This document shows positions 1 to 64,000 of a stretch of DNA of 64,000 nucleotides, one piece after another. The first letter of the stretch is position 1. Each line of letters opens with the position of its first letter. Both the position numbers and the translations under genes were made by a program. The notes beneath the pieces are model-generated. The model searched no databases. It was not told the origin of the DNA and was given only the letters and a program-made list of their open reading frames with translations. Origin of the DNA: Burkholderia sp. BCC0506 (GTDB taxonomy: Bacteria; Pseudomonadota; Gammaproteobacteria; Burkholderiales; Burkholderiaceae); assembly GCF_902833145.1 (NCBI RefSeq), contig NZ_CADFEN010000010.1:1-64000 (forward strand), read 5' to 3'.

Positions 1-105
1 ATCAACAACACCATCAAGGTCATCAAGCGTCGAGCTTACGGGTACCGCGACGACGAATACTTCTTCCTCAAGATTCGCGCCGCGTTCCCCGGTAATCCTC
101 GATGA
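1..105 (+). mobile_element. ISL3-family transposase, C-terminal fragment (cut by window edge)
   Basis: The first 34 codons, open at the left edge and ending at TGA 103-105, read INNTIKVIKRRAYGYRDDEY and continue to FPGNPR. The NNxIKVIKRxAYGxR signature is typical of the extreme C terminus of ISL3-type DDE transposases. Only the end is visible, so intactness cannot be judged. The right end of the element should lie in 106-270. The string GGAAAACCC at 181-189 (inward-reading GGGTTTTCC) is a possible terminal inverted repeat, but the left end needed to confirm it is outside the window. Confidence 0.7.
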
Positions 106-110
106 ACCAT

Positions 111-136
111 AAAAAAGCCCGCTGCTTGAGCGGGCT
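111..136 (-). terminator. Rho-independent terminator reading leftward
   Basis: AGCCCGCT (116-123), loop GCTTG, AGCGGGCT (129-136) forms a perfect 8-bp stem. The A-run at 111-116 becomes a U-tract on the minus strand. It is suitably placed to end the cepI operon, and the stem could also slow plus-strand transposase transcription. Confidence 0.8.
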
Positions 137-270
137 GAATCCATGTTTGGAGACATGGAGGAGACAGACGTAAATTTAAGGGAAAACCCGGACGTTTGCA
201 AACCCTCGTTGCATTCGCACAACTTGCCGCCGCGCAGCCCGACTTGTGTCGGCGCGCAGCCTGGCCCCAT

Positions 271-1035
271 TCACATGCCGCTCGCCCGTGCATGCGCCGC
301 AAACGCGCCGAACCGCCCGTGCGCAACCGGCAGCGCATATTTGCTGCGCATCTCCGTTTCGATCCACGCACATGCCTCGCGCGCGCAATCGGTCAATGCG
401 TGCCGCGTCGCATGCCCGTCGATGTCGTAGACGAAACGCACGCCGACCTCGTCATCGTCGACCTGTCGTTCGAGCTGATTGAGCTGCAGTTGCGGCCCGT
501 GCTGTTGCGACAGCGCACGCAATTCGTCGAAGTGATATTCGAGCCAGTCTGCGAAGAACAGCGCGTCGCTGTGGCAGGGCAGGCGGAAAGCCGCGCTGCG
601 CGACGGACGCGCCGCGGTTTCGGCAGCCGCCGCATGCGGTTCGCCGTCGGCGGCGACGGGCAGAGCGACCGGCGCGAGCGGGTGTTGAAGCTCGCGGTAC
701 GGTTCGCGATCGCGCAGCGCATGCCACAGCAATTCGTCGCCGGCGGCGCCGGACGGCTGCATCGTCAGGTCGTGGCGGCCGTCATCGGCCGGCGCGATGT
801 CGCGGATCACGAGGCGCAGCGAGCACAGCGGCTCGTCCGCGACCAGCAGGGTTGCCGGGCGCGGCAGCCCGCACACGAGCGGGGCGGCGCCGGCAGCACG
901 AAACACCAGCCCGCGACGGTCGAGCCGCACGAGCGGCAGCGGCCTGGGAAACGACGGGTAGGCGACCGCGATGCGGGCGCCGCCGGCGCTCGTCAATCCG
1001 GGCATCATCGCGCGAAAGACCTGAGACTGATCCAC
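271..1035 (-). CDS. Conserved hypothetical protein co-oriented downstream of cepI
   Basis: This 254-residue protein starts at GTG 1033-1035, with an AAGGAG ribosome site about 8 bases upstream that decides the start. It follows cepI by only 50 bp on the same strand, with no terminator between, so co-transcription from the cepI promoter is likely. I recall that Burkholderia cenocepacia has a hypothetical gene in this position that is co-transcribed with cepI. No signal peptide or membrane segment is visible. The middle (about residues 125-150) is Ala/Pro-rich and looks like a linker between an N-terminal beta-rich half and a C-terminal helical half. No catalytic motif was recognised. The terminator at 111-136 would close the unit. 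Function unknown; the quorum-sensing link is inferred from position. Confidence 0.8.
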   Translation of the reverse strand: MDQSQVFRAMMPGLTSAGGARIAVAYPSFPRPLPLVRLDRRGLVFRAAGAAPLVCGLPRPATLLVADEPLCSLRLVIRDIAPADDGRHDLTMQPSGAAGDELLWHALRDREPYRELQHPLAPVALPVAADGEPHAAAAETAARPSRSAAFRLPCHSDALFFADWLEYHFDELRALSQQHGPQLQLNQLERQVDDDEVGVRFVYDIDGHATRHALTDCAREACAWIETEMRSKYALPVAHGRFGAFAAHARASGM

Positions 1036-1085
1036 GTTGGTTCTCCTTCGTTACGATGCCGCCCGGACGGAATGCGCGTTCCGGC

Positions 1086-1694
1086 TCAGGCGGCGATAGC
1101 TTGCCGGGTAGCCTGCCCCGGCTCGATTCCTAGTGCGGCAAACGTTTGCGGATCGATGTCGATCCAGCACGCGACGACCAGACGTCCGTCCACCTGCTTC
1201 GGCGGGCCTGCGCGGTGCGCGTGTATGCCGATCCGGCGGAACAGCCGCTCCATGCTCGCGAACGTCACGCCGATCAGCTGCCGCGCGCCGAGCTGTGCCG
1301 CGCATTCGACGACGGCCGCGAGCATCGGCCGCACGGCCCACTCCGCGTTGCCGGGGCCGCCTTCGTCGTCGGTCGCCGCGAATCGGGACAACTCCCAGAC
1401 GGCGGCCGATTGCGGCAGCGGCATGTCCTCGGCGACCAGGTCGGCGAATAGCGACTGCAGCAGATACGGGCGCGTCGTCGGCAGCAGGCGCGCACATCCG
1501 CACATGTCGCCGTCGGCGTTTCGCGCGAACACGTAGACCGTGTCGTCGCGATCGAACTGGTCGCGCTCGAAACTTTCGTTCGCCGACGGGAGCGCCCAAC
1601 CGAGCTGTTCGACGAACACGCGGCGCCGGTAGCGCCCGAGATCCGCCGCAAGTTCGTGTGGCAACCGCCCTTCCTCGTGAACGAAGGTCTGCAT
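1086..1694 (-). CDS. cepI: Acyl-homoserine lactone synthase CepI
   Basis: This 202-residue LuxI-family synthase is of normal length. In the cepacia complex CepI makes mainly N-octanoyl-homoserine lactone (with some hexanoyl) from S-adenosylmethionine and acyl-ACP in the cytoplasm. Visible family residues are the RRxFVEQLGW motif (residues 23-33, catalytic-pocket Arg, Phe and Trp), Asp45/Asp48 in the ERDQFDRDD stretch, Arg69 in CARLLPTTRPYLL, and the ELSRFA motif (101-106). The start is ATG 1692-1694, preceded by GAGG about 6 bases away. A palindromic cep box lies 57-82 bp upstream, as expected for CepR-activated autoinduction. The partner gene at 271-1035 follows. rsaM and cepR complete the standard locus. 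Confidence 0.97.
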   Translation of the reverse strand: MQTFVHEEGRLPHELAADLGRYRRRVFVEQLGWALPSANESFERDQFDRDDTVYVFARNADGDMCGCARLLPTTRPYLLQSLFADLVAEDMPLPQSAAVWELSRFAATDDEGGPGNAEWAVRPMLAAVVECAAQLGARQLIGVTFASMERLFRRIGIHAHRAGPPKQVDGRLVVACWIDIDPQTFAALGIEPGQATRQAIAA

Positions 1695-1750
1695 GGATGT
1701 CCTCGGATCTGTGCTTTTCTATGCGTGCATTACAGCGCGCGGCACGAGGA

Positions 1751-1776
1751 CCCTGTAACTGGTAACTCTTACAGGG
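1751..1776 (-). promoter_or_regulatory. cep box (lux-box operator) of the cepI promoter
   Basis: A 26-bp near-perfect dyad runs CCCTGTAAC...TTACAGGG on both strands. It sits 57 bp upstream of the cepI start codon, and its arms match the known CepR-binding element of cepI promoters. CepR bound to C8-HSL is expected to activate cepI from here. Confidence 0.9.
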
Positions 1777-1904
1777 TGGCGGCGTAAAGACGCCATTCGG
1801 GACGTGGTAACGGTTTCTTGATCGGCGGGATTGAAAACCGGGCCGCTTTTGCTTATAAAGAGCGCCAGTCCTGCAAAATCGTCAGAGGAATGCGGGGGCG
1901 ATTG

Positions 1905-2348
1905 TCACTGGAGCGTGGGGCCGGCATGATTGGCGTCGTTGCGCCCGAGCAGGGCCGACGCGACGGCGGCAGGCCAGTCGATGGCGGCGAGCCGCGCGGT
2001 GAGCGCGGCGGCCGTGCGGAACATGCCGATGTCGGCGCCCTTGGCGTCGACGGCCATCACGTTGCTGCGGACGTCGCCGCCCGCGATCACGAACGTGCCT
2101 GTCGTGCGTTCGAGGTACCAGTCCCAGCCGACCGTCACGTAGGCGACGCCGGCACCGGCCGTGCGATGCCATTCGGTATAGCCGGCGAGGCGGGCGTCGA
2201 TCGCGTGGTCGCGCAATTCGGCCAGCAGCGCGGGGTCGAGGCCGCTCGCGACATGGTCGAGCACGAGTGCGGCCAGTGCGCCTTCTGACAGGCGTACGTA
2301 GCCGTCCGGGGACGGGCCGGGGACAGGGTGCAGCAAGGGTGAAGTCAT
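1905..2348 (-). CDS. rsaM: RsaM-family quorum-sensing modulator
   Basis: A 147-residue soluble protein sits between cepI and cepR, the standard Burkholderia place for rsaM (BcRsaM; DUF4902-type family). In several Burkholderia and Pseudomonas species, RsaM-type proteins restrain AHL production without an obvious DNA-binding motif, and none is seen here. The sequence has an acidic N-terminal helix region followed by aromatic-rich strands (GYTEWHRT near residue 56, VGWDWYLERTTGTFV near 73). The ATG start at 2346-2348 has no clear Shine-Dalgarno, so translation may be weak or leader-dependent. It is divergent from cepR across 73 bp. It lies upstream of cepI on the same strand, but the cep box between them argues for separate initiation of cepI. 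Confidence 0.9.
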   Translation of the reverse strand: MTSPLLHPVPGPSPDGYVRLSEGALAALVLDHVASGLDPALLAELRDHAIDARLAGYTEWHRTAGAGVAYVTVGWDWYLERTTGTFVIAGGDVRSNVMAVDAKGADIGMFRTAAALTARLAAIDWPAAVASALLGRNDANHAGPTLQ

Positions 2349-2383
2349 GCGCGGAATGTATCAGCCCCGAACGGGTGCTGAAA

Positions 2384-2400
2384 CCTGACAAGTATGACAG
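2384..2400. promoter_or_regulatory. Weak lux-box-like dyad between rsaM and cepR
   Basis: CCTGACAAGTATGACAG contains CTG...CAG ends and partial dyad symmetry, in the 73-bp divergent promoter region. It could be a degenerate CepR site. The match is much poorer than the cepI box, so this is tentative. Confidence 0.3.
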
Positions 2401-2421
2401 CGTGACGTTGTCGGAGAACGA

Positions 2422-3141
2422 ATGGAACTGCGCTGGCAGGATGCCTACCAACAATTCAGTGCCGCGGAAGACGAGCAGCAGCTCTTCCAGCGGATCGCCG
2501 CCTATTCCAGGCGGCTCGGATTCGAATACTGCTGTTACGGCATTCGCGTACCGCTGCCCGTATCGAAGCCGGCGGTCGCCATCTTCGATACCTATCCGGA
2601 CGGCTGGATGGCGCACTACCAGGCGCAGAACTATATCGAGATCGATTCGACGGTTCGCGACGGCGCGCTCAGCACCAACATGATCGTCTGGCCGGACGTC
2701 GACCGGATCGAGCCGTGCCCGCTGTGGCAGGACGCGCGGGATTTCGGGCTGTCGGTGGGCGTCGCGCAATCGAGCTGGGCGGCGCGCGGCGCGTTCGGCC
2801 TGTTGAGCATCGCCCGTCATGCCGACCGGCTGACGCCGGCCGAGATCAACATGCTGACGCTGCAGACGAACTGGCTCGCGAACCTGTCGCATTCGCTGAT
2901 GAGCCGTTTCATGGTGCCGAAGCTGGCGCCCGCGGCGGGCGTCACGCTGACCGCGCGCGAGCGCGAGGTGCTGTGCTGGACGGCCGAGGGCAAGACCGCG
3001 TGCGAAATCGGCCAGATCCTCAGCATCTCGGAGCGGACGGTCAACTTTCACGTGAACAACATCCTCGAGAAGCTCGGCGCGACCAACAAGGTGCAGGCGG
3101 TCGTCAAGGCGATCTCGGCCGGGCTCATCGAAACACCCTGA
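2422..3141 (+). CDS. cepR: LuxR-family quorum-sensing regulator CepR
   Basis: This is a 239-residue LuxR-type protein of standard length. The N-terminal autoinducer-binding domain (about 20-165) keeps Trp62, Tyr66, Asp75 and Trp90. Asp75 is followed by Ser (EIDST) rather than the more usual Pro. The C-terminal GerE/LuxR helix-turn-helix (about 174-235) shows TAREREVLCWTAEGKTACEI, then SISERTVNFHVNNILEKLGA. It binds C8-HSL made by CepI and controls cep-box promoters. The start at ATG 2422 has GGAG at 2413-2416. It is divergent from rsaM and convergent with the MgtC-family gene. Confidence 0.96.
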   Translation: MELRWQDAYQQFSAAEDEQQLFQRIAAYSRRLGFEYCCYGIRVPLPVSKPAVAIFDTYPDGWMAHYQAQNYIEIDSTVRDGALSTNMIVWPDVDRIEPCPLWQDARDFGLSVGVAQSSWAARGAFGLLSIARHADRLTPAEINMLTLQTNWLANLSHSLMSRFMVPKLAPAAGVTLTAREREVLCWTAEGKTACEIGQILSISERTVNFHVNNILEKLGATNKVQAVVKAISAGLIETP

Positions 3142-3145
3142 CGCG

Positions 3146-3186
3146 ACGTGGCGCGACGGCGCCGCCGGAGACGGCGGCCGCCACGT
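3146..3186. terminator. Long hairpin between convergent cepR and mgtC-family genes
   Basis: Outer arms ACGTGGCG (3146-3153) and CGCCACGT (3179-3186) enclose an inner stem GCCGCCG-GAGA-CGGCGGC (3161-3178). There is no T-tract, so this would be a stable bidirectional 3'-end structure or a weak terminator rather than a textbook one. Confidence 0.5.
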
Positions 3187-3188
3187 GC

Positions 3189-3896
3189 TCACTCCATCAT
3201 CGGCTCCGCTTCCTTCGCGGTCCAGCTCACGCTGGAAATGCTTTTCTCCATGCTCATCCGGCTCGCGATCTGCTCGAGCTTCTGTTGATCCTTCGGATGC
3301 AGCTTCAACGTCGCGGTGACCTTCAGCCGGTCCGGCTGGTCGGGCACGTCTTCGCTCGTGAGGCTCTGGAACGACAGCGGCTTCGCATACATCGCGTTCG
3401 ACAGCAGCGTGCGGATGTGGACTTCGTCGGCAGCGAGGCAGATCACGGTGATCTGGTATTCGCGCACGAGATCGGCGTTCGAGACGGGTGTTGCGTTGAT
3501 CGCCTGGCTGACGCCGCGCAACACCGTATTGGTGAGCAGCACGACACCCGTGCCGGCGAGCGCGGGCACGTAGTGGCCGGAGCCGGCCAGTACGCCGACG
3601 GCGGCCGAGCACCACAGCGTCGCGGCCGTGTTGATGCCCTGGATCGAGCCCTTGTCGCGCATGATCACGCCGCCGCCGAGAAAGCCGACGCCCGACACGA
3701 CGTACGCGGCGATCTGCGTGACGCCCGCGACGCCGTTGCCGGTCAGCACGCCGAGCGTAACGAACAGGCATGCGCCGCTCGCGACGAGCGTGATGGTGCG
3801 CAGGCCGGCCGTGCGCTGGCGCATCTGGCGCTCGAGGCCGATGGCGACGCCGCAGGCGAACGCGGTGAAAAGACGGAGTGCGAAATCGAAAGTCAT
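3189..3896 (-). CDS. MgtC/SapB-family membrane protein
   Basis: The protein has 235 residues when started at ATG 3894-3896 (MTFDFALRL), with AGGA about 7 bases upstream. A longer open frame runs upstream, but its residues are Arg-rich and non-conserved. The N-terminal half has four to five membrane segments with MgtC family signatures: GLERQMRQRTAGLRT near residue 24, GVGFLGGGVIMRDKG near 70 and GINTAATLWCSAAVG near 87. The C-terminal soluble part (about 140-235) is ACT-like. MgtC proteins help bacteria survive low magnesium and inside macrophages by acting on the F-ATP synthase or P-type ATPases. Whether this copy does so is not shown. It is the usual neighbour of cepR. Confidence 0.85.
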   Translation of the reverse strand: MTFDFALRLFTAFACGVAIGLERQMRQRTAGLRTITLVASGACLFVTLGVLTGNGVAGVTQIAAYVVSGVGFLGGGVIMRDKGSIQGINTAATLWCSAAVGVLAGSGHYVPALAGTGVVLLTNTVLRGVSQAINATPVSNADLVREYQITVICLAADEVHIRTLLSNAMYAKPLSFQSLTSEDVPDQPDRLKVTATLKLHPKDQQKLEQIASRMSMEKSISSVSWTAKEAEPMME

Positions 3897-3978
3897 GGTT
3901 GTCCTGCCGTGCAAGAAGCGCATGCCGGCGCGCGTCGCCGCGGCGCAAGGCCGAAGGCGACGCGGCGATAGCCGTCGT

Positions 3979-3999
3979 CGCGCGGTACTGTACCGCGCG
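3979..3999 (-). promoter_or_regulatory. Perfect inverted repeat in the mgtC-family leader; the rest of 3897-4196 is featureless
   Basis: CGCGCGGTA-CTG-TACCGCGCG is a perfect 9-bp inverted repeat 83 bp upstream of the MgtC-family start. It could be a leader hairpin or an operator. No M-box magnesium riboswitch was recognised in the 300-bp gap between this gene and the efflux operon. Confidence 0.4.
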
Positions 4000-4196
4000 A
4001 TTGCGTCATTCAATGTGAAACGGATGGCGTGCGGCTCGCGGAACGCGAGCCGAGGCAGGAGAACTGCGGCAGGCAGGCGTTCAGGCGGCAAGCGGCGCAC
4101 GCAACGGAGTGCTGCAACTGTCCACGATGGTTCCTGAAGGAAGAATGGGCGGCATTCTAGTGGGCGGCGCGCGCCCGCGTCAACCGCCTGGCGGCG

Positions 4197-5741
4197 CTAC
4201 TGCGTCGAGCCGATCGTGCCCGTCGCGAGCGCGAGCGCGGCGGCAGCCGACAAGGCGCCGGCGTAGCTGTCGACCTCCGCGTTGCGCGCCGCGAGCAACT
4301 GGCTTTGCGCGATCGTCGCATCGGTGACGGAGCCGACGCCGTTCCGGTACGCGGTCAGCGCCGCGTCGTAGCTCGTTTGCGCGGCATCGACGAGCGCCTT
4401 CGCGGCGTCGTGCGACGCGAGGCTCGTCTGCACCGCGTTCTGCGCGGCGACGACCTGGCGTACCGCTTCCTCCTTGGTCCGCGTGAGGCGCGCGGATGCG
4501 CTTTCCGCGTCGTTGCGCGCCTGCATCAGCACGGCCGAACGCAGGCCGCCGTCGTACAGCGGGATCGTCACGCCGAGGAACACGCCGCCGCCGTAGCGGC
4601 TGCCGTTCAGGTTGACGGTCGGCGCCTGGTCGCCGATCGCGGGCAGCGCGGAGATGGACGTGCCGCCGTTCGCGTACGACGTCGACGCGGACAGGAAGAT
4701 CTTCGGCATGAACGCGGCTTGCGCCGCCTTGATCTTCGCGCGATTGGCCTTTTCGACCGCGAACGCACCCTGCAGGTCGGGCCGGCGCGCGATCGCGTCG
4801 GACACGATCGCGTCGACGGACGAACCGAGCGCGGCCGGCAGCGGCCGCTTCGGCAGCGCGGCGATCGTCGGCTTCGACAGCGGCGAGATGCCGAGCGCGG
4901 AGACGAGCGCGAGGTAGCTGTCGCTCTCGGCACCGTTCGCCTGCACGAGTGCGAGGTTCGCCTGCGCGCGGTTCTGCGTCGCCTGCGCGAGCTCGACGAC
5001 CGTGCCGACGCCGTGCTCGAGCCGCGCGCGGGACGCCGCGAGGATCGCATCCGCGTTCGCGAGGCCCTGTTGCGCGCTGAGCGCGCGCGAACGGGCGGCC
5101 TCGTAGCGGTAGTACGAGACCGTCACGTCGTGGATCACCTGCTGGTGCACGGCCGTGAACGCGACGTTCGACGCGATCGACGCCTGTTCGGCCGCCTCGA
5201 CGCGCGCCGCGCGGCCGCCGAAATCGAACAGCAGCCATTGCAGCGACAGCGCCGAAATCGTGCCGTGCACGGTGGTGTTGCTCGACGCATCGCCGAGGAT
5301 CGTCGACGTCGAGCCGTGGTTCGCCTGATATGCGCCCATTGCGGTCGCCGACAGGCGCGGCAGGTAGGCAGCCTTGGCGAGGCCGACCGCGAGCGCCGCG
5401 TTGCGCGCGTCGTTCCATGCGATGCGGGTCAGCGGATTGGCCGATTCGGCGAGATCGATCAGCTCGGGCAGCGTGTACGCATGCGAGGCATCGAGCGCGG
5501 CCGGCGCCGGAACCGACGCGAGCGCCGGCGATGCGGGCAGCGTGTAGTCGTGCGCACCTTGCGCGGATGCGCGCGGGGGGGCCGCCACGATGTCGCCCGC
5601 GGCCGAGGTTTGCGGCTGCCACGGGCGGTCGGACGCCTCCGGCGCCAGATCGATCGACGACGTCGCGCAGCCGGCCAGCGCGACGGCGGTCGCGAGCGCG
5701 GCGGCGGCGATCGACGCGGCCGGCGGTTCAGGTAGGCGCAT
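4197..5741 (-). CDS. NodT-family outer-membrane efflux lipoprotein
   Basis: This 514-residue protein is the last gene of a four-gene efflux operon. The N-terminal signal with lipobox LAGC (Cys24) predicts lipidation. Two OEP/TolC repeats follow (about 85-290 and 310-505), rich in Ala/Gln coiled-coil heptads, for example LELAQATQNRAQANLALVQA near residue 240. It would form the outer-membrane channel for the HlyD/FUSC pair upstream. The ATG at 5739-5741 overlaps the end of the FUSC gene by 14 bp, so the two are translationally coupled. Length is normal for NodT proteins (about 480-520). Confidence 0.9.
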   Translation of the reverse strand: MRLPEPPAASIAAAALATAVALAGCATSSIDLAPEASDRPWQPQTSAAGDIVAAPPRASAQGAHDYTLPASPALASVPAPAALDASHAYTLPELIDLAESANPLTRIAWNDARNAALAVGLAKAAYLPRLSATAMGAYQANHGSTSTILGDASSNTTVHGTISALSLQWLLFDFGGRAARVEAAEQASIASNVAFTAVHQQVIHDVTVSYYRYEAARSRALSAQQGLANADAILAASRARLEHGVGTVVELAQATQNRAQANLALVQANGAESDSYLALVSALGISPLSKPTIAALPKRPLPAALGSSVDAIVSDAIARRPDLQGAFAVEKANRAKIKAAQAAFMPKIFLSASTSYANGGTSISALPAIGDQAPTVNLNGSRYGGGVFLGVTIPLYDGGLRSAVLMQARNDAESASARLTRTKEEAVRQVVAAQNAVQTSLASHDAAKALVDAAQTSYDAALTAYRNGVGSVTDATIAQSQLLAARNAEVDSYAGALSAAAALALATGTIGSTQ

Positions 5742-7773
5742 GAGGGGCAGGCTCCTTCGGTGTGGCTTGACGGGCGGCGTCGGCGAGATGTGCGAGCCGC
5801 GTGTCGATCAGGTTCAGCAGCGCGTCGCGCGCGGGGTCGATGGGGGCGGCGCCCGACGGTGGCGCGGGGGCATTCGTGCGGGGCGCAATTTCGTCGTCGC
5901 CGGGTTCGGTCACGCGCGCGAGTTGCGCGCCGATCGCCGGGTCGCCGGGCCTGCGTTCGGCGAGCAGGAACAGCGGGCCTTCGAGCGCGGCGAGTTCCGC
6001 GAGCGCGCGCCGTCGGGCGGCGAGCCACGCCGCGGCCGGCCGCACCCACGACGGTTCGTAATGGATCAGGCCGAGCTCCTGCGAGATCGCGCCGTGGCGG
6101 GCGAACGCCTCGGCGGCCAGCGTGCGCCGTTCGGCCGGCTGCGCGATCTGTGCCACGCGCCGCCACTGGTCGAGCAGCGCCGCGAGCGCCGTGTCGATCT
6201 GCTTGCCGATGCTGACCGGCCAGATGCGCGTGAACACGAGATACACGACCACGTTGCCGAGCAGGATGCCGATCGTGCGATCGCGCGCGAGCGTCAGGTC
6301 GAAGCCGGGCCCCGCGCCCTGGATCACGCACAGGAAGAACGCGAACGCGACCTGGAAACCCGCATACGCGATGCGCGGCGATCCGAATGCGATCCACGCG
6401 GACAGCCACGCGCCGGCGAAGACGAGCGCCATCAGTTCGCCGATCGACGACAGCGACGGGACGACGAACACGAGCGCGGCCGTGCCGATCAGCGCGCCGA
6501 CGATGCAGCCGGCGATGCGCAGCGTGAGTTTCTCGACCGTCTCGGCCGTCGAGCCGAGCGACACCATGTAGCAGGTGATGAAGCAGGTATGGATGCCCGA
6601 CCAGTCGAGCTGCGAGTACAGCAGGTAGCAGAACATCGCGGCTGCCGTCGTCTTCAGCGCATAGCGGATGTGGTCGGGATTGGTGCGCGCGTCGGGCAGG
6701 AAGAAACCGCCGCGCGGGGCGGGTGGTGCGGCGGGTTCGGCCGGGTTGTCGGCAGCGGGCGTGTCGGCGGTATCGGCCGATGCGGCCGGCGGGTCGATTG
6801 CGGGCGGTTCCGCGAACTGCGTGATCGCGGTGTGCAGGTCGGTCGCGACGACGCGTGCGAGCGGCGGCAGCGTATCGACGGCCGGCAGCGCGAGCGTTAC
6901 GTCGACCGGATAGCCGCCCCGTTCGAGGATCGCGGCCATTTCGTCGAGCGTCGTCGCGATCGGCGTGGCGAATGCGTCGGGCAGCCGCGCCTGCGGTTCG
7001 CGATCCGCGAGCGCGACCGCGACCAGCAGCGCGGTGCTCGACGCGACGGCCTGTCGCAACGCGACGACGTCGGTGCCGGACGACGAGCCTTCGAGCTTCG
7101 ACAGCTTCAGCCACGTGAGCAGTTGCTTGTCGCCTTCGCGCAGGCTGGCGTCGAACGCGGCGCGCGCGCCGTCGTCGCCGCGCAGCCGCCGCGCGGCGTG
7201 CCGCAGCCGCTTCGCGAGCTGCGCGTGCGCGAGCTTGCGCGGCGACGGCGCGATCAACAGGTTGACGACGATCGCGACGCCGACCGGGATCGCGACCATC
7301 AACCACGAATAGAGCAGCGCGCGCGTCGCGGCTTCGCCGACCGGCGCCAGGCCGAGCTCGTCGAGCCCGAAGCCGACGATCATCGCGAGGATCGCGCCGA
7401 CCGGGCGCAGCTTGCTGGCGGACGTCAGGTAGAGCAGGCCGACGGACAGCACGACCATGCACGCGACACGCAGCACCGAATACTCGATGCTGAAGATCGC
7501 GACGCCGATCACGAGCGCGATCACGATCGTCACGAGCAACAGCATCGCGACCGCGAGCACGACGCTCGTCACGCGATCGGCGCGGTTCAGGAAGAACACG
7601 ACATACGCGGAAATCGCGGCTTCCGGCGTGCCGTAGCCGCTCGTCACGAGCACGACGAGCGCACAGATCAGCGCGACGCGCACGGCCATGGCCGCGCGCC
7701 CCGGAAACGGCGCGAGCAGCCGCAGGACTTCGCGCGGGCCCGGCGAGCGGACCTCAGCGGCAGGCCGAGCCAT
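5728..7773 (-). CDS. FUSC-family inner-membrane efflux protein (AaeB / fusaric-acid type)
   Basis: This 681-residue protein starts at ATG 7771-7773 (MARPAAEVRSPG). It has the family architecture: an N-terminal bundle of membrane helices (about 30-165), a long cytoplasmic stretch (about 170-370) with a Pro/Ala linker, a second helix bundle (about 375-520) containing FFLCVIQGAGPGFDLTLARDR, and a soluble tail. AaeB/FUSC proteins export aromatic carboxylic acids or fusaric acid using proton-motive force. The exact substrate here is unknown. The start overlaps the end of the HlyD gene by 20 bp, and the NodT gene overlaps its 3' end. Confidence 0.9.
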   Translation of the reverse strand: MARPAAEVRSPGPREVLRLLAPFPGRAAMAVRVALICALVVLVTSGYGTPEAAISAYVVFFLNRADRVTSVVLAVAMLLLVTIVIALVIGVAIFSIEYSVLRVACMVVLSVGLLYLTSASKLRPVGAILAMIVGFGLDELGLAPVGEAATRALLYSWLMVAIPVGVAIVVNLLIAPSPRKLAHAQLAKRLRHAARRLRGDDGARAAFDASLREGDKQLLTWLKLSKLEGSSSGTDVVALRQAVASSTALLVAVALADREPQARLPDAFATPIATTLDEMAAILERGGYPVDVTLALPAVDTLPPLARVVATDLHTAITQFAEPPAIDPPAASADTADTPAADNPAEPAAPPAPRGGFFLPDARTNPDHIRYALKTTAAAMFCYLLYSQLDWSGIHTCFITCYMVSLGSTAETVEKLTLRIAGCIVGALIGTAALVFVVPSLSSIGELMALVFAGAWLSAWIAFGSPRIAYAGFQVAFAFFLCVIQGAGPGFDLTLARDRTIGILLGNVVVYLVFTRIWPVSIGKQIDTALAALLDQWRRVAQIAQPAERRTLAAEAFARHGAISQELGLIHYEPSWVRPAAAWLAARRRALAELAALEGPLFLLAERRPGDPAIGAQLARVTEPGDDEIAPRTNAPAPPSGAAPIDPARDALLNLIDTRLAHLADAARQATPKEPAPHAPT

Positions 7774-8803
7774 GCCGGACCTCGACGATCGCGCTCGCGC
7801 CGACACGCACGAGCTTGCCGTCGGGTTCGTCGAGCTTCACGCGCACCGGGAAGCGCTGCGCGACGTGCACCCAGTTCACCGAGCGCTGCACGATCGGCAG
7901 CGAGCGCGGCAGGTTGATGCGGTCGCTGTCCGCGATGCCGGCGCCGATGCCGACGACCTTGCCCGTCATCGGGCGGCTGCGGTCGATCATCGAATAGACG
8001 GTCGCGCAGTCGCCGACCGCGATGCGGTTCAGCGACGTTTCGCGGAAATTGCCCACCGCGAACCATTCGCTCGCGTCGATCAGCGTGAAGATCGACTGGT
8101 TCGGCGCGAGGGTTTCGCCGGGGAGCACGCTCAGGCCCGTCACGAGCCCGTCGTGCGGCGCGCGTACGACCGTGTCGTCGAGCGCATGCTGCGCGCGGGC
8201 GAGCGCGGCTTCGCGCGCATGCAGCGTCGCGATCGCGTCGGCGTCGTCGCCGATCGTCTGCGCGGACGCGCGCTGCTGTTCCTGCGCCTGCGCGAGCGAC
8301 ACGGCCGCGTCGCGCTGGCGCACCTTCGCCTGGTCGAACTGCTGTGCGCTGACGTAGCCCTGCGCGGCGAGCGGCGCGAGCCGGTTCACGTCGCGCGTCG
8401 CGAGATCGTGGTTCTGCGTCGCGCGCTTGACCTGCTCGGCGGCGACGGACGCATTCGAGCGCTCGCCGATCAGCGAACGGCGGCGCGTGTCGAGCGACGC
8501 GCGCGCGAGTTCGAGATCGGCCTGCGCCTGCGCGACGGTCAGCCGGTACGGCACGGGATCGATCACGTACAGCAGGTCGCCTTTCGCGACGCGCTGGTTT
8601 TCATGCACCGCGAGCTGCACGATGCGACCGCCGACCGGCGATGCGACGTGCACGACGTCCGCGTCGATCGACGCGTCGTCGGTGGACGGGTAGGCCGTCG
8701 TGCGGTGGTACGCGTACGCGAGCGCCGCGATGCCGAGCGCAACGATCGCGAGCGCGATCACGCGGCCTTTGACCGAAGGGCGGGCGATGCCGGCGGCCTT
8801 CAT
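7754..8803 (-). CDS. HlyD/AaeA-type periplasmic adaptor of the efflux pump
   Basis: This 349-residue membrane-fusion protein has one N-terminal membrane helix (about 13-32). A biotinyl-lipoyl half follows (YPSTDDASIDADVVHVASPV near 43, then GGRIVQLAVHENQRVAKGDLLYVIDP). A coiled-coil hairpin spans about 95-200, followed by the second lipoyl half with VRAPHDGLVTGLSVLPGE near 228 and a beta-barrel domain. It links FUSC in the inner membrane to NodT in the outer membrane. The start codon overlaps the stop of the YtcA-like gene in an ATGA junction at 8800-8803. Confidence 0.92.
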   Translation of the reverse strand: MKAAGIARPSVKGRVIALAIVALGIAALAYAYHRTTAYPSTDDASIDADVVHVASPVGGRIVQLAVHENQRVAKGDLLYVIDPVPYRLTVAQAQADLELARASLDTRRRSLIGERSNASVAAEQVKRATQNHDLATRDVNRLAPLAAQGYVSAQQFDQAKVRQRDAAVSLAQAQEQQRASAQTIGDDADAIATLHAREAALARAQHALDDTVVRAPHDGLVTGLSVLPGETLAPNQSIFTLIDASEWFAVGNFRETSLNRIAVGDCATVYSMIDRSRPMTGKVVGIGAGIADSDRINLPRSLPIVQRSVNWVHVAQRFPVRVKLDEPDGKLVRVGASAIVEVRHGSACR

Positions 8804-9093
8804 GCGAACGGCCCCGTGCCGGTGAGCCACACGATCACCGCGACCACGAGCCCGATCGCGGTGCAGACAGCGAGCGGGTAGGGCACCGTCGCGGTCCAGC
8901 CGGTCGCGACGAACACGCGGTGCGCGACGATCGCGCCGACGATGCCCACGATCGCGCTGACGAGCCACAGCGGAAAGTACGCGCCGAACAGCACGTAGGA
9001 CGGCGCGCCGCGCGATGCGCAACCCGCGAGCGGCAGGGCGGGCGCCAGGCCGGCAGCGACGCGCAGGGGCGCGCGCGGCGTTGTTGTTCTCAT
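8800..9093 (-). CDS. YtcA/DUF1656-like small membrane lipoprotein, first gene of the efflux operon
   Basis: The protein has 97 residues from ATG 9091-9093. Its N-terminal signal ends in a lipobox (LPLAGC), followed by APSYVLFGAYFPLWLVSAIV and a second membrane helix (about 70-92). The FGAYFPxWL motif and two-helix layout match the small YtcA/DUF1656 proteins that accompany FUSC-HlyD pumps. Its role in the pump is not well defined. It leads the operon YtcA-HlyD-FUSC-NodT, and all junctions overlap. Confidence 0.8.
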   Translation of the reverse strand: MRTTTPRAPLRVAAGLAPALPLAGCASRGAPSYVLFGAYFPLWLVSAIVGIVGAIVAHRVFVATGWTATVPYPLAVCTAIGLVVAVIVWLTGTGPFA

Positions 9094-9210
9094 GGTGTGA
9101 CGAGCTCGACGTTGAGGGTGGATGCCGGGCGCGGCGCAATGCGGATCGTCGCGACCGGCCGGGCCGCGACGACGATTCCGGGATACGGAGCCGATCATAA
9201 ATCAGCGCGA

Positions 9211-9232
9211 TGCGGATCGCCAGCGATCCGCA
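9211..9232. promoter_or_regulatory. Perfect 10-bp inverted repeat upstream of the efflux operon (possible operator)
   Basis: TGCGGATCGC-CA-GCGATCCGCA is a perfect palindrome about 120 bp upstream of the first efflux gene. FUSC/AaeB operons are commonly controlled by LysR- or TetR-type regulators, but none is encoded next to this operon. The remaining part of 9094-9755 shows no confident gene. Confidence 0.45.
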
Positions 9233-9328
9233 CGCGTTCACGGCATGGCCGCGGCTGGCCATGGCCGGACCGTCGCGATTCTGCCAGCCCATGCTCGCGT
9301 AGGGTTGCTAACGGACTGTCAAGGATCG

Positions 9329-9535
9329 TCAGATCAGATCGCGCGGAGGCATTTGCCATGCCGACGCAGTGTCAATCGGCGTGCAAACCGCCGATTGATA
9401 CGCGGACGCAGGCGAATGCGTGAGGCAGGCCGGCCGCGCCTCTTCAGCGAGCAGGTCGACGAGAGCGCACGCGAAGCGCGGCAACGCATCGAGCCCGGCA
9501 ACGCGGATCTGGCGGTTCGCTTCCGCGACATCCAT
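9329..9535 (-). CDS. Doubtful small ORF in the 662-bp gap between efflux operon and phosphoesterase
   Basis: A possible 68-residue product starts MDVAEANRQIRVAGLDALPR. The first half has gene-like codon use and a helical, acidic composition. The second half (residues 35-68) loses the GC3 bias and looks non-coding. There is no good ribosome site before the ATG at 9533-9535. It could be a gene remnant or chance, and the flanking parts of 9094-9755 hold nothing else I can support. Confidence 0.22.
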   Translation of the reverse strand: MDVAEANRQIRVAGLDALPRFACALVDLLAEEARPACLTHSPASAYQSAVCTPIDTASAWQMPPRDLI

Positions 9536-9755
9536 GAAAGTTCGAGGTCGACGAGATCGACGCGCATGGACGTGGCAGCGGGAGAGTGGCCGATTGTCGC
9601 GCGAAGCCGCACGACGCTGAACGGTCGGCCGCGACCGGTCGCCGCGACCGGGATCTGTGTACCATCGTGCGTATGGCGCGACGCGCGGCACCGGGCATCA
9701 CGGCCCGGTGCGACGCGCGTCGCGGAGGCGGTCGTGCAACGAAGGTGAACGTTCC

Positions 9756-10901
9756 ATGCGAAGTTTCTTTGTCCGGTTCATTGCAATCGGCGTGCTGTTC
9801 CATCTGTACGTCGGGATGCGGATCATTCCCGATGCGTTCGCGTCGCCGCTCGCGCGCACGATCGCGGCGCTCGTGCTGGCGAGTTTCGTCGTGCTGATCC
9901 CGGTCGGCATGTTCTCGCGCCGCTTCGACGAAGGTTGGGCGGCGACGCTGGTCGGCTGGGCCGGCGCGCTCGCGATGGGTTTCTTCTCGTCGCTGCTGGT
10001 GCTGACGTTCCTGCGCGACATCGTGTTGCTCGGCGTGCTCGCGTGGCGGCATCTCGGGCATGACGGCGCATGGAGCGGCGCCGCGCCCGACACGGCGCTC
10101 GGCGTACTGGCGGCCGCGGTGCTCGTGACTGCGATCGGGTTCGTCGGCGCGCGCCGCACGGCAGCGGTCAAGCGCGTGTCGATTCCGGTCGTCGGGCTGC
10201 CGGCCGCGCTCGACGGGCTGACGATCGTGCAACTGTCCGACATCCACGTCGGGCCGACGATCAAGCGGCCCTACATCGAACGGATCGTGCGTGCGGTCAA
10301 TGCGCTCGATGCCGACCTGGTGGTCGTGACGGGCGACGTGGTGGACGGTTCGGTCAAGCGGCTGCGCGAACACACGGCGCCGCTCGGCCAGATGCGCTCG
10401 CGGCACGGTACCTTCCTCGTGACGGGCAACCACGAGTACTACGCGGGTGCGCATGCGTGGATCGACGAATTTCGTCGTATCGGGCTGACGGTACTGCTCA
10501 ACGAGCACGTGCTGATCGAGCGCGGCGGCGCACGCGCGGTGCTCGCGGGCGTCACCGACTTCACGGCGGGCGGCTTCGATCCCGCGCATCGCAGCGACCC
10601 CGCGCAGGCGCTGGCCGGTGCGCCGCGCGACATCGGCACGAAGATCCTGCTCGCGCACCAGCCGCGCAGCGCGGAAGCGGCGAACCGCGCGGGCTTTACC
10701 GTGCAGCTGTCCGGGCATACGCACGGCGGCCAGTTCCTGCCGTGGCCGCCGTTCGTGCGGCTGCAGCAGCCCGTGATCGGCGGGCTGAGCCGCTTCGGCG
10801 ACATGTGGCTGTATACGAGCCGCGGCACCGGCTACTGGGGCCCGCCGAACCGCTTCGGCGTACCGTCCGAAATCACGCTGATCCGGTTGACGCGCGGCTA
10901 G
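9756..10901 (+). CDS. Membrane-anchored metallophosphoesterase (YaeI/YkuE type)
   Basis: This protein has 381 residues. Four N-terminal membrane helices (about 5-25, 30-55, 65-95 and 105-130) precede a calcineurin-like phosphoesterase domain (about 145-380). The metal-binding motifs are all present: SDIHVG near residue 157, GDVVDG near 193, GNHEYY near 223 and GHTHGGQ near 320. The family hydrolyses phosphodiester or phosphomonoester bonds in lipids or nucleotides at the cytoplasmic membrane. The substrate here is unknown. The start at ATG 9756 has AAGGTGA about 8 bases upstream. It appears monocistronic, with a 120-bp gap to the next gene. Confidence 0.9.
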   Translation: MRSFFVRFIAIGVLFHLYVGMRIIPDAFASPLARTIAALVLASFVVLIPVGMFSRRFDEGWAATLVGWAGALAMGFFSSLLVLTFLRDIVLLGVLAWRHLGHDGAWSGAAPDTALGVLAAAVLVTAIGFVGARRTAAVKRVSIPVVGLPAALDGLTIVQLSDIHVGPTIKRPYIERIVRAVNALDADLVVVTGDVVDGSVKRLREHTAPLGQMRSRHGTFLVTGNHEYYAGAHAWIDEFRRIGLTVLLNEHVLIERGGARAVLAGVTDFTAGGFDPAHRSDPAQALAGAPRDIGTKILLAHQPRSAEAANRAGFTVQLSGHTHGGQFLPWPPFVRLQQPVIGGLSRFGDMWLYTSRGTGYWGPPNRFGVPSEITLIRLTRG

Positions 10902-11060
10902 CGGATGGCCGGGGGGCGGTCGTTCCGCGATACGAACGCGTATCGCCGTGCACGACGGCTGGCGCGCAGCGGCGAATGACAGCGCATGGCGGCGCGCGGC
11001 GCCGTTGGCTAGTATGCAGACATGTCTCGTTCGCTCCGTTCCGTGCCCGTTCCCGCCGAC

Positions 11061-11660
11061 ATGTCGACACCCGATCTCTTCGCCGATACGCCCGCGCCCG
11101 ACGTGGCCTGGTACCCGGACTGGCTTGCGCCAGCCGACGCCGATCGTGCGCTCGCCGCGCTGATCGACGAGGTCGCATGGCGGCAGGACACGATCCGCAC
11201 GCCGCGCGGACGCATTCCGTTGCCGCGGCTCACCGCGTGGCAGGGCGAGCCCGATGCCGTGTACGTGTACTCGGGGATCCGCAACGTGCCGCAGCCATGG
11301 ACGCCGGCCGTGCTCGGGCTCAAGCGCGCGGTCGAGGCGACATGCGGCGTGCGTTTCAACAGCGTGCTGCTCAATCGCTATCGCAACGGGCTGGACAGCC
11401 TCGGCTGGCATGCGGACAACGAATCCGAACTCGGCGATGCGCCGGTGATCGCGTCGGTGAGCCTCGGCGCGATGCGCGTGTTCGACCTTCGCCACCGCGC
11501 GACCGGCGTCACGCACGCGTACCGCCTCGTGCATGGCAGTCTGCTGGTGATGCGCGGACGCACGCAGGCCGAATGGCAGCACCGCGTGCCGAAGGCGCCC
11601 GGCGTGCAGGGCGAACGCGTCAACCTGACGTTCCGGCGCGTGTCGATGGCGGCCGAATAG
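11061..11660 (+). CDS. alkB: AlkB-family 2-oxoglutarate/Fe(II) dioxygenase (ALKBH2/3-like)
   Basis: This protein has 199 residues from ATG 11061 (MSTPDLFADTP). An in-frame ATG at 11022 would add 13 residues, and neither has a convincing ribosome site. It carries the HxD iron site in GWHADNE (about residue 116), the distal His in WQHRVPK (about 175) and the 2-oxoglutarate Arg in RVNLTFR near the C terminus. It also has the nucleotide-recognition part RGRIPLPRLTAWQG typical of short AlkB-like proteins. It would repair 1-methyladenine and 3-methylcytosine in DNA or RNA by oxidative demethylation. It is not linked to an ada gene here, so adaptive-response control cannot be inferred. Confidence 0.9.
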   Translation: MSTPDLFADTPAPDVAWYPDWLAPADADRALAALIDEVAWRQDTIRTPRGRIPLPRLTAWQGEPDAVYVYSGIRNVPQPWTPAVLGLKRAVEATCGVRFNSVLLNRYRNGLDSLGWHADNESELGDAPVIASVSLGAMRVFDLRHRATGVTHAYRLVHGSLLVMRGRTQAEWQHRVPKAPGVQGERVNLTFRRVSMAAE

Positions 11661-11964
11661 ATCGCGCCCCGTTTCTCCGGTTCACGAAAGGCCGTTGCAG
11701 GCAATTGGCCGCGCATGCGGCACGTTGCCGCACGAACGCGTTGCCGCGTGGCGCGACGGGGCGCGGAGGGCCGTCCCGCAAGGTTTTCGGGCAGATTTGA
11801 TCGACCGCCCGGTTCCGATAGGTGAGTGAAACCTCTGATGGTGCGTCGCAACAATTATTGACTAGACTGTGGAATGGCAGAAACGCGTCGGCAGACCGGC
11901 GCGACCCTTTCGACATGCCTCCGTGCGTTGCCGACGCAGCGCGCAAGGGGCAGGAGCAAAACGC

Positions 11965-12171
11965 GTGACCGTACTCGACCCTTCCTTCGAACCCTCGCTG
12001 CACGTCTTCGAGCAAGACGGCGGATGGCAATGGGCGCTGACGGTGAAGCGGGCGACCGGCGTCGGCGTGAAAGTCGTGGCGTTCAGCCGCGAAGGCTTTC
12101 GCGGCGAAGCCGAGGCATACGCCGCCGGCCAGCTTGCCCGCGCCGAATATGACGCCGCCGTGACGGCCTGA
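11965..12171 (+). CDS. Small conserved hypothetical protein
   Basis: The protein has 68 residues from GTG 11965, preceded by AGGAG at 11952-11956. This start fits better than the upstream ATG at 11869, whose extra 32 residues are Arg-rich. The product (TVLDPSFEPSLHVFEQDGGW...) reads as one compact alpha/beta domain with strong GC3 bias. There is no signal peptide or motif, and the function is unknown. The gene ends about 160 bp before the PHO-like element of the secretion cluster. Confidence 0.65.
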   Translation: MTVLDPSFEPSLHVFEQDGGWQWALTVKRATGVGVKVVAFSREGFRGEAEAYAAGQLARAEYDAAVTA

Positions 12172-12332
12172 CGCCGTCGCGGCGATCCCGCCCGAGGATC
12201 GTCTTTCTCCGTGCCCGCCGGTGCAGGGCGGTGCTTTTCCGATCGTTTTCCGTTTTGGTTCCCCGTGCGCCGCGACGCGCGACGTGGCAGGCGATGTACC
12301 GGCACGCCTGTCCGCCGGTGCGCGCCGCGCCA

Positions 12333-12365
12333 AATGGTCCGTACCATTCGACACGTGCGTGCCAC
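12333..12365 (+). promoter_or_regulatory. Composite element 1: AATGGTCCGTACCATT plus PHO-like repeat, upstream of gspI
   Basis: A perfect palindrome AATGGT-CCGT-ACCATT (12333-12348) runs into a degenerate PHO-box-like direct repeat TCGACAC-GTGC-GTGCCAC (12348-12365, 11-bp period). It lies about 110 bp before the gspI start and matches elements at 13599 and 20546. The remainder of 12172-12458 shows no gene. Confidence 0.6.
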
Positions 12366-12458
12366 ACGTCGCGCTTAACGTCCGAGCACGGTGTCCGTCG
12401 CGCCGGCGATGCGGCCTGCGCCGCGGTTCGCGCGCCGGACGCCGACTCATCGACACGA

Positions 12459-12902
12459 ATGATGCAGGTCATGTGCGACGACAGAACCGACCATTACCGC
12501 CATGCGCGCGGCGGACCGCGCACGGCGCGGGCGCCGGAACGGGGATTCACGTTGATCGAGGTGCTGATCGCGCTGGCGATCGTGGCCGTGGCGCTGGGCG
12601 CGGTGATGCGCGCGATCGGCGCGCTCGCGTCGGACACCGACATGGCGCGCATGCGCCTGCTCGCGTTGTGGAGCGCCGACAACGCGCTCGGCGAGATCCG
12701 TATCGCGTCGAGCTGGCCGTCCGTCGGTACGAACACGTTCGCGTGCCCGCAGGGCCGCTACCGGTTCGTGTGTCGCCAGTCGGTGGCCGCGCTGCCGAGC
12801 CCGCTCGTGCGACGCGTGACGGTGAGCGTCTATCCGTCGACGTCGAGCCGCAACGTGCTCGCCGAAGTCGTCACGGTGATCCAGGATGAAGCGCGCCGCT
12901 GA
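12459..12902 (+). CDS. gspI: Type II secretion minor pseudopilin GspI
   Basis: The protein has 147 residues from ATG 12459. ATGs at 12462 and 12471 are alternatives. An unusually long leader (about 32 residues, Arg/His-rich) precedes the prepilin peptidase site RG-FTLIEVLIALAIVAVALG, where PilD-type peptidase cleaves after Gly and methylates Phe. Glu at +5 is present. The downstream T2SSI domain is typical (LRLLALWSADNALGEIRIAS-like). GspI joins J and K in the pseudopilus tip. Its 3' end overlaps gspJ by 17 bp. Under the composite element at 12333 it likely belongs to the phosphate-regulated set. Confidence 0.88.
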   Translation: MMQVMCDDRTDHYRHARGGPRTARAPERGFTLIEVLIALAIVAVALGAVMRAIGALASDTDMARMRLLALWSADNALGEIRIASSWPSVGTNTFACPQGRYRFVCRQSVAALPSPLVRRVTVSVYPSTSSRNVLAEVVTVIQDEARR

Positions 12903-13548
12903 ACCGCGCGCGATGGCGCGCGCGCGCGGCTTCACGCTGATCGAGATGCTGGTCGCGATCGCGCTGCTCGCCGTGATCGCGCTGCTGTCGTGGCGCGGCC
13001 TCGACGCGACGATTCGCGGGCGCGACGATATCGCGTCGAATCTGGCGCAAACGCGTCTGCTCGGCCGCTATTTCTCCCAGTTGCAGTTCGACCTGACCAA
13101 CCTCGTGACGGCCGACGAGGTGTTCGGGCCGCCGCTGCGCGTCCGGCCGAACGAACTCGTGATGGTGCGCCATCTCGGCGTCGGGAGCGGGCCGACGCAG
13201 ATGCAGGTCGTGCGCTACCAGCTCAAGGGGCGCGAGCTCGTGCGCAGCGCGTCGCAGCCGCTCGCGTCGCTGGCCGACGTGGAGGACGCGCTGCAGCACA
13301 TGGACGCATTCGCGCGCGTGGTGGTCAGCAACGATGCGCGGACGATGCAGCTCGCGGTGTGGATTCCGCCGGATGGATGGACGACGAGCCAGACCGCGAT
13401 CGAGCAGAGCTACGCGCGGTTTCTCGCGCAGCACGGTGTCAGCAACATCACGTCGCTCGGCATGCCGCTGCCGCGCGGCGTGCGCTTCGCGGTCACGATG
13501 GGCGCGCCGGCAGTGGAATACGTGCGGACGATCCCGATCGGCCAGTGA
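12886..13548 (+). CDS. gspJ: Type II secretion minor pseudopilin GspJ
   Basis: This 220-residue pseudopilin has cleavage site RG-FTLIEMLVAIALLAVIALLS at residues 14-35 and Glu at +5. The globular part has the GspJ pattern (RGLDATIRGRDDI, FSQLQFDLTNLV, then PLPRGVRFAVTM near the C terminus). Length is normal (about 200-220). It overlaps gspI and so is translationally coupled. No gspG, gspH or gspK follows; they lie elsewhere in this window or, for gspG, outside it. Confidence 0.9.
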   Translation: MKRAAEPRAMARARGFTLIEMLVAIALLAVIALLSWRGLDATIRGRDDIASNLAQTRLLGRYFSQLQFDLTNLVTADEVFGPPLRVRPNELVMVRHLGVGSGPTQMQVVRYQLKGRELVRSASQPLASLADVEDALQHMDAFARVVVSNDARTMQLAVWIPPDGWTTSQTAIEQSYARFLAQHGVSNITSLGMPLPRGVRFAVTMGAPAVEYVRTIPIGQ

Positions 13549-13598
13549 CGGCCGTGCGGGCTGCGCCCGGCCGGCAATGCGGTCTGTCCCCCGGACAA

Positions 13599-13631
13599 AA
13601 TGGTCCGTAACTTTCGTCATACATCTGTTAT
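13599..13631 (+). promoter_or_regulatory. Composite element 2 upstream of the TPR-glycosyltransferase operon; best PHO-box match
   Basis: AATGGTCCGTAAC (13599-13611) is followed by TCGTCAT-ACAT-CTGTTAT (13614-13631). This matches the E. coli PHO-box consensus CTGTCAT-N4-CTGTCAT at nearly all core positions, including the GTCAT/GTTAT cores 11 bp apart. It lies about 97 bp before the GTG start of the first TPR gene. Confidence 0.7.
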
Positions 13632-13727
13632 TGCCCGTCCGTTAGTCTCGTGACGAGCATGACCGCCCGCGACCGGTTCCATTGAACCGGGCCAGCGGCG
13701 GCATCGGCAAACGGGAAGGGGGCGAAC

Positions 13728-15950
13728 GTGACGGTCGAGCACCGGCATGATGCATACGCGATCGCGTCGGGACGCGACGCGCGCGGTCAATGGCAATCGG
13801 CGGCGATCCTGAGTCGTGCGCAAAACCGGCACGGCGCCGGACGGTTCGACGACGCGGCGCGCGACTATCTCGCCGTGCTCGAGAAGGAGCCGGACAATCC
13901 CCTGGCATTGCACCTGTACGGCGTGCTGCAGTTCCAGCGCGGCGCGGCCGACGACGCCGAAGCGTTGCTGCGCCAGTCGATCGCAATCGCACCCGGCACG
14001 CGCGCGCTGTCGGATCTCGGCGCGATCGCCGGCGAGCGCGGCCGCGTCGGCGAGGCGCTCGAGCATTTCGCGGCCGCGCTGCGCACGACGCCGGACGACG
14101 TGCAGACACTCGTGCGTCGCGGCAATACGCTGCTCGGATTGCGCCGCTACGACGACGCGCTCGCGTCGTTCGACCGCGCGCTCGCGGTGTCGCCGCTGGT
14201 GCTCGACGCGCTCTGCAATCGCGGCAGCGCGCTGCGTGCGCTGCGCCGCTTCGACGATGCACTCGATACCTACGATCGCGCGCTGATGGTCGACCCGCGT
14301 TCGTTCGAATCGTGGTTCAACCGCGGCCTCGTCCTGCGCGAACTGCAGCGGCCGGCCGATGCGCTGCAGTGTTTCGAGCGCGCCGATGCGATCCGGCCCG
14401 GCCTGGCCGCGATCACGGCCGAACGCGGCCGCACGCTGATCGATCTCGATCGGCCGGGCGAGGCACTCGATGCGTTCAACGAGGCGATCGCGGCCGATCC
14501 CGCGCGGATCGACGTGCTCTACAACAGCGCGGTCGCGCTCGAACGGCTCGGCCGGGCGGACGAAGCGCTCGCTCGCTGCGAACGCGTGCTGGCGCTCGAT
14601 CCGGATCATGTCCGCGCCCACGCGAGCCGCGGCAACGCGCTGCTGCAGCTCAAGCGCCACGACGACGCGCTGGCGGCCTATACGCGTGCGCTGGCGCTCG
14701 ATCCGCGCTCGGTGGAGACGTTGTGCAACCGCGGCACCGCGTTGCGTTACCTGAAGCGTTACGACGACGCACTGGCGAGCTACGACGCGGCGCTTGCGCG
14801 CGACGCACGATTCGCCGAGGCCTGGACCAATCGCAGCAGCGTGTTGCAGGACCTGCACCGCTACGACGAAGCGATGGCGTCGCTCGACCGTGCGCTCGCG
14901 CTGCGCCCCGATCACGCGACGAACTGGCTCAACCGCGGCAACCTGCATTTCGAAACGGCGCGCCCGGACGACGCGCTCGCCGCGTACGACCGCGCGATCG
15001 CGCTGCAGCCCGACTACGCCGAAGCACATTTCGCGCGTGCGTCGCTGTATCTGATCGAAGGCGATTTCGCGCGCGGCTGGCCAGAGTACGAATGGCGGCT
15101 GCGCGACGCGCAGCTCGCACGGCACTACCGGCCGTTCACGCAGCCGACGTGGCAGGGCGACACGCCGCTCGACGGTCGGACGGTGCTGATCCATGCGGAA
15201 CAAGGGTTCGGCGATACGCTGCAGTTCTGCCGCTATGTGCCGCTGGTGGCCGCGCGCGGCGCACGGGTCGTGTTCGAGGTGCAGCCGCAATTGCGCGCGC
15301 TGATGGCATCGCTGCCCGGGTCGGTCGACGTGATCGCACGCGGCGAACCGCTGCCGGCGTTCGACTGCCAGACGCCGCTGCTGAGCCTGCCGCATGCGTT
15401 TCGCACCGACGAAGCCACGATTCCGCATGCCGGCGCCTATCTGCATGCCGACCCGCAGCGCACGCGCCAGTGGGAAGCGCTGCTCGGCGAACGGCGCCGG
15501 CCGCGGATCGGGCTTGCCTGGGCCGGCAATCCGGAGCACCGCAACGATCACAACCGGTCGATCGACTTCGCGCGGCTCGCGCCGCTGTTCGATCTCGACG
15601 TCGACTGGATCAGCCTGCAAAAGCCCGTGCGCGAACGCGACGCGGCGCGGCTCGCGCAGGCGCCGGTGCTGCGCGTCGACGACGAACTCGGCGACTTCGC
15701 GGACACGGCCGCGCTGATCGGCGCGCTGGATCTCGTGATCGCGGTCGATTCCGCCGTCGCGCATCTGGCGGGCGCGCTGGGCCACGCGGTGTGGGTGCTG
15801 CTGCCCGAGCCGGCGGAGTGGCGCTGGATGCGGACCCGCGGCGACAGCCCGTGGTATCCGTCCGCGCGGCTGTTCCGGCAGGCGGCGCCGGGCGACTGGA
15901 CGAGCGCGATCGACGCGGTGCGCGCCGTGCTCGCGCCGATGACACGTTAG
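13728..15950 (+). CDS. TPR protein with GT9/GT41-like glycosyltransferase C-terminal domain (copy 1)
   Basis: This 740-residue protein starts at GTG 13728 behind a strong GGAAGGGGG site. Residues about 25-430 form roughly a dozen tandem tetratricopeptide repeats (recurring DDALASFDRALAxxP-like units). From about 445 a glycosyltransferase-like domain begins: GWPEYEWRLRD near 448, LIHAEQGFGDTLQFCRYVPL near 486, RPRIGLAWAGNPEHRNDHNRS near 590 and AVDSAVAHLAGALG near 672. This TPR-GT architecture is found beside large bacterial exoproteins and resembles cytoplasmic O-/N-glycosylating enzymes. The acceptor and sugar are unknown. It leads a three-gene tandem of paralogues ending 171 bp before tpsA, so modification of TpsA is the natural hypothesis. 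Confidence 0.85.
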   Translation: MTVEHRHDAYAIASGRDARGQWQSAAILSRAQNRHGAGRFDDAARDYLAVLEKEPDNPLALHLYGVLQFQRGAADDAEALLRQSIAIAPGTRALSDLGAIAGERGRVGEALEHFAAALRTTPDDVQTLVRRGNTLLGLRRYDDALASFDRALAVSPLVLDALCNRGSALRALRRFDDALDTYDRALMVDPRSFESWFNRGLVLRELQRPADALQCFERADAIRPGLAAITAERGRTLIDLDRPGEALDAFNEAIAADPARIDVLYNSAVALERLGRADEALARCERVLALDPDHVRAHASRGNALLQLKRHDDALAAYTRALALDPRSVETLCNRGTALRYLKRYDDALASYDAALARDARFAEAWTNRSSVLQDLHRYDEAMASLDRALALRPDHATNWLNRGNLHFETARPDDALAAYDRAIALQPDYAEAHFARASLYLIEGDFARGWPEYEWRLRDAQLARHYRPFTQPTWQGDTPLDGRTVLIHAEQGFGDTLQFCRYVPLVAARGARVVFEVQPQLRALMASLPGSVDVIARGEPLPAFDCQTPLLSLPHAFRTDEATIPHAGAYLHADPQRTRQWEALLGERRRPRIGLAWAGNPEHRNDHNRSIDFARLAPLFDLDVDWISLQKPVRERDAARLAQAPVLRVDDELGDFADTAALIGALDLVIAVDSAVAHLAGALGHAVWVLLPEPAEWRWMRTRGDSPWYPSARLFRQAAPGDWTSAIDAVRAVLAPMTR

Positions 15951-15955
15951 ACACG

Positions 15956-15976
15956 ACACGCGACACGCGACACGCG
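15956..15976. repeat. Short tandem repeat, 3 x 7 bp, between TPR genes 1 and 2
   Basis: ACACGCG occurs three times in a row, flanked by partial copies on both sides, in the 56-bp spacer between the first and second TPR genes. Slippage could alter the spacing between genes. It is short and may be neutral. Confidence 0.6.
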
Positions 15977-16006
15977 ATACGAACAGCGACAAGTGAGGGC
16001 CACACG

Positions 16007-18250
16007 ATGACACCGAACGGGGAAGGGACGACACGCGCGAGCGCACCGGTCGCGCCGGATCGCCGTCCGCCCGACACCGCGCAACTCGAACGGTTGCTCT
16101 TGCGTGCGCGCAAGGCACACCACGACGGCGCGCTGCAGCATGCGGAACATGCGTATACCGAATTGCTGACGCTCGATCCCGAACATCCGGAGGCGCTGCA
16201 CCTGCTCGGCGCGGTGCGCTTCCAGCAAGGGCGCCTCGACGATGCCGAGCCGCTGATGCGGCGCTCGATCGAGCGCCAGCCGGTGCCGCTCGCGCTCGCG
16301 AATTACGCGGCGGTGCTGACCGGGCTCGGGCGCGAGCACGACGCGCTCGCGCGGCTCGACGAAGCGCTCGCGATCAATCCGGTCCATCAGCGCGTGCTGT
16401 TCCAGCGCGCGGGCCTGCTCGCGCAACTCGCGCGGTACGACGATGCGTGTGCGGTCTACGATCGGCTGCTCGAGCTGACGCCCGGTTTTGCCGACGGCTA
16501 TGTGAGGCGCAGCGACATGCTGCGCGCGCTCGGCCGTCACGCCGACGCGCTCGCCGATTGCGACCGGTCGATCGCGCTGGCCGGGCGTTCGTTCGACGCG
16601 ATGCGCGGGCGTGGGCTCGCGCTGCGCGAACTCGGCCGCTTCCGCGAGGCGGTCGACAGCTACGGCTACGCGCTCGCGCAGCGGCCGGGCAGCGCCGAGG
16701 TGCTGTTCCTGCGCGGTGTCGCCTATCTCGACCTGAACGAGCCCGAACGCGCGCTCGCGGATTTCAATGCGGCGATCGCGGCAAGCCCGACCTTCGTCGA
16801 TGCGATCTTCAACAGCTCGATCGCGCTCGAACAGCTCGGCCGGCACGACGAGGCGCTCGTGCGCTGCGATCGCGTGCTCGCGATCGATCCGCGCCACGCG
16901 CGGGCGCTCGCGAACCGCGGCAATGCGGCCAGCCACCTGGATCGCTATCGCGACGCGGTCGACAGCTATGCGCGCGCGCTCGACGCGGAGCCGCGCAGCC
17001 CCGGCGTGCTGTGCAACTACGCGAGCGCGCTGATGCGCATCGAACGTCACGACGAGGCGCGCGACATGTGCGACCGTGCGCTCGCGCTCGATGCCGGTTA
17101 CGTGCCCGCCTGGTTCACACGCGGCCGCGTGCAGCTCGAGACGCACCGCTACGCGTCCGCGCTCGACGACTTCGCGCGCGTGATCGACGCGACGCCGCGC
17201 GACAAGCTCGCCCACTTTCACAAGGGCAATGCGTTGCGCGCGTTGCGTCGCCACGACGCCGCGCGGCAGGCGTATGCGGATGCGATCGACATCGATCCCG
17301 ACTACGTGCTCGCGCACTGCATGCGCGCGTTCCTGTGTTTGTCGATCGGCGATTTCGAAGCCGGCTGGGCCGAGTACGAATGGCGCTGGCGCGACACGCA
17401 GCTCGATGCGAGCCGGCGCACGTTCGCGCAACCGCGCTGGACCCACGGGATGCCGCTCGACGGCAAGACGATCCTGCTGTACCCGGAACAGGGGCTCGGC
17501 GACACGCTGCAGTTCTGTCGCTACGTCCCGCTCGTGAAAGCGCTCGGCGCGCGCGTCGTGCTCGAAGCGCCGGTCGAACTGAAGACGCTGTTCGCGACGC
17601 TCGACGGCGTCGACACGCTCGTCGCGCGCGGCGAGCCGCTGCCGCCGTTCGACCTGCATTGCCCGCTGCTGAGCCTGCCACTCGAATTCCGCACGGACCT
17701 GACGTCGATTCCGGCCGGCGTGCCGTATCTCGCGGCCGACCCCGCGCGCGTCGCGCGGTGGCGCGAACGGCTCGGTGCAGCGACGCGGCCGCGAATCGGC
17801 CTCGTGTGGTCCGGCAACCCGCTGCACCTGAACGACCGCAACCGCTCGATGACGCTCGCGGATCTGCTGCCGCTGTTCGACGACCGTTACGAATGGATCA
17901 GCCTGCAGAAGGTGGTGCGCGACGACGATCGTCCGGTGCTCGACGCGAGTGCCGTGCGCTTCGTCGGCGATGAACTCGCGGATTTCGCCGATACCGCGGC
18001 GCTGACCGCGCTGATGGACGGCATCGTCAGCGTCGATACGTCGGTTGCGCACCTCGCCGGCGCGCTCGGCCGGCCGCTGGCGTTGATGATTCCGCATACG
18101 CCCGATTTCCGCTGGCTGCTCGAACGGGACGACAGCCCGTGGTACCCGTCGGCGCGGCTGTTCCGCCAGCCCGAGGGCGGGCAGTGGGCGCCCGTCGTCG
18201 AGCGGATTGCGGCCGAGTTGCCGGCGCTTGTCGGCGGAGGCGCGCGATGA
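16007..18250 (+). CDS. TPR protein with GT9/GT41-like glycosyltransferase C-terminal domain (copy 2)
   Basis: The protein has 747 residues from ATG 16007 (MTPNGEGTTRASAP). The same frame is open far upstream, but only as a shadow of copy 1. Tandem TPRs span about 30-440. The C-terminal domain repeats the signatures of copy 1: GWAEYEWRWRD near 454, LLYPEQGLGDTLQFCRYVPL near 491, RPRIGLVWSGNPLHLNDRNRS near 595 and SVDTSVAHLAGALGRP near 676. It follows copy 1 by 56 bp and overlaps copy 3 in an ATGA junction, so the three are one transcription unit. Cytoplasmic: no signal or membrane helix. It is probably a protein or glycan glycosyltransferase; the acceptor is unknown. Confidence 0.85.
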   Translation: MTPNGEGTTRASAPVAPDRRPPDTAQLERLLLRARKAHHDGALQHAEHAYTELLTLDPEHPEALHLLGAVRFQQGRLDDAEPLMRRSIERQPVPLALANYAAVLTGLGREHDALARLDEALAINPVHQRVLFQRAGLLAQLARYDDACAVYDRLLELTPGFADGYVRRSDMLRALGRHADALADCDRSIALAGRSFDAMRGRGLALRELGRFREAVDSYGYALAQRPGSAEVLFLRGVAYLDLNEPERALADFNAAIAASPTFVDAIFNSSIALEQLGRHDEALVRCDRVLAIDPRHARALANRGNAASHLDRYRDAVDSYARALDAEPRSPGVLCNYASALMRIERHDEARDMCDRALALDAGYVPAWFTRGRVQLETHRYASALDDFARVIDATPRDKLAHFHKGNALRALRRHDAARQAYADAIDIDPDYVLAHCMRAFLCLSIGDFEAGWAEYEWRWRDTQLDASRRTFAQPRWTHGMPLDGKTILLYPEQGLGDTLQFCRYVPLVKALGARVVLEAPVELKTLFATLDGVDTLVARGEPLPPFDLHCPLLSLPLEFRTDLTSIPAGVPYLAADPARVARWRERLGAATRPRIGLVWSGNPLHLNDRNRSMTLADLLPLFDDRYEWISLQKVVRDDDRPVLDASAVRFVGDELADFADTAALTALMDGIVSVDTSVAHLAGALGRPLALMIPHTPDFRWLLERDDSPWYPSARLFRQPEGGQWAPVVERIAAELPALVGGGAR

Positions 18251-20514
18251 GTGCGCGCCGCGAGGCTGCGCCGCTGGCGGGCGCCTTACCGGGCGCCGCG
18301 GCCGTGCCGCTGCAAGCGGTGCTCGCCGATGCGCTGCGCCAGGCGCGCACGCGCCTCGAACGGCGCGACTTCGCGGGGGCCGGACGGCTCTACGAAGGCG
18401 TGCTCGCGATGGCGCCCGACCATGTCGAGGCGCTGCACCTGCTGGGCCTCGTGTATCTGCAGCTTGGCGATCCCGTACGGGCCGAGCCGCTGATCGCGCG
18501 CTCGATGACGTTCGGATTGACCCAGCCGTGGAATCTGGCGAACCACGCGGCGGCGCTGACCGGTGTGGGCCGTCATCGCGACGCGCTCGCACTCGCCGAT
18601 CGCGCACTCGCGGCCGATCCGGACCATGCGCCGTCGCATGCGGCACGCGGCGATGCGCTGCTTGCGCTCGGCCAATACGACGCGGCGCTGGCGGCCTACG
18701 ACCGGGCGCTCGTGCGCGAACCGGCGCACGCAACGGCGTGGCGCAAGCGCGGCGAGACGTTGCGCCGGCTCGAGCGGCCCGCCGATGCGCTGATCAGCAT
18801 CGAGCGCGCGTTGCGGATCGACCCCAACGATGCGGCCGCGAACACCGAGCGCGGCCATGCGCTGCGCGCGCTCGGCCACCGCGAGCAGGCGCTGCACAGC
18901 TATCGGCTCGCGATGGTCGTGCGCGGCAAGACGCCCGAGCTCGTTTACGCGTGCGGCGTCGTGATGACCGAACTGGGCCGCCCGGCCGACGCGCTCGCGT
19001 GTCTCGACGAAGGGCTCGCGCGGCGGCCGAAGGACGAGCAGTTGCTGTACGCGAGTTGCGTCGCGCTGGATCTGCTGCACGCCCGCGACGAATTGCTGAA
19101 GCGCTGCGACCGCCTGCTCGCGCTGAATCGCGGCAACGTCGCGGCGTGGGTCGGGCGCGGCAATGCGTTGCTCGGGCTCGAGCGTCACGCGGAAGCCGCC
19201 GACGCCTACGCGCAAGCACTGGTACGCAATCCGGACGATATCGACGCGCGCCGCAACCGCGCGGCCGCGCTGCGTGCGCTCGGCCGGTTCGACGACGCGC
19301 TCGCCGATTACGACGCGGCGCTGGCGCTGACGGGCCCGCATGCGGAACTGCATTACAACCGCGCGCTCGCGCTGCAGCAGCTCGGCCGCTACGACGATGC
19401 GCTCGCGAGCCACGCGGCGGCCGCCGCCGCGCCGGCGGACACGGCGCAGGCGTTGTTCACGCGTGCGCTCGCCCACCAGCACCTCGGCGACGACGACGCG
19501 GCGCTGACCGATTACGCCGAAGCATGCAGGCGCGATCCGAACCACGGTGCCGCGCGCCGCTCCGAGGCGTTCTGCCGGCTGCTGACGGGCGATTTCGACG
19601 CGGGCTGGCGGCAGCACGAGGCGCGCTGGGAGGCGGCCGACGTGATGCTGCACCGGCGTCATGCGGACCGGCCGCGATGGACCGGCGACGAACCGCTCGC
19701 GGGCCGCACGCTGCTGCTGCATGCGGAACAGGGTTACGGCGACACGCTGCAGTTCTGCCGCTACGCGAACCTGGCGCACGACGCGGGCGCGACCGTGATC
19801 GTCGAGGCGCCGGCCGCGCTCGGCGAGCTGCTCGGCACGCTGCGCGGCGTGAGCCGGGTCGTCACGGAAGGGCAGCCGATGCCGGCGTTCGACCTGCAAT
19901 GTCCGCTGATGAGCCTGCCGTACGCGTTCCGCACGACGCTCGATACGGTGCCGGCCGACGTGCCGTACCTGCGCGCCGATGCGTCGCGGCGTGCCGCGTG
20001 GGTGCAGCGTATCGATGCGGCAGCGCCGCCAGGCCGGCTGCGAGTCGGGCTCGCGTGGTCCGGCAACCCGCGCCACGCGAACGACGAGAACCGCTCGATA
20101 CCGTTCGCCGTGCTCGCGCCGCTCGTCGGGTGCGATGCGATCGACGCGACATTCGTGAGCCTGCAGCCGCAGGTTCGCGCGCGCGATGCCGACGCGTTCG
20201 CTGCGAGCGGCGTGCTGTCGTTCGCGGACGCGTTGCAGGATTTCGCCGAAACGGCGGCGCTGGTCGACACGCTGGATCTCGTGATCAGCGTCGACACGTC
20301 GGTCGCGCATCTGGCCGGCGCGCTCGGGCGGCCCGTCTGGGTGCTGCTGCCGCGCGTGCCGGACTGGCGCTGGTTGCTCGGCCGCGACGACAGCCCGTGG
20401 TACCCGTGCGCGACGCTGTTCCGGCAGACGCGGCCCGGAGACTGGCCGGCCGTCATCGGCCGCGTGGTCGACGCGCTCGGCACGACGCGCGGCGGCGTGA
20501 GCGGCCTTCCATGA
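18247..20514 (+). CDS. TPR protein with GT9/GT41-like glycosyltransferase C-terminal domain (copy 3)
   Basis: The protein has 755 residues from ATG 18247, overlapping the stop of copy 2 by 4 bp. The N-terminal TPR solenoid (about 25-445) is followed by the same catalytic-type module: GWRQHEARWEAADV near 456, LLHAEQGYGDTLQFCRYANL near 494, RVGLAWSGNPRHANDENRS near 600 and SVDTSVAHLAGALGRPVWVL near 683. The acceptor-side residues differ between the three copies, for example QHEARW here against EYEWRW. The paralogues may therefore not be redundant. The gene ends 171 bp before tpsA with no terminator that I can see. A PHO-like element for tpsA lies in that spacer. Confidence 0.85.
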   Translation: MSARREAAPLAGALPGAAAVPLQAVLADALRQARTRLERRDFAGAGRLYEGVLAMAPDHVEALHLLGLVYLQLGDPVRAEPLIARSMTFGLTQPWNLANHAAALTGVGRHRDALALADRALAADPDHAPSHAARGDALLALGQYDAALAAYDRALVREPAHATAWRKRGETLRRLERPADALISIERALRIDPNDAAANTERGHALRALGHREQALHSYRLAMVVRGKTPELVYACGVVMTELGRPADALACLDEGLARRPKDEQLLYASCVALDLLHARDELLKRCDRLLALNRGNVAAWVGRGNALLGLERHAEAADAYAQALVRNPDDIDARRNRAAALRALGRFDDALADYDAALALTGPHAELHYNRALALQQLGRYDDALASHAAAAAAPADTAQALFTRALAHQHLGDDDAALTDYAEACRRDPNHGAARRSEAFCRLLTGDFDAGWRQHEARWEAADVMLHRRHADRPRWTGDEPLAGRTLLLHAEQGYGDTLQFCRYANLAHDAGATVIVEAPAALGELLGTLRGVSRVVTEGQPMPAFDLQCPLMSLPYAFRTTLDTVPADVPYLRADASRRAAWVQRIDAAAPPGRLRVGLAWSGNPRHANDENRSIPFAVLAPLVGCDAIDATFVSLQPQVRARDADAFAASGVLSFADALQDFAETAALVDTLDLVISVDTSVAHLAGALGRPVWVLLPRVPDWRWLLGRDDSPWYPCATLFRQTRPGDWPAVIGRVVDALGTTRGGVSGLP

Positions 20515-20545
20515 CAAAAGCTACGGACCTTTTCACGGCGGCCCG

Positions 20546-20578
20546 AATGGTCCGTAACAGTCGCCACGTCGCTGCCAT
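20546..20578 (+). promoter_or_regulatory. Composite element 3 upstream of tpsA
   Basis: AATGGTCCGTAAC (20546-20558) is followed by TCGCCAC-GTCG-CTGCCAT (20561-20578), a PHO-like direct repeat with 11-bp period. It is 108 bp before the tpsA ATG. A second GGTCCGTA core lies in opposite orientation at 20522-20529. Confidence 0.6.
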
Positions 20579-20685
20579 GCGCGCTTCGTATGGTCTTCGG
20601 ATTCCAGCGGCCCGTTTCGGGCGCAACGACATGCGCGGTGCCGGCCCGGCGCCGCGTGCAAATTCCTAGCATCGGAGTGGCAAGA

Positions 20686-23600
20686 ATGGCAGCACGCGCA
20701 CGTACGGAACGGCAACTTCGCGCAACGGCCTCGCGGTCGGTCCTGAAATCGGAGCTGAACCCGCTTTACCGGGCGGTCGTGCTGATGCTCGCGGCGGGCG
20801 TGTCCGCGCATGCGCATGCGGCGGGCATCACGAACCTCGGGCAAGCGACCGCGCGCGTGTCCGGCGGCGGCGCGGGCGGCGGCGCCGGCACGCCGGGCGT
20901 GCCGAATCTCGGCGTGTCGCCGCAGCAGGCGCTGCAGGCGAGCCAGCCGTCGATCCGCAACCTCGGCTATGCCGCGCACGCGATCGCCGCACAGATCGCC
21001 GCGCAGCAGAATGCGGCGGCGGCCGCGGCGAAGCTGCCGTCGACCGTGCCGAACGGGCTGGCGCCGGGCGGGCTGCAGGTGGCGGCGGGCGCGTCGGGCG
21101 ATACGAACAATCCGGTGCTGTGGTTCAACGCGAACGCGCCGACGCAGAATACCGACGCGAACGGCCACGTGAACGTCGATGTCAAGCAGACCGGGCAGAA
21201 CGCGGTGCTGACGTGGGAGACGATGAACGTCGGCCGGCAGACCACGCTGAACTTCGACCAGTCGGGCGGCACGCAGACGAACGGCGCGAACAACTGGGCC
21301 GTGCTGAACCGAATCAACGATCCGAGCGGGCGGCCGAGCCAGATTCTCGGGAACATCACCGCGCAGGGCGCGGTGTACGTGATCAACCGGAACGGCGTGC
21401 TGTTCGGCGCCGGGTCGCAGGTGAACGTGCATTCGCTGGTGGCGTCGTCGCTCGACGTGCTGAACATGAACAATTACAACCAGGCCATGGTCAACAGGGT
21501 TCCGGTTGTGACGGACAGCACGCTTGCACAGGATGCCGCGGGGATCGTCGCGAGCAACAAGCAGTTCCTGAGTCTGCCGGCGGGGACGACGGGCGGGCTC
21601 GCGTATCCGGAGTCGGGCAGTTCGACCGGGGTGACCGGTTCGTCCTACGTTCCCAACGAGGTGCTCGGTCTCGGCAATCAGGTCAATCTCACGTCCGCGA
21701 GCCAGTACCAGCCTTGGGGCGACGTTACCATCGAACAGGGCGCATCGATTACCACGCACGCGAACGGCAACGTCAGCGATGGCGGCTTCGTGATGATCGC
21801 CGCGCCGAACGTCACGAACGCGGGGCACATCAAGGCGACGGACGGGCAGGTGGTGCTGGCGGCTGGCGTAGGCGTGAGCCTGCGGCCGAACGCGCTCAGT
21901 CATGCGAATCCGCAGGTTCTGCTTCCTGAACTGAGCGGGCAGATCGTGTTGCTGGGGGCGAACGGCCAGACGACCGACATCACGCCGGCGGGCACGCTGA
22001 CCAATACCGGTATCGTCGAAGCGGCGCGCGGCCACGTGAATCTGCTGGGGAGCCGCGTCGCGCAGAACGGCGTCGTCGGCGTGACGACGAGCGTCAACGT
22101 GCCGGGCACGATCACGATCTCGACGGTCGACGAGTACAGTTCGAACAACCCGACGGGCGCTGCGTACCTCGGACTGGGTAAGGTGACCGGCGGCGCGAGC
22201 CAAGGCGATGGCGGTAACGACGCGCATCGCGCGGGCCTGCTGAGTTTCGGTCCGGATTCGGTGACGACGGTGATGCCGGACGGCAATGGCCAGACGACGC
22301 CGTCCACGCCCGGCGCGACCTTCACGCCTGGCAGCATCGGCATGACCGCCGGTTCCGTCTGGTTCCAGGGCGGCTCGTTGATCGAGGCGCCGGGCTCGAC
22401 CGTGTCCGTGGCGGCGCTGACACCGTCCACGTCGGGCGCCACGGCACCGGCGGGGCAGACCGCCGTGCCGGGCCGGATCTATCTGGACAGCGGCGCGACG
22501 ATCGACGTGTCGGGACTCGCGAACGTCGAATTGCCGATTTCACAAACCCTCGTGACGGTCGACCGGATCGGCCAGAACGAGCTCGCGGATTCTCCGCTGC
22601 TGCGCAACGGATTCCTGTTCGGGCTCAAGAACGTCGTGTTCGACAGTACGCTGACCGGCACCCGGAGCGACGGCGTGCAGTGGGTCGGGAGCCCGATCCT
22701 CAACTTGTCCGGTTACGTCAACCTGATTCCGCGTACGGTCGATCAGTTGCTCACGAACGGCGGCACGATCACGCTTTCCGGCAACGAAGTGATGACGGCG
22801 ACGGGTTCGTCGATGAACCTGAACGGCGGCTATGTGCATTACGACGGCGGGATGGTGAGCACCACGCGGCTCGTCGACGCGAACGGCGCAATCGTGCCGA
22901 TCGGTCAGGCGAGCCCGTACGACACCTACGTCGGCATTGCCGGCCAGTTCACCGAATCCCATCCCCGCTGGGGCGTGACGAAGTCCTGGTACAACCCGCT
23001 GCAGGCGGGCGGCATTGCCGTGCCGGGTTCGATCGTCGGCGGTGTCTACGAGCCGGATTACATCGTCGGCGGCAACGCGGGCACGCTCGACGTTTACGCG
23101 ACGCAATCCACGGTGCTTGACGGCGAGGTCAGCGCGCAGGCGTTCGGCGGCGCCAGGCAGATGCAGGGCAACAGCCTGCCGACCGGCGGGACGTTCAACC
23201 TCGGTGCCGATCCGAAGCTTGGCGGCACGGCGCTGGTCGACCTGACGTCGAACAGCCGCGAAACCGGATCCGGTACGGTCGGCCTCGTGACGCTTCAGAA
23301 TAGCGCGCCGCTGCTCGACGAGATCGCGCCGGGGTTCTCGATCGACACGCCGCTCGACCAGAAGACGCTGCAGGCGTTGCCGGCAACGGATCCGCGCAAC
23401 GTGCTGGCGAACACGGTGGTGCCGGTCGCGACGCTGAACAACGGCGGCTTCGCGAACCTGAACGTGACCGAGGACAAGGCGGGCGGCAAGGGAATCGTCG
23501 TGTCGGAGGGCACGCAGCTGGCATTGCAACCGGGTGGTTCCGTTTCGCTCAGCAGCGCGCCCCTCGGTGCGGATGTCAATGTGGCCGGCAAGCTGATCGT

Positions 23601-26600
23601 ACCGTCGGGCACGATTTCGATCGCGAGCGGCGGGAGTATCGTCGTCGGGCCGCGAGGGGCCATCAGTGCCGCCGGCCAATGGGTCAACAACGATGTGCAG
23701 GCAGCGCCCGGCACGAAGCCGGGCAATAGCCAGTTCATCAATGGCGGCAGCATTGCGTTGTCGACCGGCGAGCAGACAGTCGGAAACTCGAGCGATGGCA
23801 TCACGGACGCGACGGGATCGATTTTGCTGCGTCCCGGTAGCGTGCTCGACGTATCGAGCGGCGGAGAACTGCTGGCGAACGGCCAGTTGTTGATGCAGAA
23901 CGGCGTTCCGGTCGGGCGTGGTGGCAACATATCGCTGTCTACCTACGCCGCGCCTGTTACCCGGCAGTTCGGTCATACCGGCGACAGCGGTCCGGTCATG
24001 CCGACCACACAGCCCACCAATGGCACGATCGCGCTCGGGGGGACGATTCTCGGTGATGGTTTTTCGGGCGGCGGCACGTTGGCGTTGCAGGCACTCGGCT
24101 TCAGGATCGGCGGCGATCCAAAGGATGCCGCCCCTTGGGATGTCTATCTGCCGGAGCGCTTTTTCGCGCAGCAGGGATTCGGCAAGTACGTGTTGAATGC
24201 GTATTACGACGCGACAGTGGCGCCCGGCGCGACGGTCGCGCTGACGCATCGAGATCTGATTCCAGACGTGCCTGCACTTGTGCAAACCGCCACGGGTGCC
24301 AACGTGTCGACGTCGGGCCTGACGACGTCGGGCCGTCTCGACGACTATCACCGACAACCCACGAGTCTCGTATTGACCGGTGGCAACTACACGTCATGGA
24401 TCACGTCGGCGAATACCGCACCTTCGTATCCCGGCGTGACGGGGGCCGTTACGTTGTCGTCCGGCGCGTCGATTCATGCGGATGCCGGTGCAGCCGTCGG
24501 CTTCGGTTCACCGACGCAGGTAACGGTGCTGGGCTCGATCGTCGCGCCTGGCGGCGCGATCACGCTGAGTGCGGATTCAGGCGGTACGTTCGCGCAGACG
24601 GGGCAGTACGGCATATTCGTGCCGAGCGACAGCCGCTCGGTCTGGCTGGGCTCGGCTGCGACGCTCGACGTGTCGGGCACTGCTCTCGCGAATCCGCTCG
24701 CCGCGCCAGTCAAGAACGGTGCGGCGACCGTCGTGCCGGACACCGGCAAGGTGCTGCCCGGTGGTTCCGTCACGCTGTCCAGCGACGCGGGGTATGTGGT
24801 TGCCCAGGCGGGCTCGAAGATCGACGTATCGGGCGCGTCGACCCACTTCGATCAGTTGCAGCCGAACGGCACGTACGCGTCGCAGCCTGTGTGGAGCGAC
24901 GCGGGTTCGATCACGCTGTCGGCCGGGTACGGTCTCTTTGCCGATGCGACCCTGGCTGCTCACGCGGGCGGTGAGCGCGCGCGGGGCGGCACGCTGACGA
25001 TTTTGCCGCAACCGAACAGAGGCGTCGGCGGGGAGACTGCGCTTGTCATCCGGCAGAGCGGAGAACTGACGCCGGTGGCGCTGGCAGCGGGGCAGCGCTT
25101 TACGGCGGCAATCGATCGGACGACCGGCCTGCCGATCGGCCAGCCGACCGGCATCATTCAGTTCGCCGCCGACCGGCTCGAGCGTTCCGGCATCGCGAAT
25201 CTGGTGTTGGGCAGCACGGCGCCGCTGGCGCCGCCGATCGCGTTCGCCGGGAACGTGGATCTGAGCTTGCCCGAGTCGGTGACGCTGAATTCCGGCCGGA
25301 TTGCCGCAATCGGCATGGGCCAGCTCACCACGCTTCTTTCGGCACCCTCGACAGCGCTTTCGACGCTGCTCGCGCAGTCGCCGCTGCATTCGGCCGGCGC
25401 GACGGTCGACATCGATGCGCCGTACGTCGCGTTGAATGGACCGACGCTGACGTCGCAGTCGCCATCGCCGTCGTTCGCTTCCACGACGGTTTCCGATGCG
25501 AGACTGAACGTGAACGCGTCGTTCATCGACTTGAACAACCAGCTCCAGCTCATCAACTTCGGGCAGGCGAACTTCACGAGCAGCGGGGATATTCGCGTCG
25601 GCTCGACGAACGCTTCCTACTCGTCGTCGAGCGCTCTCGTGGCGCCGGGCATCCTCTATACCGCGGGCGATCTGACCTTCAAGGCGGCGGATCTCTACCC
25701 GTCGACCGGCAGCACGTTCATCGTCGACGCCGTCGGGCCGAACGATCCGAGTACCGGCAAACGCGTTCCGACGACGATTACATTTGCGTCGAACGGCCCG
25801 TCCAGCACGCCGCTGTCGGCCGGCGGCACGCTGCTCGTCGATGCGACCGATATCGTGCAGGGCGGCACCTTGCGCGCGCCGTCGGGTTCGCTCGTGTTCG
25901 GCGTCGGCGATCCGACCGGCAGTACGGCGCAGGCGCAGTTCAACGGCCTGCCGCTCGTCGCGACGGACTCGGTCAGGTTCGCGAATGGCAGTGTGACGTC
26001 GGTCTCGAACGACGGCGCGATCATTCCGTATGGCACGACGGTCGACGGTGTCGAATGGCAATTCAACCCGTTGGCGGGCAATAACACGGTCGCCGACCTG
26101 GCCGCGCCGCCCGCGAAATACGTCGGCGTGAACGCCGGCAACGTCGCGCTCGACAAGGGCGCGACGATCGACCTGTCGGGCGGCGGCGATCTGCAGGCAG
26201 CCGAATGGGTACCGGGCACGGGGGGCACGCGTGACGTGCTGTCGCAATACAACACGAGCTATGCAAGCGGCAAGGGCGGGACGGCGGTGCCGGTCAATGC
26301 CGGGGCCGGCAACGTGTATGCGATCGTCCCGGGCGCGCAGTCGCCCGTTGCCGCCTATGACCCGACGTTCGCGCAGACGCTTCAGCCGTCGACCAATGGG
26401 AACGGCACGGCGACGACCGCGACGGCGACGCTCGGCATCGGTCAGGCCGGCATGAGCGATGGGGTCGGCAAGGCCGTGTACTTGTCGGGCGTGCCGGGGC
26501 TGGCGGCCGGCTATTACACGCTGCTGCCGGGCAAGTACGCGACGGTTCCGGGCGCGTATCGCATCACGGTGTCGAACACGGCCGGCAATCTCGTGCCAGG

Positions 26601-29600
26601 CGCGAGCCAGGTGTTGCAGGACGGTACGGTGGTGACGGCCGGCTATTTCGCCGACGCGCTGACGGGCGGCCGCAGCGCGACGCCGACGCTGTTCAACGTG
26701 CAGTCGAACAGTGTGTGGCAGCAATACTCGCAGTACACGCTGACGGGCGCGAACAGCTTCTTTGCCGCGCAGGCGGCGAAGAAGGGAGCCGTGACGCCGC
26801 CGTTGCCGCTGGACGGTGGCCAACTGGTGCTGGCAGCGACGAAGGCGCTCACGCTCGGCGCGACGCTGAATGCGGCCGCCGGCACGGGAGGCGCGCCGGC
26901 GGAAGTGGATATCGCATCGCAGGACATTCAGATCACAGGTAACGGCAGTGCCGGGCTGGCCGGCTATCTGCAGATCGCCGCGAACGATCTCGACTCGCTG
27001 ACCGCGGGCAGCCTGCTGATCGGCGGCACGCGCGCGGCGACGACGCGAGGCGTCGCGATCACGCCGATCGCGAACAGCGTCGTCGTGTCGAACGATACGA
27101 GCACGGTGCTGAAGGGGCCGGAGATTCTGCTGGTCACGAAGGCCGACGGCAGCGGTACCGATTCGAACGCGGCGAACGGCTTGCGTGTCGATGCAGGCGC
27201 ATCGATCGCCGCGCAGGGCGACTATCCGGCGGCGAAGGATCAGCCACTCGCGATTGCGGGCGACGGCGCGCTGCTGCGCGTGTCCAACGGCGCGATGGCG
27301 CCGCTGACGCGCACCGGCGGAACGGGCACGGGCTTGCTGACGGTCGGTGCGGGCGCGACGCTCGCGGGCGGCCAGGCGTTGATGCTGGATTCATCCGGCG
27401 ATCTGAAGGTCGATCCGTCCGCGGTGCTGTCGGCCAGGGCCATCACGGCGGACGGGTCCGCGATCACGTTCACGAACGCAAGCGGTGGTGCGGCGGCGAG
27501 CCTGCCGGGTTTCGTGATCGATCCGGCCGGGCTGGCGCAGTTCGCGAACGCGCAGCAGGTGACGCTGCGCAGTTACGGCGCGATCGGTTTCGTCGGCGAC
27601 GTGAACGCGACGTTCGGTAATGGCGTGGACCTCAGCGCGGGCACCTTCACGAGCGACGGCGGCCATGTGACGCTGAATGCCCAGCAGATCGCGTTCACGA
27701 ACGAAACGGGGGCGCCGAACGGCGTGGCCGCCCAGGGCAACGGCACGCTGACGGTCAACGCGAAGGAGATCGACTTCGGTACCGGTACGAAGACGCTGAG
27801 CGGCTTTGGCGCGGCGGCGATGAATGCGACCGGCGGCATCGTCGGTCAGGGCACGGGTACGTTCGATTTCGGTACGCTACCGGTGACGCTCGGTGCACCG
27901 GTGTATTTCGCCGATACGGGTTCGGCCTCGACCGTGAAGACGGCCGGTACGCTGACGCTGAACGGCGCGTCCGGCACGGCGCCGACGAAGACGCCGGTCG
28001 GAGGAGTGTGGCGCTTTATCGGTGGCACGATCGCCGACAACGGCGCGACGATTGCAGCGCCGGCGGGCAACGTGAGCCTGGAGGCGACCAGCGGCAATCT
28101 GACGATCGGCAGCGGGTCGACGGTGAGTTCGGCCGGTGTGTCGAAGCAGTTCTTCGACGTGACGCAATACGCGCCGGCCGGTGCGATCACGCTGCTGGCC
28201 GACGCGGGCACGGTCGATGTGCAATCCGGTTCGACGCTCGACTTTTCGGGGGCGAGCGGTGGCGGTGCGGCGGGGAACCTGACGCTGTCGGCGCCGCAGC
28301 AGCTCGTGAACCTGAATGGTGCGCTCAAGGGTAGCGCGGCGAGCGGCTACGCGGGCGGTTCGCTGTCGCTCGATACCGGCGGTGCGGCGGACCTGGACGC
28401 GCTCGCGAAGACACTGGCATCGAGCGGCGTGAACGGGGCGATCGAGATTCGGACGAAAACGGGCAACCTGACGCTGTCGCCGGGCAATACGCTGTCGGCG
28501 CGCACTGTGTCGTTGACGGCGGACGGCGGTGCGGGCAACGCGGCCGACACCGCGAACGGTCACGTGAACGTGTTCGGCACGATCGACGCATCGGGCAAGG
28601 CGGGCGGCGAGATCGACCTGTATGGCCGCAACGGCGTGGACCTCGAAGGCACGCTGCTCGCGCGCGGCGCCGATCCGAACCAACGCGGCGGCAAGGTCGA
28701 TATCGGCACCAGCGCGGTATTCGATCCGACCGTCGCGAATCCCTACAACGCGACCTACGGCTACGAGAACGTCGCGCGTGCGAACGCGGGGGCGATCACG
28801 TTGGGCGCAAATGCGCTGATCGACGTGTCGGGCGGCACGGCCGGTGGGCTCTCGGGCGGGACGGTGAATTTTCGCGCGCCGCTGCTCGCGGATGGCGGCG
28901 TCAACGTCAATCCGCCGGCCGCGTTCAACGCCGGCAAGGGCATCGTCGGGTCGCGCGCGACGACGCTCGAGGCCTATGCGGTATGGAGTACGACGGATGC
29001 GACGACGCATGCGCAGCACTTCGACGGCATCATCGATCCAGCGGGCTGGTATGACGGCAATGGACATCTGGTCGCCGGTACGTTCGCGGCACAGGGCACG
29101 AGCGGCGTAACGTTCAGCTTCACGCCGAATGCGAGCGGCGATGGCGGCGGCACGCTGACGAACAACTCGACCGGCGCGCAAGTGGTGCTGACGGGCAGCG
29201 CCGGCGATCAGGCGCAACTGCGCAACGGTGTGGCGTCGATCGGTTTCGACGGGATGAACGGCACGTACTTCGCGCCGGGCGCGGCAAATGCCGATCACCA
29301 GACGTTCTACGGCTATCAGAGTGGTGGCGCGACCGCGACGACGCCCGGTACGCTGATGGGCTTCGTGCAGCATGGGCTCGATGCGCTGGTGGATCCGTTC
29401 GCGGGGAAGAACGTCGCGAACGTCCACGTGGTGCCGGGCATCGAGCTCGACAATCCGGGCCCGGCGATCAACGGCGGCGACATTCAGGTGCTGACGAACT
29501 GGAACCTGGGTGCGGGTACGTCGCCGACCGATCTTGCGTTCCGCTTCAACGGCGAGGCGCCGGTCGTGACGCTGCGCGCCGAGAACAACGTGAAGGTCAA

Positions 29601-32600
29601 GGCGAGCCTGACGGACGGGTTCTTCCAGATCGCGAATCCGCTCGGTGGTGGCGGGACGATTCCGGTGCCGGCGTTGTCGACATTAGGTGCGGCGCAGTCG
29701 CTTTACTCCACGCCGTCCGGAGCTTACGCGTATTTGGGGCCAGGGTTTGGCCTTGACTACTTCGGCGCTAACGGATTCGGATCCAATCAAAATCTGGCTT
29801 TTGGGCCTGGTCAGCCGACTGGCGGAACCCCGGAAGAAATAGCGGAGTACTATGCATTGTATACGGCGTATGCAAATTTCTTAACTGCACCCAATCCGAC
29901 GATTACTTCGATGGTCAGCAGTTGGAATGCGAATTATGACAACATCAACATTATCAGCAGTTTTCGCGGTACCGGGAAAGTCGTGCCAATTTTTACGGCT
30001 CCGATTGCACCATCTGCTTCAGAGCAAGCGGTTAATCCCAGTTCATATCTGATTTATCTGAATCAGTACAAGACGTATCTTTTGACGGCGGCTCAATACT
30101 GGAAAAATAATGGCGGTAACTTTGTATTGGTGGACACGGTTACCCCGCCGGCTGTTCAACCGGTCGCAGTGATCACAACATCGACCATCAGCTTGCCGGC
30201 CGTCACCGACAATACACCGGCGCCGGTTGCTACCGCGGCGAATCCCATCCCGCTTCAATCCGCTTCATTGGCCGGCGGGACGAGTGCTTCGTTCCGGGTA
30301 GTTGCAGGCGCGGATCTCGATAGCACGAATCCGCTGACCGTAACGGCCGCGTCGGCTTCAACGAAATCGACGGGCAGCGGAAACGTGACTTTCGACGGTC
30401 ACACCGCTTACGTGGATGCCAACGGTTTGGCATTACTTGCACCGACAGCGATCCGCACCGGTACCGGATCGATCGATGTAGCGTCCGCGAAAGACATCGC
30501 ACTGTTCGATGCAGGTTCAACGCCTGCGAACGATCCGACCGTGATGGTTGTCCCCGGTGTCATTTACACGGCGGGCGCTCCGGCCGCCGGAATGCCTGCG
30601 CAGGGCAGCGATGTCGCGATCGTGCATCCCTCATGGACAGGCAAGCAGGACATTCTGGTGACGCCGGCCGTGAACCCGGATTCCGCCGGTGACATCACGA
30701 TTCATGCACAAGGGAACATCGTCGGTGCCGAGCGCCTGACGGATGCGACGGGAGCCGTGACCGGGACGCAAGGCAGCGACATCAGTCAATTCTGGTGGCA
30801 GTGGATGCAGGTCGGCAACCCGACGGGAACAGTCGGTGCAACTTTTCCCGTGACGCAGACCGTTCGAACGTCGATCAATTTCGGTGCTTTCGATCAAGGC
30901 GTGCTGAGTTCGGGCGGCAACATATCCGTGTCGGCTGGCGGGAACATTTCCGACCTGTCCGTATCGTTGCCGACGACGTGGTATTTGACCGCGGCCAATA
31001 CGGATCATCCGACGGTGAATACCGTTGGAGGCGGCAACCTGACGGTACACGCCGGCGGCGACATTCTGAGCGGCGGCTATTTCGTCGCGAAGGGAAGTGG
31101 TTCGATCACCGCAGGCGGCAAGATCGGCTCGGACATCGCGGTGCCGTCGACGCTCGTCGGACAACCGCCGGTTGTGCTGGACACGCTGCTTGCGACACAG
31201 GACGGTGTTTTCGATGCGAGCGCCCGTCAAGGCGCGAGCATCGGACGTGTGTTGAACCCGTCGTACGCGCAAAGTAGCGCACTGTTGAACGCCTATGGTC
31301 AATACGCGGATGCGCAAGGCTATTCGCCGCATTCGGCTGTCAATATCGTGTCGACGACAGGCGATGTGGCGATCGGGACGCTGAACGGGATCGACATGAT
31401 TGGGGGCGGCGCTTCCGATATCTCTCCCGGACGCAACGACATGTCGTTCGTGTTGCCGGCCTCGCTGAACCTGACCGCGTTCACCGGTGGTATCACGGTG
31501 GCGTCCAGCGGAGAACTCACTCCATCTCCGTCGGGCAATCTGAGCTTGATCGCGGACCAGTCGATTAACATTTCCAGCGTCAATGGCCTGGCGAGCAGTG
31601 CGACAGCGGGTGCCGGTCCGGTTTTCGGAATGCTCGATACAGATCCTTCGTCGATGCCGTCACCGACGAACCCTCGTGTCAACGTTCCGCTTTTGACCGA
31701 GAAGACGCTTGCCGCTCATGCCTCCGGCGCGCTGCATGGGGACGACACCGTGCCAGCGCGCATCTATAGCCTGAATGGTGACATCGTCGACGGGGTGCTG
31801 CAGACGACCGGCTTTTACGACAAACTTGTTCCCATTTCGATCGACAAGCCGGCGTTCATCCAGGCCGGGCAAGACATCGTCAATCTCGCTTTCCAGGGGC
31901 AAAACCTCCGAAAGTCCGATGTGACTCGCATCGTGGCCGGGCGCGACCTCTACGATACGGCGTTCGCGGGGACCGTGAACGCTGTCGTTCCTGCGCTGGT
32001 GCTGGGTGGTCCCGGCACGTTCGATATCGAGGCGGGCCGGAATATCGGGCCGTTGACGAACCAGAGTCAGATCAAGAGTGCCAGCGTTCTGACCGGCATC
32101 GATGCGATCGGCAATGCAAACAATCCGAACCTGCCGCATGAGAGTGCGAACATTAATGTCTTGTTCGGCGTGGGGCCGGGTATCGACACATCGACGTTCG
32201 TCTCGACCTATATCGATCCGGCGAGTTCCGTGGCAGGGGTATCGAGCACGGCGCCCGCCCTCATCGCGTTCGTGCAGCAGTACGAGGCGGGCCAAGTGGT
32301 CGATACAGGGCTGGTGAAGGATCAGCCGACGATCGCACCGCTGAGCGCGGCGCAAGCGTGGTCGAAGTTCGAGATGCTTCCGCAGTATGTCCAGCAGCTT
32401 TTTGCCGAGCAGGTGCTGTTCAACGTGCTGGCCCGGGTTGGGGAGGACTACAACAATCCCGCGAGCCCGTATTTCCAGAAATACGCCAGAGGCTATCAGG
32501 CGCTCAATACGCTGTTCCCCGCTTCGCTGGGCTACACGGCGAACAGTCTCGGCGGCGGCAGTAATGGTGCGAACAAACTGGTCGACACCGGCGATCTGGA

Positions 32601-33459
32601 CATGCGCAGCACGACCATCCAGACGCAGCAGGGTGGCAACGTGTCGATTTTCGGCCCGGGGGGGCAGGCGTTGGTGGGGAGCACGTCCGCGCCGCCGCAG
32701 ATCGTCGATGAGCGAGGAAACGTGATCGTGGGCCCCGGATCGATGGGTATCCTGACGCTTGAGAAGGGCGACGTGAATATCTTCACGGATCGCAGTGTGC
32801 TGCTCGCGCAGAGCCGGATCTTCACCGAGCAGGGCGGCGACATGACGATCTGGAGCTCGAACGGCGACATCAACGCCGGCAAGGGCGCGAAGTCGTCGGC
32901 CGATACGCCCGCGCCGCAGTATCTGTGCGATGCGAACCACTATTGCACGGTCGATGCGCGCGGGCAGGTGACCGGTGCCGGCATCGCGACGCTGCAGAGC
33001 GTGCCGGGCGTGCCGCCGGGCACGATCAACTTGATTGCGCCGCGCGGTACGGTCGATGCGGGCGATGCCGGGATTCGCGCGGGCAACCTGAACGTCGCAG
33101 CGCTCCGTGTCGTGAACGCGGACAACATTCAGGTGACGGGCAAGGCGACCGGTATCCCGCTCATGCAGGCGGTGAATACGGGGGCGTTGACGGCCGCAAG
33201 CGCGGCTGCGTCGGCCGCGACGCAAGTTGCGCAGGACATTGCGAAGAACAGCGCGTCTGGTGGCGCGGCTCGGCGCTGGACGATTTCGGTGCAGGTCGAA
33301 GGATTTGGCGATGCGGGCGGAGAGGGTGCGAAGAAGCACAAGCAGCAGGTCGGCTACGATTCGTCGAATGCGGTGTCGGTACTCGGATTCGGTCAGGTGG
33401 GGCCGACGCAGCGTGCGACGTTGACTGCGGATGAGCGTGGGCGGTTAGGCAAAATCTGA
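20686..33459 (+). CDS. Giant TpsA-family exoprotein (filamentous-haemagglutinin type, DUF3739-like)
   Basis: The protein has 4257 residues from ATG 20686, with GGAGTGG at 20674-20680 deciding the start. A long signal peptide (about 1-45, cleavage near AHAHA) is followed by a TPS secretion domain (about 100-400). That domain contains NAVLTWETMNVGRQTTLNFD near 173 and GAVYVINRNGVLFGAGSQVN near 229, the family's N-x-N-G motif. A very long beta-helix of GxxxLxGGTxx-type repeats follows. A DUF3739-like C-terminal region (about 3700-4257) ends in a Lys/Gln-rich tail with no membrane anchor. TpsB (49467-51119) should export it. By size and context it resembles P. aeruginosa PdtA, a phosphate-regulated TpsA. 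Residues about 3006-3199 are encoded by visibly lower-GC DNA and are rich in Tyr/Asn. An intrinsic terminator follows at once. Confidence 0.92.
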   Translation: MAARARTERQLRATASRSVLKSELNPLYRAVVLMLAAGVSAHAHAAGITNLGQATARVSGGGAGGGAGTPGVPNLGVSPQQALQASQPSIRNLGYAAHAIAAQIAAQQNAAAAAAKLPSTVPNGLAPGGLQVAAGASGDTNNPVLWFNANAPTQNTDANGHVNVDVKQTGQNAVLTWETMNVGRQTTLNFDQSGGTQTNGANNWAVLNRINDPSGRPSQILGNITAQGAVYVINRNGVLFGAGSQVNVHSLVASSLDVLNMNNYNQAMVNRVPVVTDSTLAQDAAGIVASNKQFLSLPAGTTGGLAYPESGSSTGVTGSSYVPNEVLGLGNQVNLTSASQYQPWGDVTIEQGASITTHANGNVSDGGFVMIAAPNVTNAGHIKATDGQVVLAAGVGVSLRPNALSHANPQVLLPELSGQIVLLGANGQTTDITPAGTLTNTGIVEAARGHVNLLGSRVAQNGVVGVTTSVNVPGTITISTVDEYSSNNPTGAAYLGLGKVTGGASQGDGGNDAHRAGLLSFGPDSVTTVMPDGNGQTTPSTPGATFTPGSIGMTAGSVWFQGGSLIEAPGSTVSVAALTPSTSGATAPAGQTAVPGRIYLDSGATIDVSGLANVELPISQTLVTVDRIGQNELADSPLLRNGFLFGLKNVVFDSTLTGTRSDGVQWVGSPILNLSGYVNLIPRTVDQLLTNGGTITLSGNEVMTATGSSMNLNGGYVHYDGGMVSTTRLVDANGAIVPIGQASPYDTYVGIAGQFTESHPRWGVTKSWYNPLQAGGIAVPGSIVGGVYEPDYIVGGNAGTLDVYATQSTVLDGEVSAQAFGGARQMQGNSLPTGGTFNLGADPKLGGTALVDLTSNSRETGSGTVGLVTLQNSAPLLDEIAPGFSIDTPLDQKTLQALPATDPRNVLANTVVPVATLNNGGFANLNVTEDKAGGKGIVVSEGTQLALQPGGSVSLSSAPLGADVNVAGKLIVPSGTISIASGGSIVVGPRGAISAAGQWVNNDVQAAPGTKPGNSQFINGGSIALSTGEQTVGNSSDGITDATGSILLRPGSVLDVSSGGELLANGQLLMQNGVPVGRGGNISLSTYAAPVTRQFGHTGDSGPVMPTTQPTNGTIALGGTILGDGFSGGGTLALQALGFRIGGDPKDAAPWDVYLPERFFAQQGFGKYVLNAYYDATVAPGATVALTHRDLIPDVPALVQTATGANVSTSGLTTSGRLDDYHRQPTSLVLTGGNYTSWITSANTAPSYPGVTGAVTLSSGASIHADAGAAVGFGSPTQVTVLGSIVAPGGAITLSADSGGTFAQTGQYGIFVPSDSRSVWLGSAATLDVSGTALANPLAAPVKNGAATVVPDTGKVLPGGSVTLSSDAGYVVAQAGSKIDVSGASTHFDQLQPNGTYASQPVWSDAGSITLSAGYGLFADATLAAHAGGERARGGTLTILPQPNRGVGGETALVIRQSGELTPVALAAGQRFTAAIDRTTGLPIGQPTGIIQFAADRLERSGIANLVLGSTAPLAPPIAFAGNVDLSLPESVTLNSGRIAAIGMGQLTTLLSAPSTALSTLLAQSPLHSAGATVDIDAPYVALNGPTLTSQSPSPSFASTTVSDARLNVNASFIDLNNQLQLINFGQANFTSSGDIRVGSTNASYSSSSALVAPGILYTAGDLTFKAADLYPSTGSTFIVDAVGPNDPSTGKRVPTTITFASNGPSSTPLSAGGTLLVDATDIVQGGTLRAPSGSLVFGVGDPTGSTAQAQFNGLPLVATDSVRFANGSVTSVSNDGAIIPYGTTVDGVEWQFNPLAGNNTVADLAAPPAKYVGVNAGNVALDKGATIDLSGGGDLQAAEWVPGTGGTRDVLSQYNTSYASGKGGTAVPVNAGAGNVYAIVPGAQSPVAAYDPTFAQTLQPSTNGNGTATTATATLGIGQAGMSDGVGKAVYLSGVPGLAAGYYTLLPGKYATVPGAYRITVSNTAGNLVPGASQVLQDGTVVTAGYFADALTGGRSATPTLFNVQSNSVWQQYSQYTLTGANSFFAAQAAKKGAVTPPLPLDGGQLVLAATKALTLGATLNAAAGTGGAPAEVDIASQDIQITGNGSAGLAGYLQIAANDLDSLTAGSLLIGGTRAATTRGVAITPIANSVVVSNDTSTVLKGPEILLVTKADGSGTDSNAANGLRVDAGASIAAQGDYPAAKDQPLAIAGDGALLRVSNGAMAPLTRTGGTGTGLLTVGAGATLAGGQALMLDSSGDLKVDPSAVLSARAITADGSAITFTNASGGAAASLPGFVIDPAGLAQFANAQQVTLRSYGAIGFVGDVNATFGNGVDLSAGTFTSDGGHVTLNAQQIAFTNETGAPNGVAAQGNGTLTVNAKEIDFGTGTKTLSGFGAAAMNATGGIVGQGTGTFDFGTLPVTLGAPVYFADTGSASTVKTAGTLTLNGASGTAPTKTPVGGVWRFIGGTIADNGATIAAPAGNVSLEATSGNLTIGSGSTVSSAGVSKQFFDVTQYAPAGAITLLADAGTVDVQSGSTLDFSGASGGGAAGNLTLSAPQQLVNLNGALKGSAASGYAGGSLSLDTGGAADLDALAKTLASSGVNGAIEIRTKTGNLTLSPGNTLSARTVSLTADGGAGNAADTANGHVNVFGTIDASGKAGGEIDLYGRNGVDLEGTLLARGADPNQRGGKVDIGTSAVFDPTVANPYNATYGYENVARANAGAITLGANALIDVSGGTAGGLSGGTVNFRAPLLADGGVNVNPPAAFNAGKGIVGSRATTLEAYAVWSTTDATTHAQHFDGIIDPAGWYDGNGHLVAGTFAAQGTSGVTFSFTPNASGDGGGTLTNNSTGAQVVLTGSAGDQAQLRNGVASIGFDGMNGTYFAPGAANADHQTFYGYQSGGATATTPGTLMGFVQHGLDALVDPFAGKNVANVHVVPGIELDNPGPAINGGDIQVLTNWNLGAGTSPTDLAFRFNGEAPVVTLRAENNVKVKASLTDGFFQIANPLGGGGTIPVPALSTLGAAQSLYSTPSGAYAYLGPGFGLDYFGANGFGSNQNLAFGPGQPTGGTPEEIAEYYALYTAYANFLTAPNPTITSMVSSWNANYDNINIISSFRGTGKVVPIFTAPIAPSASEQAVNPSSYLIYLNQYKTYLLTAAQYWKNNGGNFVLVDTVTPPAVQPVAVITTSTISLPAVTDNTPAPVATAANPIPLQSASLAGGTSASFRVVAGADLDSTNPLTVTAASASTKSTGSGNVTFDGHTAYVDANGLALLAPTAIRTGTGSIDVASAKDIALFDAGSTPANDPTVMVVPGVIYTAGAPAAGMPAQGSDVAIVHPSWTGKQDILVTPAVNPDSAGDITIHAQGNIVGAERLTDATGAVTGTQGSDISQFWWQWMQVGNPTGTVGATFPVTQTVRTSINFGAFDQGVLSSGGNISVSAGGNISDLSVSLPTTWYLTAANTDHPTVNTVGGGNLTVHAGGDILSGGYFVAKGSGSITAGGKIGSDIAVPSTLVGQPPVVLDTLLATQDGVFDASARQGASIGRVLNPSYAQSSALLNAYGQYADAQGYSPHSAVNIVSTTGDVAIGTLNGIDMIGGGASDISPGRNDMSFVLPASLNLTAFTGGITVASSGELTPSPSGNLSLIADQSINISSVNGLASSATAGAGPVFGMLDTDPSSMPSPTNPRVNVPLLTEKTLAAHASGALHGDDTVPARIYSLNGDIVDGVLQTTGFYDKLVPISIDKPAFIQAGQDIVNLAFQGQNLRKSDVTRIVAGRDLYDTAFAGTVNAVVPALVLGGPGTFDIEAGRNIGPLTNQSQIKSASVLTGIDAIGNANNPNLPHESANINVLFGVGPGIDTSTFVSTYIDPASSVAGVSSTAPALIAFVQQYEAGQVVDTGLVKDQPTIAPLSAAQAWSKFEMLPQYVQQLFAEQVLFNVLARVGEDYNNPASPYFQKYARGYQALNTLFPASLGYTANSLGGGSNGANKLVDTGDLDMRSTTIQTQQGGNVSIFGPGGQALVGSTSAPPQIVDERGNVIVGPGSMGILTLEKGDVNIFTDRSVLLAQSRIFTEQGGDMTIWSSNGDINAGKGAKSSADTPAPQYLCDANHYCTVDARGQVTGAGIATLQSVPGVPPGTINLIAPRGTVDAGDAGIRAGNLNVAALRVVNADNIQVTGKATGIPLMQAVNTGALTAASAAASAATQVAQDIAKNSASGGAARRWTISVQVEGFGDAGGEGAKKHKQQVGYDSSNAVSVLGFGQVGPTQRATLTADERGRLGKI

Positions 33460-33474
33460 CGAGTGGTGAAGTTG

Positions 33475-33511
33475 ACGCGAGCTGTCGGTTCGATCGGTAG
33501 CTCGCGTTTTT
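33475..33511 (+). terminator. Rho-independent terminator after tpsA
   Basis: ACGCGAGCT (33475-33483) and AGCTCGCGT (33499-33507) form a 9-bp stem followed by a run of five T. It separates tpsA from the convergent pstS-like gene. Confidence 0.85.
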
Positions 33512-33580
33512 ATATTGTGTTGTGAAGACAGTTTCGTGATGCTGGCGACGCGAAAGCCGGCACTAACTGGACGAGTAAAC

Positions 33581-33614
33581 AAAAAACCGCGCCCTTGACG
33601 ATCCAGGGGCGCGG
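33581..33614 (-). terminator. Rho-independent terminator of the first pstS-like gene
   Basis: CCGCGCCC (33587-33594) and GGGCGCGG (33607-33614) form an 8-bp stem. The A-run 33581-33586 gives the U-tract on the minus strand, 37 bp past the stop of the gene at 33651-34934. Confidence 0.85.
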
Positions 33615-33650
33615 CAGAATTAACGGCGGAGCATCCGCCGTCAGATGGAC

Positions 33651-34934
33651 TTAACGACCGACCACCGTACCCGTACAGACGCTCGCGTTGCCGATGTCGA
33701 GGTTGTAGCCGCTCGCGTTGCTCAGGAAGTCGTTCGAAATGGCCGTCTGGAAGTTCGATGGAATCGTGCCGAAACCGTTGCCGTGAACGATTGATGCGAA
33801 GCTGGCGTTCGTGTAGTGGTCGCTCAGGAAGTCATGCAGCGCCGTCTTGACGTTGGGATCCTTGTAGCACTGGCTCAGGACGATCTGGCTCGTGCCGACA
33901 ACCGGATAGCCAGCGGCCGGATTGCCGATGTTCGGCACCCAGGCTACCGGGTCGGAAGCGGCAGTCTTATTGTTCGGCGCCGCAGCGGTACCGAGAGCCG
34001 TTGCTGCATTCGCGTACGTCGGCGCGTAGTACTTTCCGTCGATCGTGTTCACGAGGCTTGCCACCGACAGTTGCCCCGCGCCCGACGCTGTCGCGATCGT
34101 GCTCAACGGAGCCAGGTACGTGTTCGTATAATCCGGGCTCAGGTACGCGACCGCAGCGCCCGAGGATGACAAAAGGGCGCTGCGCACATCGGTTGCGCCT
34201 ACGAAATTGGCTGGGACGCCCTTCGGGAACAAAGCCGCCAACGATCCCGTCTCGGCGAATGTGACGCCCGAAGCGGTATTGGACGGCGTACAGACGGCTG
34301 CCAGGTGCCGGGACAACCGCCTGTCTTCAGGACCGAAGGGAGGATAGATAACCGTGATCGGAGCGTTCAGGGCGTAGGCCAAACCTGTTTCGGGGTTGGT
34401 CACCTGGTTCCAGTCCGCGAGCTTGCCTGAGAAGATGCCGCAGAGATCATCGTCGTTCAGCGCGATGCTGTGTGCCTGATTCGGCGTCGTTTGTGGTGTC
34501 GTCGTGCTGGTCACGGCTGGGCCGTTGACGAGCGAAATCGCGATTGGTATAACGATGTACGGAATCTGGATCAGCGGGCCGTTAGTCGTGCCGAGCCCAG
34601 CCAGGTACGACGCGATTCCGGCTGTCGACAGAGATACGTCGCTGTTCCCGAAATCGACCGTGCCTGTGAGATTCGCGCTGAGTCTTGCCGGCTGATTGTT
34701 TAGGAACGCGATCTGGCCGGCGATCTGGCCGGCCGAATAGTACGTGAACGTTGCTTCGGCGGTACCGAACAGGCCGATTTCGGTCGTGGTGTTGCCGATC
34801 GCACCGATCATCGGCGCGACGAGTATCGAACCACCGCCTTGAACGAGCGGGCTCGCAGCCACCGCGGCCGTGGCGCTCATGCCCGAAATGAGAAGAGCGA
34901 GAACTTGACAGATCTTGCGCTTGCTAAATTTCAT
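33651..34934 (-). CDS. PstS/DING-like secreted phosphate-binding-type protein with altered ligand loop
   Basis: The protein has 427 residues from ATG 34932-34934 (MKFSKRKICQVLALL), with AAGGAA upstream. A signal peptide (about 1-28) leads to a mature start near SPLVQGGGSILVAP, recalling the DING/PstS N terminus. The two-lobed binding-protein fold is readable across the chain: IGLFGTAEATFTYYSAGQIA, ALNDDDLCGIFSGKLADWNQ, then a C-terminal CTGTVVGR. It is a close paralogue of the upstream gene at 35141. However, where that protein has SDSSGTTELL, the classical phosphate-contact loop, this one reads PPFGPEDRRL. Phosphate binding may be lost or changed. Pseudomonas DING-type proteins are Hxc type II substrates, which fits the gsp genes nearby. 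The 207-bp gap upstream contains the terminator of the paralogue. Confidence 0.88.
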   Translation of the reverse strand: MKFSKRKICQVLALLISGMSATAAVAASPLVQGGGSILVAPMIGAIGNTTTEIGLFGTAEATFTYYSAGQIAGQIAFLNNQPARLSANLTGTVDFGNSDVSLSTAGIASYLAGLGTTNGPLIQIPYIVIPIAISLVNGPAVTSTTTPQTTPNQAHSIALNDDDLCGIFSGKLADWNQVTNPETGLAYALNAPITVIYPPFGPEDRRLSRHLAAVCTPSNTASGVTFAETGSLAALFPKGVPANFVGATDVRSALLSSSGAAVAYLSPDYTNTYLAPLSTIATASGAGQLSVASLVNTIDGKYYAPTYANAATALGTAAAPNNKTAASDPVAWVPNIGNPAAGYPVVGTSQIVLSQCYKDPNVKTALHDFLSDHYTNASFASIVHGNGFGTIPSNFQTAISNDFLSNASGYNLDIGNASVCTGTVVGR

Positions 34935-35074
34935 GAGAATTTCCTTGAGTGGAGACAAATGTGAATCCTGCTGACACGGCCGAATTGCATTGGTTTATGC
35001 GATAAATCGAAGACCCAAGGTAAATTCACATCAAAGCGAACTTCCGGCCAATTCAGGTATGCGACTGACGATTG

Positions 35075-35103
35075 AAAAAAATGCACCCTTGGTTTCCCAA
35101 GGG
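35075..35103 (-). terminator. Rho-independent terminator of the second pstS-like gene
   Basis: CCCTTGG (35086-35092), loop TTTC, CCAAGGG (35097-35103), with an A-run at 35075-35081 forming the U-tract on the minus strand. It shows that the two pstS-like genes can be transcribed separately. Confidence 0.8.
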
Positions 35104-35140
35104 CGCAGTCGTGTCGGTCAGAAATCAGCCCGAAGATCGC

Positions 35141-36457
35141 TTAACGACCGACCACCGTACCCGTACAGACGCTCGCGTTCCCGATGTCGAGATTGAACGT
35201 GCTCGCGTTGCTCAGGAAGTCGTTCGAGATGGCCGTCTGGTAGTTCGACGGAACCGTGTCGAAGCCGTTGCCGTGAACGATCGACGCGAAGCTGGCGCTC
35301 GTGTAGTGGCTGTTCAGGAAGTCATGCACGGCCGTCTTGACGTTCGAATCGGCGTAGCACTGGCTCAGGATGATCTGGCTGGTGCCGGAAACCGGATAGC
35401 CCGATGCCGGCTTGCCCGCGTTGGGCACCCAGTTTGCCTGGTTGGAGGCGGTCAGCTTGGTCGTGGGCGGTGCGAACCCACTCAGCGCCGTCGATGCGTT
35501 CGCGTACGTCGGTGCATAGTACGTGCCGTTCGTCGCGTTCCGGAGGCTCGCCACCGGCAGTTGCGTTGCGCTGGCCGACGTCGTGACCGTGCTCTGCGGC
35601 GCGAGGTACGTGTTCGTGTAATCCGGGCTCAGATAGGCGACTGCGGCCGTCGTGGTCGACGTCGTCGTGGCGTACGTCACCAGCTGGTTGCGCACGCCGC
35701 CGCTACCCGAAGCCCCGACGAAATGCGAGCCCGACGGGAAGCCGGTCGGGAACGACGCCGTGAAGGTCGTCGAATCGGCGAACGTGACGCCCGGGGCGGT
35801 GTTGGCGGTCGTGCAGACGGCGACCAGGTGGCGGGTCAGCAGTTCGGTCGTGCCGCTGCTGTCCGAACGGTAGACGACGGTGATCGGCGCGTTCAGCGTA
35901 TAGACCGAGCCCGTTTCCGGATTGGTGACCTGGTTCCAGTTCGTCAGCTTGCCCGAGAACACGCCGCACAGATCGTCGTCGTTCAACGCGATGCTGTGCG
36001 CTTGACCCGGCGTCGTTTGCGGCGTCGTGGTGCTCGTCACGGCCGGGCCGTTGACGACCGGAATCGTGATCGGCGTGACGATGTACGGGATCTGGATCAG
36101 CGGGCCGTTGGTCGCGCCGAGGCCGGCCTTGTACGACGTGAGCTGGGCGGTCGACAGCGCCGCATCGCTGTTCGCGAAGTGAACCGTGCCCGTGACCGTC
36201 GAGCCGAAGTACGTCGGCTGGTTGTTCAGGAATGCGTTCTGGCCGGCGCCCGAGCCGACCGAGTAATACGTGAACGAGCCTTCGGCGGTGCCGAACAAGC
36301 CGATTTCGGTCGCGGTGTTGCCGATCGCGCCGATGGTCGGAGCGACGAGCGACGAGCCGCCGCCTTGAACGTTCGGCGAGGCCATCGCGGCCGCCGCGCC
36401 CAGACCGGAAACAACGAGAGCGAGGACTTGACAGATCTTGCGCTTGCTGGATTTCAT
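35141..36457 (-). CDS. PstS/DING-like secreted phosphate-binding protein
   Basis: The protein has 438 residues from ATG 36455-36457, with AAGGAAATTTCTC upstream. A Sec signal peptide (about 1-26, cleavage near AMASP) gives a mature start SPNVQGGGSSLVAPTIGAIG. The phosphate-contact elements are intact: GGGSSLVAP at the N terminus, ALNDDDLCGVFSGKLTNWNQ, and YRSDSSGTTELLTRHLVAVC. Family members bind phosphate in the periplasm or, in DING/LapA-type cases, are exported by a phosphate-regulated type II system. No PstC/A/B permease genes are nearby, which argues for an exoprotein role. A composite PHO-like element in the correct orientation lies at 36559-36591. The 3' end shares about 70 nearly identical bases with the paralogue at 33651. 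Confidence 0.9.
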   Translation of the reverse strand: MKSSKRKICQVLALVVSGLGAAAAMASPNVQGGGSSLVAPTIGAIGNTATEIGLFGTAEGSFTYYSVGSGAGQNAFLNNQPTYFGSTVTGTVHFANSDAALSTAQLTSYKAGLGATNGPLIQIPYIVTPITIPVVNGPAVTSTTTPQTTPGQAHSIALNDDDLCGVFSGKLTNWNQVTNPETGSVYTLNAPITVVYRSDSSGTTELLTRHLVAVCTTANTAPGVTFADSTTFTASFPTGFPSGSHFVGASGSGGVRNQLVTYATTTSTTTAAVAYLSPDYTNTYLAPQSTVTTSASATQLPVASLRNATNGTYYAPTYANASTALSGFAPPTTKLTASNQANWVPNAGKPASGYPVSGTSQIILSQCYADSNVKTAVHDFLNSHYTSASFASIVHGNGFDTVPSNYQTAISNDFLSNASTFNLDIGNASVCTGTVVGR

Positions 36458-36558
36458 GAGAAATTTCCTTGAACGAAGATAAACGGGAACCCCTGCTGTT
36501 GCGGTTGGAATGCTTATGGACCGCCGGGTAAATGTAGGTGGAAATCCGAATGACGCGT

Positions 36559-36591
36559 GTGAATTTTTCATAACGAATGGTGCGTAACATT
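36559..36591 (-). promoter_or_regulatory. Composite element 4 upstream of the pstS-like gene
   Basis: Read on the minus strand: GTTACGCACCAT, then TCGTTAT-GAAA-AATTCAC (PHO-like repeat, 36559-36576). The upstream part, AATGGTGCGTAACATT on the plus strand at 36576-36591, is the same near-palindrome as elements 1-3. It lies about 102 bp before the start of the gene at 36457. Confidence 0.6.
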
Positions 36592-36782
36592 TTTATCGGG
36601 AAAGTCATTGCGTTATTCGAATTGATAAAGTGCGGGGCGGCGCGTCATTCGGCACAAGCCGGAGTGTCCAGATACTGGGATTTAGCCGAAATCGTTCGGT
36701 GGGTCGTGCGCGGAAGCCCGCGTGAGGCTTGATGGAAGCTGTTGATGCAGCACGCGGGCCCGCGCAGTGCTATCCCAACTTC

Positions 36783-36815
36783 AAGGCGGTTTCGTGGCGG
36801 ATGTTACGGAACATT
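36783..36815 (-). promoter_or_regulatory. Composite element 5 in the pstS-gspF intergenic region
   Basis: On the minus strand: AATGTTCCGTAACAT (36801-36815), followed by CCGCCAC-GAAA-CCGCCTT. The ATGTT-N4-AACAT dyad is perfect. The 663-bp gap 36458-37120 is AT-richer than its surroundings and shows no gene, only this element, element 4 and the PHO-like site at 37006. Which start it serves is unclear (326 bp from the pstS-like start, 305 bp from gspF). Confidence 0.5.
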
Positions 36816-37005
36816 CTGCACGTCGATGAATATCTTCCGTTTTGATGTATTTATCTCGCTTTTGGCGAGAATCTGTAAATGGAAGGTTGGTGGCGGGTGC
36901 GGGTATTTAAAATAACGACGATTAATTGGTTGGATAAGATTGAAATCGTTTTTACGTTATAAGAATAACGACCCGGGTAATAAGACCCGCCAAAAAAGGT
37001 AGCCC

Positions 37006-37028
37006 AACATCCGTCACAAATCTGCGCT
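37006..37028 (+). promoter_or_regulatory. PHO-box-like site upstream of gspF
   Basis: AACAT then CCGTCAC-AAAT-CTGCGCT (37011-37028). The stretch CCGTCACAAATCTG differs from the PHO consensus only at the second base. It is 93 bp before the gspF start. The AACATCCG lead-in also matches element 5. Confidence 0.6.
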
Positions 37029-37120
37029 GGTTCGCTCCGTAGTCTTCCCCCGGCGACTCTGTCCGGCAAGCTGCGCGACGTCATCGGAAGCAGTCGCGCA
37101 CGTGACAGGAGAACATCGGC

Positions 37121-38338
37121 ATGTCGGCATTCCGCTACGAAGCGATCGATCCCACCGGCCGCACGCTGAAAGGCGTGCTCGAAGCCGACAGTGCGCGCGC
37201 CGGCCGCAGCCATCTGCGCACGCAGGGGCTCACGCCGCTCGTCGTCGAACTCGCCGCGCAGCGCCTGCACGGCGAGCGCCATCAACGCTTGTCGCTCGGC
37301 CGCAAGCTGTCGCAGCGCGAGCAGGCGATCATCACGCGCCAGCTCGCGAGCCTGCTCGTCGCAGGCCTGCCGCTCGACGAATCGCTGTCGGTGCTGAGCG
37401 AGCAGGCCGAGCGCGAATACGTGCGCGAGCTGATGGCGTCGATCCGCGCGGAAATCGTCGGCGGCCATTCGTTCGCGAATGCGTTGAGCCAGCATCCGCG
37501 CGATTTTCCGGAGATCTACCGCGCGCTCGTCGCGGCCGGCGAGCACACGGGCAAGCTCGGCATCGTGCTGTCGCGCCTGGCCGACTACATCGAACAGAGC
37601 AACGCGCTGAAACAAAAGATCCTGCTCGCGTTCACGTACCCGGGCATTGTCACGCTGATCGCGTTCGGCATCGTCACGTTCCTGTTGAGCTACGTGGTGC
37701 CGCAAGTGGCCAACGTGTTTACCAGCACGAAGCAGCAACTGCCGACGCTGACGGTCGTGATGCTCGCGCTGTCGGACTTCGTGCGGCACTGGTGGTGGGC
37801 GTCGCTTGCGGCGACGGTCGCGATCGTCTATGCGATCCGCAAGGTGCTGTCGCGCGACGCGCCGCGGCTCAGGTTCGACGCGTGGGTGCTGACCGCGCCG
37901 CTCGCCGGCAAACTCGTGCGCGGCTACAACACGGTGCGCTTCGCGAGCACGCTCGGCATTCTCACCGCGGCCGGCGTGCCGATCCTGCGCGCGTTGCAAG
38001 CGGCCGGCGAGACGTTGTCGAACCGTGCGATGCGCGCGAACGTCGACGACGCGATCGTCCGCGTGCGCGAAGGCTCCGCGCTGTCACGCGCGCTGGCGCA
38101 CACGAAGACGTTTCCGCCGGTGCTCGTGCACCTGATCCGCTCGGGCGAGGCGACGGGCGACGTGACGACGATGCTCGATCGCGCATCCGAAGGCGAGTCG
38201 CGCGAGCTGGAACGCCGCACGATGTTCCTGACGAGCCTGCTCGAACCGCTGTTGATCCTCGCGATGGGCGGCGTGGTGCTCGTGATCGTGCTCGCGGTGA
38301 TGATGCCGATCATCGAGCTGAACAACATGGTGCAGTGA
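37121..38338 (+). CDS. gspF: Type II secretion inner-membrane protein GspF
   Basis: The protein has 405 residues, the standard GspF length. Two T2SSF domains (about 70-195 and 270-395) and three membrane segments (about 170-190, 220-240 and 375-400) are readable. Typical signatures are ALSQHPRDFPEIYRALVAAG near 123 and the C-terminal GGVVLVIVLAVMMPIIELNN. It forms the inner-membrane platform contacting the GspE ATPase, which is not encoded in this window. The start at ATG 37121 has AGGAGA about 8 bases upstream. It is convergent with the gspC-like gene. Confidence 0.93.
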   Translation: MSAFRYEAIDPTGRTLKGVLEADSARAGRSHLRTQGLTPLVVELAAQRLHGERHQRLSLGRKLSQREQAIITRQLASLLVAGLPLDESLSVLSEQAEREYVRELMASIRAEIVGGHSFANALSQHPRDFPEIYRALVAAGEHTGKLGIVLSRLADYIEQSNALKQKILLAFTYPGIVTLIAFGIVTFLLSYVVPQVANVFTSTKQQLPTLTVVMLALSDFVRHWWWASLAATVAIVYAIRKVLSRDAPRLRFDAWVLTAPLAGKLVRGYNTVRFASTLGILTAAGVPILRALQAAGETLSNRAMRANVDDAIVRVREGSALSRALAHTKTFPPVLVHLIRSGEATGDVTTMLDRASEGESRELERRTMFLTSLLEPLLILAMGGVVLVIVLAVMMPIIELNNMVQ

Positions 38339-38346
38339 TGCGCGGC

Positions 38347-38793
38347 TCAGCGCACGAACGCGTTGGCCTTCTCCGCGGCGGGCAGCGCGATCTCGCGTTG
38401 CATCCCGTTGCGATCGACGACGATCGAACGCGCGCGCACCTCGACGAGCTTCGCGGCTTCGCCGAGCGCCGCGCCGAGCGACACGACGCGCGATGCCTCG
38501 CCGCCGATGCTGACGATCGCCGCCGCGCGGCGCGCATCGAACGCGAGCACGCCGAGCAACTGAATGGCATCGCGGCCGTCGTCGGGTTTCGCGCCGAACA
38601 GCCGTGCGCCGGCCGCCACGTCGATCGGCGCGGGCGGCGGTGCAAGCGCCGCGACCGGCGCATCGGCGGCGCTCAGTACACGCACGGCCCACAGCGACAC
38701 GGCGGCGAGCGCTGCGGCGGCGGCGAACGTCGCCGCGAGCGGCACGAGATCGGCGCGGGACGGCACGATGCGAAGCAGGTCGAGCGGTTTCAT
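38347..38793 (-). CDS. GspC-like type II secretion inner-membrane protein (short form)
   Basis: The protein has 148 residues from ATG 38791-38793 (MKPLDLLRIVPSRADL). An in-frame ATG at 38830-38832 is an alternative. One membrane helix (about 18-38) is followed by a Pro/Ala linker and a homology-region-like periplasmic domain (about 60-140, AIQLLGVLAFDARRAAAIVS, then RARSIVVDRNGMQREIALP). This is the GspC plan without the C-terminal PDZ domain, as in short HxcP-type proteins; classical GspC is about 270-300 residues. It would link the inner-membrane platform to the secretin. It is divergent from gspH with overlapping upstream regions, and ends 9 bp from the gspF stop. Confidence 0.75.
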   Translation of the reverse strand: MKPLDLLRIVPSRADLVPLAATFAAAAALAAVSLWAVRVLSAADAPVAALAPPPAPIDVAAGARLFGAKPDDGRDAIQLLGVLAFDARRAAAIVSIGGEASRVVSLGAALGEAAKLVEVRARSIVVDRNGMQREIALPAAEKANAFVR

Positions 38794-38854
38794 GGCGACA
38801 AGTCGATGCGATGGACGGAAGACGTTTTCCATTCTTTGCCGCGAGGGTGAATGC

Positions 38855-39382
38855 ATGATGACGGGCCTCAACGAAACGCGAACGTCGTACGCCGGCCGGT
38901 CGTGTCGATACACGCGTCGCGGCGCGCAACGCGGCTTCACGCTGCTGGAGATGCTCGTCGTGCTCGTGATCGTCGGGCTGCTGGTCGCGGTCGTGACGCT
39001 CGCGCCGTCGCGCAATCGCCGCACCGATCTGGCGGAGGAGGCGCAGCGTCTCGCGAACCTGCTCGAATCGGCCGGCGACGAAGCGCAGGTGCGCTCGACG
39101 CCGATCGCATGGCAGCCGGTCGGCGGCGGCTATCGCTTCGTGCAGCGCACCGAAAGCGGCGGCTGGGCGCCGATGACCGACGATCTCTATCGTGCACGCC
39201 GCTGGGGCGCCGAGGTAACGGGCGTGTCGGTGCGCTACACCGGCGGCGGCGACGTGCCGTCGCGCGTGGTGCTCGGCAGCGAAAGCATCGACGTGCCGGT
39301 GACGATCACGTTGTGGTCCGGCGACGTGCGGATGGCCGTGGTCGGCACGGGCATCGGCAACTTCGTCGTGCGCCGGCCTTGA
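38855..39382 (+). CDS. gspH: Type II secretion minor pseudopilin GspH
   Basis: The protein has 175 residues from ATG 38855 (38858 possible), with GAGGG upstream. A long basic leader (about 26 residues) precedes RG-FTLLEMLVVLVIVGLLVAVVTL, with Glu at +5. The rest has the GspH domain pattern (LAEEAQRLANLLESAGDEAQ, then WGAEVTGVSVRYTGG). Length is typical (about 150-190). GspG-like calcium-binding features are absent, supporting H rather than G. It is followed by the STN gene after 183 bp. Confidence 0.85.
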   Translation: MMTGLNETRTSYAGRSCRYTRRGAQRGFTLLEMLVVLVIVGLLVAVVTLAPSRNRRTDLAEEAQRLANLLESAGDEAQVRSTPIAWQPVGGGYRFVQRTESGGWAPMTDDLYRARRWGAEVTGVSVRYTGGGDVPSRVVLGSESIDVPVTITLWSGDVRMAVVGTGIGNFVVRRP

Positions 39383-39448
39383 GCGACGTTTGACGCCGGG
39401 CGCGAACGCGACGGGCGAACGCGTCCGGATCGAATCGCGCCGCGGCAT

Positions 39449-39466
39449 GCTTCACCTGACTGTCAC
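39449..39466 (+). promoter_or_regulatory. PHO-box-like site upstream of the signalling triad
   Basis: GCTTCAC-CTGA-CTGTCAC. The second half is a consensus PHO unit and the first keeps TCAC, with an 11-bp period. It is 100 bp before the STN-domain gene, so phosphate starvation could induce the ECF sigma operon. Confidence 0.55.
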
Positions 39467-39565
39467 AGTGCCCGCGCACAATCGGTCGTTCGCTTGCGAC
39501 GGAGCCGCTCACGGGGGCGTGTGCTTCGGCACGCGGCGTGCAACTCCACTTCCGTCCAGGGATTC

Positions 39566-40312
39566 ATGACTCGTTCACGGGCGCCGACCGGTGTCCTGGC
39601 GCTCGTCGCGTGGCTCGCGTTCGCCGTGCTGTGCATGCGCGGCGCGCACGCGCAGGAGACCGGTTCCATCGGCCGTCAGCCGGGCAGCGCGGTGCATTTC
39701 GATCTGCCCGCGCAGCCGCTCGCGAAGGCGTTGCAGGATTTCGCGCGGCTTACCGAGCTGATCGTGCTCGCACCGGCGCCGTTGCTCGACGGGCGCACGA
39801 GCGCGCCGGTCCAGGGCGATTTCGCGCCGCGCGACGCGCTCGAGCGGATGCTGGGCGGAACGGGGTTGCGTGCGGCATTCTCGCGTCCGGACGAAGCGAT
39901 CATCGTCGCGCAGCCGGCCGCCGAGACGCCGCCCGCGGCGGCCGACACGCCGGCGGACCCGGCGCTGCCGATCGACGGGATCGGCGATTCCGGCGAGCGG
40001 CGCGCGTTCGCGGGCCTGCTGCAGGCGCATCTGATCGATGCGCTGTGCGCGCAGCCGGCAGCCGTGCCGGGCAGCTATCGACTCGTCGCGCAGGTGCGCA
40101 TCGACAACAGGGGGGCGGTGGTGGCGGTCAACATGGTGGCATCGAGCGGTTCGGCCGCCCGCGACGCGGCGGTGATGCGCGCGCTGCGCGCGCTGAAGCT
40201 GGACGACGGGCCGCCGGCGGACCTGCCGCAGCCGGTCACGATCCTGCTGCGCCCGGCCGGCAACGGCGTGCATTTCCGTTGCCCGGCGCCGCAGCCGGCC
40301 GTTCGGGGCTAG
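39566..40312 (+). CDS. Periplasmic STN-domain signalling protein with TonB-C-like tail (VreA-like)
   Basis: The protein has 248 residues from ATG 39566. A signal peptide (about 1-29, AHAQ) is followed by a secretin/TonB short N-terminal (STN) domain (about 45-115: FDLPAQPLAKALQDFARLTE, then PVQGDFAPRDALERMLGGTG). A C-terminal TonB-C-like domain follows (about 150-235: RLVAQVRIDNRGAVVAVNMV, then an Ala-rich helix and a QPVTILLRP strand). There is no beta-barrel. This is the plan of P. aeruginosa VreA, the receptor-like part of the PUMA3 cell-surface signalling system. It is followed after 6 bp by the ECF sigma gene. Confidence 0.85.
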   Translation: MTRSRAPTGVLALVAWLAFAVLCMRGAHAQETGSIGRQPGSAVHFDLPAQPLAKALQDFARLTELIVLAPAPLLDGRTSAPVQGDFAPRDALERMLGGTGLRAAFSRPDEAIIVAQPAAETPPAAADTPADPALPIDGIGDSGERRAFAGLLQAHLIDALCAQPAAVPGSYRLVAQVRIDNRGAVVAVNMVASSGSAARDAAVMRALRALKLDDGPPADLPQPVTILLRPAGNGVHFRCPAPQPAVRG

Positions 40313-40318
40313 GCCGCC

Positions 40319-40867
40319 ATGTCCGACAGCAACCGCTCCGGGCTCAGGCATCTGCTGGCGACGCGCTACGCGTACCTGGTCAGGCGGCTCGAACGCGTGA
40401 CGGGGTCGAAGGACGGCGCCGCCGACGCGCTGCACGAAACCTGGCTGCGCCTCGAGAACGCGAACGTCTCCACGCAAGTGACGAACGCGGACGCCTATAT
40501 ACTCGGGATGGCGAACAATGTCGCGATCGACCAGCATCGGCGCGAACGGCGGCACCTGCATGACGACGACGTCGAGACGCTGATGGAAATGCCCGACGAA
40601 CTCGCCGATCCCGAGCGCATCGTCGCGGCGCGCCGCAAGGTCGAGACGCTGAAGGACGTGCTGCGCGGCCTGCCGCCGCGGCGCCGCGCGATCCTGCTGG
40701 CCGCTCGCGTGGACGGCCTGCTGAACCGCGAGATCGCCGAGCATTTCGGTATCTCGCTGCGGCTCGTCGAAAGCGAGCTGAGCGCGGCGATGAAGTACTG
40801 CCTGCAGCGCATGCAGGAAGACGGCGATTCGTACACGGGCACGCGAGGCGGCCCGCGCAAATTTTGA
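40319..40867 (+). CDS. FecI-type ECF sigma factor (VreI-like)
   Basis: The protein has 182 residues with region 2 (about 8-75: LLATRYAYLVRRLERVTGSK, then ADAYILGMANNVAIDQHRRE) and region 4 (about 105-160: LRGLPPRRRAILLAARVDGL, then NREIAEHFGISLRLVESELS). It has FecI-family length and layout. It sits in one unit with the STN gene and the FecR-type gene. In the homologous Pseudomonas system the sigma drives hxc, pdtA/B and exbB2 genes together with PhoB. A similar regulon is inferred here. Its stop at 40865-40867 overlaps a possible TTG start of the next gene. Confidence 0.9.
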   Translation: MSDSNRSGLRHLLATRYAYLVRRLERVTGSKDGAADALHETWLRLENANVSTQVTNADAYILGMANNVAIDQHRRERRHLHDDDVETLMEMPDELADPERIVAARRKVETLKDVLRGLPPRRRAILLAARVDGLLNREIAEHFGISLRLVESELSAAMKYCLQRMQEDGDSYTGTRGGPRKF

Positions 40868-40878
40868 GCATCCGGACG

Positions 40879-41874
40879 ATGACGAAAGCCCAGGCCCACC
40901 CTGCCCACGACGAACTCGACGAAGCGAGTGCGTGGCTGCTGCGTCTGCGCTCGGGAGAAGCGGGCCAGGCCGAAGCCGATGCGTTCGAACGCTGGTGTGC
41001 CGATCGTCCGCAAGCCGCCGATCTGCTGCGCGACACGTGGGGCGCGCTGCGTACGGCGGCGACCGAGCTCGCGCACGAGGAGCGCGCGGCGGCGGCCTGG
41101 GCAGAGGTTGCCAAGCGCGAGCGCACGATGCGCACCGGGCGCCGCGCGTTCCTCGGCTTCGCGGTCGCGGCCGGCGCGTCTTGGCTCGCGGTGCGGCCGC
41201 CGATGCAACTGTGGCCGTCGCTTGGCGACATCGCGGCCGACTACCACACGGGCACCGGCGAGCAGCGCAGCGTCGCGCTGTCGTCGCGCGTGACGGTCGA
41301 ACTCAATACGCAGACGCGTCTCGACGTGCTGCCCGCGGGCGATGCCGCGCATGGCGTCGAAGTGGTCGCCGGCGAGGCCGAGATCGACGCGGTCGCACCG
41401 CCGGCCGGCCGCGCGACGCCGATCCAGCCCGTCACCGTGATCGCGGGCGGCGGCCGCATGCGGGCGACGGTCGCGCGCTTCAACGTGCGGCGCACGGGCA
41501 CGCAGGTCTGCGTGACCTGCCTGTCCGGCACGGTCGCGCTCGAGCATCCGCGCGGCGCGCGTACGCTGAACGCCGACGATCAGGTCGTCTACGACGATCG
41601 CGGCGTGCAGCCGGTGTCGCGAATCGATCCGGTCGCCGTCAGCGCGTGGCGGCGCGGCATGCTGGTGTTCAACGGCGTGCCGCTGTCGGACGTCGTCGAC
41701 GAGATCAACCGCTACCGGCGCGGCAAGGTCATTCTGCGTAGCGCGTCGCTCGGCGCGAACCGGATGCAGGCGCAGTTCCCGATCACGCGGCTCGACGACG
41801 TGATCGACATGGTCGGCAGCCTGTACGGCGCGCACATCACGCGCTTGCCCGGCAACATCGTGCTGCTGAGCTGA
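40879..41874 (+). CDS. FecR-type transmembrane anti-sigma factor (VreR-like)
   Basis: The protein has 331 residues from ATG 40879. An upstream TTG at 40864 would overlap the sigma stop. The cytoplasmic FecR N-terminal domain (DUF4880, about 10-60: ASAWLLRLRSGEAGQAEADA, then FERWCADRP) binds the sigma. A single membrane helix (about 92-112, RRAFLGFAVAAGASWLAV) leads to the periplasmic FecR domain (about 125-225) and a C-terminal STN-like DUF4974 domain (about 260-331, FNGVPLSDVVDEINRYRRGK). It should hold the sigma inactive until signalled by the STN protein. A hairpin terminator follows. Confidence 0.9.
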   Translation: MTKAQAHPAHDELDEASAWLLRLRSGEAGQAEADAFERWCADRPQAADLLRDTWGALRTAATELAHEERAAAAWAEVAKRERTMRTGRRAFLGFAVAAGASWLAVRPPMQLWPSLGDIAADYHTGTGEQRSVALSSRVTVELNTQTRLDVLPAGDAAHGVEVVAGEAEIDAVAPPAGRATPIQPVTVIAGGGRMRATVARFNVRRTGTQVCVTCLSGTVALEHPRGARTLNADDQVVYDDRGVQPVSRIDPVAVSAWRRGMLVFNGVPLSDVVDEINRYRRGKVILRSASLGANRMQAQFPITRLDDVIDMVGSLYGAHITRLPGNIVLLS

Positions 41875-41890
41875 CGCGGCTTCCCGCGTC
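41873..41890 (+). terminator. Terminator-like hairpin after the anti-sigma gene
   Basis: GACGCGG-CTTC-CCGCGTC (41873-41890) forms a 7-bp stem with a UUCG-type-like tetraloop, starting at the stop codon. It is followed by a pyrimidine-rich, T-containing tract. The remainder up to 42137 shows no gene. Confidence 0.6.
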
Positions 41891-42137
41891 GTCTGCTGTC
41901 CTTCCTTCTTCCTCGTTTTCGCCAGGCGGCCCGTTCGCCCGCGGGGCGGCCCGCGCTGCGGGTTACGGCCCGTCGATACGACTTTATCCATGAGGGCCGG
42001 CAAACGTCGGGCTGTCGTTCGCGATGGCCTGGCGGGGCGTCGTCGGACCCGAGGCGTGGGTGGCAAGCGCCCCGGCCGCGCGGTGATGCGCGGAGCGGGG
42101 AAAGTGTGTCGAATGAGCTTCGGGCGGTGGCGTGATC

Positions 42138-42416
42138 ATGAACGAATCGCAGCGGGATATGGATTCCGGCGACGCGGACACGCGTGCCGACGCAATCCGC
42201 GAGGGCGCGGTGCGCTGGCTGCTGTGGCTGCGCGCCGGCGATATGACCGGACAGGAACGAGACGCTTTCGGGCGCTGGCGCGCGCAGAGCGACGAGCACG
42301 CACGCACGGTGCGCGAGCTGATCTGGATGTGGGCCGTGCTGGAGACGGTCGGTCGGCAGGAATCCGGCGAGCCGGGCGGGCCTGCTGGGCCTCGTGGGCC
42401 GACGCGCGCGCATTAG
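42138..42416 (+). CDS. Stand-alone FecR N-terminal (DUF4880) domain protein
   Basis: The protein has 92 residues from ATG 42138 (in-frame GTG at 42132). The sequence EGAVRWLLWLRAGDMTGQER, then DAFGRWRAQSDEHARTV, matches the cytoplasmic sigma-binding domain of FecR proteins. The chain then ends in a Gly/Pro-rich tail with no membrane helix or periplasmic domain. It lies 263 bp after the full-length anti-sigma gene. It may be a soluble competitor for the sigma factor, or the stub of a duplicated fecR. Codon use stays gene-like to the stop, favouring a functional short protein. Confidence 0.7.
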   Translation: MNESQRDMDSGDADTRADAIREGAVRWLLWLRAGDMTGQERDAFGRWRAQSDEHARTVRELIWMWAVLETVGRQESGEPGGPAGPRGPTRAH

Positions 42417-42598
42417 GGCCGGCGCACGTGCGTTATTGACGTGAACGGACCCGGCCCCGGCGCACGTGCGTCGCAAGAAAGTCTGCGGGTTAGGCGTGCC
42501 CGCTTCGACCTTGTATACGAGAGAGCGAGGGGGTCGTGCAGCGGGGCCGAGAGGCGGAGACGGGATCCGGGAGCCGGAATGGGCGCCCGGATCGCCGT

Positions 42599-43411
42599 TC
42601 ACGCTCGCGGGTCGGCGCGTGCGCCGATCCAGGCGGCGTCGAGCGGATCGTCGGCGTCGCGCAGCGGCTCGCGCAGAAACGGAAAGCGTTCGACGAACGG
42701 TGCGGATTCTTGCAGGGCCACGATATGGTTGACCATCCATTGCAGCAGTTCGCCGCCGCGCCGGACCTGTTCCGGGCGCCAGTCCGGCATCGTCGAGAAG
42801 AGCGCGGAGAAGCCGCTCCAGCGCGACGGTCGGTCATTGTCGCCGGGCCGGAAATAGGTGTTCATCGCGACGTCGTTCCCGTCGGTCAGCGTGCCCGCGA
42901 ACAGCCCGTGCGGCGTCGGCACGCCGATCTGTTGCCAGCCCTCCGCGAGGGCGAGCGCGCGCATCGCGCGCGCCGCGACGAACGCGATGCGCGTCTCGTG
43001 CTCGATTTCCGCCAGCGACATCACGCCGTTGCGCTGCATGCAGCGCGCGACCGCGTGCGGCCGGATCACGTTCGACGCGAAGCTGCGCAGCACGAGGTCG
43101 GGCACCGTCAATTGCAGCTGGAATTCGCGCAAGCCGTGCTCGACGCTCATCGTCGAGAAATGGACGAACAACCCTTCCGCACGACCGAGCGCGCCGACGT
43201 ACGGTTCGAGCCCGAGGCGCACGAGTTTCGGCGCGATCTGGCGTTCGAGCAACCGCAGCAGGTTACGGCGATTGCGCACGCCCTTGAAGTCGTCGAGGCC
43301 GCGCGTGACGACGTCGCTGATCTCCCAGCGGCGCTCGTCGGCGACGAGCCGCGGGGAGCCGCTCAGGTCGAACCGGGCGCGGCCGTGCGCCACGCGGGGG
43401 TCTACGTACAT
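42599..43411 (-). CDS. Hypothetical protein of unknown family
   Basis: The protein has 270 residues from ATG 43409-43411 (MYVDPRVAHGRARFDLSGSP). It is soluble, with no signal peptide. Readable blocks are ISDVVTRGLDDFKGVRNRRN near 45, GLREFQLQLTVPDLVLRSFA near 110, IRPHAVARCMQRNGVMSLAE near 133 and NTYFRPGDNDRPSRWSGFSA near 200. The last is followed by a helical MPDWRPEQVRRGGELLQWMV. I recognise no catalytic motif. It is divergent from the transposase-Phd gene with only 158 bp between starts, so the two may share control. Confidence 0.75.
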   Translation of the reverse strand: MYVDPRVAHGRARFDLSGSPRLVADERRWEISDVVTRGLDDFKGVRNRRNLLRLLERQIAPKLVRLGLEPYVGALGRAEGLFVHFSTMSVEHGLREFQLQLTVPDLVLRSFASNVIRPHAVARCMQRNGVMSLAEIEHETRIAFVAARAMRALALAEGWQQIGVPTPHGLFAGTLTDGNDVAMNTYFRPGDNDRPSRWSGFSALFSTMPDWRPEQVRRGGELLQWMVNHIVALQESAPFVERFPFLREPLRDADDPLDAAWIGARADPRA

Positions 43412-43569
43412 GCCGGTGCCTCGTGCATCGATTGCGGGCGGACCGTCGCGACGGCGCGTCGTCGCGCGGATCGGGTCGCCCACGATGCTGCGGGGTCGAT
43501 CGCGCGCCGTCAAGTGCGAATGCGGTTGCGGCGGCCCGTGCGATCGATCCCGCAGCGTGGGGTCGCCCG

Positions 43570-45204
43570 ATGATGCGCACGATCGTGGAACGCTTCGTCG
43601 AGCAGAGCCCGATGACGATCATGGCGCGGCTCGTGCTGCAATGCGCGCTGCACGACGACTGGGTCGGCGCTGACGCGGGCGCTCGCGACGAACCCGACGG
43701 CGAGTCGATCCGCGAGGCGCTGTTTGCCGCTGCCGTCGACGCGATCGCGACGATTGCCGCGTGGCAGCGCGGGCCGGACGCCGCCCCCGCCGCCGCGCCG
43801 GGGCCGGGTGCGGCCGTGACGGCGCTGCACGATTGCATGAGCCGCTGGCGGCCCGGCTGGGGGCGGGCGCTGGCCAGGGACAGCGTCGAGCTGCTGCTGC
43901 CGGTCGCGTCGGTGCGCAACGTCGACGGTGCGCGTGCGGTCGACGGGATGCGGCTGCGCGTGCTGGATGGGGCCGCCGGGGCCTGCGCACCGCGGGCCGA
44001 CGGTTGCGATTGCGGGCGGGCGTGCGACGACCCGGCGCGCGATGCGGCGGCGGGCGGTGCGCGCGTCCTGCCGGTCTACGATCCGGAGCTCGGGATGATC
44101 GTCGACCTGCTGCCGTGCGAGCGCGGCCGGTCGCACGAGCGCGCGTTCGTCGGCGCGCTGCTTGAAACGGTCCGGCCCGGCGAGCTGTGGATCGTCGACG
44201 GACGCTTCGATACGGACGCGATCCTGTCCGGCTGGCCGCGCCGCGGCGGCGCGTTCGTGCTGCGCGAATACGGCTGTTCGGCGGCATGCCGGCCGCTTGG
44301 CGACTGGCGGGATGCCGGCGTGTTCGGCGCCGGGCGCGTTCGCGAACAATCGGTCGGGATGGCCGGCGAAGGCGGCGTGTCGGGCGCGTTGCGGCGGATC
44401 GAATGGCACGGCGCCGACGCGCCCGGCGAGATCGTCACGCTGCTGACCGATCTGCCGGCCGAGCGGTTCGACGCGCCGCAGGTCGTGGCACTGTCGCGCC
44501 GGCGCTGGCGCGACGCGTTACCGCTGGCGCTCGAGCCTGTCGCGGGCGCCACGCCGTTCGGCGCCGTGCCTGCGCGCGCGGCGCTGCTGGCGAGCGGGAT
44601 CGCCGCGTTTGCCTACAACGCGTTCAGCGTGATGACGCGCGTCGTCGGCGGCGCGCTCGATCTCGATGCGCGTGACGTCGCGCGCCTGCCGTCGCTGATC
44701 GCCGACGGCGTGATGGCCACCTATGCGGGGATGATGATCGCGCTGCCGCCGGACTGGTGGGCGCGTTACGACCGGTTGCCCGCGACGACGCTCGGCCAGA
44801 TCGTGCACATGCTAGCCGCGCACGTCGACCCGCGCAGCGAGCGGCGGCGCCGCCGCGACAGCCGGCTCTCCGCGAAGTCGCAAGCGTTGCTGCGCGCGGC
44901 GACGCTCGAGCGCCTGATGCACGACGACGGCGACGATCCGGCCGCGAACGTGTTCAGCCTGCGCACGATCGCGATGGCGACGCGCGACTTCAGCAGCAAT
45001 CCGTCGAAGGCGCTGCGGCACGCGGGCGAGGCGCTGGTGATGGTCACCAAGTACAACCGGCCGATCGCGCTGCTCGTGTCGATCGACGACTGGAACCGGC
45101 TGCTGGGCGAAGTGCGCGAGACGAGCTTCACGCGGTTGTCGTTCGATGCGGCGGCGTCGCAGGGCCTGCGCCCGGTGACGTTGAGCGAATCGTCGCTGAA
45201 CTAG
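43570..45204 (+). CDS. Domesticated IS4-type transposase fused to a Phd/YefM antitoxin domain (PhdA-like)
   Basis: The protein has 544 residues from ATG 43570. The N terminus (IVERFVEQSPMTIMARLVLQ) and middle look like IS4-family transposases: VDGMRLRVLDGA near 115 (first Asp), LWIVDGRFDTDAI near 208 (second Asp), and IVTLLTDLPAERFDAPQVVA near 290. The usual YxxRWxxExxF motif with catalytic Glu is replaced by SRRRWRDALPLALEP, so the DDE triad looks broken. From about 466 a Phd/YefM domain follows: MATRDFSSNPSKALRHAGEA, then VMVTKYNRPIALLVSIDDW. No toxin gene or inverted repeats flank it. It occupies the place of phdA between tpsA and tpsB in Pseudomonas. It is probably a DNA-binding regulator. 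Confidence 0.85.
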   Translation: MMRTIVERFVEQSPMTIMARLVLQCALHDDWVGADAGARDEPDGESIREALFAAAVDAIATIAAWQRGPDAAPAAAPGPGAAVTALHDCMSRWRPGWGRALARDSVELLLPVASVRNVDGARAVDGMRLRVLDGAAGACAPRADGCDCGRACDDPARDAAAGGARVLPVYDPELGMIVDLLPCERGRSHERAFVGALLETVRPGELWIVDGRFDTDAILSGWPRRGGAFVLREYGCSAACRPLGDWRDAGVFGAGRVREQSVGMAGEGGVSGALRRIEWHGADAPGEIVTLLTDLPAERFDAPQVVALSRRRWRDALPLALEPVAGATPFGAVPARAALLASGIAAFAYNAFSVMTRVVGGALDLDARDVARLPSLIADGVMATYAGMMIALPPDWWARYDRLPATTLGQIVHMLAAHVDPRSERRRRRDSRLSAKSQALLRAATLERLMHDDGDDPAANVFSLRTIAMATRDFSSNPSKALRHAGEALVMVTKYNRPIALLVSIDDWNRLLGEVRETSFTRLSFDAAASQGLRPVTLSESSLN

Positions 45205-45274
45205 TCTGCGCCGCCGGTCTCGCGTTGCCGATCCGGCCCGGCGTTCGCCGCGCGGGCGCATGCTGCCTCCGGCG

Positions 45275-46270
45275 TCAACGCGTCAGCCGCCGCACCCAGA
45301 TGACCGACGTCCACGCGAAATTGCCGCTGCCGTAGCGCGCGATCAGCGTGTCGATGCGCGCGTTGATCCGTGCGGAATGCACGCGGCAGTGCACGATGAA
45401 ATAGCCGCTGTTCACGCCGACGGCCGAGCCGTCCGGCAGCGTCGGGTTGCCGCCCTGCGCGGGCAGCAGGTATTCGGCGATGTCGCCGGTGCTGACAAAG
45501 TAGGCGGTCGCGCGCCGGTCGACGAGCCGCTTGGCCTGGCTTGCCGACAGCGTCGGAATCGCGGCGACGAGCACGGGTTCGGCCGCGGTGTTCGCGTTGA
45601 CGACGGTCAGGTCGGGCAGGATCGTCACGAACGGCGCGAGCGTATCGATCGCATGCGCGTCGTAGCCGGGAATGCGCGCGAGATCGTCGACGGACACGAG
45701 CTGCAGCGGCCAGCCGCCCGGGCCGTTCGCGTCGCGCAGCGAGCGCAGCATGTAGTCGGCCGTCGGCTGCGCGAGCGCCGGATCGAGCGACAGCTGGACG
45801 AGCAGGCGCCGGTACGCCAGCACACCCTCGCCATTGGACTGCCACGGCTTGCCGGGCGCGACGCGCGACACGAGGTTCATGAGGTTGAAACGCGCTTGCG
45901 CGTCCTCGACGCTGCCCGAGATCGACGCGCGCGCCAGCTCGGCGTTGACCGCCAGCGCGTCGGCCGGCAGCAGGTCCGAGAGCGGCACGTCGGCGACCGG
46001 CGCCGACCACGTCTGGCCGACGAACGTCACGTTCGACGTCGCGCTTTGCGCGCGCAGCGTCGCACGTGCCCACTCGACCGCGGCACGCTCGATCCACATC
46101 GTCTGCGTCGCGAGCCGCTGGTTCTCGACGTCGCGCGTCGCGACCTGCTGACGCCACAGCACGCTGGCCGCGAGCGTGGCCGCCAGCGCGACGACGAGCA
46201 GCACCGTCACGATCGCGATGCCGCGTTCGCGTCGCGCGTCCGCCGTCCCGGCTTTCCCGTATCGATGCAT
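45275..46270 (-). CDS. gspK: Type II secretion minor pseudopilin GspK
   Basis: The protein has 331 residues from ATG 46268-46270 (MHRYGKAGTADARRERG). The prepilin-like N terminus ERG-IAIVTVLLVVALAATLAA has the atypical +5 residue of GspK (no Glu). It is followed by the SAM-like T2SSK domain (RASISGSVEDAQARFNLMNL near 125, VDDLARIPGYDAHAIDTLAP near 215). GspK caps the pseudopilus with I and J. It follows the membrane-protein gene at 46303 on the same strand after 32 bp. It is convergent with the transposase-Phd gene. Confidence 0.88.
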   Translation of the reverse strand: MHRYGKAGTADARRERGIAIVTVLLVVALAATLAASVLWRQQVATRDVENQRLATQTMWIERAAVEWARATLRAQSATSNVTFVGQTWSAPVADVPLSDLLPADALAVNAELARASISGSVEDAQARFNLMNLVSRVAPGKPWQSNGEGVLAYRRLLVQLSLDPALAQPTADYMLRSLRDANGPGGWPLQLVSVDDLARIPGYDAHAIDTLAPFVTILPDLTVVNANTAAEPVLVAAIPTLSASQAKRLVDRRATAYFVSTGDIAEYLLPAQGGNPTLPDGSAVGVNSGYFIVHCRVHSARINARIDTLIARYGSGNFAWTSVIWVRRLTR

Positions 46271-46302
46271 TCGCGTGCCCCCGCAGTGTCGGCGCGGCGC
46301 GC

Positions 46303-46866
46303 TCACACTTCGAACGCCAGCCACGCATGCGCGATGCTCGCATGCGCGGATGACGTGACGCCGAACAGCGCGGTGAGCCCCGCGACCCCGCATGCGAGCG
46401 CCGCCGGACGCATGCCGTCGGCGGCAAGCGGGCCGACGAGGCTGGTGATCGCGTGCGAACGCCACAGCAGCAGCACGAACAGCGTGCAGCCGACGGCCAT
46501 CGCGATCGCGAACATGTGCGCTGCGACCGCCGGGCGCCGGGTGAACGGCGTGCGGTGATGGCGCTGGTTCGTCGCGACGATCGCGACCCCGTTTGTGACC
46601 GGTACGATCGCCATCGCGAGCGCCCAGAACAGCGGCTGGTCGCTCGACGGGTTGATCAGCAGCAGCGTGCCGATCATCCAGATCGGCGGCGCGAGCAGCG
46701 TGAGAACGGACCACGACAGCAACTGCCACGCGAGCCACGGCGCGCGCCAGCGCAGCGGCGGATTCGACGCGGTATGAGCGACGCGCGGGCGTAACCGGCC
46801 CGCCATTCCGGCGGTGCCGGAGAACCGCCCGGCGAGCCACCGCACGAGCATCGTGGCGAATGACAT
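46303..46866 (-). CDS. Hypothetical integral membrane protein upstream of gspK
   Basis: The protein has 187 residues with four predicted membrane helices (about 47-75, 85-105, 120-143 and 150-172) and a basic N terminus. The ATG at 46864-46866 has AGGA about 8 bases upstream. Its position in one unit with gspK suggests a part in the same secretion machine. However, it lacks the actin-like cytoplasmic domain of GspL and the ferredoxin-like periplasmic domain of GspM, so I do not assign it. Function unknown. Confidence 0.7.
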   Translation of the reverse strand: MSFATMLVRWLAGRFSGTAGMAGRLRPRVAHTASNPPLRWRAPWLAWQLLSWSVLTLLAPPIWMIGTLLLINPSSDQPLFWALAMAIVPVTNGVAIVATNQRHHRTPFTRRPAVAAHMFAIAMAVGCTLFVLLLWRSHAITSLVGPLAADGMRPAALACGVAGLTALFGVTSSAHASIAHAWLAFEV

Positions 46867-47019
46867 GGAGTGTCCTGTCGTTGACTGTGTTCCGTTCTCA
46901 ATAGCTAGGACGAAGCGGGCGGCTGCAAGCCGCAGGATTTCGTCCGGGCATGCGGTCTTCGGTGCGGCGTAAACGGTCCCGACGTTCGCGCCCCGTGTTG
47001 CGCGCGTGTTTCGTGAATA

Positions 47020-47048
47020 TCTTCAGCGGAATGTCACAAAAACTTCCC
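47020..47048 (+). promoter_or_regulatory. PHO-box-like triple repeat in the 629-bp gap before the TIGR03032 gene
   Basis: TCTTCAG-CGGA-ATGTCAC-AAAA-ACTTCCC: three 7-mers at 11-bp spacing, the middle one close to consensus. The gap 46867-47495 holds no convincing gene. The site is 448 bp before the start at 47496 and points toward it, implying a long leader, or else it serves a start I cannot see. Confidence 0.45.
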
Positions 47049-47495
47049 GGTTGAAACCGGAGGATTGTCGGGCCGCACGCCGGCCCGTCGCGTTTTCGCT
47101 GGCGGGCCGTCCGGACGGCGACTCGTTTGCGGGCGGTCCGTATGCAACGGCGGGCAGCCGTTGCGCCGCACGTCGGCCAGGCAACGACACGTACACGAAA
47201 CGAGGGCCACGCAAGGTCATGCACCGCGTCTCGCGAGTCTTGCGCGAGGGGCGGCTGCGCGCGCATGGCAGGCCGCGTGCGTCGATCGTCTGCCCCGTGC
47301 CGGCGGATCGGTCGACGTCACGTGAAAAAACATTGCGGCAATGCGCGCTTCGTTCCGTCTAGGTAGGTGGGAGCTGCGACTCGATGCGCCGTATGCGGCC
47401 CCGTCCGCGGTCGACGCTCGTGCGTCGGGCCCGCGGGCGGGAGCACGCGGACACGGGCAATTTTTCTCATCAGGCGGCGTGAAGCCGACAGGTGC

Positions 47496-48671
47496 ATGAC
47501 AGTGGAACAGTTCGAGGAAACCCGGCCGGCGGGCGAAAGCGGCGCGACGACGGACGACGTATCGGCGCGACAGGCGGAAGCGCTGTCGCCGGTCATCAAC
47601 CTGCGCGATACGGGGCGCTTTCTGCAGGTACTCGAGGCGCTCGAGTGTTCGCTGGCGGTGAGCCGCCGCCCGTCCGGGGTGGCCGTGATCGGCGTCGACG
47701 ACGGCGTGCCCACGCTGTCCGCGTGCCTGTTGCCGCGCTCGATGGGGATGGCCGTGTCGGGCAACCGGCTCGCGGTCGCGACGATGCACGAGCTGATGGT
47801 GTTCGCCAACGTGTCGACACTCGCGCCGCACTATCCGGCCCGCCCGAATCACTACGACGCGATGTTCGTGCCGCGCATGTCGTATTACACGGGCGATCTC
47901 GACCTGCACGACATGGCGTTCGACAAGCAGGTGCTGCTCGCGGTCAACACGCGCTACTCCTGCATCAGCGTGATCGACGGCTATTTCAACTTCACGTCGA
48001 TCTGGCAGCCGCCGTTCGTGACGGAGACCACGCCGGACGATCGCTGCCACCTGAACGGCATGGCGTTCGCCGACGGCAAGGTGCGGTTCGCGACGGCGCT
48101 CGGCATGAGCAACGCGCCGTTCGGCTGGCGCAGCGGGATGGCGAGCGGCGGCATCGTGATGGAAGTGCCGTCCGGCCGGATCGTCGCATCGGGGCTGTCG
48201 ATGCCGCATTCGCCGCGCTTGATCGGTGGGCGCCTGCATGTGCTCGAAGGCGGCCGCGGCCACGTGCTTCAGATCGACCCGCAATCCGGTGCGCGGCGCG
48301 TACTTGCGAGGCTGCCGGGCTTTACGCACGGTCTCGCCGAGTACGGGGGCGTGCTGTTCGTCGGGCTGTCGAAGCTGCGCGACAAACGCGGTCCGCAGGG
48401 GTTGCCGATCGAAAGCGAATCGGATGCGCTGGTGGCAGGAGTCGCCGCGCTCGATGCGAACACCGGCGACGTGCTCGGCATCCTGCAGTTCTTCAACGGC
48501 GTCGACGAGATCTTCGACGTGCAGGTGATTCCCAACGTGCGGCGTGCCGAAATCCTGAGCCCGCATCAATGGGCCGAGACGCCGTCGATCGTGACGATGC
48601 AGGGCGGCTTCTGGCAGACGCGCCCGCGCGAGGACGACGAACCCGCGAACGCGGCGGAGCGCGTGCGATGA
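47496..48671 (+). CDS. TIGR03032-family (DUF4915) protein, beta-propeller-like
   Basis: The protein has 391 residues from ATG 47496 with an ACAGGTG site. Family signatures include RNRYDA-like PNHYDAMFVPRMSYYTGDLD near 115, DLHDMAFDKQVLLAVNTRYS near 135, DRCHLNGMAFADGKVRFATA near 180 and LSMPHSPRLIGGRLHVLEGG near 235. These proteins are of unknown biochemical function. I recall them occurring near TPR, sulfotransferase and glycan genes. The stop overlaps the APS-kinase start (ATGA at 48668-48671), so the two are translationally coupled and probably act in one pathway. Confidence 0.82.
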   Translation: MTVEQFEETRPAGESGATTDDVSARQAEALSPVINLRDTGRFLQVLEALECSLAVSRRPSGVAVIGVDDGVPTLSACLLPRSMGMAVSGNRLAVATMHELMVFANVSTLAPHYPARPNHYDAMFVPRMSYYTGDLDLHDMAFDKQVLLAVNTRYSCISVIDGYFNFTSIWQPPFVTETTPDDRCHLNGMAFADGKVRFATALGMSNAPFGWRSGMASGGIVMEVPSGRIVASGLSMPHSPRLIGGRLHVLEGGRGHVLQIDPQSGARRVLARLPGFTHGLAEYGGVLFVGLSKLRDKRGPQGLPIESESDALVAGVAALDANTGDVLGILQFFNGVDEIFDVQVIPNVRRAEILSPHQWAETPSIVTMQGGFWQTRPREDDEPANAAERVR

Positions 48672-49315
48672 AGAACGATCGTTGCGGGTTTTCCGGTGTC
48701 GTTTCGTCCTTATCGGTAGATGCGACTCGCACGGGGCGGGGCGTGTCGCCGCAGCGGGCCGGCGGGGTGTTGTGGCTCACGGGGTTGTCGGGCGCGGGCA
48801 AGACGACGTTGGCCGATGCGGTGGCGGCGCGACTGCGCGACCGACGCGTGCATCCGGTGGTGCTCGACGGCGACCGGCTGCGGACGGGGTTGAATCGCGA
48901 CCTCGGTTTTACGGTGCAGGATCGCTTCGAAAACGTGCGGCGCATCGCCGAAGTCGCGGCACTGACGAGCGAATCCGGCGCGCTGGCGATCGTCGCGGTC
49001 ATCTCGCCGCTGGCGGCGATGCGCGACGCGGCGCGAGCGATCGTCGGGCCGGCATTCCGTGAAGTGTATGTGAGCACGTCGCTGGCCTGCTGCGAGGCCC
49101 GGGATCCGAAAGGGCTGTATGCGAAGGCGCGGTGCGGCGGGCTGCCGGAATTCACCGGGGTTTCGGCGCCGTATGAGGCCCCGGTGGCAGCCGATCTCAC
49201 GATCGACACCGGCCGCGTATCGCTCCGGGCGTGCGTCGATATGCTGCTGCAATTCGCGGCGACGCAGTTCGGTTTTCAGGCCGATGGGCAGGCGGCGCTG
49301 ACGCGCCACGGCTGA
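48668..49315 (+). CDS. cysC: Adenylylsulfate (APS) kinase, stand-alone CysC
   Basis: The protein has 215 residues with P-loop GLSGAGKT near 38, the LDGDRLRTGLNRDLGFTVQD motif near 62 (APS-binding DGD), RFENVRRIAEVA near 84, and the RDPKGLYAKARCGGLPEFTG motif near 145. It phosphorylates APS to PAPS, the universal sulfate donor. There are no cysD/cysN sulfurylase or cysH reductase genes nearby, so the locus is unlikely to serve cysteine synthesis. PAPS for sulfation of a glycan or exoprotein is more plausible, but no sulfotransferase is visible in the window. It sits 151 bp before tpsB. Confidence 0.92.
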   Translation: MKNDRCGFSGVVSSLSVDATRTGRGVSPQRAGGVLWLTGLSGAGKTTLADAVAARLRDRRVHPVVLDGDRLRTGLNRDLGFTVQDRFENVRRIAEVAALTSESGALAIVAVISPLAAMRDAARAIVGPAFREVYVSTSLACCEARDPKGLYAKARCGGLPEFTGVSAPYEAPVAADLTIDTGRVSLRACVDMLLQFAATQFGFQADGQAALTRHG

Positions 49316-49466
49316 GTTCGGATCGACGGTGTAAAAAGCATTGCGTGGCTCATGATAAGGATGGCGAATCAATCGTCATCAAAGTGAAACAGGTAGCTGA
49401 TAACGGAGCGGGCGGCGGGTTCACGACAGCTTCGCCGCGGTCCGGAACAACAAAGGGGAATGGCGC

Positions 49467-51119
49467 ATGCCGCCGAGAGTAGACCGCAAGTCACGCGCAC
49501 GATGGCGGCTGAATGGCCGATGCCTGGCTGGCGCCGTGCTGGCCGGAGGATTGAGCGTCGCGCCGGGCATTCATGCGCAGGAAGCCGAGCCGGCCGCGAA
49601 GCCGGTACCGGCCGCGCCGCAGTCGTTCGACGTGAATGCCTTCGTGGTGCGCGGCAACACGACGTTGCCGGCGCTCGAGATCGAGAAGGCCGTGTATTCG
49701 TTCGAAGGGCCGGGCCGCACGCTCGCCGACGTGAACGCGGCCCGCGATGCGTTGCAGAAGGCGTACCAGGATCGCGGCTACCAGTCGGTCGTCGTCGAAC
49801 TGCCGCAGCAGCAGGTGAAGAACGGCGTGATCCTGCTGAAGGTGACCGAGGCGAAGGTCGGGCGCCTGCGCGTGGACGGCGCGCAATACAACTCGCCGCA
49901 GAACATCCGCGACGCGGTGCCCGCACTCGCCGAAGGCCAGGTGCCCGATTTCAACCAGGCACAGCAGCAGCTCACCGACCTGAACCGCTCGGCGGATCGC
50001 CAGGTGATTCCGGTGCTGAAGCCGGGCGTGTTGCCGCAGACGGTCGACGTCGACCTGAAGGTCGACGATCACAGCCCGCTGCACGGTTCGCTCGAACTGA
50101 ACAACGACAACAGCCCCGGCACGTCGACGCTGCGTACGACCGCGAATCTCAGCTATTCGAATCTGTGGCAGCTCGGCCATGTGCTTTCCGGCACCTACGT
50201 GATCGCGCCGCAGCATCCGAACGATGCGCGCGTCTACGCGTTCTCGTATCTCGCGCCGATCAAGGATTCGCGCTGGAGCTTCCTCGCGACGGTCGTGCAT
50301 TCGGACAGCAACGTCGCATCGGTCGGCAACACCAACGTGCTCGGCAAGGGCACCACGTACGGCTTCACCGCGATCTATTCGCTGCCGGCGACGGACATCT
50401 ACGCACATTCGGTCAGCATCGAGATCGACCGCAAGCACTACGACGAAGACGTGTCGCTGCCGGGCCAGGGCGGCTCGACGGCGCCGCTCACGTACGTGCC
50501 GGTGACGCTGTCGTACAACGGCCAGTTGAGCCTGAAGAACTCGCAGACGTCGTTCTCCGCCTCGCTGACGACGAACATCCGCGGCCTCGGCAGCGACTGG
50601 GGCGCATGGGACAACAAGCGCTACAACGCGACGCCCGATTTCGTGTACGGCAAGTTCGACGTGAACCACACGCAGCGCTTCGCGAACGACATGCAGGCCA
50701 ATGCGCACGTGAACGCCCAGATCTCGAACTCGCCACTCGTGTCGAGCGAGCAGTTCTCGGCCGGCGGGATGAACAGCGTGCGCGGCTACATGCAGGCCGA
50801 GGACACGGCCGACAGCGGCGTGATCGCGTCGCTCGAGCTGCGCAGTCCGTCGCTCGCGAAGTGGCTCGGCGGCGCGGTCGGCAGCCGCGTGAACGAGTGG
50901 CGCTTCCATGCGTTCTTCGACGCGGCGCACCTGTGGCTGCTGAGCCCGCTGCCGGAGCAGACGTCGCGCTTCAACCTGATGAGCGTCGGCGTCGGCACGC
51001 GGCTGCAGCTCATGAAATACGCGAGCGCGGATTTCGAGGCTGGCTGGCCGTTGAAGGCGGGCGTCTATACGCGGCAGTACAGCCCGCGGTTCGATTTCTA
51101 CGTAAGGCTGGGGTTTTGA
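49467..51119 (+). CDS. TpsB-family outer-membrane transporter (ShlB/FhaC/HecB type)
   Basis: The protein has 550 residues from ATG 49467, preceded by AAAGGGG; the out-of-frame ATG at 49460 is rejected. A signal peptide (about 1-37, IHAQ) is followed by a short N-terminal linker and two POTRA domains (about 52-200: FDVNAFVVRGNTTLPALEIE, then VLPQTVDVDLKVDDHSPLHG). A 16-strand barrel follows. The L6 VRGY motif is in GGMNSVRGYMQAEDTADSG near 430, and the chain ends in a terminal Phe. It is the expected exporter of the giant TpsA at 20686, although 16 kb separate them. In Pseudomonas the pdtA, phdA and pdtB genes are also split. Confidence 0.93.
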   Translation: MPPRVDRKSRARWRLNGRCLAGAVLAGGLSVAPGIHAQEAEPAAKPVPAAPQSFDVNAFVVRGNTTLPALEIEKAVYSFEGPGRTLADVNAARDALQKAYQDRGYQSVVVELPQQQVKNGVILLKVTEAKVGRLRVDGAQYNSPQNIRDAVPALAEGQVPDFNQAQQQLTDLNRSADRQVIPVLKPGVLPQTVDVDLKVDDHSPLHGSLELNNDNSPGTSTLRTTANLSYSNLWQLGHVLSGTYVIAPQHPNDARVYAFSYLAPIKDSRWSFLATVVHSDSNVASVGNTNVLGKGTTYGFTAIYSLPATDIYAHSVSIEIDRKHYDEDVSLPGQGGSTAPLTYVPVTLSYNGQLSLKNSQTSFSASLTTNIRGLGSDWGAWDNKRYNATPDFVYGKFDVNHTQRFANDMQANAHVNAQISNSPLVSSEQFSAGGMNSVRGYMQAEDTADSGVIASLELRSPSLAKWLGGAVGSRVNEWRFHAFFDAAHLWLLSPLPEQTSRFNLMSVGVGTRLQLMKYASADFEAGWPLKAGVYTRQYSPRFDFYVRLGF

Positions 51120-51184
51120 CGGATTTTTTGATCGCGGCGGCGCGATGCGACGAGCGCGGCGCCCGCCCATTCGGGGAGTGGATC

Positions 51185-52990
51185 GTGAAGCGAGTCTTGT
51201 TTTTCCTGTTGGCGGTGATGCTCGGCGTGCTGCCCGGCATCGCCAATGCTTGGTGGCAGAACGACTGGTCGTACCGGAAGGCGATCACGATCGACGCGAG
51301 CCCGAAGGGCGCGAACCTCGCGGAGTCGGCCGGCCGCGTGCCGCTGCTGATTCGCCTGCATTCCGGCAACTTCCAGTTCGACGGGCTGGCCGACAACGGC
51401 GCCGATATCCGCTTCGTCGCGGCCGACGACAAGACGCCGCTGAACTTCCATGTGGAGCAATACGATCCGGTGCTCGGCGTCGCGCTGATATGGGTCGACA
51501 TCCCGAAGATGCCGGCCGGCGCCGCGGAGTCGATCTGGATGTACTACGGCAACAAGAAAGCGCCGGACGGCGGCAAGCCGGCCGAGACGTTCGACGCCGA
51601 CTACACGCTCGTCTATCACTTCAACGGCGCGGCCGGCGCCCCGCCGAAGGACGCGACCGCGTACGGCAACAACGCGCAGAACGCATCGTTGCGCACGGTC
51701 GAGGACGGCATCGTCGGCAAGGGTGCGCGGTTCGACGGCACGGGGTCGCTGACGCTGCCGGCGAGCGCGTCGCTGAATGTGCCGGCCGGCGGCAGCTTCA
51801 CGTTGAGCGCGTGGGTCAAGCCGTCGGCGCTCGCGCCGAACACGCTGCTGTACAGCCGTCGCGACGGCGCGAACGCGCTGTTGATCGGCCTCGACAACGG
51901 CGTGCCGTTCGCGGAAGTGGACGGTGCGGCCGGCAATCCGGCGCCCGTGCGCACGCCTGCCGCGCCGCCCGTCGCCGCGAACCAGTGGACCCATCTCGCC
52001 GTCACGGCCGACGGCAAGAGCCTGACCGTCTACGTGAACGGCAAGCAGGCCGCGCAGGTCGCGGCGGCGCTGCCCGCGCTGAACGGCGCGGCGACGATCG
52101 GCGCGGACGTCGCCGGCGCGCCGGCCGGGTTCGCCGCCTACTCGGGCGCGCTCGACGAACTGCGCCTGTCGAAGATCGCGCGTTCGCCTGCCTCGATCGC
52201 GGTCGACGCGCTCGCGCAGGGCTCGGAATCGAAGCTGGTCGCGTACGGCGCCGACGAGAAGCAGTCGGGCTTCGGTTTCGGCTACTTCGGCGTGATCGTG
52301 CAGTCGGTGACCGTCGACGCGTGGGTCGTGATCACGATCCTGCTTGGCATGGCGCTCGTGTCGTGGATCGTGATGTGGACCAAGGCGCGCTATGTCGGCA
52401 CCGTCGACAAGGCGAACCAGTACTTCGTGCAGCGCTTTCGCGAAGTGGCCGGGCGCCACCTGGTCGGCCTCGCGCATGTCGACGAAACGAGCGCGGACGG
52501 CCGCCGGCTGTACCAGTCGTCGCTGTACCGGCTGTACAAGGCCGGCGTGCACGAGATCCACAGCCGCGTGGACGGCAACGGCCGCACGGTGATCACGTCC
52601 GAATCGATCGAGGCGATCCGCGCGTCGATGGACGCGACGCTCGTGCGCGAGAACCAGCGGCTGTCGAAATCGATGGTGCTGCTGACGATCGCGATCTCGG
52701 GCGGCCCGTTCCTCGGCCTGCTCGGCACGGTGGTCGGCGTGATGATCACGTTCGCGGCGATCGCCGCGGCCGGCGACGTGAACGTGAACGCGATCGCACC
52801 GGGTATCGCGGCCGCGCTGCTCGCCACCGTCACGGGCCTGTTCGTCGCGATTCCCGCGCTGTTCGGCTACAACTACTTGCTGATCCGCAACAAGAACGTG
52901 ACCGCGAACATGCAGGTGTTCGTCGACGAATTCGTCACGCGCCTCGCGGAAGCGCATCGCGCGCCCGACCACGCCGTGCTGGCCGACTGA
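51185..52990 (+). CDS. exbB: DUF2341-LamG-ExbB fusion (TonB-system proton channel with sensory ectodomain)
   Basis: The protein has 601 residues from GTG 51185, with GGGGAG upstream. A signal peptide (about 1-22) is followed by a DUF2341 domain (about 23-135: WWQNDWSYRKAITIDAS, then SIWMYYGNKKAPDGG). A LamG/concanavalin-like jelly-roll follows (about 160-335: GGSFTLSAWVKPSALAPNTL, then ALDELRLSKIARSP). The canonical ExbB/TolQ part starts at about 360, with three membrane helices, for example GGPFLGLLGTVVGVMITFAA near 510. Ordinary ExbB is about 240 residues. The periplasmic beta-domains could bind glycan or exoprotein. I recall that PA0693 (ExbB2) has a similar extension. It is followed by exbD and tonB. 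Confidence 0.9.
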   Translation: MKRVLFFLLAVMLGVLPGIANAWWQNDWSYRKAITIDASPKGANLAESAGRVPLLIRLHSGNFQFDGLADNGADIRFVAADDKTPLNFHVEQYDPVLGVALIWVDIPKMPAGAAESIWMYYGNKKAPDGGKPAETFDADYTLVYHFNGAAGAPPKDATAYGNNAQNASLRTVEDGIVGKGARFDGTGSLTLPASASLNVPAGGSFTLSAWVKPSALAPNTLLYSRRDGANALLIGLDNGVPFAEVDGAAGNPAPVRTPAAPPVAANQWTHLAVTADGKSLTVYVNGKQAAQVAAALPALNGAATIGADVAGAPAGFAAYSGALDELRLSKIARSPASIAVDALAQGSESKLVAYGADEKQSGFGFGYFGVIVQSVTVDAWVVITILLGMALVSWIVMWTKARYVGTVDKANQYFVQRFREVAGRHLVGLAHVDETSADGRRLYQSSLYRLYKAGVHEIHSRVDGNGRTVITSESIEAIRASMDATLVRENQRLSKSMVLLTIAISGGPFLGLLGTVVGVMITFAAIAAAGDVNVNAIAPGIAAALLATVTGLFVAIPALFGYNYLLIRNKNVTANMQVFVDEFVTRLAEAHRAPDHAVLAD

Positions 52991-53009
52991 TCGCACGCAG
53001 GAGACCACC

Positions 53010-53420
53010 ATGCAGGTTCAGGACGACGACAAGCCGTACGACGACATCAACATCACGCCGATGCTCGACCTCGCGTACGTGCTGCTGATCATCTTCATCA
53101 TCATGACCACCGCGTCGGTGCAGGGCATCAAGGTCGACCTGCCGAAGGCGAGTTCGTCCGCGAGTCTCGCGAAGCCGAAGACGAAGGCGATCACGGTCGC
53201 CGATTCGGGGCAGGTGTTCCTCGATGCGTACCCGGTGACGATGGACGAACTGGAAAGCCGGTTGCGCACCGAGAAGGCGACCAATCCGGAATTCCCGATC
53301 GTGCTGAAGGGCGACGCGGCCGTGCAGTACCAGAAGGTGATGGACGTGCTCGACCTGCTGCGCCGCCTCGACCTGTCGCAGGTCGGCCTCGTGACCGGCA
53401 AGGCGAAACAGGGCGGCTGA
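53010..53420 (+). CDS. exbD: ExbD, TonB-system energizing protein
   Basis: The protein has 136 residues. The N-terminal INITPMLDLAYVLLIIFIIM contains the proton-carrying Asp in the single membrane helix (Asp near residue 19). A periplasmic ExbD/TolR domain follows (about 50-130). The start at ATG 53010 has CAGGAG about 8 bases upstream. The gene lies 19 bp after the ExbB fusion and 4 bp before tonB. Confidence 0.95.
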   Translation: MQVQDDDKPYDDINITPMLDLAYVLLIIFIIMTTASVQGIKVDLPKASSSASLAKPKTKAITVADSGQVFLDAYPVTMDELESRLRTEKATNPEFPIVLKGDAAVQYQKVMDVLDLLRRLDLSQVGLVTGKAKQGG

Positions 53421-53424
53421 CGCG

Positions 53425-54123
53425 ATGGAAATGACCTATAACGGCGGTCCGCCGCAGAAAGGCCCCGGCCGCTTCGTGAGGCCGGTGGCGATCGCGCTCG
53501 TGCTCGCGGGGCTGGCGGCGCTGATCTGGCATTTCGCCGGCGATACCGCGGGCGTGAAGCGCGCGAGCGCGCCGCAGGTGACGACGGTGATCCCGTTGCC
53601 GCCGCCGCCTCCGCCGCCGAAACAGAAGCCGCCGCCCGAGAAGGTGAAGGAAGAGGTCAAGACGCCGGTCGAGCGGCCGACGATCGCGCCGAAGCCGTCG
53701 GAAGCGCCGAAGCCGTCGGACAACCAGCCGAAGCAGATGACGATGAATGCCGATGCGCAGGCCGGGACCGACAACTTCGGCATCGGCGCGGGCGACGGCT
53801 CGGGCATGGTCGGCAGCGGCGGGGGCGGCAAGTTCGGCAACGCGAGCTACGCACAATACATGGTGTACGTGCTGCAGCGTGCGATCGAACAGGACAAGGG
53901 CGTGCAGGAGGCCGGCGGCGCGCGCTTCGCGGGCAGCCTGAACCTGTGGATGGATGCGTCGGGGCGAATCACGAAGGTGACGATCGCGCAGTCGACCGGC
54001 GACGCGAAGATCGATGCGGCCGTCGTCGCGGCGGTGGAGGCGCTCGGCAAGGTCGACGAGGCGCCGCCGCCAGCCACCTCGTATCCGGTGCTCGTCAAGC
54101 TCCAGGGCCGCAAGCCGGCATGA
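53425..54123 (+). CDS. tonB: TonB-family protein
   Basis: The protein has 232 residues with a single N-terminal membrane helix (about 17-38), then a Pro-rich rod (PLPPPPPPPKQKPPPEKVKE near 57), Gly/Ser-rich linker, and a TonB C-terminal domain (about 140-232: YAQYMVYVLQRAIEQDKGVQ, then LNLWMDASGRITKVTIAQST). Together with ExbB/ExbD it would transmit proton-motive force to an outer-membrane partner. The natural local partners are the STN protein pathway or the barrel at 54216, but no TonB-dependent receptor is encoded in the window. Confidence 0.92.
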   Translation: MEMTYNGGPPQKGPGRFVRPVAIALVLAGLAALIWHFAGDTAGVKRASAPQVTTVIPLPPPPPPPKQKPPPEKVKEEVKTPVERPTIAPKPSEAPKPSDNQPKQMTMNADAQAGTDNFGIGAGDGSGMVGSGGGGKFGNASYAQYMVYVLQRAIEQDKGVQEAGGARFAGSLNLWMDASGRITKVTIAQSTGDAKIDAAVVAAVEALGKVDEAPPPATSYPVLVKLQGRKPA

Positions 54124-54215
54124 CGATGCACGCCGGAGATCACGAAAGAATCATGGGGCGGCGCCGTTGCATGGACGCTGCCGGAAAAGAAACGAAAATT
54201 GTTCGGAGTGCTTCG

Positions 54216-56027
54216 ATGATTCGGAAGATGAACGGACGGGGCGGCGTGCCCCGCAACGGCGCGCCGCCCGCGCGCCTGTCGCGCGTCGGCGCGGCGGTGC
54301 TGACGCTCGGGCTGACGTGCGCGTCCGCCGCACAGGGGCAATCGCTCGAGGCGCAGGCCGCAACGGGGAAGGCCGCGCCGACCGAGAGCGTGGTGATCAA
54401 CCTGATCAACCTGCTCGTCAAGCGCGGCGTGCTCACGCAGCAGAACGCGAACGAGCTGATCAGCGAAGCGCGCACGGAAGCGGTGCAGGCGAGGTCGGCA
54501 CGCGCGTCGGGCGCACCGGTCGTGGCGGGCGGCGTGGTCAATCCGCCGACGCAGCCGGGCGACGTCGCGGTGCCGTACGTGCCGCAGCTCGTGCGCGACC
54601 AGATCCGCGACCAGGTGAAGCAGGAAGTGATCGCGCAGGCGAAGGCCGAGAACTGGGCGCAGCCGAACACGTTCCCCGACTGGGTATCGCGCATCAAGCT
54701 CGACGGCGACCTGCGCGTGCGCGACGAGTATCACTTCTACGGCAGCCGCAACGCGAACAACGTCACGAACTTCGCGGCGATCAACCAGGGCGGCGGGTTC
54801 GACATCAACCCGAACACCAACACGACGCAGTTGCCGACGCAGAACACCACGCAGAACCGCAACAACCTGCTGCGCTACCGCGCGCGGCTCGGCGTGACGG
54901 CGACGCTGTCCGACGAAATGACGGCCGGCATCCAGCTTGCGAGCGGCAACGACAACGGGCCGGTATCGACCACGGCGACCGCAGGCGGCGGCTTCGCGAA
55001 GAAGAACATCTGGCTGAACAAGGCGTTCTTCTCGTACAAGCCGACCCCGTGGCTGAACCTGACGGCCGGCCGTTTCGACAACCCGTTCTTCAAGTCGGAC
55101 CTGGTGTTCTCCGACGACCTGATGATGGACGGGCTCGCCGCGAACCTGCGCCATGCGCTGCCGTGGAATCCGGACGTCACGCTGTTCGGCACGCTCGGCG
55201 TGTTCCCGATCCAGTACACGAGCGAGAACTTCCCGTCGAACAGCACCGACAAGGCCGGCAGCGACACGAAATGGATGTTCGGCGCGCAGTTCGGCGCGGA
55301 CTGGAAGATCGATGCGAAGAACCGGCTGCGCGGCGCGGTCGCGTACTACGACTTCCAGAACATGCGCGGCACGCTGTCGTCGCCATGCGCGCTGTATCTC
55401 GGCGCGACGAGCTGCAGCACGGACAACGAGGCGCCGGCGTTCATGCAGGGCGGCAACACGCTGATCGCGCTGCGCAACATCGTGCAGAACCCCAATCTCG
55501 CGCCCGGGATGACGCCGCAGCCGCAGCTCTTCGGGCTCGCGTACAACTATCGGCTGCTCGACCTGAAGGCGCAGTGGGACACGATGGTGGCCGACCGCTT
55601 CAAGCTGCGCCTGGACGGCGAATACGTGCGCAACCTCGCGTACAACGACAACAAGGCGTTCGCGGCGGCGTCGCTGCCCGTCAACAACTACGAGTCGACG
55701 TCGGTGAACGCGACGCGCGCCGACTACCGCAGCGGCCCGAACGGCTTCCTCGCGAAGGCGACGGTCGGCGAGCCGGAACCGCGCGAGAAGGGCCAGTGGA
55801 ATTTCTCGATCGCCTACAAGTACCTGCAGCCGGACGCCGTGCTCGATGCGTTCAACGATCCCGACTTCCATCTCGGCGGCACCAACGCACGCGGCTACGT
55901 GATCGGCGCCGCGTATGCGGTCGCGCGCGACACGTGGGTGTCGGCCCGCTACCTGAGTTCGAAGGAAGTGTACGGGCCGCCGGTGTCGATCGACGTGCTG
56001 CAGATCGAGCTCAATGCCCGCTTCTGA
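54216..56027 (+). CDS. Putative outer-membrane porin (Porin_5-type barrel) with N-terminal coiled coil
   Basis: The protein has 603 residues from ATG 54216 (MIRKMNGRGG), with GGAG about 7 bases upstream. Upstream in-frame ATGs within 54124-54200 look unlikely. The signal peptide is about 20-45. A helical segment (about 55-90: VVINLINLLVKRGVLTQQNA, then NELISEARTEAVQ) precedes the barrel. The barrel has alternating aromatic strands (WVSRIKLDGDLRVRDEYHFY, WLNLTAGRFDNPFFKSDLVF, WKIDAKNRLRGAVAYYDFQN) and a terminal Phe. This is the plan of putative porin family PF16930. It may be the energised partner or product of the TonB unit. It is followed after 12 bp by the coiled-coil gene. Confidence 0.85.
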   Translation: MIRKMNGRGGVPRNGAPPARLSRVGAAVLTLGLTCASAAQGQSLEAQAATGKAAPTESVVINLINLLVKRGVLTQQNANELISEARTEAVQARSARASGAPVVAGGVVNPPTQPGDVAVPYVPQLVRDQIRDQVKQEVIAQAKAENWAQPNTFPDWVSRIKLDGDLRVRDEYHFYGSRNANNVTNFAAINQGGGFDINPNTNTTQLPTQNTTQNRNNLLRYRARLGVTATLSDEMTAGIQLASGNDNGPVSTTATAGGGFAKKNIWLNKAFFSYKPTPWLNLTAGRFDNPFFKSDLVFSDDLMMDGLAANLRHALPWNPDVTLFGTLGVFPIQYTSENFPSNSTDKAGSDTKWMFGAQFGADWKIDAKNRLRGAVAYYDFQNMRGTLSSPCALYLGATSCSTDNEAPAFMQGGNTLIALRNIVQNPNLAPGMTPQPQLFGLAYNYRLLDLKAQWDTMVADRFKLRLDGEYVRNLAYNDNKAFAAASLPVNNYESTSVNATRADYRSGPNGFLAKATVGEPEPREKGQWNFSIAYKYLQPDAVLDAFNDPDFHLGGTNARGYVIGAAYAVARDTWVSARYLSSKEVYGPPVSIDVLQIELNARF

Positions 56028-56039
56028 CCGGAGCCGCGA

Positions 56040-56720
56040 ATGAACACGACCACTCGCACGATGCTGGCGGCCGCCGTGGCCGGCGCGCTGCTGTTCGCGG
56101 CCGGCGGCGCGCACGCGCAGAGCATCGAGGACAAGCTGCGCAGCCAGTTGCGCTCGACCGTGCAGGAGCTGCGCCAGTTGCAGGACAGCCAGGCGCAGTT
56201 GCAGAGCGACAAGGCGGCGGCCGAGAAGCAGCGCGACGATGCGCTTGCGCAACTGAAGGCGATGCAGGGGCAGCGTGCCGCGGCGCGCGGCGACTCGGGC
56301 GCCGAGGCGGCCGCGAAGCGCGCACTCGCGCAGGAGCGGGCCGGCCGCGAGCAGGACGCGAAGTCGCTGGCGAAATACAAGTCCGCCTACGAGGACCTGC
56401 TCGCCGTGTCGCGCGCCCGCGATGCGCAGCACACGCAGCTGGAGAAGGACGTCGCCGCGCGTGACACGCAACTGAAAACCTGCCAGGCACACAATGCCGA
56501 GCTGTATCGCGTCGGGCACGAGATTCTCGACGCGTACGAGCATGTCGGGATCGGCACGTTCCTCTCGTCGCGGCAGCCGTTCGCGCAGTCGGCGCGCGTC
56601 AAGTACGACGATCTCGCGCAGCGCTACGGCGATGCGCTGTATGCGGGCAAGTACGACCCGGCTGCACGTTCGGCCGCTGCTGCCGCGGCAGCACCGGCTT
56701 CGGCGGCGAGCGCACCGTGA
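56040..56720 (+). CDS. Periplasmic coiled-coil protein of unknown function
   Basis: The protein has 226 residues. A signal peptide (about 1-26, AHAQ) is followed by a long heptad-rich helix (about 30-145, Gln/Ala/Lys-rich). A short globular tail (LYRVGHEILDAYEHVGIGTF, then SRQPFAQSARVKYDDLAQRY) and an Ala/Pro-rich end complete it. It may brace an envelope complex formed by the neighbouring genes. The 3' end overlaps an alternative GTG start of the next gene. Confidence 0.78.
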   Translation: MNTTTRTMLAAAVAGALLFAAGGAHAQSIEDKLRSQLRSTVQELRQLQDSQAQLQSDKAAAEKQRDDALAQLKAMQGQRAAARGDSGAEAAAKRALAQERAGREQDAKSLAKYKSAYEDLLAVSRARDAQHTQLEKDVAARDTQLKTCQAHNAELYRVGHEILDAYEHVGIGTFLSSRQPFAQSARVKYDDLAQRYGDALYAGKYDPAARSAAAAAAAPASAASAP

Positions 56721-56779
56721 GCGCGCGGACCGATACCGCTTTGGAATCCATTGATTCGTCGATTACGAGGGACACAAAC

Positions 56780-57352
56780 ATGCAAGAGACACAACCGAAC
56801 GCCCGCGCCGAGCGCGCGGCACACGATGCGCCGATCGAGTCGATCAGCGCGGATCGCCTGGCCGACGTGTTGCGCGGTGCGGGCTACCGCGTGACGGCCG
56901 CCGAGCAGAACGGCGCGGTGCAGCTGATGAGCGCGAGCCAGGGTATCGGCTTTGCGGTGCGCTTCGGCAACCCGGCAGCGCCGCTCGCGCCGCAGGGTGC
57001 CGACACGCCGCTCGCCGCGCTGCCGTACATCGATTACACGCTGTCGTGCGTGCTGCAGGTGCAGGGCGAGTTGCCGGCCGAACTCGTCGCGGACTGGAAC
57101 CGCACCAAGCGCTTCGCGCGTCTCGCGAGCCACGGGCAGTTTCTCGCGCTGGAGATGGACGTCGTCGTCGCGGGCGGCGTGTCCGAGCGCTATCTGCGTT
57201 CGACGATCGAGCTGTGGGATCGGCTGATCCAGGAATTCCTGCTGCACCTGCGCAACCGCCCCGCGATGGCCGAGCAGGAAGCGGCGGCGCGGGCCGCGGC
57301 CGGTGAAGCGCACGCCAAGGCCGCACCCGTCGAGGCGGCCGCGCAATCATGA
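56780..57352 (+). CDS. YbjN-domain-like protein
   Basis: The protein has 190 residues from ATG 56780, with GAGGG 8 bases upstream. A GTG at 56717 overlapping the previous stop is possible but less likely. The core (about 25-155) has the YbjN/T3-chaperone-like alpha/beta pattern: SADRLADVLRGAGYRVTAAE, then a run to RTKRFARLASHGQFLALEMD and VSERYLRSTIELWDRLIQEF. YbjN-like proteins are thought to act as small chaperone-like or regulatory factors. No signal peptide, so cytoplasmic. Its 3' end overlaps the next gene by 4 bp. Confidence 0.75.
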   Translation: MQETQPNARAERAAHDAPIESISADRLADVLRGAGYRVTAAEQNGAVQLMSASQGIGFAVRFGNPAAPLAPQGADTPLAALPYIDYTLSCVLQVQGELPAELVADWNRTKRFARLASHGQFLALEMDVVVAGGVSERYLRSTIELWDRLIQEFLLHLRNRPAMAEQEAAARAAAGEAHAKAAPVEAAAQS

Positions 57353-57768
57353 GCGTCGCGCGCCGGCTCGACGCCGCGCTGCGCGCGTTGCTGCCGGGCC
57401 GCGGGCGATCCGGGGCGACGGCCACGCGTGACGCGCCTGCCGCGTGGGGCAGGTACGCGCAACACGTCGCGCAGTGGCTGCAGACGGTGCTCGATGGCGA
57501 CGATGCGGCCGCGAGCCGCCTGCGCGCGGACGTCGAGCGCTGGGCCGACGCGCGGGCCGATGCCGGCGACGACGGGCCCGTGCTGCCGGTGCGCGCGTGG
57601 CTCGACCGGCGCGGGCGGGTGACGCGCGTCGACTGCGCGGCGGCCGGCCAGACGGCGCTCGGCGCCGCACTGCACGCAGCGCTTGCCGGCAGGGAGATCG
57701 GCCTCGCGCCGCCGCGCGGGATGACGCAACCGCTCGTCCTGCGCGTGACGCTGGCGGGCGCACGCTGA
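57349..57768 (+). CDS. TonB-C-like domain protein without visible signal peptide
   Basis: The protein has 139 residues. The pattern WGRYAQHVAQWLQTVLDGDD, then LPVRAWLDRRGRVTRVDCAA and MTQPLVLRVTLA, parallels the C-terminal domains of the TonB protein (53425), the STN protein (39566) and the gene at 61471. The N terminus is basic and amphipathic and no clear membrane helix precedes the domain, which is odd for a TonB-like protein. The start overlaps the YbjN-like stop (ATGA). Function unknown. Confidence 0.72.
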   Translation: MSVARRLDAALRALLPGRGRSGATATRDAPAAWGRYAQHVAQWLQTVLDGDDAAASRLRADVERWADARADAGDDGPVLPVRAWLDRRGRVTRVDCAAAGQTALGAALHAALAGREIGLAPPRGMTQPLVLRVTLAGAR

Positions 57769-57814
57769 TGCGGCGTGCGCGTTTGAAGGAAGCAATCGAG
57801 AGGGCAGTCCAACG

Positions 57815-58705
57815 ATGATGACGAAGATGAAGATGCTGGCGATGGTGGCAGGCGGTCTCGTGCTGGGCGCGCCGCTCGTGGCATGCGCGCAGGACGACGT
57901 GATCGCGAATGCCGCGCAGGCGTCGGTCACGCAGGCCGATATCGCCGGCCTGTTGAAGACGGTGAGCGCCGAAGGGCGCGAGCGCCTCGCGGCCGATCCG
58001 GCGACGCTCGACCAGGTCGTGCGTTCGACGCTCGCGCAGAAGGCCGTGCTCGCCGAGGCGAAATCGAAGGGCTGGGACAAGCAGGCGCCGGTGCAGGCGG
58101 CCATCGAGCAAGCGCAGCGCGATATCGTCGTGCGCAGCTATCTGGCATCGGTGAATGCGCCGCCGCCCGACTACCCGTCGGACGCGGAGCTTCAGTCGGC
58201 CTATGACAAGAACCGCGCGGCATTTACGGCGCCGCGCGCGCTGCACGTCGCGCAGATCTTTATCGCGGTGCCGCCGAACGCGGATGCCGCGACGCTCGAC
58301 AAGGCGCGCAAGCAGGCGGCCGATCTCGCGAGCCGTGCGCGCAACGGCGATTTCGCGGCGCTGGCGAGGGCGAACTCGCAAGACAAGGCAAGCGCCGCGA
58401 ACGGCGGCGATCTCGGTTTCGTGCCCGATCAGCTGATGGTGCCGGCGGTCCGTCAGGCCGCCGACGCGTTGAAGCCGGGCGAGGTAGCCGCGCCGATCCG
58501 GACGCCGGCCGGTTTTCACGTCGTGAAGCTGATCGAGATACGCGCGGCCGCGCCGCGCCCGCTGGCCGACGTGAAGGAGCAACTGCGCGCGATGCTGCGC
58601 GCCCAGCGTACGCAGCAGAATGCGCAGGCGTATCTCGCGAAGCTGGCCGCGAACGCACCGATCAACGAAGACGCGCTGAAGAAAGCGCTCGCGTCGGCCC
58701 GGTAG
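57815..58705 (+). CDS. Periplasmic PpiC-type peptidyl-prolyl cis-trans isomerase
   Basis: The protein has 296 residues from ATG 57815, with GAGAGGG upstream in the spacer. A signal peptide (about 1-25, ACAQ) is followed by a SurA-like N-terminal chaperone helix region (about 30-125). A parvulin domain spans about 130-235 (LHVAQIFIAVPP, NGGDLGFVPDQLMVPAVRQA, GEVAAPIRTPAGFHVVKLIE), followed by a C-terminal helix. It would help fold exported barrel or exoprotein substrates of this locus. I recall PA0699 of the Pseudomonas region being annotated the same way. Confidence 0.9.
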   Translation: MMTKMKMLAMVAGGLVLGAPLVACAQDDVIANAAQASVTQADIAGLLKTVSAEGRERLAADPATLDQVVRSTLAQKAVLAEAKSKGWDKQAPVQAAIEQAQRDIVVRSYLASVNAPPPDYPSDAELQSAYDKNRAAFTAPRALHVAQIFIAVPPNADAATLDKARKQAADLASRARNGDFAALARANSQDKASAANGGDLGFVPDQLMVPAVRQAADALKPGEVAAPIRTPAGFHVVKLIEIRAAAPRPLADVKEQLRAMLRAQRTQQNAQAYLAKLAANAPINEDALKKALASAR

Positions 58706-58712
58706 CGCGATC

Positions 58713-59543
58713 ATGGCAACGCTCCGTTCGACGCCGCGCGTCGACGCGCCCGATGCGCGCACGCCAGGGCGTCGCCGCCCGGCCGCGGCCGCCGACCGTC
58801 CGCGCATGCCGAAGGCGAACCCGTGGCCGGGGCGGCCCGGCGAGTGGCCGACGCATTGCCCGCTGTGCTTTGGCGCGCTGGAGCCGTTGCCCGGTGCGGG
58901 CGGCCATGCGCGACACCGCAGCGCGCGATGTTCCGCGCAGTGCGTGCTCACGACGCGCCAGTATCAGCCCGAGGAGCCGACGATTCGCGGCTCGCGCGAC
59001 CTGCAGGTCGCGACCCGCCATCGAGACCGCTTCATCGCGCAGTGGCCGCGCCATTACGCGCTGATGCGGCGGGCGTGGCCCGCGCTTACGATGGGGCGCT
59101 TCACCTCGGTGATCGCGTGCGCGGATGTCGCGGATCTCTGGTCGTACCGGACGTTGCGCGACGACGATCTGGCGGCCGTGCTGCTCGTCCTGGCCGGCTT
59201 CCTGCGCGTGCCGGACGGATCGGCCGCCGCCGCGCCGGCCGACGACGCGTGCGCGCCCGCCGTGCGCTGGGTGCGGTTCTGGTTCGACGCGAGCGTGCGC
59301 GACGTCGGCGATCTGTGGACGGCCGGCGGCGCCGTGCCGCCGCTGTTCCGCGTCGATTACCGGGAGCCGCTCGTCACGCCGTATCCGACCGGCGCGCAGG
59401 TGCACGCGTGGCAGCCCGTCGACGGGCTGCGCGATGCGTGGGCGGAGCATGCCGTCGCGGACGAGCCGGCCATCGAGGCGACCGAGCGCGCGGCGTTCGA
59501 GCGCTTCCTCGCGCGTGCGCCGGCGTCGGGGGCGGGTGGGTGA
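58713..59543 (+). CDS. Hypothetical protein with zinc-ribbon-like Cys motif
   Basis: The protein has 276 residues and is cytoplasmic. After a basic N terminus, CPLCFGAL near 49 and RCSAQC near 72 give a CxxC...CxxxC arrangement likely to bind zinc. The rest (YALMRRAWPALTMGRFTSVI, then WVRFWFDASVRDVGDLWTAG, RVDYREPLVTPYPTGAQVHA) is unlike any family I know. It starts 7 bp after the PpiC stop, so it is in the same unit. Confidence 0.7.
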   Translation: MATLRSTPRVDAPDARTPGRRRPAAAADRPRMPKANPWPGRPGEWPTHCPLCFGALEPLPGAGGHARHRSARCSAQCVLTTRQYQPEEPTIRGSRDLQVATRHRDRFIAQWPRHYALMRRAWPALTMGRFTSVIACADVADLWSYRTLRDDDLAAVLLVLAGFLRVPDGSAAAAPADDACAPAVRWVRFWFDASVRDVGDLWTAGGAVPPLFRVDYREPLVTPYPTGAQVHAWQPVDGLRDAWAEHAVADEPAIEATERAAFERFLARAPASGAGG

Positions 59544-59580
59544 GTGCGCGAGCGCGACGACATCAGGGAAGGAGGTGCGG

Positions 59581-59943
59581 ATGAAGCGGCGACGGAACGC
59601 GGGCGCGGTCGTCTGCCTGCTGCTGACGGCCAGCGCACATGCGCAGGGCGGCGGCGCGGCGGCGCCGGCCAGTGCCGGATCGACGGAGAAGCCGGTATGC
59701 GTCGATGCGGAAATCGACGGCAAGCGCGCGCTGTCGTACGACTGCCTGAGCCGGCAGCTGCAGCCGAAGGCCGAGCCTCAGGCGGGCGCCTCGCAAACGG
59801 ATTCGGAGCGGTTGTCGAAGCAGCCGTCGAACCGTCTCGGCACGTTCAACCTGTCGACCGAGCGAAACCGTTTCGGCTCGAACTGGGGGCGCTCGATCAC
59901 GCCGCAGCGGCCCGATGCACCGGTCCCGGTGCCGCCGAAGTGA
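59581..59943 (+). CDS. Small secreted protein of unknown function
   Basis: The protein has 120 residues from ATG 59581, behind an excellent GGAAGGAGG site. A signal peptide (about 1-22, AHAQ) gives a mature protein with two Cys (VCVDAEIDGKRALSYDCLSR), probably disulfide-bonded. A conserved-looking NRLGTFNLSTERNRFGSNWG segment and a Pro-rich end follow. It lies 37 bp after the zinc-ribbon-like gene and 76 bp before the protease. It could be a small exoprotein or envelope factor of the system. Confidence 0.75.
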   Translation: MKRRRNAGAVVCLLLTASAHAQGGGAAAPASAGSTEKPVCVDAEIDGKRALSYDCLSRQLQPKAEPQAGASQTDSERLSKQPSNRLGTFNLSTERNRFGSNWGRSITPQRPDAPVPVPPK

Positions 59944-60019
59944 TGCATGCGGGCGGACGCGCGACACGGGCATCGATGTACCGAAGACGTTTCGGCCGGA
60001 ATCGACGAGGAGCAGCGAC

Positions 60020-61474
60020 ATGAATACGGGCAGGCAGACGGACCGGGCGAAGGTGCTGAGGGCGATCGCGGGCGTACTCGCACTCGCGTGCGCGTGTGCC
60101 GGGGCGGCAGTCCAGTCCGCCGAGCCGCCCGCGCAGGCGGATGCCGCACCGCCGGGCGTCGCGCTGCCGAACTTCGCCGCGCTGGTCCGGCGGGTCGGCC
60201 CGGCCGTCGTCAACATCAGCGTCACGCGCGAAGTCACGCAGATGGGCATCCAGTTGCCGCCCGGCATCGCGCCCGATCATCCGCTCGCGCCGTTTCTCGC
60301 GCGGCGCGTGATCGGCAACCGCGAGGAAGTGAGCCTCGGATCGGGTTTCATTGTCAGTGCGGACGGCGTGATCCTGACCAACCGGCACGTGGTCGGCGAC
60401 GCGGTCGCGATCGACGTGAAATTGACCGACAAGCGGCAGTTCAAGGGGCGCGTGATCGGCAGCGATCCGGTATCCGACGTCGCGGTGATCCGCATCGATG
60501 CGCACGACCTGCCGGTCGTCGCGACCGGCGACCCGGCACGCACCGAGGTCGGCGACTGGGTGATGGCGATCGGGTCGCCGTACGGGTTCGCGAATACCGT
60601 CACGCAGGGCATCGTCAGCGCGAAGTCGCGCTCGTTGCCCGGCGAGCAGGCGATTCCGTTCATCCAGACCGATGTGCCGATCAATCCCGGCAATTCGGGC
60701 GGCCCATTGTTCGACCTGAACGGCCGCGTGATCGCGATCAATTCGATGATCTTCTCGAAGACGGGCGGTTACCAGGGGCTCGCGTTCGCGATTCCGATCG
60801 ATATCGCGCTCGACGTGAAGGACCAACTGCTGCGCACCGGCAAGGTCACGCGCGGCCGGCTCGGCGTGGCCTTGCAGGAAGTGAGCCAGGCGCTCGCGCG
60901 CTCGTTCGGGCTCGCGAGCCCGGACGGCGCGCTGGTCACGATGGTCGAGCCGGACGGCCCGGCCGCGCGCGCCGGCCTGCAGGCGGGCGACGTCGTGCTC
61001 GCGGTCGACGGCAAGCCGGTCGCGGAATCGGCGGATCTGCTCGGCACGGTGGCGGGCATGCGGGCGGGGCGGCAGGCCGACCTGCTCGTGTGGCGCGCGG
61101 GGCGGGCGATGCACGTGATCGCGACGATCGGCGCATTCGACAGCGGCGCCGCGTCGGCCGGTGGCGAACAGGGGCCGGCGCGGTTCGGGCTCGCGCTGCG
61201 GGCGGCGACGGAGCAGGAGCGCCGACGGCTCGGCGTCGGTCAGGCGCTCGTCGTCGAGCAGGCGAGCGGCCTGGCCGCACGCGCGGGTTTGCAGCCCGGC
61301 GATGTCGTGCTGTCGGTCAACGGCACGCCGGTGGCGAGCATCGGCGCGTTGATGACCGGGATCGACGCCGCGCATGGCAACGTCGCGCTGCTGGTACAGC
61401 GTGGCGGTACGCGGCTGTATGTGCCGGTCGAGATCGGCCGGGCGGACCCATCGTCGACACGGGAGGCGGGATGA
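60020..61474 (+). CDS. Do/HtrA-like periplasmic serine protease with two PDZ domains
   Basis: The protein has 484 residues from ATG 60020, with GAGGAG upstream. A signal peptide (about 1-33) is followed by a trypsin-like domain with the full triad: His in TNRHVV near 119, Asp in SDVAVI near 149 and Ser in PGNSGGPLFD near 227. Two PDZ domains follow (about 280-370 and 390-475; each has the GLQxGDVVLxVxGxPV pattern). It would degrade or refold misfolded envelope and exported proteins. The stop overlaps the next gene (ATGA). Having a dedicated protease in the cluster fits heavy export traffic. Confidence 0.92.
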   Translation: MNTGRQTDRAKVLRAIAGVLALACACAGAAVQSAEPPAQADAAPPGVALPNFAALVRRVGPAVVNISVTREVTQMGIQLPPGIAPDHPLAPFLARRVIGNREEVSLGSGFIVSADGVILTNRHVVGDAVAIDVKLTDKRQFKGRVIGSDPVSDVAVIRIDAHDLPVVATGDPARTEVGDWVMAIGSPYGFANTVTQGIVSAKSRSLPGEQAIPFIQTDVPINPGNSGGPLFDLNGRVIAINSMIFSKTGGYQGLAFAIPIDIALDVKDQLLRTGKVTRGRLGVALQEVSQALARSFGLASPDGALVTMVEPDGPAARAGLQAGDVVLAVDGKPVAESADLLGTVAGMRAGRQADLLVWRAGRAMHVIATIGAFDSGAASAGGEQGPARFGLALRAATEQERRRLGVGQALVVEQASGLAARAGLQPGDVVLSVNGTPVASIGALMTGIDAAHGNVALLVQRGGTRLYVPVEIGRADPSSTREAG

Positions 61475-61950
61475 AGCGAATGCGGAAGCGGAGCGCATCG
61501 GGATGGCTCGGTGCGATCCTCGTCGCGTCCGTGCTGGTCGCGGGTGTCGCGCCGGCCGTCGCGCAGACGGCCGACGTGCCGCCGACGTGGATCCGCTACG
61601 GTCAACTCGCGGGGCAGCAGTTCCAGACGTGGCTCGAAGCGGACGGCGACGCGGCCGACCGGCTCCACCGCTATCTCGAGACGCGCGTGCTGAACGCGCG
61701 CGCCGGTGCGCCGCCGCCCGCGATCGTCGTGCGGGCGTGGATCGGTACGAACGGCGTCGTCACGCGTGTCGAGTTCGCGTCGCTGGGCGATGCCGATGCG
61801 GACGCGGCGCTGCGGCAATTGCTGACGGCCGGCCCGCTGGCCGAGCCGCCGCCGCCCGACATGCTGCAGCCGCTGCGCGTGCGCCTGCGGCTCGCGCCGA
61901 ATCCGGACGCGGCGGCTGCTGCGCCGGCGTCGGCCGCGCGCATGCCGTGA
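61471..61950 (+). CDS. Secreted TonB-C-like domain protein
   Basis: The protein has 159 residues. A signal peptide (about 1-32, AVAQ) is followed by WIRYGQLAGQQFQTWLEADG, then IVVRAWIGTNGVVTRVEFAS, LGDADADAALRQLLTAGPLA and the strand MLQPLRVRLRLAP. It is clearly similar in pattern to the gene at 57349 and to the C termini of the TonB and STN proteins. As it has a signal peptide and no anchor, it is likely free in the periplasm. The start overlaps the protease stop. Confidence 0.75.
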   Translation: MKRMRKRSASGWLGAILVASVLVAGVAPAVAQTADVPPTWIRYGQLAGQQFQTWLEADGDAADRLHRYLETRVLNARAGAPPPAIVVRAWIGTNGVVTRVEFASLGDADADAALRQLLTAGPLAEPPPPDMLQPLRVRLRLAPNPDAAAAAPASAARMP

Positions 61951-62010
61951 CGTTCGGGACCGGTCGACGCGGGCGCAAATCATAATAAGATATGACGTTA
62001 TCGCGTCGAC

Positions 62011-62026
62011 GGGACGACGACGTCCC
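62011..62026. promoter_or_regulatory. Hairpin in the leader of the gene at 62049
   Basis: GGGACG-ACGA-CGTCCC forms a 6-bp stem, followed by a short pyrimidine run and the GGAG of the next gene. It may be a weak terminator of the long cluster or a leader structure. An AT-rich promoter-like stretch lies just upstream (about 61978-62000). Confidence 0.35.
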
Positions 62027-62048
62027 GCTTTCCTGAAAGGAGCTATCC

Positions 62049-62528
62049 GTGCAACTGACCCAGTTAGGCGGGCATGTCGCCCAATCCGGCATCGCCGAAC
62101 GGCAAAAACACGCGCAGGCGCTGATGTTCGGGATGGCGAACATCGACGAGTACGTGTCCGCCGGCGTGTGCTACGACGCCGCGGCCTATGTCCGCTATCT
62201 GCTGCGCGCCGACGCGATGATCGCGCCCGGTGCGCTGCTCGACACGATCGGCCAGCAGTGGAGGACGCGCTTCAATTTCGAGACCGGCGTGCAATGGGAC
62301 GGGCGCGCGAGCATTCCGGCGGGCACCGCGGTCGGCTTCGCGCGCGGCGCCAATGTCTTTCATGCCGCGATCGCCGTCGGCGGCACGCGGATCCGCGGGA
62401 TCAACGGCGGCCTGCTGGGTGCCGGATGGCTGCGTCCGGTCGACCTGGCGCGCGTGCTGCAGCCGGATCCGGCCGGCGGCTTCGCGTACGATCGCACGAC
62501 CATTCGCGTCTATCTGTCGCGGCTGTAG
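62049..62528 (+). CDS. Hypothetical protein with possible Cys-His peptidase-like pattern
   Basis: The protein has 159 residues from GTG 62049, with AAGGAG 8 bases upstream that decides the start. SAGVCYDAAAYVRYLLRAD near 38 places a Cys at a helix start. NVFHAAIAVGGTRIRGINGG near 105 gives His and Asn on following strands. This order (Cys, His, Asn) recalls NlpC/P60- or papain-like folds, but no family is certain. There is no signal peptide. It stands alone between the large cluster and the IclR gene. Confidence 0.72.
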   Translation: MQLTQLGGHVAQSGIAERQKHAQALMFGMANIDEYVSAGVCYDAAAYVRYLLRADAMIAPGALLDTIGQQWRTRFNFETGVQWDGRASIPAGTAVGFARGANVFHAAIAVGGTRIRGINGGLLGAGWLRPVDLARVLQPDPAGGFAYDRTTIRVYLSRL

Positions 62529-62796
62529 ACTGTCCGGCGTCGAATCTCTCGCTGTCTTCGCACTTCCCCGCAGGCGGCCGCCTTCCCGGCGTCCGGCGAT
62601 TTCCGCATGGCGTCGCGCGGCCCAACGCTGCTATCCTCTCGACCTTGAACGACGCGTCATGGCGGCGTGGACGCGCATGCTGCATCGCGGCGGCGCGCGC
62701 CGGTGCGAGCCCATGCGCGCACTGAGGTAGCATGCTTGAATATCCACGACGATCGATGACCTGTTTCGTGACCGATTTCCTTCCGTCCATGTCCAC

Positions 62797-63690
62797 ATGG
62801 TCAAGACAACGATGAGCGGCGCACCTGAGCCGGCGGCGTCCGGCGACGAAGAATCGTCGGGCGGCGCTTCGTCCTATCTGGTGCCGGGGCTCGAACGCGG
62901 GCTGCGGATCCTTGCCGAATTCTCCGCGCGCGAGCCCGTGCTCGGCGCGCCCGAGCTGTCGAAGCGCATCGGCATTCCGCGCACGACCACGTTCCGCCTG
63001 CTGCAGACGCTCGAGGCGCTCGGTTTTCTCGAACGCGTGAACGGCGACCGCTATTTCCGGCTCGGCGTCGGCGTGCTGCGGCTCGGCTTCGAATACCTGA
63101 ATTCACTGGAACTGACCGATCTCGGCACGCCCGTGCTCGAACGGCTGCGCGATTCGACTGGGCTGTCGACGCACCTGCTGATCCGCGACCAGCGTGACGT
63201 GGTGTTCGTCGCGAAGGCGCAGAGCAATGCATCGATGTTCGGTTCGGTGAAGGTGCACGTCGGCACGCGCCTGCCCGCGCATGCGACCGTGCATGGCCAT
63301 GTGCTGATGGGCGACCTGACGCGCGATGCGATGCGGCAGCTCTATCCGGAGAAGAAACTCGAACCGTTCACCGAGCGCACGCCCGGCACCGTCGACGAGC
63401 TGTACGACCGCGTGCGGCATTACGCGCGGCTCGGCTACGCGGTCAGCGAGGCGGCGTTCGAGAGCGGCATTTCGGCCGTGACCGCGCCCGTGCGCGATCA
63501 TTCGGGCTCGATCGTCGCGGCGATCACCGCAACGGTGCCGCGCTCGGAGATCGGCGAGGCCGGCGAGAAGGAACGGCTCGTCGAGGCCGTGTGCGGCGCG
63601 GCGGTCGACCTGTCGCAACGGCTGAACTATCGTCCGCTCGAAAGCGATCCGACGTTCGCGCATGCGCGCCACAAGGTCGCGATGTTCTGA
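62797..63690 (+). CDS. IclR-family transcriptional regulator
   Basis: The protein has 297 residues from ATG 62797 (another ATG at 62812). The N-terminal winged helix-turn-helix (about 30-95: GLERGLRILAEFSAREPVLG, then ELSKRIGIPRTTTFRLLQTL) is followed by the IclR effector-binding GAF-like domain (about 110-285: TGLSTHLLIRDQRDVVFVAK, RLPAHATVHGHVLMGDLTRD, YAVSEAAFESGISAVTAPVR). Such regulators usually control aromatic or sugar acid catabolism. The likely target is not visible here, though the convergent porin gene is a neighbour. The 268-bp gap upstream shows no gene. Confidence 0.9.
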   Translation: MVKTTMSGAPEPAASGDEESSGGASSYLVPGLERGLRILAEFSAREPVLGAPELSKRIGIPRTTTFRLLQTLEALGFLERVNGDRYFRLGVGVLRLGFEYLNSLELTDLGTPVLERLRDSTGLSTHLLIRDQRDVVFVAKAQSNASMFGSVKVHVGTRLPAHATVHGHVLMGDLTRDAMRQLYPEKKLEPFTERTPGTVDELYDRVRHYARLGYAVSEAAFESGISAVTAPVRDHSGSIVAAITATVPRSEIGEAGEKERLVEAVCGAAVDLSQRLNYRPLESDPTFAHARHKVAMF

Positions 63691-63750
63691 TCCGTCGAAC
63701 GAGCCGCGTCGCGCGGCTTCGCCGAGCGCCGACAGCAGTCGTCCATGAGG

Positions 63751-63776
63751 AAAGAGCAGCCCCGGGGCTGCTCTTT
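63751..63776. terminator. Strong bidirectional terminator between iclR-type gene and porin
   Basis: AAAGAGCAGCCCC (63751-63763) and GGGGCTGCTCTTT (63764-63776) are perfectly complementary (13 bp, folding with a small loop) with A/T runs on both sides. It serves both convergent genes. Confidence 0.9.
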
Positions 63777-63812
63777 TCGTTTCGGCATCGCGGCTGCCGC
63801 GCCCGCCGGCGG

Positions 63813-64000
63813 TCAGAACGAGTGGTGAATGCCGGTCAGCACGATCACCTGGTTCGCGGTGCTCGACACGCCGGCCGTGAAGAACGCGGCCTTCGCTCCG
63901 CCCGAACCGTGTTCGTACAGCACGTTCGCATACAACTGCGTGCGCTTGGACAACGCGTAGATGTCGCCGAGCTCGACCTGCGTCCAGCGGCGGCCGGCCA
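63813..64000 (-). CDS. Gram-negative porin, C-terminal end (cut by window edge)
   Basis: 61 complete codons plus a stop (TGA at 63813-63815) on the minus strand read AGRRWTQVELGDIYALSKRT, then QLYANVLYEHGSG and the end TGIHHSF. The YALSKRTxLYANV motif and the terminal Phe after GIxHxF are typical of Burkholderia 16-strand trimeric porins. The N terminus lies to the right of the window. Confidence 0.85.
   Translation of the reverse strand, partial: AGRRWTQVELGDIYALSKRTQLYANVLYEHGSGGAKAAFFTAGVSSTANQVIVLTGIHHSF

Follow-up and report, generated by a model that had tools for sequence, protein, structure and literature searches.

Which protein reads the 16-bp core that directly precedes a PHO-box-like repeat before several genes of this Burkholderia locus? 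In the window (the whole 64,000-nucleotide stretch of DNA analysed), genes for a small VreA, an ECF sigma factor and a FecR-type anti-sigma factor follow one another in this order (39494-41874), and T2SS, TPS and alkaline-phosphatase-like genes are linked to this VreAIR operon (Table 1). Judged by its predicted genes (vreA-, vreI- and vreR-like, T2SS, PstS/LapA-like and TpsA), the locus is of the PUMA3 type. PUMA3 homologues with the same layout are described for Burkholderia vietnamiensis in the accessible text of Llamas 2009. In Pseudomonas aeruginosa VreI requires PhoB, and a VreI-PhoB-DNA complex was formed at the pdtA promoter but not at the vreA promoter despite its PHO box, the joint action of both proteins on DNA having been examined at two promoters of this one species (partial text of PMC4971064).

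All five 33-bp elements reported by a sequence-only reading were found at the places and with the letters claimed (elements 1 to 5, Table 1). They do precede gene starts, at 92-107 bp instead of the reported 97-110 bp with the starts chosen here; the element at 36783 lies ~326 bp upstream of the PstS-like gene, with a second element in between. The upstream half, described as a near-perfect dyad, proved to be near-palindromic. Three features had been absent from the earlier list, namely one more element, the sixth, upstream of gspF, an incomplete copy in inverted orientation ahead of tpsA, and a -10-like block located 43-49 bp past the first base of the element. No Rfam match was obtained in 36300-37200 at E 0.1.

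Table 1. Promoter features and genes of the cluster, in window coordinates.
Feature	Positions	Strand	Remarks
Composite element 1	12333..12365	+	before gspI; core 12333-12348, PHO half-sites 12348-12354 and 12359-12365
-10-like hexamer TAACGT	12376..12381	+	96-100% per position, 27 rows
gspI (T2SS)	12459..12902	+	PF02501; start chosen in this analysis
Composite element 2	13599..13631	+	before first TPR gene
-10-like hexamer TAGTCT	13643..13648	+	96-100% per position, 28 rows
TPR-repeat protein	13728..15950	+	first TPR gene
Inverted partial copy, core and one PHO half-site	20511..20532	-	before tpsA
Composite element 3	20546..20578	+	before tpsA
-10-like hexamer TATGGT	20589..20594	+	fifth base variable
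Giant TpsA-like exoprotein	20686..33459	+	start chosen here; named after relatives in PUMA3 clusters
Second PstS/LapA-like paralogue	33651..34934	-	PstS/LapA-like
PstS-like protein	35141..36457	-	LapA-like from gene context
Composite element 4	36559..36591	-	proximal element of PstS/LapA-like gene
Composite element 5	36783..36815	-	distal element of PstS/LapA-like gene; second half-site weak
Composite element 6	36996..37028	+	before gspF; core left half degenerate, second half-site weak
-10-like hexamer TAGTCT, gspF promoter	37040..37045	+	gspF alignment
gspF	37121..38338	+	T2SS
VreA-like	39494..40312	+	FecA N-terminal and TonB C-terminal domains matched weakly, each below its cut-off; operon position
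VreI-like ECF sigma factor	40319..40867	+	ECF sigma
VreR-like FecR anti-sigma factor	40864..41874	+	FecR type
IS4-transposase-like protein with C-terminal Phd/YefM-type domain	43423..45204	+	25 bits, cut-off 29.8; candidate core reader

With at most two mismatches, AATGKTNCGYAMCNNTCGNYAY matched the window exactly five times, at the five listed elements; 100 dinucleotide shuffles gave a mean of 0.03 matches and a maximum of 1. In the 7.3 Mb genome, the exact core AATGKTNCGYAMC yielded seven rows representing six distinct sites, of which five, including one read on both strands, belong to the cluster, and the single exact core outside the cluster (C16:145122) lies within a 994-aa ORF. The outcome named as refuting, a motif scattered at background frequency in coding DNA, was thus absent for the exact core. 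Looser matches are scattered and unspecific: one mismatch gave 91 places compared to 58 for the reversed control, and the longer composite pattern with up to three mismatches gave 135 compared to 71, including, among the matches listed, 11 places outside the cluster at two mismatches. Such numbers, within twofold of the controls, would suit elements that arose by chance or as a repeat without regulatory function; this is highly improbable and is already contradicted by the fixed architecture before homologous genes in ~30 genomes.

Among the 36 genus genomes compared (those up to G403, out of 65 surveyed), clustered cores were observed in 18/18 genomes carrying the local ECF sigma factor and in 0/18 lacking it, although, as the genomes of the genus are related, these do not amount to 36 independent cases. 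Alignments of 20-28 genomes revealed four conserved blocks corresponding to the core, the two PHO half-sites and the -10-like hexamer (27, 28, 20 and 28 rows, the tpsA set being limited to 20 genomes in which the N-terminus matched in full; G398, G409 and G417 are left out of the row counts, as is G396 from the four-block and gspF counts). The gspF element was present in 27/28 aligned genus genomes, with closer copies of it in loci L112, L119 and L120. Of the 28 closest named sigma loci, 26 reached a composite score above 14, as did L128 (80 loci scanned; null maximum 10.4), and 12 of the loci scoring above 14 lie outside the genomes used for the matrix. The Burkholderia matrix gave no score above 14 in L129-L177; since the Variovorax loci within this range carry the box in other letters, it is blind to other lineages.

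The downstream half of the elements consists of two 7-bp direct repeats with 4 bp between them and hence an 11-bp period (TCGnCAY-N4-sTGyCAY), as in PHO-box repeats, the second repeat being weak in elements 5 and 6. In E. coli PhoB promoters, 17-18 bp separate the -10 hexamer from the beginning of the second half-site. Four of the six elements (gspI, TPR1, tpsA, gspF) have a TANNNT hexamer at this spacing; the two PstS elements fit neither TANNNT nor CNGTC well, and NANNNT stands at this place in 88/148 genus elements. The proposal that this half represents a PHO box is therefore supported by the 11-bp period, by the conserved -10-like block at the PhoB distance and by a sigma family that needs PhoB. 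Given a PUMA3-type locus and a PhoB-dependent VreI, it is best read as the PHO box of a putative PhoB plus VreI regulon.

The TANNNT hexamers look like those of a housekeeping sigma factor rather than of the CNGTC type, and together with their spacing would favour ordinary promoters of housekeeping sigma and PhoB, the core being an extra PhoB contact or the site of a global regulator and the ECF sigma factor uninvolved. We consider this unlikely. The core was missing at 30/30 other PHO-box-like places checked, out of 37 found (11 with the reversed pattern), the real PHO-box status of each place being putative and the 30 including overlapping ones (L267-L269, L287/L288); this agrees with the earlier statement that the core belongs to no known PHO consensus. 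The five elements scored +24 to +29 in this check, having helped to build the scoring matrix. Furthermore, the core is out of 11-bp phase with the half-sites, clustered cores occur in sigma-plus genomes only, and hxc and lapA respond to the loss of VreR in P. aeruginosa, both being up in a vreR mutant (partial text of PMC7035377).

Does the local ECF sigma factor contact the core, as the sequence-only reading had suggested? The core is located upstream of the PHO box and ends ~27 bp before the hexamer and thus cannot be the -35 region of that hexamer. None of the six window elements, read either way, shows CNGTC at the distance from the core that VreI promoters have (the reversed pst1 element reads AAGTC), and the inverted tpsA copy shows CCGAA where CNGTC would stand. 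Likewise, the layout of phdA-type VreI promoters (PHO box, TTCGG, 16 bp, CNGTC) was absent from all six elements and from the inverted copy.

In other lineages, the box is found in other letters. All seven Variovorax lapA-like promoters carry it at the same position, with CCGA placed at -19 relative to the second half-site, and CCGA occupies the same column in the Pseudomonas-like lapA set; in the Burkholderia core, the CCG triplet stands one base off, with the A and the centre in agreement. In the Pseudomonas-like family, reversed CCGAA stands 8 bp before TTGTCAY at 14/14 plus-strand phdA/pdtA-type places, and CNGTC follows 21 bp further on at 12/15 phdA/pdtA-type places. The full phdA-type layout was detected at 12/15 places, in 10/10 cases before PhdA-like ORFs and in 1/3 before tpsA. 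The first VreI-like places of this family (nine loci) had been discarded as they had no T2SS, PstS or TpsA nearby. The reversed box, in matching register, lies where the VreI -35 box of pdtA has been published, and we infer that it coincides with the -35 box of VreI. The plus strand of the inverted tpsA copy reads ATGACAAAAGCTACGGACC and has ATGACAAAAG in common with the phdA-type promoters of the Pseudomonas-like family. A sigma contact is thus supported by the tracking of core and sigma gene and by the reversed box on the presumed VreI -35, but falls short of proof, as the core in the window precedes the PHO box and is too distant from the -10-like block to serve as its -35.

The core might instead serve as operator for a dedicated regulator, a dimer encoded in the cluster, i.e. 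the transposase-Phd fusion or, elsewhere, a small PhdA-like protein, acting beside PhoB as a third input, which appears somewhat unlikely to us. Such a dimer would suit the near-palindromic Burkholderia core, and extra box copies without a following TGTCAY were found in seven Variovorax promoters (one or two each) and in nine Pseudomonas-like loci (ACCCGAGAATCTTTTT upstream of lapA); yet the dyad test (5 of 8 pairs) detected no core in Variovorax, and on 19 of the loci L129-L177 it gave one place, in L136. The fusion gene is present in 26/80 loci, all within L098-L125 and none in L126-L177, PhdA-like ORFs lie 12-20 kb past the tpsA match in 12/12 extended Pseudomonas-like loci (E 8e-5 to 0.16, with a profile built from 11 Burkholderia-group rows only), and the six lapA-bearing Variovorax genomes searched carry a Phd-type ORF at a distance of 15-16 kb downstream from vreI. 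However, the Phd gene also tracks the entire hxc/lapA/tps module, so that an indirect link to the core is conceivable; no match was obtained in L117, although the fusion gene would fit there (L107 stops before that point), and the Variovorax ORF is placed directly behind a second ECF-sigma-like ORF. All 11 aligned members matched PF02604 at E 0.01 or better, whereas the Variovorax Phd-type ORFs scored 17.7-18.9 bits (cut-off 29.8), and a PDB search returned no relative, with one chance match (E 0.64) to the Phd-type tail. Searched for Phd domains, the genome itself gave five matches, one of which, at 44983-45114, is below the cut-off. The BfmR (TACAA-N3-GATACA) and CzcR (GAAAC-N6-GTAAT) motifs, as given in the accessible part of PMC8025907, did not fit the core by eye.

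Probably, the elements are promoters of a PUMA3-type regulon, with PhoB on the half-sites, a partner from the cluster on the core and both inputs needed. Under phosphate starvation, PhoB would bind the tandem half-sites, and in most of the six elements the PHO box would replace the -35 region, followed by the -10 hexamer, at which the acting sigma factor and the start site are predictions. The core would be a separate box, set directly against the PHO box at a constant register, labelling the promoters as members of the VreAIR cluster and providing a docking place next to PhoB for a cluster partner; the candidates are VreI, as the most likely one, and otherwise a cluster-encoded Phd-type protein. 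Transcription would require low phosphate plus a VreA/VreR signal, which suggests that the cluster genes are on only if two regulators agree. That a factor different from the transcribing sigma occupies the core, either the ECF sigma as upstream partner of PhoB or the domesticated IS4 transposase-Phd fusion as third activator, seems improbable; if true, it would represent a three-input switch whose geometry was kept while its letters changed over three bacterial lineages.

The extra box lacks a description in the accessible part of PMC4971064. The loci provide many natural versions of putative VreI/PhoB promoters in three lineages with a fixed layout, reduce the question of the core reader to a simple binding test and predict phosphate control of the secretion cluster in the Burkholderia group. 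As in a PHO box, where the PhoB site stands in place of the -35, two 7-mers with an 11-bp period are followed by a hexamer 17-18 bp past the start of the second one; unlike a PHO box, the elements have an additional 16-bp core directly upstream. Phd/YefM antitoxin operators are short palindromic sites, which the near-palindromic core and the Phd-type gene in the cluster resemble; to our knowledge, the core sequence is unrelated to them. Like the P. aeruginosa PUMA3 regulon (pdtA, phdA), the cluster combines vreAIR, T2SS, lapA-like, tpsA and Phd-type genes, and its promoters combine a PHO box with a sigma factor whose PhoB dependence is published there; the register of a box abutting the PHO box was read in a Pseudomonas-like relative, not in P. 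aeruginosa itself. In contrast to phdA-type promoters, which carry their box between the PHO box and the CNGTC -10, the window elements have it upstream of a forward PHO box followed by a -10 that is mostly TANNNT, and the core letters AATGKTnCGTAMC are of the Burkholderia type.

The repeated element is real. All five positions at which the sequence-only reading had placed a 33-bp composite (a core followed by two PHO half-sites) were confirmed, and the 22-base composite with up to two mismatches occurred five times in the window versus a mean of 0.03 in 100 shuffles. Across the genome (7.29 Mb), the exact core has six distinct sites, five within the cluster and one inside a 994-aa ORF. The core with one mismatch gave 91 matches versus 58 for the reversed control, and the longer composite with up to three mismatches at least 135 versus 71; as these loose matches, which are not specific, stay within twofold of the control counts, near-exact copies alone are meaningful. 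The refuting outcome named in the sequence-only reading, a motif scattered through coding regions at background frequency, did not occur for the exact core. A sixth element precedes gspF, present in 27 of 28 genus genomes, and a partial inverted copy lies upstream of tpsA. The spacer between the tandem elements before the PstS-like gene gave no match in Rfam.

Features of the window, with positions and strands
Feature	Position	Strand	Remark
Element before gspI	12333	+	
Element before the first TPR gene	13599	+	
Element before tpsA	20546	+	
Tandem elements before the PstS/LapA-like gene	36559; 36783	-	~190 bp apart
Spacer of the tandem elements	36590-36780	-	Inverted repeat GCCCGCGTG...CACGCGGGC
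Sixth element, before gspF	36996-37028		
TPR proteins and two further frames	13728-20514	+	Weak glycosyltransferase family 9 matches in the two frames; adjoining giant TpsA
vreA-, vreI- and vreR-like genes	39494-41874		
IS4-transposase-like protein with C-terminal Phd/YefM-type domain	43423-45204	+	PF02604, 25 bits, under the 29.8 cut-off
Single long ORF	49460-52990	+	DUF2341, LamG-like domain and MotA/ExbB

Genus alignments of the gspI, TPR1, tpsA and PstS promoters (27, 28, 20 and 28 genomes, respectively), numbered from the initial A of AATG (position 0), revealed four conserved blocks separated by mostly less conserved stretches: the core at -1 to 15, the PHO half-sites at 15-21 and 26-32, and a fourth block at 38-48 with mean conservation of 0.95, 0.97, 0.96 and 0.81, respectively. 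The fourth block carries TAACGT (gspI), TAGTCT (TPR1) or TATGGT/TATGTT (tpsA); NANNNT was found there in 88 of 148 genus-set elements, the remainder being mainly the two PstS elements. This -10-like hexamer begins 17-18 bp past the start of the second half-site, which is the distance at E. coli PHO promoters.

The downstream half was very probably read correctly as a PHO box. The genome contains 37 PHO-box-like places versus 11 for the reversed pattern, and the 30 scored for the core yielded -16.6 to -49.8; the five elements, themselves contributors to the matrix, reached +24 to +29. The core was absent at all 30, in line with the claim that the upstream half lies outside the PHO consensus.

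The named relatives of the VreI-like sigma at 92-98% are Burkholderia, and those with a species name belong to the cepacia complex. The sigma was found in 34 of 65 genus genomes (E 1e-20). Among the 36 genomes used, at least two cores within 40 kb were present in 18/18 with and 0/18 without the sigma, which counts as support and not as a probability since the genomes are related; in sigma-plus genomes, 63 distinct core sites were no more than 35 kb away from the sigma gene, and another 38 were located elsewhere. One genome (G416, contigs C210 and C150) has three VreI relatives (83, 58 and 57%) and another (G398, contig C2) two (59 and 57%). Of the named loci around 57-58% copies, L128 has a single composite element, and L126 shows no score above 14 with the Burkholderia matrix.

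Of 80 named sigma loci, 27 exceeded a score of 14 with the Burkholderia matrix (null maximum 10.4), namely 26 of the 28 closest (L098-L125, except L108 and L117) and L128; all come from Burkholderia, Paraburkholderia, Trinickia or Caballeronia. The matrix was built in part from many of the same genomes, but the 12 loci outside that set (L112, L113, L115, L116, L118-L125) all scored, with values near 18-21 or 33 in four. The gene order vreAIR-T2SS-lapA-tpsA suggests that a further family, found via OprD, is Pseudomonas-like. A PstS/LapA-like gene is present at 16 of its loci, of which 11 fit a pattern (CTCCCGAG or ACCCGAG in ten, CCATGGGA in G498) and three more were detected by a matrix; in these, the box keeps a fixed register to TTTTCCN-N4-CTGTCAY or a near match to it. 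At the remaining two loci (G557 and G585), AATGTTACGTAACTT and GTGTTATGTAATTT-like cores occupy the corresponding position, the register being judged by eye. At Variovorax lapA-like promoters (L135, L142, L147, L150-L153), CCGA begins 19 bp ahead of the second half-site in 7/7; each has two or three TTCSSGAG-type boxes, of which only one is joined to the PHO box, the others lying upstream with no TGTCAY after them. The layout is thus conserved while the letters changed. In Burkholderia, the CCG is displaced by one base relative to the other lineages, although the centre and the A at position 10 match.

The core had been suggested as a possible contact of the local ECF sigma or another regulator. 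In the Pseudomonas-like family, CNGTC comes 21 bp from the TTCGG of GACAAAAGTTCGG (or of a sequence close to it) at 12 of 15 places (10/10 before PhdA-like ORFs, 1/3 before tpsA, 1/2 others), and on the opposite strand CCGAA stands 8 bp ahead of TTGTCAY, the core register, at all 14 plus-strand places. The pdtA study (PMC4971064) places the -35 at -34 to -30, GC at -30/-29 and the -10 at -11 to -5, with the two PHO repeats spanning -56 to -50 and -45 to -40; from these published positions we infer that the tpsA spacing of the compared locus G558 agrees with the pdtA boxes. According to the same text, VreI joins the PhoB-DNA complex at pdtA and not at vreA, though vreA has a PHO box, a difference consistent with the sigma contacting a box next to the PHO box. 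In the window elements, unlike in these promoters, the core lies upstream of the PHO box, and CNGTC at the VreI distance was found in 0/6 in either direction; the core is therefore no plain -35 in the window. The suggestion of a sigma contact gains from the core's restriction, as clusters, to sigma-plus genomes, from the Pseudomonas-like register and from the pdtA/vreA contrast, and loses by the core's side and the missing CNGTC.

From sequence, the Phd/YefM-type protein of the cluster is a candidate alternative reader of the core. PF02604 was matched by all 11 aligned members, and the fusion, which looks domesticated, occurs in 26 of 80 named sigma loci, all in L098-L125 and of the Burkholderia group; there it is absent from L117 despite room, and the L107 sequence stops too early. 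PhdA-like ORFs lie 12-20 kb past the tpsA match in 12/12 extended Pseudomonas-like loci (weak matches), and Phd-type ORFs 15-16 kb downstream of vreI in 6/6 lapA-bearing Variovorax genomes searched (17.7-18.9 bits); L166, a Variovorax locus with no lapA near the sigma, has none at that distance. The Phd type is thus the other DNA-binding-type protein found in all three lineages bearing the box, but its gene also goes along with the entire module. In six Variovorax genomes (L303-L308), the Phd-type ORF directly follows a second ECF-sigma-like ORF, whose end is ~100-130 bp away from the Phd-domain match.

The cluster comprises T2SS genes, TPR proteins, a giant TpsA and two PstS/LapA-like proteins; the glycosyltransferase-like frames might glycosylate TpsA. 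In the open-access literature searched, neither the core box and its register over three lineages nor its absence at other PHO-box-like places, the sixth element or the -10 block was found described. The layout is that of PUMA3, already noted in B. vietnamiensis by Llamas et al. 2009 (PMC2729926). The elements belong to this known regulatory system and extend it by the core box, its three-lineage register, its absence at the other PHO-box-like places checked, the sixth element and the -10 block.
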